Positions 1 to 32,723 are shown, counted from the first letter of the stretch. The stretch: DNA of 32,723 bases from a virus (IMGVR_UViG_3300012964_000035:1-32723), one strand, 5' to 3'. Numbers and translations: made by a program. The notes: generated by a model not told the origin, from the sequence alone.

Positions 1-1
1 G

Positions 2-73
2 AACATCGATGCTAAACTTAGAGAAATGCTAAGTAAAGCACTATTAATTCAAGGAGTTATAGATGTCAAATAA
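2..73 (+). CDS. 3' end of an unidentified phage gene (partial)
   Basis: An open frame runs from the window edge for 23 codons and ends at TAA 71-73. It overlaps the next gene by 11 bases in a different frame, an arrangement common elsewhere in this window. The visible C-terminus (NIDAKLREMLSK...) is short and amphipathic. The body of the gene lies outside the window, so no function can be given. Confidence 0.45.
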   Translation, partial: NIDAKLREMLSKALLIQGVIDVK

Positions 74-320
74 ATTATCAGATGCAAATTTGATTAGACT
101 AAAACAATTAGTTAACGATGGAGTCCAGGTTCTCCAAGAATGCGAAGATCTTAAAACTGGCCTCAGTGAAACAGTAAAAGCAATCGCCGAAGAGCTTGAA
201 GTGAAACCAGCACAGCTCAATCGAATTATAAAAATTTCGCATAAAGCTAATTTGGGTCAGGTAGAGGCTGACTTTGAAGAAGTCAAAAGTATGTTAGATC
301 AACTCGGGAGAGGGTATTAA
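63..320 (+). CDS. dsbA: DsbA-like double-stranded DNA-binding protein
   Basis: This 85-residue, highly charged helical protein matches T4 DsbA (about 89 residues) in length and in the spacing of its C-terminal half. A run of the type EELxVxxxxxNRIIxxxHKxNxxxxEAxxEEV is shared with T4 (ELGVDGKMFNRLLALYHKDN). T4 DsbA binds double-stranded DNA near late promoters and is thought to assist late transcription. The start has a strong Shine-Dalgarno sequence, AAGGAG, at 52-57. The gene sits just upstream of DNA polymerase and is separated from it only by an inserted homing endonuclease gene on the other strand, whose 3' end overlaps this gene by 27 bases. The match was made by eye, without an alignment score. 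Confidence 0.55.
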   Translation: MSNKLSDANLIRLKQLVNDGVQVLQECEDLKTGLSETVKAIAEELEVKPAQLNRIIKISHKANLGQVEADFEEVKSMLDQLGRGY

Positions 321-1109
321 TTTACAATTGTCAAAGTGCCATCTTTTCATCTGAGAAGATCCGCCTGTCATGTTACAGTGTGGACATTTCAAGACAGGCT
401 TTGGCTTACCTTTCAGGGAATCGCTGACTTTCTGTTTGTGCTCTGTGGTAAGTGGTTTCTTTTTTATGCCTTTCTGCCACAAACTTAACTTTTTAACATG
501 TTCAGGTGACTTAGGTACACCCGTAAGAGCATTTCTTATTTTATTTTTATGGTCATCGGTCAACGGAACACCAGTCAACGGGCTCCCATTTTCCAATTTC
601 GTGTCTTTAATTTTTTGAATATGCTCTTGCGACAACGGCCGACCGCGCTGTGTTTCGGATCTCTTTTGATTTGATTCAGGAGACTGTGGTTTCCCTTGTT
701 TAGCAAGAGAAATTTTTCTACTATGTTCTTCGGTCCTCGGTGGTTTAGGTTTGCCTTTATTAGACGCAGAAATTTTTAACTTTGTATCTTCGCTCATTGG
801 TATACCAGCTTTAAGCGTACTTAGCTGCCTTTTAATCCAACCATATTGTTTATTATTGCGATCTTGCCTGCTATTACAGACTGTCATCATGTTCATTGCG
901 TAGATAAGTTTATGATTACCGGGATACATCTTGACCAGAAGTTGGTGCGCAATAAAGTGCTCCTCTGGTGTAAGTTTAACCAGATTTTCCTTATTATCGG
1001 CTCCACCCATGCATCTCGGAACAACATGATGCGTTTCGGTATAAACGTTTACAAGCGTTCTTGTAGACGCCCTAACAATTAGTGAGTTATAAATTTTGCT
1101 GTAATTCAT
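294..1109 (-). CDS. HNH homing endonuclease with NUMOD3 repeats and C-terminal zinc finger
   Basis: This is a free-standing HNH endonuclease of 271 residues. Residues 25-60 carry the HNH core: the HH pair at 27-28, VVPRCMGG, the central Asn at 42, and His at 51 and 55. Residues about 104-238 hold several NUMOD3-type repeats (S.E...KIS....GK.K) that typically contact DNA. The C-terminus has a C2HC finger (C242, C245, H258, C262), nearly the same as the one in the GIY-YIG protein at 24715-25374. It is inserted between the DsbA-like gene and DNA polymerase, a classic position for homing genes beside replication genes. The start is preceded by CGGGAT and by a GATAAATA late-type octamer on the same strand (1134-1141). 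Its 3' end overlaps the DsbA-like gene. Confidence 0.85.
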   Translation of the reverse strand: MNYSKIYNSLIVRASTRTLVNVYTETHHVVPRCMGGADNKENLVKLTPEEHFIAHQLLVKMYPGNHKLIYAMNMMTVCNSRQDRNNKQYGWIKRQLSTLKAGIPMSEDTKLKISASNKGKPKPPRTEEHSRKISLAKQGKPQSPESNQKRSETQRGRPLSQEHIQKIKDTKLENGSPLTGVPLTDDHKNKIRNALTGVPKSPEHVKKLSLWQKGIKKKPLTTEHKQKVSDSLKGKPKPVLKCPHCNMTGGSSQMKRWHFDNCKLIPSPELI

Positions 1110-1118
1110 AGATATCCC

Positions 1119-1126
1119 GATAAATA
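1119..1126 (+). promoter_or_regulatory. T4-late-like octamer GATAAATA upstream of DNA polymerase
   Basis: GATAAATA differs from the T4 late -10 consensus TATAAATA by one base. It lies about 40 bases before the polymerase ribosome-binding site. Together with 1134-1141 it forms a perfect inverted repeat of two octamers separated by 7 bases, so it may instead be one half of a divergent or two-fold site. Transcription was not tested. Confidence 0.4.
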
Positions 1127-1133
1127 CTTAATA

Positions 1134-1141
1134 TATTTATC
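1134..1141 (-). promoter_or_regulatory. Late-type promoter octamer GATAAATA for the HNH endonuclease
   Basis: Read on the minus strand this is TTGATAAATATATT, about 25 bases upstream of the HNH start codon at 1109. The same octamer precedes each of the three other minus-strand transcription units (19836-19843, 22071-22078, 25434-25441). That recurrence is the main reason for calling it a promoter. Confidence 0.55.
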
Positions 1142-1167
1142 AAGCTTTAACAAAACGGAGAAAGAAA

Positions 1168-2031
1168 ATTTATATAGATGCCCTATTTCGCCGAGGCGGC
1201 GATAGCGAAGTAATCAGGATTGTTGAGCGTGTAAACGGTAAACGCGTTTACAGAGAGTTTCCGCCTGACTATCATTTCTATCTCACCGACCCTAAAGGAT
1301 CACATAAATCAATTTACGGAGATTCCGTAAAAAAGATTGTTCCGCGCACGTTTATAGAAAAACAGAAGATACTAAAAACATTATCGAGCAATTCTCGAAA
1401 GTGGGAAAGCGATGTTGATCCCATTTTTAGATGCCTGGAACAAAATTATTCATCCGGGGATGCACCTGCATTAAATGTTGCATTCTTCGATATTGAAACC
1501 AGCTTTGATAAAGAATCAGGCTGGTCTGAAGCTTCGGATGCAAATAACTATATTACTTCTATATCTATTCATCTACAATGGTTAGACGAGCTTATATGCT
1601 TGGCAATACCACCAGATACATTATCCTGGGATGAAGCACAAACTATTGCCGATGAAGTTGGTAATGTTGTCCTGTTTGAAAAAGAAGGCGATATGCTCAA
1701 TGCATTTATGGATGTTATTGAGGATGCCGATGTATTGAGTGGTTGGAATAGTGAAGCATATGATATTCCATATGTTGTGAATCGTGTTAAGAAAGTACTC
1801 GGGAAACACGAGGCTAGAAGAATGTGTCTTTGGGAACAGGAACCCAAGGTTCGTGAATTCGAGCGAGGCGGCAAGAATTTACCAACTTATGATTTGCTTG
1901 GCAGAGTTCATGTCGATTATCTTCAATTATACAAAAAGTACAATTATGAAGAACGTCATAGTTATGCATTGAATGCTATTGCAGATATTGAGCTTGACGA
2001 AACTAAAGTCCAATACGATGGTACCTTATGA
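1168..2031 (+). CDS. 43: DNA polymerase, N-terminal and 3'-5' exonuclease part (gene 43, first fragment)
   Basis: This encodes the N-terminal domain and most of the proofreading exonuclease of a T4 gp43-like family B polymerase. Exo I is FFDIETS (D108, E110) and Exo II is WNSEAYDIPY (N194, D199). No ATG, GTG or TTG occurs in frame between the upstream stop at 1129-1131 and residue 145. The best start is ATT 1168-1170: a good Shine-Dalgarno (CGGAG, 1156-1160) lies 7 bases before it, and the resulting (M)YIDA... fits the usual N-terminus of such polymerases. The frame ends at TGA 2029-2031 after YDGTL, while the rest of the protein continues in the +1 frame from about 2018. Exo III falls in the second fragment. 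This may be a split gene, a frameshift site or a sequence error. Confidence 0.8.
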   Translation: MYIDALFRRGGDSEVIRIVERVNGKRVYREFPPDYHFYLTDPKGSHKSIYGDSVKKIVPRTFIEKQKILKTLSSNSRKWESDVDPIFRCLEQNYSSGDAPALNVAFFDIETSFDKESGWSEASDANNYITSISIHLQWLDELICLAIPPDTLSWDEAQTIADEVGNVVLFEKEGDMLNAFMDVIEDADVLSGWNSEAYDIPYVVNRVKKVLGKHEARRMCLWEQEPKVREFERGGKNLPTYDLLGRVHVDYLQLYKKYNYEERHSYALNAIADIELDETKVQYDGTL

Positions 2032-4117
2032 ATTGTATAATGACGACTTTAAGAAGTTCTTAGAATATAACATACAAGATACACGATTACTTGACAGGCT
2101 TGATAAGAAACTACAGTTTATCGATTTAGCAAACTCAATTGCACATTCCAATTGTGTTTTAATTCAAACAACAATGGGTGCAGTTGCTGTTACAGATCAA
2201 GCTGTTTTGATTGAAGCTCATGGCCGCAATCAAATCTGTCCAGATAAGAAGCATGGGAAAGATTCGGAAAGCAATCGGGCTGCGGGAGGCTGGGTTGCAA
2301 ACCCAAAGAAAGGATTGCATAAGTGGTTAGGTAGCACCGATATGAAGTCTCTGTATCCATCAGTAATACGAACACTCAATATGAGTCCTGAAACAATTGT
2401 TGGCCAACTTCGGTTAGACAGAACTAATGCTGCAATTTCAGCATGGGAATCTAAGGGTGGCAAATATACCTTTGCATCTTGGTGGAATGACAGATTTAAC
2501 GTGTTGGAGATGGAAGAATTCTTTAACAACGATATCGGTACTAAGTTGCAGCTTGATATGGAGAGTGGCGATACTTTCGAAATTACTGGTGCCGAATTGC
2601 GCCAACTAATTTTCAGTGGTGAACAACCGTGGTGTATTAGTGCCAATGGCACAATCTTCAGAACAGATGTTGACGGTGTTATTCCATCACTGTTGACACG
2701 TTGGTATAACGAGCGTAAGACCTTGCAAGGTATTATGACAAATTACCAATCTATTGAAGATAATCCTAAAATTGAAGGTATTAAAATACCTCAAGATTTG
2801 TTCACTTTAGTCGATGTTAACGATACTGACGTCAAAGCTAACCCCTACTTAGAATCAGAGGCTTTTAAGCCTAAAAAGCTGCAGGAATTAGTCACAGAAG
2901 GGCATAAAAAACGTGTGGTTCAGTATATGAATCAGCACAATCTTACAGTCAAGGATGGCAAGGCAATTAGCCGTGATCAGAGTACGTTAAAGCGTATTAT
3001 TGGATTCTGGGATAAGCGACAGTTAGTTAAGAAGATTAACTTGAACTCTGCATATGGTGCTCTGTTAAATGCGGGCAGTCGATTCTTCGATCAACGTCTG
3101 GGACAGTCGACCACCCTAACTGGACGTTCAATTACAAAACACATGGCAGCGAAGACCAATGAAATGATTGCAGGCGAATATGACCATTACGGTAAAGCAG
3201 TTGTGTATGGTGATACAGACTCTTGTTATTTCTCTGCATATCCTATTCTTAAAGATGAGATCGAACGTGGCGAAATTCTATGGACTAAAGAGAGTGTAGT
3301 AGATTTATATAACAACCTTGCAAAAGCAGTTTCTGCTACCTTTCCAGAATTCCTTGATAGAACATTTAATGTTCCTGTCAAACGTTCAACAGGTGTTATT
3401 GCAAGCTCACGTGAAGTTGTTGCCGAAAGCGGACTGTACATTGTTAAGAAGCGTTATGCCGTACTGATGTATGAAAAAGATGGTATTAGACTCGATGTTG
3501 GTGGAAAGCCGGGAAAAGTCAAGGCAATGGGCCTTGACCTAAAACGTGCTGATACTCCTAAGTTTGTGCAAGAATTCTTATCTGAGATTCTGCTTGATAC
3601 CTTGTGTGACAAGGGAGAAAATTTCGTTATTGAGAAGATTCGTAAATTCAAAGAAAAATTTGAAGATATGAAACCGTGGCAGCAAGGTACTCCTCGCGCA
3701 GTTAATAAACTATCTCATTACAGAGAAAAACTTGAAGAGTCTGGTATTAAGAAACTGCAAGGTATTGAAGTAGGGAATCTACACGTACCTGGTCACGTAA
3801 CAGCAAGTCTTGCGTGGAATCGTTTAAAGGATATTAACAATGATCAGCATGCCATGCGTATCATTGATGGTCAGAAAATTATTGTCTGTAAGTTAAAAGA
3901 AACTTCTGAGAATAGGCTCAGCAGTATTGCATATCCAGTTGATGAAGCACATTTACCTGATTGGTTCTTAACTTTACCATTTGACACAGATGGAATGCAA
4001 GCAGGTATTGTAGATAAGAAAGTTGAAAACTTAGTTGGATGCTTAAAGTGGGATTTGAGCAGAACACAGAAAGAGCATGCACATCTGGAAACTCTTTTTG
4101 ACTTCGGCGCACTGTGA
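2018..4117 (+). CDS. 43: DNA polymerase, Exo III plus palm/fingers/thumb part (gene 43, second fragment)
   Basis: This 699-residue frame continues the family B polymerase. It begins with Exo III (Y17...D21 in EYNIQDTRLLD). Palm motif A is D108-x2-SLYPS, motif B is KKINLNSAYGAL, and motif C is YGDTDS (D399, D401). A KKRY element follows at about residue 476, and the C-terminus is charged, as expected for clamp contact. All polymerase catalytic residues are present. The two fragments together give about 980 residues, somewhat more than T4 gp43 (898). The ATG at 2018 overlaps the first fragment by 14 bases and has no convincing ribosome-binding site, so independent initiation is uncertain. The join expected from homologues is DGTL-(x)-ELYNDDF. 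Confidence 0.9.
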   Translation: MVPYELYNDDFKKFLEYNIQDTRLLDRLDKKLQFIDLANSIAHSNCVLIQTTMGAVAVTDQAVLIEAHGRNQICPDKKHGKDSESNRAAGGWVANPKKGLHKWLGSTDMKSLYPSVIRTLNMSPETIVGQLRLDRTNAAISAWESKGGKYTFASWWNDRFNVLEMEEFFNNDIGTKLQLDMESGDTFEITGAELRQLIFSGEQPWCISANGTIFRTDVDGVIPSLLTRWYNERKTLQGIMTNYQSIEDNPKIEGIKIPQDLFTLVDVNDTDVKANPYLESEAFKPKKLQELVTEGHKKRVVQYMNQHNLTVKDGKAISRDQSTLKRIIGFWDKRQLVKKINLNSAYGALLNAGSRFFDQRLGQSTTLTGRSITKHMAAKTNEMIAGEYDHYGKAVVYGDTDSCYFSAYPILKDEIERGEILWTKESVVDLYNNLAKAVSATFPEFLDRTFNVPVKRSTGVIASSREVVAESGLYIVKKRYAVLMYEKDGIRLDVGGKPGKVKAMGLDLKRADTPKFVQEFLSEILLDTLCDKGENFVIEKIRKFKEKFEDMKPWQQGTPRAVNKLSHYREKLEESGIKKLQGIEVGNLHVPGHVTASLAWNRLKDINNDQHAMRIIDGQKIIVCKLKETSENRLSSIAYPVDEAHLPDWFLTLPFDTDGMQAGIVDKKVENLVGCLKWDLSRTQKEHAHLETLFDFGAL

Positions 4118-4122
4118 AATTC

Positions 4123-4151
4123 TTGACTTTCGGTCAGAGCTTTGTTAAACT
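4123..4151 (+). promoter_or_regulatory. Sigma70-like promoter, predicted leaderless start
   Basis: TTGACT (4123-4128), a 17-base spacer and TAAACT (4146-4151). Only 5 bases separate the -10 box from the ATG at 4157, so transcription should begin at or next to the start codon. There is no Shine-Dalgarno sequence. Confidence 0.6.
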
Positions 4152-4156
4152 GAACA

Positions 4157-4366
4157 ATGAACACATATTTTAACAAGCAAGCGAGAAATAGTGAATACTT
4201 CTTTATTTTGGAATCAGTAAAGAACACTAAGAAAAAAACAGTTAAGTTAGAATTACAAAAAATATCGACGGAGGCCAGGGCCTCCGTCGATATTGTTAAC
4301 TATGTATTTGTGCGATATGCAGCAAGTGGTAGTATACCAGTATTTAAATTAAAGGAAATCACATGA
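4157..4366 (+). CDS. Small hypothetical protein containing a long palindrome
   Basis: This 69-residue basic protein (MNTYFNKQARNSEYFFILES...) has no family I recognise. It is the first gene after DNA polymerase and opens a unit that continues into the sliding clamp. Its ATG lies 5 bases after a sigma70-like -10 box and has no ribosome-binding site. The codons for KISTEARASVDI coincide with a perfect 16-bp inverted repeat (4261-4294), so this stretch may be constrained by DNA or RNA structure rather than by protein function. Its stop overlaps the next start by 4 bases (ATGA). Confidence 0.6.
   Translation: MNTYFNKQARNSEYFFILESVKNTKKKTVKLELQKISTEARASVDIVNYVFVRYAASGSIPVFKLKEIT
4261..4294. repeat. 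Perfect 16-bp inverted repeat with 2-base centre
   Basis: The left arm AATATCGACGGAGGCC (4261-4276) and right arm GGCCTCCGTCGATATT (4279-4294) are exact reverse complements around AG. No T-run follows, so it is not a standard intrinsic terminator. It lies inside a small gene two genes before the sliding clamp. Confidence 0.9.
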
Positions 4367-4554
4367 ACATTACAGCAATAAGAAAAGATGATATTATTTT
4401 TATCCAGACACCGGTGGGCCAGCTACCCCCGGCCAAGGTTGAAGAACGCATTAATGAGATTAAAAAGGATTTTGGTGAATATTTTGATAATGCAATGATC
4501 ATCTTAGGTACATTAGATGAAGAGTACACGTTTGAGATTTTAAGAAAGGAATAA
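4363..4554 (+). CDS. Small hypothetical protein
   Basis: This 63-residue acidic protein (MNITAIRKDDIIFIQTPVGQLPPAKVEERINEI...) overlaps the preceding stop by 4 bases and ends 2 bases before the sliding clamp start, so it is translationally linked to the clamp. The sequence alternates short beta-like and helical segments. I recognise no motif, and a function cannot be assigned from context alone. Confidence 0.65.
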   Translation: MNITAIRKDDIIFIQTPVGQLPPAKVEERINEIKKDFGEYFDNAMIILGTLDEEYTFEILRKE

Positions 4555-4556
4555 AA

Positions 4557-5288
4557 ATGTTATTAGATGCATTAAGAGATATTGTAAAGCACACACATTC
4601 GTTGGGCTTTATTGAAATGGTAAAAGTTATCGGTACCAGTACCGATTTAAAGATTGAAACAAAAGACGACAATAATACAGTTATCATCTATGGTAATATG
4701 TATCAACCGGTTAAAGATCTTGAAAGCACCGTTGGTCTTTCTCAGATGGGTGTGCTAAAAGGTTTTATCACTATGATGCCAGAGAAAACTAATTTGTCTG
4801 TCTCGAAAGAACAAAGAAACGGTATCGATTCACCTGTCGGTGTGAAATTTGATGGAGCAGGATTTCTGGCTAACTATCGATTTATGTCGGAATCAATGAT
4901 TAATGATCAGGTTAAGGTGCCTCCATTCAAAGGTGCGTCTTGGGATATTACCATTGATCCCAGTAAGGCATCAGTTGATCGACTGAACAGTACATTTGGC
5001 GTTCTGGGAAGCCTTGAAAAAAGATTTACAGTTATTGTAGACAAAGGTAACTTAAATTTCCAAGTAGGTTCCGGCCCCACAAACAGTGTAACAACCACAT
5101 TTGCAGAAGGTGTAACAGGCAATCTAAAACACCAATGGACTTATCCATTGGGTCAGGTGCTTAGTATTCTAAAGCTTGTTGATACCTCGAATGCAAAAAT
5201 GAGTTTTTCAGATATGGGTGCTTTGAAGATTGATATTGACAGCGGTACTGGAAAATATTCTTATATTCTTCCAGCTGGCAAAGCCTAA
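4557..5288 (+). CDS. 45: Sliding clamp (gp45-like DNA polymerase processivity factor)
   Basis: This 243-residue protein is close in length to T4 gp45 (228). It resembles that family in its alternation of short helices and long strands and in segments such as VKDLESTVGLSQMGVLKGFI near residues 52-72 and the closing IDSGTGKYSYILPA, which matches the position of the T4 NYVVAL-type end. gp45 forms a ring that tethers gp43 to DNA and, in T4, also activates late transcription. The position soon after DNA polymerase supports the call. The clamp loader genes (44/62) are not in this window. The assignment rests on pattern resemblance and context and is not certain at family level. Confidence 0.72.
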   Translation: MLLDALRDIVKHTHSLGFIEMVKVIGTSTDLKIETKDDNNTVIIYGNMYQPVKDLESTVGLSQMGVLKGFITMMPEKTNLSVSKEQRNGIDSPVGVKFDGAGFLANYRFMSESMINDQVKVPPFKGASWDITIDPSKASVDRLNSTFGVLGSLEKRFTVIVDKGNLNFQVGSGPTNSVTTTFAEGVTGNLKHQWTYPLGQVLSILKLVDTSNAKMSFSDMGALKIDIDSGTGKYSYILPAGKA

Positions 5289-5557
5289 TGGATCAACTTG
5301 AGCCGGGATGCCTGGCCAGAATCATTAAATCACTCGATGGGCTTTCGGTTGGTAAGACAGTCCAGTGTATTCATATTGTAGGCACACATTCTGAATATGG
5401 AATTGTTTGGCATGTGCGCTCAAACGAAACTCTGGTGACTGAATATGGTGGTGTCGGGCACGAAGCCGATGTTCCGGCTATATGGTTGAAGAAAATCAAG
5501 CCCGGTGAGATTCCAAAAATAACAGAAATAAACATCACTAAGACCGAAAAAATCTAA
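5288..5557 (+). CDS. Hypothetical phage protein downstream of the clamp
   Basis: The ATG shares one base with the clamp stop codon (TAATG), so the two are probably co-translated. The 89-residue product is rich in beta-branched and aromatic residues (GCLARIIKSL..., YGIVWHVRS...), which suggests a small beta-barrel such as an SH3-like fold. The C-terminus is Lys/Thr-rich and likely disordered. No family is recognised. Confidence 0.65.
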   Translation: MDQLEPGCLARIIKSLDGLSVGKTVQCIHIVGTHSEYGIVWHVRSNETLVTEYGGVGHEADVPAIWLKKIKPGEIPKITEINITKTEKI

Positions 5558-5564
5558 ATATAAC

Positions 5565-7136
5565 ATGACACAAAATAGAATAAATTTTACAGAGAGACAT
5601 ATCAACGGCGGCTGGGCAAAATATTTGCCAGCCATTAGTGGGTTCTATACAACACATCTCGGTAAGGCAGCAGCCGATGAAGAGTTTATACCTAAGGATC
5701 GTATTCCAGCAAATTTTGAATTAGGCATACAAGGACTTAATTTTTTAGACGAAGATAATAGCTATTTTAATTACAAGTTTGGATTATATTCTGCAGGCCA
5801 TGCTGAAAGAAATCTTTCAAAATGTGATGATAGAGAACCTATGATTCACAGACGTGATCGTAGTAAAACTATTCTTATCGGTGACTCTGGTGGATTCCAG
5901 ATTGCTACAGGTGTTATCAAGGTTGACTGGTCCACTGTTATGACACCAGCAGGAGATAAACTAAGAGAGGAAATTCTTAGATATCTCGAACACACGGCTG
6001 ATTGGTCAATGACTCTGGATGTGCCTGCCTTTGCAGCATTGCCACCATTAAGTGAAAAGACCGGACTAACAAAATTTGAGGATTGTTTAGATGTAACTGA
6101 ATACAATCTCAAATATTTCTTAGAACATCGCATACCAGGAAAGACAAAATTTCTAAATGTTTTGTCAGGCAGCGATAATGAAAATTCTAAGACATGGTAT
6201 CAGCGTGTATCTCAGTATAGCTATCCAGACTATGTTGAAGCAATTGGATATTCGCGCGATCGTGCATTCGAAGGATGGGCATTTGCTGGTATCAATATGA
6301 AGAATATGAAAACTGTTCTTGAAAGACTTTTAGACCTTCGAGCAGACGGTTTGCTTGAGGGTAAAGATTGGATTCACTTTCTGGGTATTGGTAGATTAGA
6401 CTGGGCATGCTATTTGACATCCATTGAACGGATGTTGAAGAAGTATGATAATCCTAATATCAATATTAGTTTTGATGCTGCGTCGCCATTTGTTGCAGCA
6501 GGTGGTTACGCATTATCTTACAACTATAATTATTTCAAACCAGACCAATTAACTTATGCAATGGGCAAAGGCATTGATGATAAGGTATTGAAGGGCAGCA
6601 AAAAAGCCATGCCATTTCAAGGTCCAATTATGGAACGCCTAACCGCAGGAGATGTATGTGTTATGGGTCCTGGCGATTTGAATAAACACAACAAAGAAGG
6701 CAAGACCAGTTGGGATACCACATCATATGCACTTGTCATGGCCCACAATGTCTATAATCACATTCAAGCCATTCAGGAAATTAATCGACTTGCTGATATC
6801 GATTATGCTACACGCAAGAAAGTAGATTATCGCGATTGGTATCAAATTCGCAATAAGAAGATTAACATCAACGACTTTGTACCTAATTCTATTATTTTCT
6901 TTAACAACTTTGTTGAGGTGTTACTTGACCCAAATACAAAGAACCCGTATAATATGTTAGACGAAAATGAAGTATTTCTCGACTATATTAGCTTTGGTGA
7001 CAAGAAGCCAGTGACAACATATGGTGATCTATTTGGAAGCAACGAAGATCATAGTAATGAAGATCATACTCCTACAGTTGAAGAACTAGCGAGTTTGGAT
7101 AAAGAAGATTTAATCAATATTGACGATGAAATATGA
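5565..7136 (+). CDS. dpdA: DpdA-like 7-deazaguanine DNA transglycosylase
   Basis: This 523-residue protein belongs to the tRNA-guanine transglycosylase superfamily. It has the hallmark DSGGFQ (107-112), a second acidic site TLDVP (D152), a GIGR loop (274-277), and SFDAASP (D304) in the place of the catalytic Asp in the late half of the barrel. In phages and bacteria, relatives called DpdA swap guanine in DNA for a 7-deazaguanine base such as preQ0, which blocks restriction enzymes. Bacterial Tgt is shorter (about 375 residues) and acts on tRNA. The extra length here and the nearby queD (12032) and queE (15225) favour a DNA role. The C-terminal 30 residues are acidic. The ribosome-binding site is weak. 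Confidence 0.8.
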   Translation: MTQNRINFTERHINGGWAKYLPAISGFYTTHLGKAAADEEFIPKDRIPANFELGIQGLNFLDEDNSYFNYKFGLYSAGHAERNLSKCDDREPMIHRRDRSKTILIGDSGGFQIATGVIKVDWSTVMTPAGDKLREEILRYLEHTADWSMTLDVPAFAALPPLSEKTGLTKFEDCLDVTEYNLKYFLEHRIPGKTKFLNVLSGSDNENSKTWYQRVSQYSYPDYVEAIGYSRDRAFEGWAFAGINMKNMKTVLERLLDLRADGLLEGKDWIHFLGIGRLDWACYLTSIERMLKKYDNPNINISFDAASPFVAAGGYALSYNYNYFKPDQLTYAMGKGIDDKVLKGSKKAMPFQGPIMERLTAGDVCVMGPGDLNKHNKEGKTSWDTTSYALVMAHNVYNHIQAIQEINRLADIDYATRKKVDYRDWYQIRNKKININDFVPNSIIFFNNFVEVLLDPNTKNPYNMLDENEVFLDYISFGDKKPVTTYGDLFGSNEDHSNEDHTPTVEELASLDKEDLINIDDEI

Positions 7137-7329
7137 TCTACAATCTAAGCTTTCAACACTAGAAGCTATGATAGGTGTTCAGACTCAAAGCTTATCTCAG
7201 GGATATATGCATGGGATGTTGAATGGGCTTATTTGCGCCCATTCAATTTTTTCAAATCAGCCACCATCGTATGTATCCATGCCGAGAAAAAGAACAAAAA
7301 TTAGACACAAGAATAAGAAAGAATTATGA
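7126..7329 (+). CDS. Small conserved phage protein
   Basis: I chose ATG 7126, giving 67 residues and an 11-base overlap with the DpdA-like gene; a TTG two codons earlier is also possible. The protein has a helical N-terminal half (KYDLQSKLSTLEAMIGVQ..., GYMHGMLNGLICAHSIF) and a very basic tail (RKRTKIRHKNKK). The tail suggests nucleic-acid contact, but I cannot name a function. Its stop overlaps the next start by 4 bases. Confidence 0.6.
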   Translation: MKYDLQSKLSTLEAMIGVQTQSLSQGYMHGMLNGLICAHSIFSNQPPSYVSMPRKRTKIRHKNKKEL

Positions 7330-8156
7330 CACAAAAATTATGCATTTATCATGGAAATTGTTTGGATGGATTCACCGCAGCATGGATTGTCCGCAAGGCT
7401 TTAGGTGATATTGAATTTTTCGCAGGTTATTATCAGAATCCGCCACCAGATGTTACCGATAAAGATGTCTACATTGTGGACTTTTCATACAAGCGGCCAG
7501 TAATGGAAGAACTTGCAAAGAAAGCGAATAAAATTATTCATATTGATCACCATGCAAGTGCTATTATTGATATGCAAGGGTTTGATGCAATTGAAAAATA
7601 TTATAGCGAAGATAATAGTGCAAGCGGCGCCATGCTATGTTGGAGATATTTCTTCCCAGAAACCGAACCTATCGATCTAGTCAAATCAGTGGATGATAGG
7701 GATCGATGGGCATTTAAGATTCCTGGCACACGAGAAGTACAGGCTTCTATATTCAGCTATGAATACACATTTGAAAACTGGGATATGTTAGCAAGTTTAC
7801 CGATTACACAGTTAGAGAATGAAGGTAAAGCCATTGACAGAAAACATTTTAAAGACATTAAGGAACTTGTTGGGGCTATGACCAGACGAATGAATATTGC
7901 TGGTTATAATGTGCCGGTGATTAATGTTCCATATACATTAGGTTCTGATGCTGGTAACATACTTGCGAAAAATGAACCATTTTCTGCATACTACTATGAA
8001 AAGAAAGACCGCGTAGAGTTCGGTCTACGATCGGATAGCAAAAATCCCGATGCAATAGATGTATCTAAGATTGCAGTTATGTTTGGCGGTGGTGGTCATA
8101 AGAATGCAGCAGGATTTAGCGTAAGTTTCGAAGTTGCAAAAAAATTCCAAGATTAA
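7326..8156 (+). CDS. DHH-family phosphoesterase (oligonucleotide or cyclic dinucleotide type)
   Basis: This 276-residue protein has the full DHH layout: motif I YHGNCLDGF (H9, N11, D14), motif II IVDFSY (D52), motif III IDHHAS (D74, H75, H76), motif IV DDRDRW (D123, D124), and a C-terminal DHHA1 domain ending GGGGHKNAAGFS. These residues bind two metal ions. Family members hydrolyse nanoRNA, pAp or cyclic di-nucleotides. Here it could recycle short oligonucleotides during host DNA breakdown or cleave a cyclic-nucleotide defence signal. Nothing in the sequence decides between these. It is co-transcribed with the DpdA-like gene through a 4-base ATGA overlap and is preceded by AAGAAAG. Confidence 0.85.
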   Translation: MTQKLCIYHGNCLDGFTAAWIVRKALGDIEFFAGYYQNPPPDVTDKDVYIVDFSYKRPVMEELAKKANKIIHIDHHASAIIDMQGFDAIEKYYSEDNSASGAMLCWRYFFPETEPIDLVKSVDDRDRWAFKIPGTREVQASIFSYEYTFENWDMLASLPITQLENEGKAIDRKHFKDIKELVGAMTRRMNIAGYNVPVINVPYTLGSDAGNILAKNEPFSAYYYEKKDRVEFGLRSDSKNPDAIDVSKIAVMFGGGGHKNAAGFSVSFEVAKKFQD

Positions 8157-8158
8157 TT

Positions 8159-8365
8159 ATGTGGACAAAAATTAAAGAATGGTTAGATCCCAACACGGAA
8201 ATAAAAAAGAAGATAGAAGAATCTAAAAAGAGAAATGCGGACTTTGTTTCCTCACTTGATATGAGACAGCGTGATTACTATTTTTCTCTCACCGATTCTT
8301 GGCGCAAAGAGCTGGTTCGTTTAGAAAAGCGCGTCTACGATCTTGAAAATCATGAAAAAGTATAG
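8159..8365 (+). CDS. Small hypothetical charged helical protein
   Basis: This 68-residue protein is almost entirely Lys/Glu/Arg-rich helix (IKEWLDPNTEIKKKIEESKKR..., LVRLEKRVYDLENHEKV). The C-terminal third has heptad-like spacing compatible with a short coiled coil. It starts 2 bases after the DHH gene and overlaps the next one. No family recognised. Confidence 0.6.
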   Translation: MWTKIKEWLDPNTEIKKKIEESKKRNADFVSSLDMRQRDYYFSLTDSWRKELVRLEKRVYDLENHEKV

Positions 8366-8771
8366 CACATCCGAAAAGAAACCATCGAAGATGTTCATCC
8401 GTTCACTTAACGGTGGTGGTTCATCTTCGATTTACTGCAACTGTGGCAGGCAGCATTATGCACCAGAAAATCTTTATGGAAGTGATCACGAAGGCGACTA
8501 TGAGAGTATGTTAGCAAGTGCTCTTGCAGAAAAGGCTGATGACGAAGACGGCATTGTGATACACTATAATACAGATTTCGTATATGCCAAGGATATTGAT
8601 AATAAAACATTTGTTGTCGATTGCCCTTGTAATGGGTTAAGAAAGTACGAAGAGTGGATCTGGAACAATAGAGAAATTATACGGGACTATCTAAAAGTAA
8701 GAGTGGAGCAAGAACACGCCTGGGCACAGCAGGAACTAACACTTAATAAATTAGCAGGAATTTCAAAATGA
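8352..8771 (+). CDS. Hypothetical protein with paired cysteine motifs (possible zinc binder)
   Basis: I chose ATG 8352 (139 residues), which overlaps the previous gene by 14 bases. Two short cysteine pairs, CNCGRQH near residue 30 and CPCNG near 97, flank an acidic middle segment and could jointly bind zinc. A WIWNNREIIRDYL helix follows. The family is not recognised. The stop overlaps the next start by 4 bases. Confidence 0.65.
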   Translation: MKKYSTSEKKPSKMFIRSLNGGGSSSIYCNCGRQHYAPENLYGSDHEGDYESMLASALAEKADDEDGIVIHYNTDFVYAKDIDNKTFVVDCPCNGLRKYEEWIWNNREIIRDYLKVRVEQEHAWAQQELTLNKLAGISK

Positions 8772-8929
8772 ATGAAGACGAAGAAGCTGACCTCATTATC
8801 GAAAGACTAAAGAAGACTAAGAAAGAAAAGATGCAAGAGGATTTCGAGAAGACGCTATCAGCACTTATTGAACATCTTGCTGAAAAAGCAGAAAAGGCAT
8901 TATCTCTGCACAAGTCATTGCAGAAATAA
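8768..8929 (+). CDS. Very small acidic/basic helical protein
   Basis: A 53-residue frame, MNEDEEADLIIERLKK..., begins in an ATGA overlap with the preceding gene and ends at TAA 8927-8929, 13 bases before the next start. It is a single charged helix. The phrase EADLIIERLK resembles QADLIIEKLK in the protein at 9377-9670, so the two may share a small domain. The overlap geometry supports translation. Confidence 0.5.
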   Translation: MNEDEEADLIIERLKKTKKEKMQEDFEKTLSALIEHLAEKAEKALSLHKSLQK

Positions 8930-8942
8930 AAGAAGATTTTGA

Positions 8943-9185
8943 ATGAAAGAAAAAGAAGAAAAAAGAGACATCCTTGGTCAACCACTTTCAGAAGGTTCGT
9001 ATGTTGCGGTCGCACACCACAACGGATTGTATGTATGTGTTATTAAGAAGATAACACCAAAAAAATTGCGAGTGAGAAATATAAAATCATCTCCAGAATC
9101 GGATGGTTGGTTGGTTTATTCTACAGAAACTGTTAAACTAAGTGGTGAAGATGCATTAGCATACATCTTGACATATGCAAAATGA
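8943..9185 (+). CDS. Small hypothetical protein, likely SH3-like fold
   Basis: This 80-residue protein starts with a charged stretch (KEKEEKRDILGQPL) and continues as alternating strands (SYVAVAHHNGLYVCVIKKI...KLRVRNI). The pattern is typical of the small beta-barrel proteins that fill T4-like genomes. The function is unknown. It overlaps the next gene by 4 bases (ATGA). Confidence 0.6.
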   Translation: MKEKEEKRDILGQPLSEGSYVAVAHHNGLYVCVIKKITPKKLRVRNIKSSPESDGWLVYSTETVKLSGEDALAYILTYAK

Positions 9186-9376
9186 ATAACCACAACGACA
9201 ATGAACAAAAACGCGATCCACTGAACCCAGATTCAGAACAATCCTTGTTTGAAAAATTAAGCATGGATGAAGAAGACTATGTTGCATTGCAATTTATCCG
9301 ACACGCGGTTAAGAAGATCATTAAAGATGAACATACATATGGAAATCAACACCAACAAGGCAATGCTGATAAGTAG
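9182..9376 (+). CDS. Small hypothetical hydrophilic protein
   Basis: This 64-residue protein is rich in Asn, Asp, Gln and His (MNNHNDNEQKRDPLNPDSEQ...), with one helical core (DYVALQFIRHAVKKIIKDE). Both ends look disordered. The stop at 9374-9376 directly abuts the next ATG. No function can be given. Confidence 0.55.
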   Translation: MNNHNDNEQKRDPLNPDSEQSLFEKLSMDEEDYVALQFIRHAVKKIIKDEHTYGNQHQQGNADK

Positions 9377-9670
9377 ATGAAAATTTTAAAAAATATTGTT
9401 ATAGCAGAATCGAAGAAATTAAATGTGGTATGGTCCACACTTGATACAGATTCTATAATAGAAGAGAAACCAATTGATATCTCTAAGCTAACACGGGATG
9501 AGCAAGCTGATCTTATTATTGAAAAGCTCAAGGCTCCGCCGAAACCAATTCGAACGCTCGAAGACGAGCTGGCAGACATTCTTTCAATGGAGATAGCGGC
9601 CGCGATTGATAAAGAAATAATCGAAAAATTATCTGTGTTACCAAATCTTTTATCTAAAGGACAATTATGA
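9377..9670 (+). CDS. Small hypothetical protein
   Basis: This 97-residue protein starts immediately after the preceding stop and overlaps the glycosyltransferase start by 4 bases. Its middle (RDEQADLIIEKLKAPPKP) resembles the N-terminus of the 53-residue protein at 8768. It may have arisen by duplication within this cluster of small genes. No enzymatic motif is visible. Confidence 0.6.
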   Translation: MKILKNIVIAESKKLNVVWSTLDTDSIIEEKPIDISKLTRDEQADLIIEKLKAPPKPIRTLEDELADILSMEIAAAIDKEIIEKLSVLPNLLSKGQL

Positions 9671-10842
9671 GAAAGCTTTTTTATTGCGGAATTGAAAAAT
9701 TACAAGCAAGGTATTCTTTACAACTCGAAGACTGGAATACAACTGTCTTTAAACGTAGAGGTATTAGTTATGAAATTGTGTATGGTGATGATCTTACCGG
9801 TGATCAAATTGTCACCGGTAGTGTTCTTGATGCACACGGCAGGAGTTTCTATGGTCTTACACAGATTTCAAATTTAGTGAAATTAATGAAGGCTGGTAAA
9901 ATTACTTCCAAAGATGTAATCTTCTTTGAAGATATGTTTACTCCTGGTATGGAATCTTTGCCATACATTTTGGATCAAGTGCCAAAGAAGTTCAGACCAA
10001 AGATTTATGTTCGGTGTTTAGCTCAATCCATTGATCCGGACGACTTTGTTAATCGCGAAGGTATGTTCCGTTGGATGCGCCCCTATGAACAAATGGTCGA
10101 TTCATTTGTTTCTGGTATTCTTGTTGCGAGTGAAGAAATGGTTGCGCACCTGCGTATTGCAGGATTCAAGGCACCGATTTATGTTACTGGATTACCTTTC
10201 GGTAAGGAAGAAGTGCAGAGTCGCGTCCCATTTATTAAACCGATTACATCACGTGAACAACGTGTTGGGTTCGCCGCACGATGGGATGATGAAAAACAAC
10301 CCGAATTCTACATGCAATTAGCACAAAAATTCTACAAAACTCGCCCAGAGGTAGAGTTTGCTGTGTTCTGTGGACACCCTGCATTGAAGAGCAATAATCC
10401 TCAACATGTTGAATTTGCACGTTATCTAGAAAATAGCGGAACCGCAAACTTCAAGGTTTACACCAACTTGAAGAAAAATGATTACTATGAACTTCTTGCT
10501 GAGAGTACCGTTTTATTCAACTGTGCCCTGCAAGACTGGGTAAGTAATACTGTAAGCGAAGCTGATTCTTTCGGTACACTAACGCTATACCCAGCATATA
10601 GAAGTTTTCCGGAAGTTTTCGCTAATAACGCTGATAACATGTATATTCCGTGGAGTTTGGATGATGCGGCAGCAAGATTAGAGAAAATGTTCGCACAGCC
10701 CACAAAATACTCAACTGGTGCTGTCAGCGATTGGCAGAATGGCACTATTGATCGTACATTGGATGTGTTTGAAGGTAAAGGCGAAGAATGGGCCCGCAAC
10801 ACAAATGATTACAGAAAGAACGTAGCAAAGGCAAAATACTGA
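9667..10842 (+). CDS. GT-B fold glycosyltransferase (GT4-like)
   Basis: This 391-residue protein has two Rossmann-like halves. The C-terminal half shows the GT4 pattern: RVGFAARWDDEKQPEFYMQLAQKF (start of the donor domain, about residue 197), VEFAVFCGHP, and the acidic donor-binding segment VSEADSFGTLTLYPAYRSFPEVF (about 292-315), equivalent to the E-x7-E region of GT4 enzymes. It should transfer a sugar from a nucleotide-sugar donor, but the acceptor cannot be read from the sequence. Its position between the DpdA-like gene and queD/galE-like/queE makes a modified DNA base one candidate acceptor; host envelope sugars and proteins are alternatives. It starts in an ATGA overlap. Confidence 0.75.
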   Translation: MRKLFYCGIEKLQARYSLQLEDWNTTVFKRRGISYEIVYGDDLTGDQIVTGSVLDAHGRSFYGLTQISNLVKLMKAGKITSKDVIFFEDMFTPGMESLPYILDQVPKKFRPKIYVRCLAQSIDPDDFVNREGMFRWMRPYEQMVDSFVSGILVASEEMVAHLRIAGFKAPIYVTGLPFGKEEVQSRVPFIKPITSREQRVGFAARWDDEKQPEFYMQLAQKFYKTRPEVEFAVFCGHPALKSNNPQHVEFARYLENSGTANFKVYTNLKKNDYYELLAESTVLFNCALQDWVSNTVSEADSFGTLTLYPAYRSFPEVFANNADNMYIPWSLDDAAARLEKMFAQPTKYSTGAVSDWQNGTIDRTLDVFEGKGEEWARNTNDYRKNVAKAKY

Positions 10843-10843
10843 T

Positions 10844-11245
10844 ATGAAGAAATCATTCTTTAAAAATATTCCAAGGCAAGAAGGCACTACATTTGAGGAT
10901 CATGCCTTTATTATCTTTGGAAAATGTTTTAGGGCAACTGCTACAATAGAAAGATTGCCCGATGGTACTGCGCTTGATCACGATCGACGGCCAGATGGAT
11001 GGTATCTGCTTTTTAATTTGCCATTTTATAGAATTCAGAAATATACCTGTACCAGTACTTTCGAAAATAAAGAAGGAATATGCTATCCCAGATTACTGAT
11101 ACGTATTAGAAAGATTGGTACAGGTAGATATTATTCTGCCACCCCAAGATTTGTATGGGTACCAAAGGATGAGGCAACTATAGTGAGATACGATGATCCG
11201 TATCTTTCCGCACTTGAAACAAAAGAAAAATTGATAAGGAAATAA
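10844..11245 (+). CDS. Hypothetical protein in the modification island
   Basis: This 133-residue protein starts 1 base after the glycosyltransferase stop. It is beta-rich and aromatic (YLLFNLPFYRIQKYTC, RYYSATPRFVWVPKDE), with several Arg-rich stretches (RLLIRIRKIGTGR). I recognise no motif. Tight coupling to the glycosyltransferase suggests a shared process but does not prove it. Confidence 0.6.
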   Translation: MKKSFFKNIPRQEGTTFEDHAFIIFGKCFRATATIERLPDGTALDHDRRPDGWYLLFNLPFYRIQKYTCTSTFENKEGICYPRLLIRIRKIGTGRYYSATPRFVWVPKDEATIVRYDDPYLSALETKEKLIRK

Positions 11246-11246
11246 T

Positions 11247-12035
11247 ATGAAAAGAGAAGGTCATAACAAGGCAACATTTTTTGTAGGAGCGGAAGTAGAA
11301 CATACACCAGCATTCTCAAAGAAAACATTATTTGTGGTCGGTATTCAGCCAGTTGAAAAGATTGAAGAATATGCACGCGAACATAAGACACCTCATATCT
11401 TTATGGGTGCAAATCAGTCGTTTGAATTATCAAATCCCGGATATTGGGACAATGTTATTTCAGTTCTGCTCGGAAAAGGATTTACAGTAACCCTGGATTA
11501 TGCTGTTGATTTGCATAAAACCGTGCTAAATGTATTAAGTCCCATTGTTTGGCAAAATCGGAATTTTATTCCATTGCTTAGTGTGCGAATTCCAAAAGTC
11601 GAAACATCGAGTCCTAATTTAACTGTTAAAATCGATGATATTGATTTTGGAGCAACTAACCCAGGTGTATGGTGCTATCATTTCCATGAAATTACTGATA
11701 GCAATCGTTTTACTGCATGGGGTGAATATAGCAACGACCATGTTATTGATTCTCTACCTTTGCCGGTTCTTATGCCAGTTATCAAAAATGTAGAAGAAAA
11801 AACATTAATAGAGCGACTGAACGAGGAAATAAAGGGACCATTGAATAATAGTGATCTCGGACTCGATACTGAACCTACAACAGCACTGAAACCTGAGCCA
11901 ACCGAAACTCAACCAGCAATTATCGCGGCCATTGTGAAGACACCAGAAGATGCCGCCGCAGCCTATGCTGGTGATGCAAAGGTTGACCCACTTGGTAAAG
12001 ATGCTTCTAAAAAACCAAAGGCTAAGAAGCAATGA
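11247..12035 (+). CDS. Unknown 262-residue protein next to queD
   Basis: The first 180 residues form a compact alpha/beta domain (KATFFVGAEVEHTPAF, TLFVVGIQPVEKIEEYA, PHIFMGANQSFEL, GFTVTLDYAVDLH, IPLLSVRIPKVE, WCYHFHEITDSN). The last 80 are Ala/Pro/Glu/Lys-rich and probably disordered. Several conserved-looking His and Asp residues (EVEH, CYHFHE) could bind metal. It has no SGGxDS loop, so it is not QueC, and no Cys-x3-Cys-x2-Cys cluster. Its stop overlaps the queD start by 4 bases (ATGA), so it is probably translated with queD and may act in the deazaguanine pathway. This is inference from context only. Confidence 0.65.
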   Translation: MKREGHNKATFFVGAEVEHTPAFSKKTLFVVGIQPVEKIEEYAREHKTPHIFMGANQSFELSNPGYWDNVISVLLGKGFTVTLDYAVDLHKTVLNVLSPIVWQNRNFIPLLSVRIPKVETSSPNLTVKIDDIDFGATNPGVWCYHFHEITDSNRFTAWGEYSNDHVIDSLPLPVLMPVIKNVEEKTLIERLNEEIKGPLNNSDLGLDTEPTTALKPEPTETQPAIIAAIVKTPEDAAAAYAGDAKVDPLGKDASKKPKAKKQ

Positions 12036-12400
12036 GAACATTTATCAAGGTAAGAACTGAATTCGAAGGATTTCATTATTACCCTAATGCTGGTAGCATC
12101 GATTCAAGAATTACATTTTTAGAACATACGCATCGGCATATATTCAAGGTTGAGGTAAAGATTTCTGTCACACATCTTGATCGAGAACTTGAATTTTTCT
12201 TGGTAAAATGGGCACTCTCTGATTTTATTGAATCTGGAAATCAAAATCATAAATCCTGTGAGATGATAGCAACAGATATTCTAGAAAATCATCTGTTGCC
12301 TAAATATGGGAAAGATAGGTACTATGAAATCACTGTGTCTGAAGATGGTGAATCAGATGGCATTGTGGAATATATTCCAAAAGAAAGCTCTTCCACTTAA
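12032..12400 (+). CDS. queD: QueD-like 6-carboxy-tetrahydropterin synthase
   Basis: This 122-residue protein matches the PTPS/QueD fold in length and motif order. H15 lies in FEGFHYYPNA, followed by the H-x-H zinc site in EHTHRHIFKV (H32, H34) and a C-terminal acidic strand. QueD converts dihydroneopterin triphosphate to 6-carboxy-tetrahydropterin, the substrate of QueE, which lies about 3 kb downstream. The N-terminal His is in a variant context (GFHYYP rather than AAHxL), and I could not place the catalytic Cys of classical QueD, so activity is less certain than the fold. Confidence 0.68.
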   Translation: MRTFIKVRTEFEGFHYYPNAGSIDSRITFLEHTHRHIFKVEVKISVTHLDRELEFFLVKWALSDFIESGNQNHKSCEMIATDILENHLLPKYGKDRYYEITVSEDGESDGIVEYIPKESSST

Positions 12401-12662
12401 TGATGTGATTGTTGATACCATACCTGTGTTTGATAAGAAATATAAGGTTATACTCGAATGTCCGATAAAGGTAGAATATATTGCACAGATGTTAGATTGG
12501 ATAAACAGCAGCAGTCAACATTCAGTCGACGTGAAGTATTCAGATTATCCAAATAGCGAGGCATGGTATGCACCAGCCGGAATAATAAGAGCAAACAGGA
12601 AAATGTATATTGCATTCGAAGACGAAACTGATGCATTAATTTTTAAAATCAAGTATCTATGA
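12357..12662 (+). CDS. Small phage protein of the 'DAL-FKLKY' family
   Basis: The core begins at YKVILECPIK and ends FEDETDALIFKIKYL. The same ending is seen in the proteins at 16546-16746 (SEDALAFKLKYG) and 26412-26597 (LTALKLKYGG). The start is uncertain. ATG 12357 has a GGTGA about 6 bases upstream but overlaps queD by 44 bases; GTG 12405 would avoid the overlap but lacks a ribosome-binding site. The function is unknown. Confidence 0.5.
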   Translation: MALWNIFQKKALPLNDVIVDTIPVFDKKYKVILECPIKVEYIAQMLDWINSSSQHSVDVKYSDYPNSEAWYAPAGIIRANRKMYIAFEDETDALIFKIKYL

Positions 12663-12883
12663 ATCTAAGCAAAGAAATAAAAGATTGGAATGAAAAATTT
12701 CGTCATACTAACATCAAAGAACCTATATTAGATCTAGCAGAACGATTAACAATAGTTGAAAAACAATTAGCAAATCTTACACCGACAGCCGAACAATTGG
12801 CTAAATATCCTTCTCTGGCCGAAGCATATAACGAATACAAAATAATCGAAAGGCTAACAATTGGAAACAACAAAGAAACATAA
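12659..12883 (+). CDS. Small conserved helical phage protein
   Basis: This 74-residue protein is helical throughout (LAERLTIVEKQLANLTPTAEQLAKYPSLAEAYNEYKIIERL). The heptad-like spacing of the first part fits a short coiled coil. It begins in an ATGA overlap with the previous gene and overlaps the epimerase by 23 bases. The function is unknown. Confidence 0.6.
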   Translation: MNLSKEIKDWNEKFRHTNIKEPILDLAERLTIVEKQLANLTPTAEQLAKYPSLAEAYNEYKIIERLTIGNNKET

Positions 12884-13841
12884 TATTCTCATTACAGGTG
12901 GTAATGGATTTATTGGCTCACAGGTGGCATTAGAACTTCACAGAAACGGGCACCAAGTTACAATTGTTGACCGTGTAAATAAGAAACAAGGCGTTCCGGG
13001 AAACATTATTGTACGTGACTATCTTGAATTCTTTAATCACACAAGAATTCAATATGATACTGTGGTTCATTTGGCTGCAGACCATCAAGTAGAGGAGAGT
13101 GTTAGCGTACCAGAAAAATTTTACACAAATAACGTCGTAAAAATGAAGGGAATGCTTGATCGCATGATTGAGCTGGGTATTAAAAATATTATTTTTAGTT
13201 CTAGTGGAAGTGTCTATGGGCGCCAGGGATCGGGTGCTCTTTCCCTAAAAGAACATATGTATTTCGATCCTGAAAATGCATATGCATCTACTAAGGCTGC
13301 AGGTGAAATGCTAATTAAAGACTATGCTCGTGCCTATGGATTAAAGTACGTAAATTTCAGATACTTCAACGCTGCTGGTGCCGATCCAGATTGCCAATTT
13401 GGTTACACACAAAGGCCGGCCACCCACGTCCTTCCAATTCTTTGCAATAAGATTTTAAACGGAGAAAAGTTTACTATTTTCGGCAATGATTATACCACTC
13501 TAGATGGAACTTGCGTACGAGATTATGTTCACGTTGCCGATCTTGCAAATGCACATCAGAAAGCAATTGAATTTCTTAATAGTGGTTTTAAGAATGAAAC
13601 CTTTAATCTCGGGATTGGTGCTGGTGGTGTTAGCGTCAAGGAATTAGTAAATTACGCCTCTAAGGTGGTAGGCAAAGAACCAGTTATAGAATATGCTGGT
13701 AGACGTGCGGGAGATACAGCAAAATTAGTTGCTGATATTTCAAAGGCCAAACAGATGTTAGATTGGTATCCTAAATATAACATTGAAGATATTATTACGC
13801 ATAGCTGGAATTGGGAGAACAAATTTGAAACAGTTAAATGA
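12861..13841 (+). CDS. NAD-dependent nucleotide-sugar epimerase (GalE-like)
   Basis: This 326-residue extended short-chain dehydrogenase has the glycine loop TGGNGFIG (12-19), the LAA strand end (71-73), the catalytic SSSGSVYG (113-120), and Y-x3-K at Y141/K145. The following FRYFNAAGADP matches UDP-glucose 4-epimerases. It would interconvert UDP-hexoses and so supply a donor to the glycosyltransferase at 9667. The start codon is TTG 12861: no ATG lies before the glycine loop, and AAAGG at 12849-12853 sits 7 bases upstream. An UGG- or GUU-type rare start may limit expression. UDP-glucuronate or dTDP-sugar substrates cannot be excluded. Confidence 0.85.
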   Translation: METTKKHNILITGGNGFIGSQVALELHRNGHQVTIVDRVNKKQGVPGNIIVRDYLEFFNHTRIQYDTVVHLAADHQVEESVSVPEKFYTNNVVKMKGMLDRMIELGIKNIIFSSSGSVYGRQGSGALSLKEHMYFDPENAYASTKAAGEMLIKDYARAYGLKYVNFRYFNAAGADPDCQFGYTQRPATHVLPILCNKILNGEKFTIFGNDYTTLDGTCVRDYVHVADLANAHQKAIEFLNSGFKNETFNLGIGAGGVSVKELVNYASKVVGKEPVIEYAGRRAGDTAKLVADISKAKQMLDWYPKYNIEDIITHSWNWENKFETVK

Positions 13842-13851
13842 GATAGATTTC

Positions 13852-14148
13852 ATGAAGAAAGTAAATAAACATCAAGAAGAATGTCTAAATATTCTTCAGG
13901 AAGAATGCGCAGAAGTAATTCAGGCGGCATCTAAAATTAAAAGATTTGGTATTGATAGTGTCCATCCGTTTGAGGAAAACCCCAAGACAAATCTTGAAAA
14001 TTTAGAAATGGAACTGGGTGATGTTCTTGCAATGATTGATATGTGTAAGGAAGCTGGTATTGGATTAACTAACGAAGGTTTAGAGAAGGCTAAACAAGCT
14101 AAAAGAGACCGTCTATCACGTTGGATGAGCACAAATGTCAATACTTGA
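13852..14148 (+). CDS. MazG-like nucleotide pyrophosphohydrolase
   Basis: From ATG 13852 the product has 98 residues. It shows the MazG metal-binding pattern: QEECAEV (E17, E18, E21) and, about 33 residues later, MELGDVLAMID (E54, D57). All-alpha NTP pyrophosphatases of this type hydrolyse (d)NTPs or, in some phages, are proposed to lower (p)ppGpp. In this island it could instead shape the nucleotide pool for modification, but that is inference. An upstream in-frame start is possible; I chose this one because the earlier codons overlap the epimerase. Confidence 0.72.
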   Translation: MKKVNKHQEECLNILQEECAEVIQAASKIKRFGIDSVHPFEENPKTNLENLEMELGDVLAMIDMCKEAGIGLTNEGLEKAKQAKRDRLSRWMSTNVNT

Positions 14149-14740
14149 TTTATTTCGCAGTAAGAAAAAACCTGAAGAACCATATCCGTCACATATGAAA
14201 GCACATCAGCATACCGGGAATACATCAAGTGTTACAGCAGGTACTGCTTCAAGCACCGCTATTCATACAACGTCTGGTATAACTGGACATTCGACAGTAA
14301 CATCCGGCATTAGCGCTGGTATGTGGCTTACATCTGGCAGTGGCTACGGCGGAGGCGGTAGCCACTGCGGCGCCAGTAGTGGCCAATACATTTATACAAA
14401 TCCACAATGGGTTATACCAAATACTCAATCATTTTCTTCTGTTATTACAATTTCCGGACCTAATAGTAATGAAATCGTAAGGTTAAATCGTGATGGTACA
14501 GTAGTATGGGCCAATGGTATACACGTGAACGAGGCTGCTGCTGCTTTTGGTAAGACTCTAAGCATCGGTGGTGAGCTTGCAGCCGGCATAACCGATGCCG
14601 TTAAGCGGCGTATGAGAGATGCGGTATTTGAGGAAATAATTTCAATAGCAAAAGAAAAAGGTTCCTTAACTGAAGAGGATTTGACTTATTTCTGGCAATC
14701 TGCTAAAATAGTAGATAAGTTGAAAGGTATCAGTGAATGA
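14135..14740 (+). CDS. Hypothetical protein with Ser/Thr/Gly-rich N-terminal half
   Basis: This 201-residue protein has three parts: a short basic start (DLFRSKKKPEE), a low-complexity region of residues 25-90 dominated by Ser, Thr and Gly with a Gly stretch (GSGYGGGGSHCG), and a folded C-terminal half (ISGPNSNEIVRLNRDGTVVWANGIHVNEAAAAFG...). The C-terminal half looks like a small domain found in many phage hypothetical proteins. It overlaps the MazG-like gene by 14 bases. A 10-bp hairpin occurs in the Gly-rich codons (14338-14367). The function is unknown. Confidence 0.65.
   Translation: MSILDLFRSKKKPEEPYPSHMKAHQHTGNTSSVTAGTASSTAIHTTSGITGHSTVTSGISAGMWLTSGSGYGGGGSHCGASSGQYIYTNPQWVIPNTQSFSSVITISGPNSNEIVRLNRDGTVVWANGIHVNEAAAAFGKTLSIGGELAAGITDAVKRRMRDAVFEEIISIAKEKGSLTEEDLTYFWQSAKIVDKLKGISE
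14338..14367. repeat. 10-bp inverted repeat inside the Gly-rich coding region
   Basis: CAGTGGCTAC (14338-14347) and GTAGCCACTG (14358-14367) are exact reverse complements around a 10-base G-rich loop. It could form an RNA hairpin within the Gly/Ser linker codons. No T-run follows. It may simply reflect repetitive GGN/AGY codons. Confidence 0.6.
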
Positions 14741-14931
14741 TGACCTTACGAAAAGTTGAAAAATTAGTCGAAAATGAATGGTTGCATACTACAATGGATA
14801 ATCTGGTAATTGGTGATAAATTTAGGATGACCGAACCGGGCGAAGATACACCATTCGGCACATGGATAGTAATATCTCCGCCTAGAATCATAAATGGTGC
14901 AATAGGTGTTGGAGTAGAATCAATAAAATAA
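14737..14931 (+). CDS. Small hypothetical protein
   Basis: This 64-residue protein starts in an ATGA overlap with the preceding gene. The sequence (LVENEWLHTTMDNLVIGDKFRMTEPGEDTPFGTWIVISPP) has the turn-rich look of a small beta-barrel with a 'GDKFRM' strand seen in short phage proteins. The function is unknown. Confidence 0.55.
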   Translation: MMTLRKVEKLVENEWLHTTMDNLVIGDKFRMTEPGEDTPFGTWIVISPPRIINGAIGVGVESIK

Positions 14932-15026
14932 TGAGTGTTGAATTCTGGCAAAAGAAAATGTTTAAGTACACCCTTCGTACTTATAGAGAAAGTACATCAT
15001 ATAAGCGAGAAGGAAAAGTGCAATGA
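14931..15026 (+). CDS. Possible 31-residue micro-protein
   Basis: The ATG shares one base with the previous stop (TAATG), and the TGA at 15024-15026 overlaps the next ATG by 4 bases. This exact tiling, typical of translational coupling, supports a real gene. The product MSVEFWQKKMFKYTLRTYRE... is basic and aromatic. Without this frame the gap would be the only untranslated one in the stretch. Confidence 0.4.
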   Translation: MSVEFWQKKMFKYTLRTYRESTSYKREGKVQ

Positions 15027-15238
15027 CTGAAATTAATAACGTATACATTAGACACAACAAGATTACCGATCCAATAACCTTTAAGAAAAAGTCGGTATTT
15101 ATAGTAACAGATATTGGTCTTGTGTGGCAGGCAGCGAGCCCCGGCAGTGCCAACTCAGCATACGAGCAGATTATAACCAAACGAAGTTATGCAGCGAAAA
15201 ATTTAGAAGAATTCAGGAGACTATATGTTCGGAACTAA
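15023..15238 (+). CDS. Small hypothetical protein before queE
   Basis: This 71-residue protein overlaps queE by 14 bases in another frame. It is a mixed alpha/beta sequence (NVYIRHNKITDPITFKKKSVFIVTDIGLVWQAASPG...). No motif is recognised. Coupling to queE is the only functional hint. Confidence 0.5.
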   Translation: MTEINNVYIRHNKITDPITFKKKSVFIVTDIGLVWQAASPGSANSAYEQIITKRSYAAKNLEEFRRLYVRN

Positions 15239-16133
15239 CGAAATCATCGGTAAGAAATATTTTAAGGACGCACCAAAGGACAGCCTTTTTGTCACGAGTA
15301 TGTTTTTCACATTGCAGGGCGAAGGGCCCTACGCAGGCATACCAGCGTTCTTCATCCGCCTTGCTAAGTGCAATCTGGATTGCTCATTCTGCGATACGTT
15401 CTTCGACGATGGCGATTGGATGACATTTGATGAGATTGGAGCAAAGATTGAAGAAACCATTGCTGAATATTTCACAACACGTAACAAAATTATCCCTACC
15501 TGGGCAATCAGTGTGCCTTTTACCGTTAAAGATGGAAAAATGGAACAAGGATCTTCTATATATCCGGGTATAGTATTGGTAATGACAGGTGGCGAACCAC
15601 TACTGCAAGAAAATATTAGCAAGTTCATGCAAGAACAACTATCAGTGTTCAAAGCAGTTCAGGTTGAAAGTAATGGTATCCCCGACACGGTAGTCCCAGA
15701 AGGTGTTACTCTTGTCTGCTCTCCCAAATGTATGGAGAAGGAAGGTAAGGCTGTCAAGTATTACGCACCATCCAAAACGATCCTGGATCGTGCAGATTGC
15801 CTCAAGTTTGTAATGAGTGCAGATGCAGACAGCCCATACAATGAAGTTCCACAATGGGCACACGAGTGGAAAGCACGGACAGGCAAGGAAATCTATGTGA
15901 GTCCAATGAATGTGTATAACACATTTCCGCAAAAAATCAAGCTACTACGGGCAGAAAAAGGCAACATCACGATGGCGGAACGATCCACTGTAGATGAGAA
16001 AATTAACTTCTTCGAACCTGGTTTGTTGAATATGGAATCGGTCGCAAGAAATCACGAATATGTTGGACAATATTGTATGCAACATGGAGTTAAGATGAAT
16101 ATGCAGATGCATCTATTTGCAAACCTTGCTTAA
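15225..16133 (+). CDS. queE: QueE-like 7-carboxy-7-deazaguanine synthase (radical SAM)
   Basis: This 302-residue radical SAM enzyme has the QueE signature FTLQGEGPYAGIPAFFIRLA (28-47), the iron-sulfur motif CNLDCSFC (C49, C53, C56), and a GGEP SAM-binding loop (122-125). The spacing C-x3-C-x2-C is the standard radical SAM form. QueE converts 6-carboxy-tetrahydropterin to 7-carboxy-7-deazaguanine, the first 7-deazapurine in the preQ0 pathway. It is longer than many bacterial QueE (about 210-250 residues), with an insertion after the cluster (about 57-115) as in several phage forms. QueD is upstream; a QueC for the next step is not seen in the window and may be host-encoded or elsewhere. Confidence 0.88.
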   Translation: MFGTNEIIGKKYFKDAPKDSLFVTSMFFTLQGEGPYAGIPAFFIRLAKCNLDCSFCDTFFDDGDWMTFDEIGAKIEETIAEYFTTRNKIIPTWAISVPFTVKDGKMEQGSSIYPGIVLVMTGGEPLLQENISKFMQEQLSVFKAVQVESNGIPDTVVPEGVTLVCSPKCMEKEGKAVKYYAPSKTILDRADCLKFVMSADADSPYNEVPQWAHEWKARTGKEIYVSPMNVYNTFPQKIKLLRAEKGNITMAERSTVDEKINFFEPGLLNMESVARNHEYVGQYCMQHGVKMNMQMHLFANLA

Positions 16134-16168
16134 GTTATTCGTTTGGTATACCTATTTGGAGATTCTTC

Positions 16169-16378
16169 ATGAGTAACATAATGATACGTGGTCTGGCAAT
16201 AGCTGCAACAGAGTTTTGTATGAATGAAGCAAAAAATGAGGCCTGGATGTGGGAAGATAAATTTGCTGAACTTATTATTAGTGAATGTATCGCAGTAAGC
16301 AAAAAAGCTATGTTAGATGAGTATGGTAAACCGATACCCGCCGATAAACTGATAAGTCTCCATTTTGGAGTCAAGTAA
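16169..16378 (+). CDS. Small conserved phage protein
   Basis: This 69-residue helical protein carries the phrase KFAELIISECIAVSKKA and ends in LISLHFGVK. I recall this arrangement from small proteins of many T4-like phages, all of unknown function. A clear TTGGAG ribosome-binding site lies 8-9 bases before the ATG. The stop shares one base with the next start. Confidence 0.65.
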   Translation: MSNIMIRGLAIAATEFCMNEAKNEAWMWEDKFAELIISECIAVSKKAMLDEYGKPIPADKLISLHFGVK

Positions 16379-16545
16379 TGAGTGATTGTTATATCAATAT
16401 TAGATTTGGTGCAAGGCATTTTCAAATTCATAGAAATAATCCTTACATTACATTTAAAGTAAACGAATATTGGGTTACAAACAAACCAACTAAATGGTTT
16501 GAGATCTATGAATTTTCAGGACTAAATAAGTTCTTAAACAACTAA
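16378..16545 (+). CDS. Small aromatic hypothetical protein (55 residues)
   Basis: The frame MSDCYINIRFGARHFQIHRN... ends at TAA 16543-16545, directly before the next ATG. The start overlaps the previous stop by one base and has TTGGAG upstream. The product is basic and aromatic (HRNNPYITFKVNEYW, KWFEIYEF). The exact tiling with both neighbours supports translation. No family recognised. Confidence 0.5.
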   Translation: MSDCYINIRFGARHFQIHRNNPYITFKVNEYWVTNKPTKWFEIYEFSGLNKFLNN

Positions 16546-16746
16546 ATGAAATACCTAAACAAGAAGAAGCCGAGAAAAAACTGGATTAAAGTTGCCGTAC
16601 CAATTGCGTCCAGGGCGAAAACATCCGATGCGAAAGTATGGTGTCAGCAACAACCCGGCAATGGTAGATTCTATTGCAGTTTTTGGCTCGATTGGGAATT
16701 CGAAAGAAGCGAAGATGCATTAGCATTTAAACTAAAGTATGGATAA
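16546..16746 (+). CDS. Small phage protein of the 'DAL-FKLKY' family
   Basis: This 66-residue basic, Trp-rich protein ends WEFERSEDALAFKLKYG. The ending closely matches that of the proteins at 12357-12662 and 26412-26597. The preceding segment (KNWIKVAVPIASRAKTSDAKVWC...) parallels YKVILECPIK... in the first. It starts immediately after the preceding stop. The function is unknown. Confidence 0.6.
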   Translation: MKYLNKKKPRKNWIKVAVPIASRAKTSDAKVWCQQQPGNGRFYCSFWLDWEFERSEDALAFKLKYG

Positions 16747-16828
16747 AATTTTCAGACAATTTTCTCTCTTTGAAAAACACGGTTATACAGTAAAATATAT
16801 TTGGGAGTCAGGATGGTTAAAAAATTAA
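16739..16828 (+). CDS. Possible 29-residue micro-protein
   Basis: ATG 16739 overlaps the end of the preceding gene and the frame MDKIFRQFSLFEKHGYTVKY... stops at TAA 16826-16828, past the start of the next gene. It fills an otherwise untranslated 66-base gap. There is no convincing ribosome-binding site, so it may be chance. Confidence 0.2.
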   Translation: MDKIFRQFSLFEKHGYTVKYIWESGWLKN

Positions 16829-17448
16829 TACCTTTTAATTTAATGCCCGGGTCATGGGGCCTTAAAGGTAAAACAAGAGAAATTGCTAAGGCTGAATATG
16901 AGCTCGAGGGATATGAATTAAAAAAGAAACTGCTCGAAATCAAGAGCGATGATCTTAGCGAAAAAGAACTCAAGAAGAAATTTATTGATCTTGATTTTGA
17001 ATTTGGCAAAGTCGATAAGATTACACATCTTCGCATGTTGTCTAATCTCATTGAAGATGAACAACAGAAGAAGCTTGCTATGTTAGAATTAGACCTTAAA
17101 GAAGGCAAGCTTACCGATACAGAATATCAAAAACAATCAGCAACCCTCAGAGGCGAACCATGGATCACTGTGCTTAATATGGATTTCGGCGGAAAGCAGT
17201 CTTTAGAAGGTAGTTTTGAGTTAGATTGGAACGAAGCATTTGTGGATAATCTTATGAAAGAAGGATATGTAGGTCCTACACCAGATGCCATTGTTAATCA
17301 GTGGTTTATGGAGGTCTGCCGAAATATTGCTATGGAAGAATTTGATGGCACAGGCAATTTCACTGCAGATTCAGCTGCTAATCTCGAAGCAGTGAAACGT
17401 TGGAGTTCTCCAGAGCCCGACAGCACCGGCAGACGTGGTTATAAATAA
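16813..17448 (+). CDS. Conserved hypothetical protein, helical
   Basis: I chose ATG 16813, preceded by GGGAG (16803-16807), giving 211 residues; a TTG four codons earlier overlaps that ribosome-binding site. The N-terminal 110 residues are Lys/Glu-rich helix likely to form a coiled coil (YELEGYELKKKLLEIKSDDLSEK...). The C-terminal half is folded (WITVLNMDFGGKQSLEGSFELDWNEAFVDNL...), with a probable Trp/Asp-rich core. The overall look is of a widespread T4-like phage protein without known function. Confidence 0.65.
   Translation: MVKKLIPFNLMPGSWGLKGKTREIAKAEYELEGYELKKKLLEIKSDDLSEKELKKKFIDLDFEFGKVDKITHLRMLSNLIEDEQQKKLAMLELDLKEGKLTDTEYQKQSATLRGEPWITVLNMDFGGKQSLEGSFELDWNEAFVDNLMKEGYVGPTPDAIVNQWFMEVCRNIAMEEFDGTGNFTADSAANLEAVKRWSSPEPDSTGRRGYK
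17440..17447 (+). promoter_or_regulatory. Exact T4 late octamer TATAAATA
   Basis: TATAAATA at 17440-17447 spans the stop codon of the preceding gene and lies 45 bases before the 5' nuclease ATG. It matches the T4 late consensus exactly. A sigma70-like promoter also sits in this gap, so the nuclease may be transcribed early and late. The match could be chance in AT-rich DNA. Confidence 0.35.
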
Positions 17449-17457
17449 GCATACCAT

Positions 17458-17486
17458 TAGACACTTCAACAGAATTGTAATATAAT
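17458..17486 (+). promoter_or_regulatory. Sigma70-like promoter, predicted leaderless start
   Basis: TAGACA (17458-17463), a 17-base spacer and consensus TATAAT (17481-17486). The ATG of the 5' nuclease begins 6 bases after the -10 box, and no Shine-Dalgarno sequence is present. Confidence 0.6.
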
Positions 17487-17492
17487 ACATTT

Positions 17493-18536
17493 ATGCACAC
17501 GTATCTTCTCACAGACGGACAAAATCTTTTTCATCGCCAAATCAACATGACTAATCCTGGGCTGGGATTAGATTCCGCTATCGGAATGGCACTACACATG
17601 ATTCTATATAGTATGAAGAAAGAATGGAATTCATTCAATGGGACACATGCTGTATTTTTTATGGAAGGGCGTTCCTGGCGGAAAGATGTTTATCCTGATT
17701 ATAAAGCCAATCGCGCAGTAGCACACGCCGCATTGACTGAAAGAGAGCAGGAAGATAAAGAAATTCTACAAGGCGCTTTCGACGATCTTGTGGATTTCCT
17801 TGATACACACACTAATATCACAGTTCTTCAAAATCCAAAGGCTGAGGCCGACGATATGATTTCACTGTGGATTGAATCCCACCCCAATGATAGGCATGTA
17901 CTTATTAGCTCGGATTCAGATTTCTATCAACTTCTTCGCCACCCGAATTTGACAATTTATGATCCAGTTAAGGATATTCAGATTCGGCAGGATGGTATTT
18001 ATAACGACGATGGAAAGAAATTAGCTTTTGTTGTAGATACAACTGCCAAGATCAAGGTCGGTAAACCAGATCCTGATTTTGTTGTTCCTACCGACTGGTA
18101 TGAATACGCATTATTCCTAAAATGTGTTCGCGGTGACAAAACTGACAACATTTTTAGCGCATATCCTGGTGTTCGCGAAAAAGGTACCAAGACAACTGTT
18201 GGTATCCGAGAAGCGTACGAAGATAAGGGTAAGGGCTATGCATGGAATAACTTTATGCTTCAGAAGTGGGTAGATCATAATCAAGTCGAACAGCGAGTAA
18301 AAGAAATGTACGAGCGTAATCGCCTGTTAATTGATCTTTCACAAATTCCCGACAATGTCAAGACTGAATGTCTAACTATTATTGCAACTGAAATTGAACG
18401 AAAGGATGTTCCTGCTGTTGATATCGGTGTGCAATTTATGAAATTCGCAGGAAGATGGGGATTAACCAAAATTGGTAATAATGCAAATCAATTTATGCCG
18501 ATGCTGAAATCTAAATATAATTCTACTATTGAGTGA
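17493..18536 (+). CDS. rnh: T4 RNase H-like 5'-3' exonuclease (FEN family)
   Basis: This 347-residue protein has the metal-binding acidic residues of phage 5' nucleases in order: TDGQNLF (D8), KAEADDMI (E118, D120, D121), ISSDSDF (D141, D143), and the helix-hairpin-helix region RGDKTDNIFSAYPGV (D215, D218). T4 RNase H (305 residues) removes RNA primers and flaps from lagging-strand fragments and works with polymerase and gp32. The central arch around residues 160-200 carries a Lys/Asp-rich insertion. It starts at ATG 17493 directly behind a sigma70-like promoter with no ribosome-binding site. The position away from the DsbA-like gene differs from T4. Confidence 0.88.
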   Translation: MHTYLLTDGQNLFHRQINMTNPGLGLDSAIGMALHMILYSMKKEWNSFNGTHAVFFMEGRSWRKDVYPDYKANRAVAHAALTEREQEDKEILQGAFDDLVDFLDTHTNITVLQNPKAEADDMISLWIESHPNDRHVLISSDSDFYQLLRHPNLTIYDPVKDIQIRQDGIYNDDGKKLAFVVDTTAKIKVGKPDPDFVVPTDWYEYALFLKCVRGDKTDNIFSAYPGVREKGTKTTVGIREAYEDKGKGYAWNNFMLQKWVDHNQVEQRVKEMYERNRLLIDLSQIPDNVKTECLTIIATEIERKDVPAVDIGVQFMKFAGRWGLTKIGNNANQFMPMLKSKYNSTIE

Positions 18537-18545
18537 GATAAAATA

Positions 18546-19043
18546 ATGTCAATAAAACTTAAACCCATTACAGAAAAAAGTTGGTTGGTCCTTGGTGACA
18601 CAGATGAAAATCGAATTGGCCTACTCACCGAAATTCGTGATCAATATGTGTTAATGGTATCGGGGGCCAAGCAACAATTTCTTAATCGAAAAGAAGTTAA
18701 CAAATTCTTCAATGAAGATGTCTTTAAAAATGTAGAAGAACCGACAGTTGAAGTTGATGTTAAGAAAGACTATTTTATCAGTGGGTATCCGGTTGATTTT
18801 GATAATCCGAGTGAAGTATTAATCAAAGGTAATAAACTTCCGCTTTTTAGTAAAAAGGCAACAAGTGAAGTCTACTATAGCGCAGGATACTATTGTCTGA
18901 ACTTCCCGAAGAATTGGATGCCAGCGTACTGTCCGAAACTGTCTACATTAGAAACATATGAATACACTGGCCCATTCAAAACTGAAATAGAAATGCGTGC
19001 AAGTTTAACAAAGTTACGTAAAGAAAAGAACGCTAAGAAGTAA
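18546..19043 (+). CDS. Conserved hypothetical protein after the 5' nuclease
   Basis: This 165-residue protein starts 9 bases after the nuclease stop. The N-terminal 60 residues are a small beta domain (SWLVLGDTDENRIGLLTEIRDQYVLMV). The rest contains VKKDYFISGYPVDFDNPSEV and a Tyr/Pro-rich segment (VYYSAGYYCLNFPKNWMPAYCPKLSTLETY), with a basic tail. The arrangement resembles conserved T4-superfamily proteins of unknown role. Proximity suggests, but does not show, a link to replication. Confidence 0.65.
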   Translation: MSIKLKPITEKSWLVLGDTDENRIGLLTEIRDQYVLMVSGAKQQFLNRKEVNKFFNEDVFKNVEEPTVEVDVKKDYFISGYPVDFDNPSEVLIKGNKLPLFSKKATSEVYYSAGYYCLNFPKNWMPAYCPKLSTLETYEYTGPFKTEIEMRASLTKLRKEKNAKK

Positions 19044-19044
19044 T

Positions 19045-19347
19045 ATGGTTCTATGGTTTTCATCTGTTTGTTACAAGAGGGATGCCGCTGGTAAGATTCA
19101 CCTATGGGGTATACTCTCAGAAAAAGCTAATAATGTAATTGAAGATCATATTTTCTGGGGGAGAAGCGATGCACGGGCTTATATAAGTCCCATCTGTTGG
19201 TCTTCAAGAGATTTGTATTCAAAAAAGATAAGAAAAGTAGCAGAAGGATACAAGGAAATAACGCAATCCCTGGTCGAACGTAAATGGCCCGAGTTTATGG
19301 GCGATATAGAAATGCAGATAATGATAAAGAGATTAAAGAATGAGTGA
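19045..19347 (+). CDS. Small hypothetical protein
   Basis: This 100-residue protein starts 1 base after the preceding stop. It is rich in Trp and Lys (LWFSSVCYKRDAAGKIHLWGIL, FWGRSDARAYISPICWSSRDLYSKKI) with three Cys. No motif recognised. Its end overlaps the next gene by 8 bases. Confidence 0.55.
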   Translation: MVLWFSSVCYKRDAAGKIHLWGILSEKANNVIEDHIFWGRSDARAYISPICWSSRDLYSKKIRKVAEGYKEITQSLVERKWPEFMGDIEMQIMIKRLKNE

Positions 19348-19540
19348 AGTAGCCAAACTAAGACAACGCCTTAAAAATATCAACCGCAATGTAACAGAAT
19401 ATAGGATGACTGTGGCAGAGGCGCAGGATCTTCTTACAGAAATCGACAATTTGTCAAAATTGCCAGTACAAGAAAAGCCACCCGAAGTGGCTGTTGAACA
19501 CACCGTTACAATAAGAACAATGGACGGTGGTACTTTTTAA
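19340..19540 (+). CDS. Small helical hypothetical protein at the operon end
   Basis: This 66-residue protein has a heptad-patterned first half (VAKLRQRLKNINRNVTEYRMTVAEAQDLLTEIDNL), likely a coiled coil, and a strand-rich tail (TVTIRTMDGGTF). Its stop codon is the first element of the terminator stem, so it is the last gene of this + strand unit. Confidence 0.6.
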   Translation: MSEVAKLRQRLKNINRNVTEYRMTVAEAQDLLTEIDNLSKLPVQEKPPEVAVEHTVTIRTMDGGTF

Positions 19541-19565
19541 TAAGGCCTTCGGGCCTTATTTTTTT
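19539..19565 (+). terminator. Intrinsic terminator with UUCG tetraloop
   Basis: A perfect 9-bp stem AATAAGGCC (19539-19547) / GGCCTTATT (19552-19560) closes on TTCG and is followed by TTTTT. It ends the + strand operon that runs from at least 17493. The opposite strand lacks a T-run, so it acts in one direction. It overlaps the stop codon of the convergent gene. Confidence 0.95.
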
Positions 19566-19816
19566 ACCGGCAATACGTCTATTTTTAGTCTGGGATTTTT
19601 TGCGTAGAGGCCATTGGCGGCAGCCAATGCACGCTTTTCATTTGCAAATGGTTTGATCTTTCCACCACTTTTCCATGGTTGACCATTTATTGTTATGTAG
19701 TAGTTAAATGGTTCTTCATATGCTGAAGGCTCGGGCTGATCTCCGTAGGTCTTTTCATATTCTCTGGCGATCGCTAAATCCTTCACTCTGCCTTCAGATA
19801 TTTCTTGTAATCTCAT
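19556..19816 (-). CDS. Small hypothetical protein, late-type promoter
   Basis: This 86-residue protein has a helical charged N-terminus (LQEISEGRVKDLAIAREYEKTYG), a linker, and a C-terminal small domain (YYITINGQPWKSGGKIKPFANEKRALAAANGLYAKNP). The C-terminal part looks like a strand pair with a helix, as in small phage DNA- or RNA-binding modules, but no family is certain. AAGGGG precedes the start and GATAAATA (19836-19843) lies 20 bases upstream. Its stop lies within the opposing terminator. Confidence 0.6.
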   Translation of the reverse strand: MRLQEISEGRVKDLAIAREYEKTYGDQPEPSAYEEPFNYYITINGQPWKSGGKIKPFANEKRALAAANGLYAKNPRLKIDVLPVKK

Positions 19817-19835
19817 AATATCCCCTTATCGTTAT

Positions 19836-19843
19836 TATTTATC
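19836..19843 (-). promoter_or_regulatory. Late-type promoter octamer GATAAATA (minus strand)
   Basis: On the minus strand it reads CTTGATAAATAATAAC, matching the context before the HNH gene (GCTTGATAAATATATT). It lies 20 bases before the start codon at 19816. Confidence 0.6.
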
Positions 19844-19877
19844 AAGAAATATTTTGATCCAATAAATACGTGTTTTT

Positions 19878-19885
19878 GATAAATA
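19878..19885 (+). promoter_or_regulatory. Late-type promoter octamer GATAAATA (plus strand)
   Basis: TTTTTGATAAATATATG lies 27 bases before the ATG at 19913 and is divergent from the octamer at 19836-19843. A weaker copy, AATAAATA, is at 19861-19868. Confidence 0.5.
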
Positions 19886-19912
19886 TATGTATACTTATTG
19901 GAGAAGATAACA

Positions 19913-20209
19913 ATGGCGAGACCAAAACCGAGTATAATTTTAGAACACGTGAATCCGAAAAATTATAAGGCTGAACAGGTGCTTGAAGCTGATTCTATTT
20001 ATGCAGTTTTCTATCAAGGCAAACCAATTAACCTACGCACACTTAGTCACCTTATTTCATATCCAGGACCGAAGTATAAAAAGGTAAGTTTTTCCAATTC
20101 GGGTCATGCCTTTAACCTTGCCGAAAGATTAAACAAATTATTCAAAACCGAAGATTTTGCAGTTTATAAACTTGTTACGGGAGTTCTTTGTACAGAGAAC
20201 GAAGATTAA
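19913..20209 (+). CDS. Conserved phage protein starting MARPKP
   Basis: I chose ATG 19913, preceded by TTGGAG (19897-19902) 10 bases upstream, giving 98 residues. The opening MARPKPSIILEHV, the middle YAVFYQGKPINLRTL and YPGPKYKKVSFSNSGHAFNLAERLNKLF are phrases I recall from many T4-like and other large phages, always as unknown proteins. The fold looks like a compact alpha/beta module with basic patches. It is the only + strand gene between two minus-strand units and has its own late-type octamer. Its TAA shares the palindrome TTAA with the stop of the convergent gene. Confidence 0.7.
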   Translation: MARPKPSIILEHVNPKNYKAEQVLEADSIYAVFYQGKPINLRTLSHLISYPGPKYKKVSFSNSGHAFNLAERLNKLFKTEDFAVYKLVTGVLCTENED

Positions 20210-20571
20210 GGTAAAGCTTCAATGAAATATTCGGGATACATTTGCCCGAATTTTCGCATAATGATACCGGCTATAGCGTTTGCTTGATTTTCAGTTTCGC
20301 TGCCGGTATTTCCATCTAAGGTCATATTTTCTGTGCGTTGTTTCCAATGCACAAGTTCATGTGCAAGTGTTCGCATAACATCAACAGGATGCCGATTTGC
20401 AGCAACTACTTTGATTGTGCCACCATTGAATACACCGAAAGAATAATCACACCCGGCAGTGGGTTCATTGATTAATTCAATTGGTGGCAACTCATTCAAT
20501 TCTAACTCAATTCTGCAAAGATTAATTAAATGAGTCGTCATATTTTCCAGTAGGAAATCTTTTATTTTCAT
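20206..20571 (-). CDS. HExxH metallopeptidase-like protein
   Basis: This 121-residue protein contains TLAHELVHWKQ with the zinc motif HELVH (H71, E72, H75). A downstream acidic segment (GSETENQANAIAG) could supply the third ligand, as in SprT- or minimal gluzincin-like domains. It may cut a phage or host protein, possibly a structural protein, because its promoter is late-type. The gene begins 1 base after the stop of the homospermidine synthase-like gene, so the two form one minus-strand operon. Substrate unknown. Confidence 0.75.
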   Translation of the reverse strand: MKIKDFLLENMTTHLINLCRIELELNELPPIELINEPTAGCDYSFGVFNGGTIKVVAANRHPVDVMRTLAHELVHWKQRTENMTLDGNTGSETENQANAIAGIIMRKFGQMYPEYFIEALP

Positions 20572-20572
20572 A

Positions 20573-22033
20573 TTAGCTCTGTATTAAAAAATTCTCAAAA
20601 CGCCACGGGTGACGTGGATCGGTGTTTGTTCTGAATAGTGAATTTCTATCCGATAGTGGCGTCCAATTAGTAGGTACACTTGCAATAGGTCCGAGATAGG
20701 GTCTGGCAATATTCAGAATAAATTCATATGGTAATTCTTCAGGTTCAACATAACCACGATTTGGATTCTGTATCATCCACACTATCCCGGCGAGTAGATT
20801 CGCACCTACCTGGATAGTCGTTGGCCCTTCACCCGGAAGTAAGCTTCTGGATTCTTCAATTCCTAATTGAGAACCATACCACCATCCATTCATTCCGTGT
20901 CCTAGTAACAGTACACCAAGTTCGTCAATGCCACTTATAATTTCTTCTTTAACTACACGTTTCTTATCCTGAATTCGAAGTTCTCTTCCGCGGAATTCAT
21001 GGACTGATGCAATTGCTGCATCACACGGGCAATACACATAATGAACTGTAGGACGAAAAACAGGATTACCGTCTTTTGATAGTGTAAAATAGTCACTCAT
21101 AGTTACGGATTCGCTGTGTTGTACAATGAAACCATTGTATGATCCGCCTTTCGGTACCCATGACTTAGCAAGAGTCGCCACGCCTGGGGATTTTAAAAAA
21201 GCTGCGTTACCGGGCCCTTCCCGGTGAACATATCCATTAGGCGGCATAGGTCTTTCATGTGTCCCCCAACCCATCTCCGAAGGTGCACGGCCTTCGGCCC
21301 AGAAACCCTCGCAAGACCATGTGTTGACAAATTCACCCTTTACCTTGGGTACATCAATCACCTGGGTGTCCCTTTCTGCAATGTGAACTACTTTTGTACC
21401 AGTACTCATCATTAATGTTGCCCACTGTTCCCTTGTCTGTGGAATATCAAATTCTAAATTCATTGCATTCGCAATGTCAACTAATGCTGCCTTTGTAAAT
21501 TGACTTACCAGCCCCGGATTAGCACCATTTGTTACCAATGCAGTTGGACCTTTATTTTTCCATGGTTCAGTAATGGCGCGGATTCTTGAGTGGGTAACAT
21601 ATAAAGTTCTATCAGCTAATTCTGGTATTGTTTCATCTGGTTCATCGGGCCAGCGCTCAATGGAAGTATCAGTATAAAGAACACCATTTCTTAAACACCA
21701 GGTGACAATTTCAATACCGTCAATATTCAATGACAAATTGATTAGAAGGCCACCAGGTCCCACATATTTTTTTAATGTGTCTTCCATATTATCTCTGACA
21801 ATTTCTTTAATAACATATTTTACACCAGTGTGACTGTATTTTTCTTGAAAAAGTTTAAGGTGATTATCTTTTTCTAAGACAGTAATCTTACGAGGATCCA
21901 CCTTGATGTGTCTTAGTAGTAAAGGAAGCATTGTCTGCCCCACGCCACCGAAACCCAAGAGCAAGATGTGGCCATCGAATTGGGCCAATTTCTTACCGTC
22001 GAGATTAATGCCTTTAATATCACCTAATTTCAT
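20573..22033 (-). CDS. Homospermidine synthase-like enzyme
   Basis: This 486-residue enzyme has the saccharopine-dehydrogenase-type fold of bacterial homospermidine synthase. It starts with an NAD-binding loop GFGGVGQ (27-33), followed by TVLEKD, LLINLSLNIDG, LYTDTSIERW and NGANPGLVSQFTK, and a long catalytic domain with the conserved GSxNGFIVQH- and GHGMNGWW-type segments. The length fits the bacterial enzyme (about 475 residues). Homospermidine synthase joins two putrescines using NAD. Polyamines neutralise packaged DNA, so a late role in filling capsids is plausible. A late-type octamer lies 37 bases upstream and the ribosome-binding site is AGGT, inside a set of 19-bp repeats. Substrate choice is not proven. 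Confidence 0.8.
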   Translation of the reverse strand: MKLGDIKGINLDGKKLAQFDGHILLLGFGGVGQTMLPLLLRHIKVDPRKITVLEKDNHLKLFQEKYSHTGVKYVIKEIVRDNMEDTLKKYVGPGGLLINLSLNIDGIEIVTWCLRNGVLYTDTSIERWPDEPDETIPELADRTLYVTHSRIRAITEPWKNKGPTALVTNGANPGLVSQFTKAALVDIANAMNLEFDIPQTREQWATLMMSTGTKVVHIAERDTQVIDVPKVKGEFVNTWSCEGFWAEGRAPSEMGWGTHERPMPPNGYVHREGPGNAAFLKSPGVATLAKSWVPKGGSYNGFIVQHSESVTMSDYFTLSKDGNPVFRPTVHYVYCPCDAAIASVHEFRGRELRIQDKKRVVKEEIISGIDELGVLLLGHGMNGWWYGSQLGIEESRSLLPGEGPTTIQVGANLLAGIVWMIQNPNRGYVEPEELPYEFILNIARPYLGPIASVPTNWTPLSDRNSLFRTNTDPRHPWRFENFLIQS

Positions 22034-22077
22034 ATTATATACCTAATTTTATATTGTACACCTAATTACATATTTAT
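22021..22077. repeat. Three tandem 19-bp imperfect repeats over the homospermidine synthase start
   Basis: Units are CACCTAATTTCATATTATA (22021-22039), TACCTAATTTTATATTGTA (22040-22058) and CACCTAATTACATATTTAT (22059-22077). On the minus strand, unit 1 contains the start codon and codons 2-4 (ATGAAATTAGGT), and unit 2 supplies the ATTAGGT used as ribosome-binding site. The leader therefore looks like a duplicated copy of the gene's own first codons. Confidence 0.75.
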
Positions 22078-22078
22078 C
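22071..22078 (-). promoter_or_regulatory. Late-type promoter octamer GATAAATA for the homospermidine synthase operon
   Basis: The minus strand reads AAGATAAATATGTAATT, 37 bases upstream of the start codon at 22033. It partly overlaps the third 19-bp repeat. Confidence 0.55.
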
Positions 22079-22093
22079 TTAGAAGTGTAAACC

Positions 22094-22122
22094 TTGACTA
22101 ATGTATTGTTATCTGTTACAAT
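22094..22122 (+). promoter_or_regulatory. Sigma70-like promoter, predicted leaderless start
   Basis: TTGACT (22094-22099), a 17-base spacer and TACAAT (22117-22122). The ATG at 22128 is 5 bases beyond the -10 box, and there is no Shine-Dalgarno sequence. An in-frame ATG at 22101 lies inside the promoter and would be upstream of the transcript. Confidence 0.65.
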
Positions 22123-22127
22123 TACAT

Positions 22128-22352
22128 ATGAAAAGATTCACTGAGCAATTATCCCTCTGGGGTGCTATTTTGGGATCGTTACTCCTTGCCTTAAACATTT
22201 CCATTAGTGGTTGGGCATATATTCCTTTTCTTTTGTCAAATTTTGCAACAATTCACCTACTAAGAAAATCTAACGCATCAAAGGCTATAACCTACCAATC
22301 TTATTGGTTTGTTGCAATTAACGTTGTTGGTATTATCCGCTGGATTTTATAA
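22128..22352 (+). CDS. Small membrane protein
   Basis: This 74-residue protein has two or three hydrophobic segments: LWGAILGSLLLALNISISGWAYIPFLL (about 9-34), a short basic loop (LLRKSNASKA), and YWFVAINVVGIIRWIL at the end. The closing phrase resembles the last helix of small transporter-like proteins (PnuC/YgjV type), but the match is weak. The start at 22128 was chosen because the promoter covers the earlier ATG. Function unknown. Confidence 0.6.
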   Translation: MKRFTEQLSLWGAILGSLLLALNISISGWAYIPFLLSNFATIHLLRKSNASKAITYQSYWFVAINVVGIIRWIL

Positions 22353-22355
22353 ATA
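22348..22355 (+). promoter_or_regulatory. TATAAATA just before the gene at 22360
   Basis: An exact T4 late octamer ends 4 bases before the ATG at 22360. If active, transcription would start at or inside that start codon. It could also be read as a -10 box (TATAAA) without a good -35. It may be chance. Confidence 0.3.
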
Positions 22356-22359
22356 GTTC

Positions 22360-22722
22360 ATGGAATCGTTAAAGATTGCAATCTTCGCCGAAGTTAGAAA
22401 TTGCCACGAAAAAGCAGTGGGTCTAACCGATGAACAATTAAATCAATTGATATTTCATCATAACAACGGTCTTAGACTTACCTTTCATGGATTTCTAATG
22501 ATCAAGAAAATTTTCACTGCCTATAGCTTTGAAATGCCTGAAACCTTAAAGGCAAGACATCATTTTGGTATGTCATTGCTTTTATATCCATATTTTGTTA
22601 CTTCTAAGAGATTGGTTTTATTTTCTGAAATGGATGCTATGACTGTAAAACTTTGTGGCGGAATAGAAAGATTTTTAGAAAATCAATATCAGAGCAAAAT
22701 GGAAGATCGCCAACACGGATAG
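22360..22722 (+). CDS. Conserved hypothetical phage protein
   Basis: This 120-residue protein contains GLRLTFHGFLMIKKIFTAYSFEMP, then YPYFVTSKRLVLFSEMDAMTVKLCGGIERFLEN. I recall this order (a 'GF..+KK.F..Y' helix followed by a 'TSKRLVLFSE..A...KLCGG' strand-helix unit) from many short phage proteins of unknown function. It has no ribosome-binding site; an octamer TATAAATA lies just upstream. Confidence 0.65.
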   Translation: MESLKIAIFAEVRNCHEKAVGLTDEQLNQLIFHHNNGLRLTFHGFLMIKKIFTAYSFEMPETLKARHHFGMSLLLYPYFVTSKRLVLFSEMDAMTVKLCGGIERFLENQYQSKMEDRQHG

Positions 22723-22741
22723 CTCTTGTTGACCGGTCCTG

Positions 22742-22770
22742 TTGACGTCTGGACATTGGTGTGCTACACT
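22742..22770 (+). promoter_or_regulatory. Sigma70-like promoter, predicted leaderless start
   Basis: TTGACG (22742-22747), a 17-base spacer and TACACT (22765-22770), 5 bases before the ATG at 22776. A second -35-like TTGACC occurs at 22729-22734. No Shine-Dalgarno sequence is present. Confidence 0.6.
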
Positions 22771-22775
22771 CGATT

Positions 22776-23012
22776 ATGGGCAAACTTAAATTTGATCATC
22801 ACACTACCTGGAAACGGATGTTTGTCTGGTGGCCAACGAAATGTGATATAAGCAATCACATAATATTCTTTAGATATGGATATAGGTTGAGAGTTCTTGA
22901 GTATGCAAATGTCTATGGTATAAATTTCTGGAAGATTGTATGGGTTACTTCCGAAGAATTCCTGGCAGCAAAACTAAAAGATGAACAATGGACAAGATAT
23001 GAAGACTGGTGA
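22776..23012 (+). CDS. Small Trp-rich hypothetical protein
   Basis: This 78-residue protein is basic and aromatic (TTWKRMFVWWPTKCDISNHIIFFRYGYRLRVLEY) and ends WVTSEEFLAAKLKDEQWTRYEDW. The 'EEFLAAKLKDE' end is loosely like the DAL-FKLKY family seen elsewhere in the window. ATG 22776 was chosen because the alternative GTG 22761 lies inside the promoter. The function is unknown. Confidence 0.6.
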   Translation: MGKLKFDHHTTWKRMFVWWPTKCDISNHIIFFRYGYRLRVLEYANVYGINFWKIVWVTSEEFLAAKLKDEQWTRYEDW

Positions 23013-23442
23013 TAATCAACAATCACAGGACGCATTATATGAAGCATTGACGCTGAATCGCACCCTATGCGTGGCCACTATGCCACCATACTATGGTTAT
23101 AAAAACTATGGATATGATAGGTGGTGGACAAGTGGTGTCGATATTGTATATTTAAATCAAGAGGGTAAGAAACATCGGATATATGGGCCTGCCTATATCA
23201 GCAAAAAGTATGATATAGAAGAATGGCACAAAAATGGTGTCTTTCACCGAGAGGGTGGTCCTGCAGTTCGACATAGAAAAAATATGTACTGGTTTAAGGA
23301 AGGTGTATTACATCGCCTCGATGGTCCTGCAATAGATACTGGTGGCGGTCCGAAAGAATATTGGGTTGATGGGCAACAATTGTCGCCGAAAGAGTATAAG
23401 AAAGAAATCGCAAGAAGAAATCGTAAAAATATAATAAAATGA
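22981..23442 (+). CDS. MORN-like repeat protein
   Basis: This 153-residue protein contains at least two copies of a W-x-K/E-x-G-V-x-H-R-x-x-G-P-A repeat: WHKNGVFHREGGPAV and WFKEGVLHRLDGPAI, with partial copies before (HRIYGPAYI) and after (YWVDGQQL). Such short beta-hairpin repeats occur in many phage proteins of unknown role and resemble MORN repeats. ATG 22981 overlaps the previous gene by 32 bases; ATG 22999 is an alternative. It overlaps the next gene by 4 bases. Confidence 0.65.
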   Translation: MNNGQDMKTGDNQQSQDALYEALTLNRTLCVATMPPYYGYKNYGYDRWWTSGVDIVYLNQEGKKHRIYGPAYISKKYDIEEWHKNGVFHREGGPAVRHRKNMYWFKEGVLHRLDGPAIDTGGGPKEYWVDGQQLSPKEYKKEIARRNRKNIIK

Positions 23443-24302
23443 CCAAAAAATCACTTCACCAAATATTAACGCCAGTACTTGATATTATTTCCCTTGTCTA
23501 TTCTCAACCAGATTTATTCAATCTGTCTGGACTAGGCATTGACGACAAACTTACATTAGCAAAGGATGATCCTAATTTTTTTATTGATAAGCTTGGATTC
23601 GATAAACTTAATATATATGATAAATCATTTGTATTATTACATTCGCGGAATAAAAAAATTCTAAACAAAGTTTCCATTCCTGAATCGGATTACAAGAAAC
23701 TATCAGATGAAACATATGCCCAGCTTCTTGAAAAAGATTTTGACAAATATATTTCCAAGGAAAGATTCGACTTGCTAACCAATGCTTATCAGAACCGTGT
23801 ATTTTTGAACAACCCCGAATGGGTTATGTTGAATGCTGGTGAGATACCAAAATTGACCAGGGACAATTTATCTGCACTTGCAGATAATAATCGAGCATTC
23901 GTAGATACTTATATAAAAGAGTTCACAGGTCTGTGCACAGATGCGTATTTCTGGATCGATATGATAAAGCACAATTGGTGTTATGCCAGTATATTTTTGA
24001 AAAATACAAAATATGTAGCGACAAAAACAGATGTACGGGTTGTCTTCAGAGAATATCCATTGCTTATCAAAGAAATTGACAAAGACATTATTGCTAATTC
24101 AAAACTTAGCATTAAAGAATGGATCCTAATGATGGATTCTGTTATCGAGAACAATAAAGATAAATTTAAAGATTGGAACTTTTCTGATGATCTTATAGAG
24201 ATATTTAGATTAGACCTTATGGCTGAATTATTAAATGGGAAATCCAAACTCTCAAAGAGATTTCAGAATGCAATGAAAAATGTGTTTGATGAAAATGAAT
24301 GA
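23439..24302 (+). CDS. Hypothetical helical protein, 287 residues
   Basis: The sequence is almost all alpha-helical, rich in Asp, Lys, Leu and Asn, with recurring 'D.Y...L..N' phrases (FVLLHSRNKKILNKVSIPESDYKKL, NNPEWVMLNAGEIPKLTRDNLSALADNN). The pattern suggests a helical-repeat scaffold. It is one of the larger unassigned proteins in the window and begins in an ATGA overlap. I recognise no family. Confidence 0.6.
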   Translation: MTKKSLHQILTPVLDIISLVYSQPDLFNLSGLGIDDKLTLAKDDPNFFIDKLGFDKLNIYDKSFVLLHSRNKKILNKVSIPESDYKKLSDETYAQLLEKDFDKYISKERFDLLTNAYQNRVFLNNPEWVMLNAGEIPKLTRDNLSALADNNRAFVDTYIKEFTGLCTDAYFWIDMIKHNWCYASIFLKNTKYVATKTDVRVVFREYPLLIKEIDKDIIANSKLSIKEWILMMDSVIENNKDKFKDWNFSDDLIEIFRLDLMAELLNGKSKLSKRFQNAMKNVFDENE

Positions 24303-24513
24303 TGAGGACATAACAGCATTATCTCTTAAATATCAATGCAGAAAAACGTGTATAGGAAAGATATTTGTGGATAACGGCCAGGCAGTTGTTATTTTAGATG
24401 AAAATAATAATGTTATCAACGAGGAAGAATTTAGAAGAAAAGTTCGTGACTATATGAAAACAAAGATAATAAATGAGATAGCAGGCTTGCCAGTAAGGGA
24501 AAGCAGTGTCTGA
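24295..24513 (+). CDS. Small hypothetical protein
   Basis: Three closely spaced ATG codons (24280, 24289, 24295) are possible starts. I took 24295, which gives 72 residues beginning MNDEDITALSLKYQCRK, because it overlaps the preceding gene least. A strand pair (GKIFVDNGQAVVILDENNNVI) and a helix (EEFRRKVRDYMKTKI) follow. It shares layout with the next protein (short helix, 'Y.. DN..VVEI/VVIL', then a strand), and the two may be diverged duplicates. Function unknown. Confidence 0.5.
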   Translation: MNDEDITALSLKYQCRKTCIGKIFVDNGQAVVILDENNNVINEEEFRRKVRDYMKTKIINEIAGLPVRESSV

Positions 24514-24718
24514 AGAAATGATATATCTGGCCTTACGATATAAAGCCAGTTATCAGCCTGGGTATATCTACTACAGGGACAATGACAATATGGTTGTTGA
24601 AATTTACACAATCGATGGTAGAAGAATACCGTCGGAAGAGCACATCAGTGTGCGTGTACAGGTAATAAAGATGAGACAAATGGATAAGGCGAGGAAACAG
24701 AATGAAAAATCCACTTAA
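24506..24718 (+). CDS. Small hypothetical protein with GTG start
   Basis: GTG 24506 is preceded by AAGGGA (24495-24500), so I prefer it over ATG 24518. The 70-residue product (SEEMIYLALRYKASYQPGYIYYRDNDNMVVEIYTIDG...) has the same order of elements as the preceding protein. Its TAA shares the palindrome TTAA (24715-24718) with the stop of the convergent GIY-YIG gene. Confidence 0.55.
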   Translation: MSEEMIYLALRYKASYQPGYIYYRDNDNMVVEIYTIDGRRIPSEEHISVRVQVIKMRQMDKARKQNEKST

Positions 24719-25374
24719 AACATTTTACAATTATCGAAGTGCCATCTTCTCATAGCTGATGATTTACCCATCTTTCCGCAATGAGGGCATGTAATAGACG
24801 GCCTATTATTAGCAGCATCTTTTATTTTCTGCAATGATTCAGGTGTATGAGTTTTACCGAACATATGATTATTTTCTCCTGCATGGGAATCACTATTTTT
24901 CTTTTTATGTTCTTCGGTCTGTTTCTTTCCCCGTTTAGTATTGCTTAGTTTAACTTTTGCTTCGCTAGACATAGGTTTACCGTAATTGATATTTCTTTCT
25001 CCCTTATGCGAATCGCTCATTTTCTGTTTCCATTCTTCGGAAAATGATTCTCTTTTAATACCTGCTGTATGAAATCTACAATTTAAATGGCAATATTTAT
25101 TTAAACACAATTCGTTTTTAATATTTTTATCTATTAATTGCTGTTCAAACAGATAACATTTATCATAATCTTTATCTTCTATTAAAATACTAAATTCGAA
25201 ACTACCCTTACCGTATTTGTTGATAAGTCGCTTTATGTATTTTGATGATGTAAAATAATGAACCCACAGATCTTCTTGAGGCGTTCTGTTTAACATAACA
25301 TTTCTATACCGTGATCCGTAATAGAACTGATTGGTAATTTTATTCTTAATTAAATAGGTGTATGCTAAATACAT
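24715..25374 (-). CDS. GIY-YIG homing endonuclease with NUMOD3 repeats and C-terminal zinc finger
   Basis: This 219-residue protein has an N-terminal GIY-YIG-type domain with the variant YTYLIKNKITNQFYYGSR (first 23 residues), the Y and YYG elements, and a downstream catalytic Glu in CYLFEQQLID (about 95). NUMOD3-like DNA-binding repeats (SEEWKQKMSDSHKGERN, SSEAKVKLSNTKRGK, TEEHKKKNSDSHAGENN, TPESLQKIKDA) fill residues 110-190. A C2HC finger (C196, C199, H212, C216) ends it, nearly identical to that of the HNH protein at 294-1109. AAGGAG precedes the start, and a hairpin and late-type octamer lie further upstream. Confidence 0.85.
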   Translation of the reverse strand: MYLAYTYLIKNKITNQFYYGSRYRNVMLNRTPQEDLWVHYFTSSKYIKRLINKYGKGSFEFSILIEDKDYDKCYLFEQQLIDKNIKNELCLNKYCHLNCRFHTAGIKRESFSEEWKQKMSDSHKGERNINYGKPMSSEAKVKLSNTKRGKKQTEEHKKKNSDSHAGENNHMFGKTHTPESLQKIKDAANNRPSITCPHCGKMGKSSAMRRWHFDNCKMF

Positions 25375-25400
25375 AGCTGATGCTCCTTATAAGCGTTAGA

Positions 25401-25430
25401 GTAGTTGGGGACGGCAATCCCGCGAACTAC
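25401..25430 (-). promoter_or_regulatory. Leader hairpin of the GIY-YIG gene
   Basis: GTAGTT (25401-25406) pairs with AACTAC (25425-25430), and GGGA (25408-25411) with TCCC (25418-25421), giving a two-part stem with a CGGCAA loop. It lies between the late-type octamer (25434-25441) and the AAGGAG ribosome-binding site (25383-25388), so it would be in the 5' leader of the late transcript. T4 homing endonuclease genes are known to carry leader hairpins that limit early translation. This one does not itself cover the ribosome-binding site. Confidence 0.45.
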
Positions 25431-25433
25431 ACT

Positions 25434-25441
25434 TATTTATC
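25434..25441 (-). promoter_or_regulatory. Late-type promoter octamer GATAAATA for the GIY-YIG gene
   Basis: On the minus strand it reads TACGATAAATAAG, 60 bases upstream of the start codon. It lies 8 bases from the -35 box of the divergent phosphatase promoter. Confidence 0.55.
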
Positions 25442-25448
25442 GTATTTC

Positions 25449-25477
25449 TTGACAATTAGTTAATTAATTTGTATAAT
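25449..25477 (+). promoter_or_regulatory. Perfect-consensus sigma70 promoter, predicted leaderless start
   Basis: TTGACA (25449-25454), a 17-base spacer and TATAAT (25472-25477), all at consensus. The phosphatase ATG at 25484 follows after 6 bases, so the mRNA should begin at or beside the start codon. No ribosome-binding site is possible in such a transcript. Confidence 0.9.
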
Positions 25478-25483
25478 ACTATA

Positions 25484-26437
25484 ATGAAAAATCCATTAAA
25501 AGTTCTTGAACCTAATTTACTTGGGTCCGACTATGTCATAGGCGATCTTCACGGTTCGTTCTCGGCGTTTAAAAATCTCATTCAGAATCTGAATTTTAAT
25601 TCCGAATCTGACCGCATTATTTCTGTGGGAGATTTGGTCGACAGAGGACCAGACAGTTTAAGTTGCCTATCTTTGATTCGTGAACCGTGGTTCCACTCTG
25701 TATTCGCTAATCACGAACAATTGATGGTTGCAAAATTTAAAGGCGAGCTCAGGGGACAATACTGGTACCCGAATGGTGGTCATTGGGGTATGGAAGCATA
25801 TAACGACTATAAGGCCGTTTATATTGACCACGACTCAAACCGTATACCATCTGATCATAGCATGGAAGTTATTGATCTATTACCGCTTGTTGAAGAACTA
25901 CCTTACCTTATTACCGTAAATACAAAGAGTGGTAAAAAATTCCATGTGTTACATGCCGAGCTACCGTCTGGAACACTGGTAACGGATGAGGTATTAACTG
26001 ATCCAGAAAAGGTCTATCGGTTAGCTACTATTCAGCGTGGTGATGGAGATGCATTCTTATGGTCAAGGAATATCTACCATGATTTCTATTCTCGCAACCT
26101 AAGTAACAAGGAAATGAATATCCAACGAGTGTCTGGCCCAAGCCTGAGTATGTTTAATAAAAACCTTTCTCATATCATTTCGGGTCACACTATTGTGCAA
26201 AAGCCGCTGACTATTATAGCGCAAACTAACATAGACACAGGGGCCTACGGATCCTATTGGAAACCTGTGGAACCCTATGCAACCGGTGGCCAGTCACCTC
26301 AACCGTGGGCAGGGCTGACCTGCGTAGAGTTGGAATCCTGGAAGTTCTATAAAGCAACGGAATCCAATTTTAGCGAAGTGGAACCCGTTGTAATCACAGA
26401 AGAAGATCTTAATGGACGTTTATTTCCCCGAGTATAA
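25484..26437 (+). CDS. Ser/Thr (calcineurin-like) phosphoprotein phosphatase
   Basis: This 317-residue protein has the metallophosphatase signature: GDLHG (D21, H23), GDLVDRGP (49-56), ANHEQ (N76, H77, E78) and a late SGHT His. It resembles lambda-type bacteriophage phosphatases, which remove phosphate from Ser/Thr/Tyr/His and may reverse host or defence kinase action. At 317 residues it is longer than lambda phosphatase (221), with an extended C-terminal part. It is driven by the strongest promoter in the window with a predicted leaderless start, which suggests early high-level transcription. Diadenosine tetraphosphatase activity is an alternative for this fold. Confidence 0.85.
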   Translation: MKNPLKVLEPNLLGSDYVIGDLHGSFSAFKNLIQNLNFNSESDRIISVGDLVDRGPDSLSCLSLIREPWFHSVFANHEQLMVAKFKGELRGQYWYPNGGHWGMEAYNDYKAVYIDHDSNRIPSDHSMEVIDLLPLVEELPYLITVNTKSGKKFHVLHAELPSGTLVTDEVLTDPEKVYRLATIQRGDGDAFLWSRNIYHDFYSRNLSNKEMNIQRVSGPSLSMFNKNLSHIISGHTIVQKPLTIIAQTNIDTGAYGSYWKPVEPYATGGQSPQPWAGLTCVELESWKFYKATESNFSEVEPVVITEEDLNGRLFPRV

Positions 26438-26597
26438 ACATGTCGGATTATCTGGGTATACCTATTCGCCTATATTCAAGGACGGTAAGTGGTATCTTTA
26501 TGGGAAGATGCAGCCACTTACCTTATTGGAAATAGCATTTTTATGCAAAATACCCGATGAAGAACTAACTGCACTGAAGCTAAAATATGGCGGGTAA
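26412..26597 (+). CDS. Small phage protein of the 'AL-KLKYG' family
   Basis: This 61-residue protein overlaps the phosphatase by 26 bases in another frame. A strand-rich first half (GYTYSPIFKDGKWYLYGKM) is followed by a helix and the ending IPDEELTALKLKYGG. The ending parallels those of the proteins at 12357-12662 and 16546-16746. The function is unknown. Confidence 0.55.
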   Translation: MDVYFPEYKHVGLSGYTYSPIFKDGKWYLYGKMQPLTLLEIAFLCKIPDEELTALKLKYGG

Positions 26598-26604
26598 TTA
26601 CCGA

Positions 26605-26632
26605 TTGACTGCTATCATAATACTGCTATAAT
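26605..26632 (+). promoter_or_regulatory. Sigma70-like promoter with normal leader
   Basis: TTGACT (26605-26610), a 16-base spacer and TATAAT (26627-26632). An AAAGGT ribosome-binding site (26638-26643) then precedes ATG 26652, so this one is not leaderless. Confidence 0.7.
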
Positions 26633-26651
26633 AACGCAAAGGTAATAAAAA

Positions 26652-26882
26652 ATGAGATATCTTCTTGCGACACTTGTATTAATGTTCATTGGTTTAGCAT
26701 TTGCATTGTGGAATGATGTAAAACATCCAATAGTATGCACAGAATCTGTGCGTGTAGAGAAAATACTCAAGGTGTCTTATCGGGATGCCCTGATTCAGCT
26801 GGCGAATGGGCAAAAAGTATGGATCAGTCAAGGTAATGTGGAGCCGGACGATCTTTACTGTACCAAACATGAAAAGAAATGA
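26652..26882 (+). CDS. Small membrane-anchored or exported protein
   Basis: This 76-residue protein starts with one hydrophobic helix (RYLLATLVLMFIGLAFALW, residues 2-20), a signal anchor or signal peptide. A short soluble domain follows with two cysteines (C29 and C70) that could form a disulfide outside the cytoplasm. The central part (VRVEKILKVSYRDALIQLANGQKVWI) is beta-rich. It overlaps the next gene by 4 bases. Confidence 0.65.
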   Translation: MRYLLATLVLMFIGLAFALWNDVKHPIVCTESVRVEKILKVSYRDALIQLANGQKVWISQGNVEPDDLYCTKHEKK

Positions 26883-27862
26883 GTATTATGAATAAACAGA
26901 TTTGGGAAAATGTTCGCTGTATCCAAAGTTCGGATACAAATGTTCGCAAATACGTTTTTACCAACGAAGGTGAACGTGGCGCCGTGGCTGAGGCTGTACT
27001 GTACAAATATCCAACATATGAAGATCGTACGGTTGTCTGCTGTTCCACACAATCGGGTTGCCCAGTCGGTTGCCGTTTCTGTGGTACTGGTGAATTCTTC
27101 ATTCGCTCCCTGACTGGTGAGGAAATCGTGGCACAGGTTCAACACCTGTTTGCTGATCAAAATATCGATCCTGCTAAAGTTAATCGTATGCAGATCATGT
27201 TCATGAGCATGGGTGAACCACTACTGAACAAACAAGGATTGACCTATGCCATCAAAGAGCTTAATAAGCTATATCCTGAAGCTGCACTGTTGATTTCAAC
27301 TTCTGCACCGGATGTGGATTATGGATGGGTGAATGATTTATCTTGGGAAGTTCCAAAAGTTGGACTGCAATTTTCCGTACACGAAAGCACGGACGAAGCT
27401 CGAAACAAATTGATTCCTTTTCAAAAGAAGCTAAATTTGAATCAGATTGATAAGAAAGGTTACTCTTGGTATCTGACAACAGGTCGTCAGCCCTTCTTCA
27501 ACTATTGCGCCCATGAAGGAAACACTTCGGAAGAAGATGCGCAAAGGTTGCTTAAACTGTTTGATCCGAAGGTCTGGCAGGCAACCATCTCCGTCATTTG
27601 CGAGCAGGATGAATCTGTAGCGGCTGCCAATCAACGTCAACGGCAGCTTGCACAAGATTTTATGGAAAAGCTGATGCTCCGTGGTTTCTCTACACGATGC
27701 TTCGATCCTGCTGGGCAAGATGACATTGGTGGTGGTTGCGGTCAACTGTGGTATGTGCAAGACTATGCAAAGAATCATCCGGAATTGACCCGCAAATCTT
27801 GTGGAGCCGGGCTTTCAAAAGTTCATGCTCCGCGAGTCATTGAAATTATGGAAGTTAAATAA
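26879..27862 (+). CDS. RlmN/Cfr-like radical SAM RNA methyltransferase
   Basis: This 327-residue protein has the radical SAM cluster CPVGCRFC (C61, C65, C68), preceded by VVCC, which places a Cys (C54) where RlmN has C118 of E. coli. The SAM loop is GEPLLN (112-117), and GGGCGQLW (C287) matches the second catalytic Cys of RlmN (C355 in E. coli). RlmN methylates C2 of A2503 in 23S rRNA and A37 in some tRNAs. With both catalytic cysteines present, the methyl-transfer mechanism should be intact. It is shorter than E. coli RlmN (384). Codons are richer in G+C than neighbouring small genes, suggesting transfer. Cfr-type C8 methylation is less likely but not excluded. Confidence 0.82.
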   Translation: MSIMNKQIWENVRCIQSSDTNVRKYVFTNEGERGAVAEAVLYKYPTYEDRTVVCCSTQSGCPVGCRFCGTGEFFIRSLTGEEIVAQVQHLFADQNIDPAKVNRMQIMFMSMGEPLLNKQGLTYAIKELNKLYPEAALLISTSAPDVDYGWVNDLSWEVPKVGLQFSVHESTDEARNKLIPFQKKLNLNQIDKKGYSWYLTTGRQPFFNYCAHEGNTSEEDAQRLLKLFDPKVWQATISVICEQDESVAAANQRQRQLAQDFMEKLMLRGFSTRCFDPAGQDDIGGGCGQLWYVQDYAKNHPELTRKSCGAGLSKVHAPRVIEIMEVK

Positions 27863-27872
27863 GGAGAAATGC

Positions 27873-28100
27873 ATGAGTATCTTTCTAATTATTTATATCA
27901 TTAGCACTATTGCTTCTCTGCCATTAAGTCTAATGGCTGAAAAATCTTCACGTGGATATGTCACAGTAGGTAAGTGTGTAGTCTTTGTGTTTCTATCTTT
28001 TGTTCCAATTATGAACTCGGCCCTTGTGATTACGGCTGCTTTTTATCTATTGATAAATTTAGAAAAACTCGAAGAATTTATGAGTAGAAAAATATGGTAA
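27873..28100 (+). CDS. Small two-helix membrane protein
   Basis: ATG 27873 has AAGGAG (27861-27866) upstream and gives 75 residues. Two hydrophobic helices (IFLIIYIISTIASLPLSLM and VVFVFLSFVPIMNSALVITAAFYLLI) are joined by a short basic loop (AEKSSRGYVTVGK). The charged tail (LEKLEEFMSRKIW) is probably cytoplasmic. No family recognised; the size suits an inner-membrane modulator. Confidence 0.6.
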   Translation: MSIFLIIYIISTIASLPLSLMAEKSSRGYVTVGKCVVFVFLSFVPIMNSALVITAAFYLLINLEKLEEFMSRKIW

Positions 28101-28351
28101 TGGAAACATTGTACCTTAGTCGCCGTAATTTAGAAGCTTTGCTGTCAAAACTTGATAGAAGGGCGGCTGGTGAAGAGACGCGTTGTACTATTGAGAAATA
28201 TAGGCAACCAAGTTCACATTATCAGCAAACAATGGATTTCATCAGTGTTGTTGCTGTGGAGGATGATGAATATTACAATTCGCAAGGTAGACATCCCGGC
28301 GAAATGCATCCATCCGACGAGGCAAACCTGACTAATCCTATTAAAGTGTAG
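28094..28351 (+). CDS. Conserved small phage protein (LYLSRRNLEALLSKLDR type)
   Basis: This 85-residue protein overlaps the previous gene by 7 bases; ATG 28094 or ATG 28100 may be the start. The N-terminal helix LYLSRRNLEALLSKLDRRAAGEETRC, then HYQQTMDFISVVAVEDDEYYNSQGRHPGEMHPSDEA, recalls a small protein found widely in large phages with no known function. A sigma70-like promoter for the next gene overlaps its end. Confidence 0.65.
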   Translation: MVMETLYLSRRNLEALLSKLDRRAAGEETRCTIEKYRQPSSHYQQTMDFISVVAVEDDEYYNSQGRHPGEMHPSDEANLTNPIKV

Positions 28352-28357
28352 TATAAT
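28328..28357 (+). promoter_or_regulatory. Sigma70-like promoter with normal leader
   Basis: CTGACT (28328-28333), an 18-base spacer and TATAAT (28352-28357), followed by an AAGGTG ribosome-binding site (28365-28370) and ATG 28378. Confidence 0.55.
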
Positions 28358-28377
28358 AAAATTTAAGGTGAATAAAA

Positions 28378-28548
28378 ATGAATAGCAAAATTAAATATTG
28401 GTTTGCAAGAAATGGTTACAAGGTTACCTGGTTTATTGTTGGATGGTGTGCACTTGCTGGCGTCAATGCATTGTTTGCCGGTCACCTTTTGTCTGCTTTG
28501 TTTAGTTTTGGACTCGCTTATCTAAATTATATCCTTGGCTCCAAGTAA
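28378..28548 (+). CDS. Small membrane protein (56 residues)
   Basis: The frame MNSKIKYWFARNGYKVTW... ends at TAA 28546-28548. After a basic N-terminus it has two hydrophobic stretches (WFIVGWCALAGVNALFAG and LLSALFSFGLAYLNYIL), so it is probably a hairpin in the inner membrane with the N-terminus inside. It has its own promoter and a good ribosome-binding site. The function is unknown. Confidence 0.6.
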   Translation: MNSKIKYWFARNGYKVTWFIVGWCALAGVNALFAGHLLSALFSFGLAYLNYILGSK

Positions 28549-28561
28549 GAGAAAGAATAAG

Positions 28562-29374
28562 ATGCATTGGGTATTACAGGAAAATCTGTTTAAGGAAACT
28601 GAGTGGGACAATCTCGTTTTCACACTTGAGCGCTTTGACATTCCTTATTCGGTGCATAAAGTGATCCCGTTCATTGGTGAATTGGTGCCGCCTGCCGAAC
28701 CAAAGCAAGACAAGGTGATCTGCTTTGGCTCCTACTCCATGCGCCATACTGCAAAGGCAAATGGTTGGAATCCAGGTGTCTACGACCTATTTGACCAGAA
28801 CTTCACAGTGCAGCTACAGCATTGGGGCGACCTTATGCTCAATGCTGACAGTAAGGTTGTGAAGTTCAAGGACGCGGAAATCTACGAGGATACGTTTATC
28901 CGACCCACCGACGATTCCAAGTACTTTGCTGGAAAGGTCTTCGAGAAGGAAGAATTCTGGGAGTGGAAGCGTAACGTCTGCGTGCTCGAGCTTGACTATG
29001 GTAATAGCCTGACGCCGGACACGATGATACAGCTTGTCACACCCAAGAAGATTTATGCTGAGTACCGCATCTGGATTGTTGACGCACAAATTGTGACTGC
29101 TTCACTATACAAGCGCGGTGACAGAGTCATCTATTCATCAGATGTGGATAAACACGTCTTGCGCTTTGCCCACGACGTGATTCGGCATGGAGACATAACA
29201 CTGAGCATGGGGACATCTGCCTGGCAACCACATCGAGCCTATGTGTTGGACGTGTGCGAGACCCCAGATGGAATGAAGATTGTTGAAATCAATACCATCA
29301 ACAGTGCTGGTTTCTATGCGGGCAACGTGACTGATATTGTTATGTCTTTGGAACAAATGGAAAGACTGAGATGA
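28562..29374 (+). CDS. ATP-grasp protein, R2K-like
   Basis: ATG 28562 gives 270 residues; an earlier in-frame TTG overlaps the preceding gene. The sequence has an N-terminal pre-ATP-grasp part (HWVLQENLF, VICFGSYSMRHTAKANGW), then AEYRIWIVDAQIVTASLYKRG and a metal-binding end KIVEINTINSAGFY in which E and N sit where ATP-grasp enzymes bind magnesium. This layout matches the R2K clade found in phages and defence contexts, proposed to ligate amino acids to proteins or peptides. The G+C-rich codons differ from the AT-rich small genes around it, suggesting recent acquisition. The substrate is not known. Confidence 0.72.
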   Translation: MHWVLQENLFKETEWDNLVFTLERFDIPYSVHKVIPFIGELVPPAEPKQDKVICFGSYSMRHTAKANGWNPGVYDLFDQNFTVQLQHWGDLMLNADSKVVKFKDAEIYEDTFIRPTDDSKYFAGKVFEKEEFWEWKRNVCVLELDYGNSLTPDTMIQLVTPKKIYAEYRIWIVDAQIVTASLYKRGDRVIYSSDVDKHVLRFAHDVIRHGDITLSMGTSAWQPHRAYVLDVCETPDGMKIVEINTINSAGFYAGNVTDIVMSLEQMERLR

Positions 29375-29559
29375 AAAGAATTACTATGACCTTTAGTGTG
29401 ATTGTTGATGATGAGCCAGAGTGTAATGGTCAAAAGATTCCTTTTGACAAAATGACTCACAGTCTATACGAACATATCTGTGAGTGGGAATTCAACGAGC
29501 ATGGCACGGTAGAAATCGAAAATGAATCTGTTGAAGAAAATATCGAAATCGGCGATTAA
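29371..29559 (+). CDS. Small acidic protein coupled to the ATP-grasp gene
   Basis: This 62-residue, strongly acidic protein (MKRITMTFSVIVDDEPECNG..., TVEIENESVEENIEIGD) starts in an ATGA overlap with the ATP-grasp gene. It is beta-like at the start and disordered at the end. No motif known. The tight overlap and acidic tail make it a possible partner or substrate of the ATP-grasp enzyme, but this is speculation. Confidence 0.55.
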   Translation: MKRITMTFSVIVDDEPECNGQKIPFDKMTHSLYEHICEWEFNEHGTVEIENESVEENIEIGD

Positions 29560-29570
29560 GGAAGAATAAA

Positions 29571-30821
29571 ATGGAAAAAGAAGAAAATTATCTATATAAT
29601 CTAATCAAGGGAGACCTTGTGGATGTGAAGATGTGGACTAAACATGTGCCAGTTGAAAGTGGTGCAATTGATCAACTTCGTAGTATCACCAAGTTACCCT
29701 TTGTATTTAAACACGTCGCAGCAATGCCGGATGTTCATATCGGTACTGGTGCCACGGTGGGCACTGTTATGGCAACCAAGAGTGCTGTCATTCCTGCGGC
29801 CGTGGGTGTGGATATTGGATGTGGTATGATTGCATGTCGCATTAGCCTGAAGGCTGAAGACCTGCCTGATAGCCTTCATCGCCTGCGTTCTGAAATCGAG
29901 ACCATGGTCCCGGTCGGGATGGATGAACATACCATCCCGCGCCTTAATGGCAAAGGTCATCAAGAAACTCGCACGGTACTGAACAACCACTTTAAGCAAT
30001 TAAAGAAAGGGTTGGATGCAATCGAGGCAAAACATCCTGCAATCGGCAAGATGGTAAAGAATGCAGAAGAAAAGGCTTATCGTCAGCTTGGATCGTTGGG
30101 CGGTGGCAATCACTTTATTGAGTTATGTCTGGATGAAAACAACGATGTGTGGATCATGCTGCACAGCGGTAGTCGCGGCATCGGTAATGCTATCGGTCGT
30201 TACTTCATTGAGCTTGCACAAAAGGATATGGAGAAAAACAACATCCATCTTCCTCACCGTGATTTAGCATACCTGCAAGAAGGTAGCCAATATTACGATG
30301 ATTATGTTGAAGCAGTAAGCTGGGCGCAGGAATATGCTCGTCGCAACCGTGATGCTATGCTGGAACTGGTTATTGCTGCGATGACTCGTTTCTTACCTGT
30401 CTTTAAGGTTACCAAAGAAGCAATTAATTGTCACCATAACTATATAAGCGAGGAAACTCACTTCGGCGAGGATGTAATTATTACCCGTAAAGGTGCAGTA
30501 AGTGCACAAGCCGGTGAATATGGCATTATTCCTGGATCGATGGGTGCAAAAAGCTTTATTGTGCGCGGCCTGGGTAACACTGAATCATTCTGTTCGTGCT
30601 CGCACGGTGCTGGTCGTAAGATGAGCCGGGGTGCTGCCAAGAAGCATATTACGCTGGAAGACCATATTAAGGCCACCGAAGGGGTAGAGTGCCGAAAGGA
30701 CGAGGGCGTGATTGATGAAAGCCCTGGTGCATATAAGGAAATTTTAGATGTCATGCGATCACAGGAAGATCTTGTCGAGGTTGTCCATACTCTAAAACAG
30801 GTTTTATGTGTTAAAGGGTAA
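29571..30821 (+). CDS. rtcB: RtcB-type RNA ligase
   Basis: This 416-residue protein has all RtcB landmarks: MPDVHIGTG and GVDIGCGM (D81, C84), GSLGGGNHFIE (N180, H181), LHSGSRGIG (H198), NCHHNY (H288, H289), PGSMG (321-325), and SCSHGAGRKMSR with the guanylylated His (H345). The C-terminus DESPGAYKEI...QVLCVKG is also typical. RtcB uses GTP and manganese to join 2',3'-cyclic phosphate or 3'-phosphate ends to 5'-OH ends. In a phage it could repair tRNAs cut by host anticodon nucleases. There is no neighbouring RtcA or archease. Codons are G+C-richer than nearby small genes. Confidence 0.93.
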   Translation: MEKEENYLYNLIKGDLVDVKMWTKHVPVESGAIDQLRSITKLPFVFKHVAAMPDVHIGTGATVGTVMATKSAVIPAAVGVDIGCGMIACRISLKAEDLPDSLHRLRSEIETMVPVGMDEHTIPRLNGKGHQETRTVLNNHFKQLKKGLDAIEAKHPAIGKMVKNAEEKAYRQLGSLGGGNHFIELCLDENNDVWIMLHSGSRGIGNAIGRYFIELAQKDMEKNNIHLPHRDLAYLQEGSQYYDDYVEAVSWAQEYARRNRDAMLELVIAAMTRFLPVFKVTKEAINCHHNYISEETHFGEDVIITRKGAVSAQAGEYGIIPGSMGAKSFIVRGLGNTESFCSCSHGAGRKMSRGAAKKHITLEDHIKATEGVECRKDEGVIDESPGAYKEILDVMRSQEDLVEVVHTLKQVLCVKG

Positions 30822-30857
30822 GCTGATTGTATATATGCACACAGAAGAGAGATCAAT

Positions 30858-31154
30858 ATGTTAGTCGACTACAAAGACGAAAGTTGCCATGACAAACCAC
30901 TATGGCTTATTTATGGCCATGACTCTTTTCCATCTATCCTTTGCTGTAAGCTAAATTTAAAACTGCATGGATACACGGTTATCTGGGGATATAGCATTTA
31001 TCGCCGTTCTCCAGGGTTTAGGACGCTTGGCCAGGCTGTCGACACTTGGATTAACAAAGGCAAATCGACGCACGGATACTCGCTCTATGAATTCTATGAT
31101 AATCATGATGAGGCGATCGAGAGAATTCGTGCTCTAACAACACCAAAAATCTGA
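30858..31154 (+). CDS. Small hypothetical protein
   Basis: This 98-residue protein has an aromatic first half (KPLWLIYGHDSFPSILCCKLNLKLHGYTVIWGYSIYRRS) and a helical end (SLYEFYDNHDEAIERIRAL). Two adjacent cysteines (CC) occur near residue 30. GAAGAGAG lies before the start. No family recognised. It opens a run of three small genes after RtcB. Confidence 0.6.
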   Translation: MLVDYKDESCHDKPLWLIYGHDSFPSILCCKLNLKLHGYTVIWGYSIYRRSPGFRTLGQAVDTWINKGKSTHGYSLYEFYDNHDEAIERIRALTTPKI

Positions 31155-31155
31155 C

Positions 31156-31452
31156 ATGATTAAGATTGAGATTCTGGAAGATGCTGATGTAATACGTCAT
31201 GATGATTGGTGCAGACCTTTACAACTCGTGTCAATGTCTGGCGGGCATGGAGAAGGGTATTCTTTCAGATGTCAATATAGTGGTTCACCTGAAAATAATG
31301 TAAAGTGGATTAAGGTCAACCAGGTACTCGGTAAGGTCTGGTTTGGCAAGACCGTACAAGAATACCATAAGGCAGTTTCCGAATATCACACCTTTGAGTT
31401 TGTAAGAGGAAATATTCCAGACTCTCATATTTTAAAAAGTGGAGATTATTAA
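31156..31452 (+). CDS. Small hypothetical protein
   Basis: This 98-residue protein starts 1 base after the previous stop. It is beta-rich (IEILEDADVIRHDDWCRPLQLVSMSGGHGEGYSFRCQYSG...), with a helical tail (VQEYHKAVSEYHTFEFVRG). Two cysteines are separated by about 20 residues. It resembles no family I can name. Its stop shares one base with the next start. Confidence 0.55.
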   Translation: MIKIEILEDADVIRHDDWCRPLQLVSMSGGHGEGYSFRCQYSGSPENNVKWIKVNQVLGKVWFGKTVQEYHKAVSEYHTFEFVRGNIPDSHILKSGDY

Positions 31453-31676
31453 TGCACCTTTGGAGTAAGAAAACTAATCTATATCTTTTTACACCAGATG
31501 AATATAATAAATTACCAGATGGTATTGAATTAGAAGATATTAATGGTGATAAGTTAATTAAAGGCAAGGATTACATCGATATGGATGTACGATTTGGTCA
31601 CATCGCTTATGGTGTTAGAGATCCAATTAATCATCCTGAATCATCGCTATTTACAATATTCAAGTTGACCGGATGA
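31452..31676 (+). CDS. Conserved small phage protein (LYLFTPDEY type)
   Basis: This 74-residue protein includes LYLFTPDEYNKLPDGIELEDINGDKLIKG and DYIDMDVRFGHIAYGVRDPINHPESSLFTIF. I recall this arrangement from many large phages, always as unknown. It starts in a one-base overlap. The Asp/Gly-rich turns suggest a small compact alpha/beta protein. Confidence 0.65.
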   Translation: MHLWSKKTNLYLFTPDEYNKLPDGIELEDINGDKLIKGKDYIDMDVRFGHIAYGVRDPINHPESSLFTIFKLTG

Positions 31677-31685
31677 CTATACCGG

Positions 31686-31714
31686 TTGACCTTAATAAAT
31701 CGACAACATACAAT
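31686..31714 (+). promoter_or_regulatory. Sigma70-like promoter with normal leader
   Basis: TTGACC (31686-31691), a 17-base spacer and TACAAT (31709-31714). TTAGGAG (31722-31728) then precedes ATG 31736. A second TTGACC lies at 31665-31670, and an ACCGG/CCGGT pair flanks 31669-31686. Confidence 0.7.
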
Positions 31715-31735
31715 AGTAGTAATTAGGAGATTACG

Positions 31736-31996
31736 ATGATCGCACTATTGGATATTTTTGTAACAGTGATTGCAATATTAATTGTTGCACTTTTCACTAC
31801 CCAGGTTTTGATTCCATTTATCATGGGAACACCGTTTTTTCCGCAGTTCCGCAAACTTACTCCGATGAGAGCAGAAGTTGCGGCGGCGGAAAAGGAACTC
31901 ACGGAGAAAACAGAACTTGTTCTGCTCCAAGAGCAATTAGATGAACTTAACCGCCGTAAGGCAGAATTGGAAGGAAAAAATGTTAGCCACACCTAA
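31736..31996 (+). CDS. Membrane protein with C-terminal coiled coil
   Basis: This 86-residue protein begins with a hydrophobic helix (ALLDIFVTVIAILIVALFTTQVLIPFIMG, residues 3-31). A basic turn (FPQFRKLTPMRAE) follows, then a heptad-patterned coiled coil (VAAAEKELTEKTELVLLQEQLDELNRRKAELEG) to the end. It shares a promoter with the following SPFH gene and overlaps it by 17 bases, so the two may form a membrane complex. The function is not known. Confidence 0.7.
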   Translation: MIALLDIFVTVIAILIVALFTTQVLIPFIMGTPFFPQFRKLTPMRAEVAAAEKELTEKTELVLLQEQLDELNRRKAELEGKNVSHT

Positions 31997-32723
31997 ACGA
32001 ATCATTGCTGCTGTCAGCGCAGCTCTTGCGTTCTTTGTTGTTTTGATTATTTTGCCGATGCTTGTTGAAAATCTTGATGCAAAAAACATCATGGTTATTC
32101 AATCGCCTATCTCTGGTAAACTGAATGTTTACACCGATCAGGGCTGGAAATGGCAAGGATTTGGTAAAGTAACAATCTATAAACGCCGAGATCAATTTAG
32201 TTTTAGCGCCCTTAAAGATCAAGGTCATCCCATCGATGAATCCATTATCACTCGTTTCAATGACGGTGGTCACGGCAACATCTCTGGCACTATGAACTGG
32301 GCAATGCCACTGAAACCGGAACAAATCATCGCACTACACAAGGACTTTGGTTCAACTGAAGCTATTGAGCAGCAGCTGATTCGCACAACGATGCAGAAAG
32401 TCATCTACAACGTCGGTCCCACAATGAGCTCAACCGAGAGCTCTGCCGAAAAACGTCCGGAGATCCCGAAGTATATCGATGACCAACTTGTTAATGGCCC
32501 GTATTTGACAAAGACAGTCCAGCAAGTTGTGAAAGATCCGATTACTGGTCAGGATAAACAGATGGCAGTTGTTCAGATTGCTATCGATGATAAAGGTCAG
32601 CCGATTCGTGAATCGAGATCGCAGATCAGTGAATATGGTCTGGTGCTCCAGCCTGTTTCCATCGGTGAGATCAAGTATGACGACGTTGTTGAGCATCAGA
32701 TCAAAGAGCGTCAGAACGCAACC
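31980..32723 (+). CDS. SPFH/prohibitin-like membrane protein (3' end outside window)
   Basis: The frame opens at ATG 31980 with AAGGAA just upstream and runs without a stop through the window edge (248 codons visible). The N-terminus has one hydrophobic helix (RIIAAVSAALAFFVVLIILPMLV, residues 7-29). The next segment (MVIQSPISGKLNVYTDQGWKWQGFGKVTIYKRRDQFSF) matches the start of SPFH (band-7/prohibitin) domains, followed by a repeated-helix region. SPFH proteins form large membrane rings; in E. coli HflK and HflC hold the FtsH protease. A phage version could influence host proteolysis or membrane integrity. This is inference from the fold. Confidence 0.7.
   Translation, partial: MLATPKRIIAAVSAALAFFVVLIILPMLVENLDAKNIMVIQSPISGKLNVYTDQGWKWQGFGKVTIYKRRDQFSFSALKDQGHPIDESIITRFNDGGHGNISGTMNWAMPLKPEQIIALHKDFGSTEAIEQQLIRTTMQKVIYNVGPTMSSTESSAEKRPEIPKYIDDQLVNGPYLTKTVQQVVKDPITGQDKQMAVVQIAIDDKGQPIRESRSQISEYGLVLQPVSIGEIKYDDVVEHQIKERQNAT

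What the first reader, a model, noticed from the sequence alone, without database searches (positions are those of the whole stretch)
4123..25486. A set of five sigma70 promoters placed for leaderless mRNAs
Genes at 4157, 17493, 22128, 22776 and 25484 share one design: a -35 box close to TTGACA, a spacer of exactly 17 bases, a -10 box, then only 5 or 6 bases to the ATG, and no ribosome-binding site. The promoter at 25449-25477 is perfect consensus. With a normal start site, the mRNAs would begin at or next to the AUG. Three other promoters in the window (26605, 28328, 31686) have ordinary leaders and ribosome-binding sites, so this is a distinct class. Single leaderless phage mRNAs are known (lambda cI), but a recurring group that includes a replication nuclease and a phosphatase would be unusual. 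It could favour translation by 70S ribosomes when initiation is disturbed.
Basis: partly seen in the sequence, partly recalled or inferred. Interest (0 to 1): 0.8.

Follow-up and report, generated by a model that had tools for sequence, protein, structure and literature searches.

The report
Leaderless promoters across a jumbo-phage clade
In this giant freshwater phage, and throughout its relatives, dozens of genes have their promoter set so close that the predicted mRNA starts at the first letter of the start codon with no ribosome-binding leader; this is a conserved second way of starting genes, not chance, although no transcript has yet been mapped.

Summary
Exactly the five named sites in the window fit TTGACA-N17-TATAAT-N5/6-ATG with a long ORF (shuffled mean 0.52, maximum 3 in 300). 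The window is a fragment of a jumbo T4-like phage. In eight relatives the placement recurs 39 times against 1 in shuffled upstreams. The ATG distance is bimodal (N5-6 or about N24-30), AUG only, and absent with wrong spacers. Leaderless genes lack Shine-Dalgarno motifs (1-3%) while leadered ones have them (72-74%); the base before the AUG is a pyrimidine, as at a transcription start. RaK2, CBB and T4 lack the class. At the exonuclease the geometry is kept in 11 of 16 orthologs although spacers diverged. The phosphatase promoter is not conserved. The "70S translation" idea is untested. No 5' ends were mapped, so leaderlessness is a strong inference. Leaderless phage mRNAs are known; a conserved two-promoter class in one jumbo clade appears to be a new variant.

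The parts
4123..4156 (+). sigma70-type promoter TTGACT-N17-TAAACT-N5 abutting ATG 4157; lies 7-8 bp after the DNA polymerase stop codon
   Evidence: Sequence; a promoter at this spot is found in most of 35 polymerase-clamp intergenic regions of relatives, usually leadered in front of the clamp gene
4157..4366 (+). 69-aa ORF with leaderless start, first gene before the clamp-like gene 4557
   Evidence: No full-length homologue by tblastn; C-terminal motif resembles small ORFs at the same spot in L089, L112 and L124
17458..17492 (+). promoter TAGACA-N17-TATAAT-N6 abutting ATG 17493
   Evidence: Same geometry in 11 of 16 close orthologues; hexamers 89-93% identical, spacer 40%
17493..18536 (+). 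5'-3' exonuclease (T4 RNase H-like), leaderless start
   Evidence: Pfam PF02739 4.4e-16, phrog_107 2.5e-39
22094..22127 (+). promoter TTGACT-N17-TACAAT-N5 abutting ATG 22128
   Evidence: A -10 box 5-6 nt from ATG in five distinct orthologue contigs (L004, L005, L007, L008, L019); other upstreams in L002, L003, L009, L010, L013, L016
22128..22352 (+). 74-aa membrane-like small protein, leaderless start
   Evidence: Full-length homologues at 45-70% identity starting at residue 1
22348..22359 (+). T4-late-type box TATAAATA (22348-22355) plus N4 abutting ATG 22360; overlaps the stop codon of 22128
   Evidence: Same late box at N4-5 in 8 records of the clade, further loci
22360..22722 (+). 120-aa conserved protein, predicted leaderless late gene
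   Evidence: Homologues in more than 13 loci; no Pfam/PHROG function
22742..22775 (+). promoter TTGACG-N17-TACACT-N5 abutting ATG 22776
   Evidence: Sequence. The next gene's family (22981) has its own leaderless sigma70 promoter in 5 relatives, so a small gene probably sits between promoter and old gene here
22776..23012 (+). 78-aa orphan ORF, leaderless start
   Evidence: No homologue in fetched loci
25449..25483 (+). perfect-consensus promoter TTGACA-N17-TATAAT-N6 abutting ATG 25484
   Evidence: Sequence; not found upstream of orthologues in L003, L005, L006/L083, L007, L008/L082
25484..26437 (+). calcineurin-like Ser/Thr phosphatase (NinI-like), leaderless start
   Evidence: PF00149 6.2e-14; phrog_246 1.8e-51

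Best explanation
The window is part of a T4-like jumbo phage whose clade uses two ways to start its genes. Many genes have a promoter followed by a 20-30 nt leader with a Shine-Dalgarno motif. A second class has the -10 box (host sigma70 type) or the late box (NATAAATA, presumably read by the phage's gp55-like sigma) 4-6 nt before the ATG, so that RNA polymerase starts on the A of the AUG and the mRNA has no leader. Shown: the geometry, its excess over chance, its bimodality, its AUG dependence, its conservation, the absence of SD motifs and the pyrimidine at -1. Inferred: that transcription starts there and that ribosomes start on the 5'-terminal AUG. My preferred account of why (moderate confidence, about 0.4): it is a compact, self-contained start that lets single genes sit directly on a promoter, suiting inserted, mobile and low-abundance genes (homing endonucleases, repair enzymes, phosphatases, peptidases), while virion proteins keep leaders.
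For: Window enrichment 5 against 0.52. Clade: 39 against 1 (sigma70) and 69 against 8-9 (late). Offset peaks at N5/N6 (17, 28) and N4/N5 (29, 42 after summing TATAAATA and [ACG]ATAAATA) with valleys on both sides; no peak for GTG/TTG/CTG, for spacers 15/19, or for TATAAAT[CGT]. SD motif in 1% and 3% of leaderless genes against 74% and 72% of leadered ones; 77-84% have homologues in another genome, with alignments starting at residue <=4 in 82-84% of those. Pyrimidine before AUG: 20/21 (sigma70 N5), 38/52 (N6), 49/54 (late N5), against 46% of control ATGs. Exonuclease promoter: hexamers 0.89/0.93 identical, spacer 0.40. gp55 homologues in G001-G004, G012 and PA5oct. Ancestral promoter after DNA polymerase: leadered clamp in most relatives, other ORFs with a leaderless start in the window, L107 and L123. 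Leaderless late genes rich in homing endonucleases, leadered late genes rich in virion proteins. PA5oct gp262, detected by mass spectrometry, has its annotated start exactly at TATAAATA-N5-ATG.
Against: No transcript 5' end has been mapped. Some genes (4157, 17493, 22776) follow co-directional genes, so read-through mRNAs with leaders may also exist. Late N4 sites lack the pyrimidine bias (19/41), so that subset, which includes window gene 22360, is less secure. Homing-endonuclease enrichment is modest when counted without seed bias (phrog_655 9/48 against 3/68). Translation efficiency is unknown, so the low-abundance reading rests on gene functions only, and PA5oct gp262 is itself annotated as a structural protein.
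Confidence: 0.85

Rival explanations
1. The placement is chance: AT-rich promoter-like sequences near ATGs.
For: The promoter motif alone is at chance level in the window.
Against: Placement 5 against 0.52 in the window; 39 against 1 and 69 against 8-9 in relatives; other start codons, wrong spacers and variant boxes give no peak; T4, RaK2 and CBB, which are AT-richer than most of the clade, give no peak.
Confidence: 0.03
2. The promoters are real but the genes are mainly translated from longer read-through or upstream transcripts with ordinary leaders or translational coupling; the close promoter is secondary.
For: 4157, 17493 and 22776 follow co-directional genes at 36-53 bp; some orthologues (L006, L009) have no promoter and must be read as part of an operon.
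Against: 22128 and 25484 are preceded by opposite-strand genes; leaderless starts carry no SD motif (1-3%), so they would start poorly on read-through mRNA; pyrimidine bias at -1 indicates real transcription starts.
Confidence: 0.1
3. The class is an imprint of hosts that translate leaderless mRNAs well (as in Actinobacteria or Deinococcota) rather than a phage-specific device. (This concerns why the class exists and is compatible with leaderlessness itself.)
For: Leaderless genes exceed 20% in some bacterial groups and are recognised by the same signature, a -10 box about 12 bp before the start (PMC3160421); enterobacterial relatives RaK2 and CBB lack the class.
Against: Host unknown. PA5oct infects Pseudomonas and has a weak late peak; many genes of the same phages use SD leaders. 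The one host-gene search gave a 73% hit in a Bacteroidetes MAG contig of 5.8 kb that may itself be phage.
Confidence: 0.35
4. A phage-altered ribosome (bS21-bearing, without phage IF3) selects leaderless phage mRNAs.
For: bS21 in G001, G002, G003, G009, G012 and PA5oct; absent from RaK2 and CBB. Excess IF3 is known to disfavour leaderless mRNAs (PMC9031893). An initiator-like tRNA-Met in G001.
Against: G012 encodes IF3 and has the class; Phosso encodes bS21 and shows no N4/5 late site among the matches listed. Too few independent lineages.
Confidence: 0.1

Closest known systems
Leaderless mRNA of phage lambda cI (and single leaderless phage genes)
   Same: Promoter -10 at the start codon, transcript beginning at AUG, AUG preferred (PMC9031893, PMC3160421)
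   Different: One gene there; here many genes per genome and two promoter types, conserved over a clade
TA-led leaderless genes of Actinobacteria and Deinococcota
   Same: -10 box about 10-12 bp before the start codon, no SD motif (PMC3160421, PMC12340547)
   Different: Those are host genomes, where the -10 motif alone suffices; here full TTGACA-N17-TATAAT, and also T4-late boxes
Thermus phages phiYS40 and P23-45 with leaderless middle/late transcripts (recalled from memory, not checked in the library)
   Same: A phage with many leaderless transcripts of a temporal class
   Different: Different phages and host; their hosts use leaderless mRNAs widely; promoter types differ
T4 late promoters (TATAAATA, gp55)
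   Same: Same box, same position relative to the presumed start, gp55 homologue present (PMC2988020)
   Different: In T4 no late box sits 4-5 nt from an ATG with ORF >=40; here 71 do in the first nine records

Membership tests
Leaderless genes | -10 box placed so that the predicted transcription start coincides with the start codon | tested here: met
   N5/6 (sigma70) and N4/5 (late) peaks
Leaderless genes | No Shine-Dalgarno motif upstream | tested here: met
   1-3% against 72-74% in leadered genes of the same genomes
Leaderless genes | AUG rather than GUG/UUG | tested here: met
   GTG, TTG and CTG: no peak
Leaderless genes | Mapped transcript 5' end at the AUG | not testable with these tools
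   No RNA data; only the pyrimidine(-1)/A(+1) signature
sigma70 promoter | TTGACA/TATAAT with 17+/-1 spacer | tested here: met
   Spacer 17 strongest, 16 and 18 weaker, 15 and 19 none
T4-type late promoter | TATAAATA-like box and gp55 sigma in the same phage | tested here: met
   NATAAATA peak; gp55 homologues by phmmer and iterated HMM; gp33 and clamp dependence not tested
RaK2/PA5oct-like jumbo phages | Related DNA polymerase, exonuclease and genome size | tested here: inconclusive
   Best isolate matches about 43% identity (Phosso for the polymerase, PA5oct for the exonuclease); no tree was built

The most novel reading that the evidence does not exclude
Leaderless starts form a regulated second translation regime in these phages: during infection the ribosome pool or its initiation factors are altered (phage bS21, initiator tRNA or other factors) so that leaderless mRNAs from both early and late promoters are translated at a controlled, different rate from leadered virion mRNAs.
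Probability: 0.12. Interest if true: 0.85.

Novelty: new variant of a known kind. Interest (0 to 1): 0.62.

Why it matters
Start-site prediction for phages leans on Shine-Dalgarno motifs. Here a conserved fraction of genes would be missed or mis-started: in PA5oct gp213 the annotated start lies inside the predicted promoter. If confirmed, the clade offers paired leaderless and leadered genes on two polymerase forms within one infection, a natural test of what leaderless starts are for. The polymerase-clamp locus also shows a route by which new genes gain expression: an ORF landing on an existing transcription start.

Tried and rejected
(1) Link to absence of phage IF3: suggested by RaK2/CBB (IF3 present, no class) but rejected because G012 has IF3 and the class. 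(2) Phage S1-domain protein: none found. (3) Host assignment through the saccharopine dehydrogenase gene: not informative. (4) Homing-endonuclease enrichment by phmmer from leaderless seeds gave p about 2e-6 but is circular, so discarded; only the PHROG/Pfam tallies are used. (5) Initiator tRNA: initiator-like in G001 and partly in G005 only, so not a clade trait. (6) Conservation of the phosphatase promoter: looked for, not found.

Full report
Observation. The five sites are exactly as described. Counting all ATGs with an ORF of at least 60 aa on both strands (248), only these five have a TTGACA-N17-TATAAT match (<=2 mismatches per hexamer, <=3 in all) whose -10 ends 5 or 6 nt before the ATG. 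Shuffling each 60-nt upstream gives 0.52 on average and never more than 3 in 300 trials. At the other offsets tested (0-30) in the real sequence the count is 0-2. The motif as such is not enriched in the window (67 against 70 expected); the signal is the placement.

What the window is. It is a 32.7-kb linear IMG/VR fragment; its 4-20 kb stretch has no near match in phage records. It carries a family-B DNA polymerase related to T4 gp43, a sliding-clamp-like gene (by position next to the polymerase and by the gene annotated as clamp in the same place in Phosso; PHROG itself gives no function), a T4 RNase H-like exonuclease, a NinI-like phosphatase, RtcB and a saccharopine dehydrogenase. Close relatives (polymerase about 80%, exonuclease 66-83% identity) lie on contigs of up to 385 kb, so this is a jumbo T4-like phage; the nearest isolates are far (about 43%: Phosso, PA5oct, RaK2-like).

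Test on relatives without gene calling. For TTGACA-N17-TATAAT (<=1 mismatch per hexamer) in nine records (1.64 Mb, 543 sites) I recorded where an ATG followed by an ORF >=40 falls. The histogram is bimodal: N5 17 and N6 28, about 2-3 per position for most of N7-N18, then a hump at N24-N30 (leadered genes). GTG, TTG and CTG show no N5-6 peak; spacers 15 and 19 show none; spacers 16 and 18 show a weak one; shuffled genomes are flat. With shuffled upstreams as null, G001-G008 have 39 against 1.

T4-late-type boxes (NATAAATA) behave the same way: N4 29 and N5 42, a valley, then a leadered hump at N16-N27; TATAAAT[CGT] gives nothing. Against shuffled upstreams it is 69 against 8-9. In the window this is gene 22360 (TATAAATA-GTTC-ATG), conserved in eight records. 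gp55-like sigma factors are present in G001-G004, G012 and PA5oct. T4 late boxes sit about one helical turn before the start site (PMC2988020), which puts the start at or next to the AUG.

Do transcripts start at the A? RNA was not available. The indirect signs agree. The base before the AUG is a pyrimidine in 20/21 (sigma70 N5), 38/52 (sigma70 N6) and 49/54 (late N5) cases against 46% in control ATGs; the late N4 group (19/41) lacks the bias and is the weakest part. SD motifs occur in 1% and 3% of leaderless starts and 74% and 72% of leadered ones. Part of this is forced because the -10 box occupies the space, but it means that these starts have no SD alternative. Homologues in another genome exist for 77-84%, and in 82-84% of those the alignment begins within the first four residues, as in leadered genes; control ATGs give a similar figure (83%), so the N-terminal alignment is consistent with, but not specific proof of, these starts.

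Conservation site by site. Exonuclease: geometry kept in 11 of 16 close orthologues; hexamers 89-93% identical while the spacer is 40% and the discriminator 32% identical. Distant marine orthologues (about 46%) often have the same kind of promoter with a leader of about 25 nt and an SD motif. 22128: kept in five distinct orthologue contigs, replaced by other upstreams in six. 4157: the promoter 7-8 bp after the polymerase stop codon is found in most of 35 relatives and usually drives the clamp gene through a leader with an SD motif; in the window, L107 and L123 another ORF begins 5 nt after its -10 box (in L109 and L120 an ATG also lies 6 nt after a box in this interval, but no ORF was called there). 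I read this as genes landing on an existing transcription start. 22776: orphan; the next gene's family (22981) is leaderless in five relatives. 25484: the perfect promoter is private to the window; it is not present upstream of orthologues.

Distribution. The class is present in the close relatives examined, G001-G010, in the marine relative G012 and in pooled loci related at 41-51%; weak in PA5oct (late only, five sites); absent from RaK2, CBB and T4, and no N4/5 late site appears among the matches listed for Phosso (list truncated). It is thus a lineage trait, not a general property of AT-rich phages.

Which genes. Representative leaderless genes: exonuclease, ATP-dependent DNA ligase, UV endonuclease, calcineurin-like phosphoesterases, D-Ala carboxypeptidase-like and cell-wall hydrolase-like proteins, radical SAM, small unknown proteins, and free-standing homing endonucleases. 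In G001-G003 the leaderless late set is led by homing endonuclease families (phrog_655 9 of 48, NUMOD3 8 of 48; further members superoxide dismutase, NUDIX, endonuclease VII), with no virion family among the 25 listed. The leadered late set lists virion structural, tail tube, baseplate wedge and head-tail proteins (phrog_655 3 of 68). This suggests, but does not show, a link with low-dose or inserted genes.

Mechanism. Most likely host sigma70 holoenzyme, or the gp55 form, starts on the A of AUG and the ribosome engages the 5'-terminal AUG. General features of leaderless translation (AUG preference, inhibition by excess IF3, stimulation by initiator tRNA, 70S entry) are from PMC9031893. I tested whether absence of phage IF3 tracks the class: it does not (G012). 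Phage bS21 tracks it better but not perfectly (Phosso). Support from an isolate: PA5oct gp262, annotated as mass-spectrometry detected, begins exactly at TATAAATA-N5-ATG, so a gene of this layout is made into protein.

Prior knowledge. Leaderless mRNAs are long known (lambda cI) and common in some bacteria, recognised by the same -10-at-start signature (PMC3160421, PMC12340547). Many leaderless transcripts in Thermus phages are recalled from memory and were not checked. In the open library I found no report for this clade or for leaderless T4-type late promoters; subscription papers are not covered. Verdict: real, conserved, clade-wide; a new variant of a known kind; function open.

Noticed in passing
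window 2020-2035: The DNA polymerase reading frame is broken at about 2026-2031 in the window; all eight relatives checked read through without interruption. Assembly error or natural lesion.
   Followed up: partly
G001 and G003 (L160-L163, L200-L202): Near-complete sets of tRNA genes (about 45-50 each) plus a permuted-type tmRNA candidate; G001 has an initiator-like tRNA-Met at L161:16168-16253.
   Followed up: partly
G001, G002, G003, G009, G012, PA5oct, Phosso: Phage-encoded ribosomal protein bS21; in G012 it lies next to an IF3 gene.
   Followed up: partly
late leaderless genes, e.g. L156:6254-6640, L172:19395-19760, L212:1967-2341: Several families begin with an N-terminal motif like MKIxEILxE, which resembles from memory the T4 capsid-targeting/prohead-protease site; 13 of 95 leaderless late genes against 8 of 204 leadered (redundant families, crude regex).
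   Followed up: partly
PA5oct NC_071039 180252-180267: Annotated start of gp213 lies inside the predicted late promoter; the likely start is the in-frame ATG 15 nt downstream.
   Followed up: no
window 294-1109 (-) and 24715-25374 (-): Two NUMOD3 proteins, the second with a GIY-YIG/SegE-like domain, probable free-standing homing endonucleases.
   Followed up: partly
window 4261-4295: Near-perfect inverted repeat (atatcgacggaggcc-agg-gcctccgtcgatat) inside the small ORF 4157, without a T run after it.
   Followed up: no
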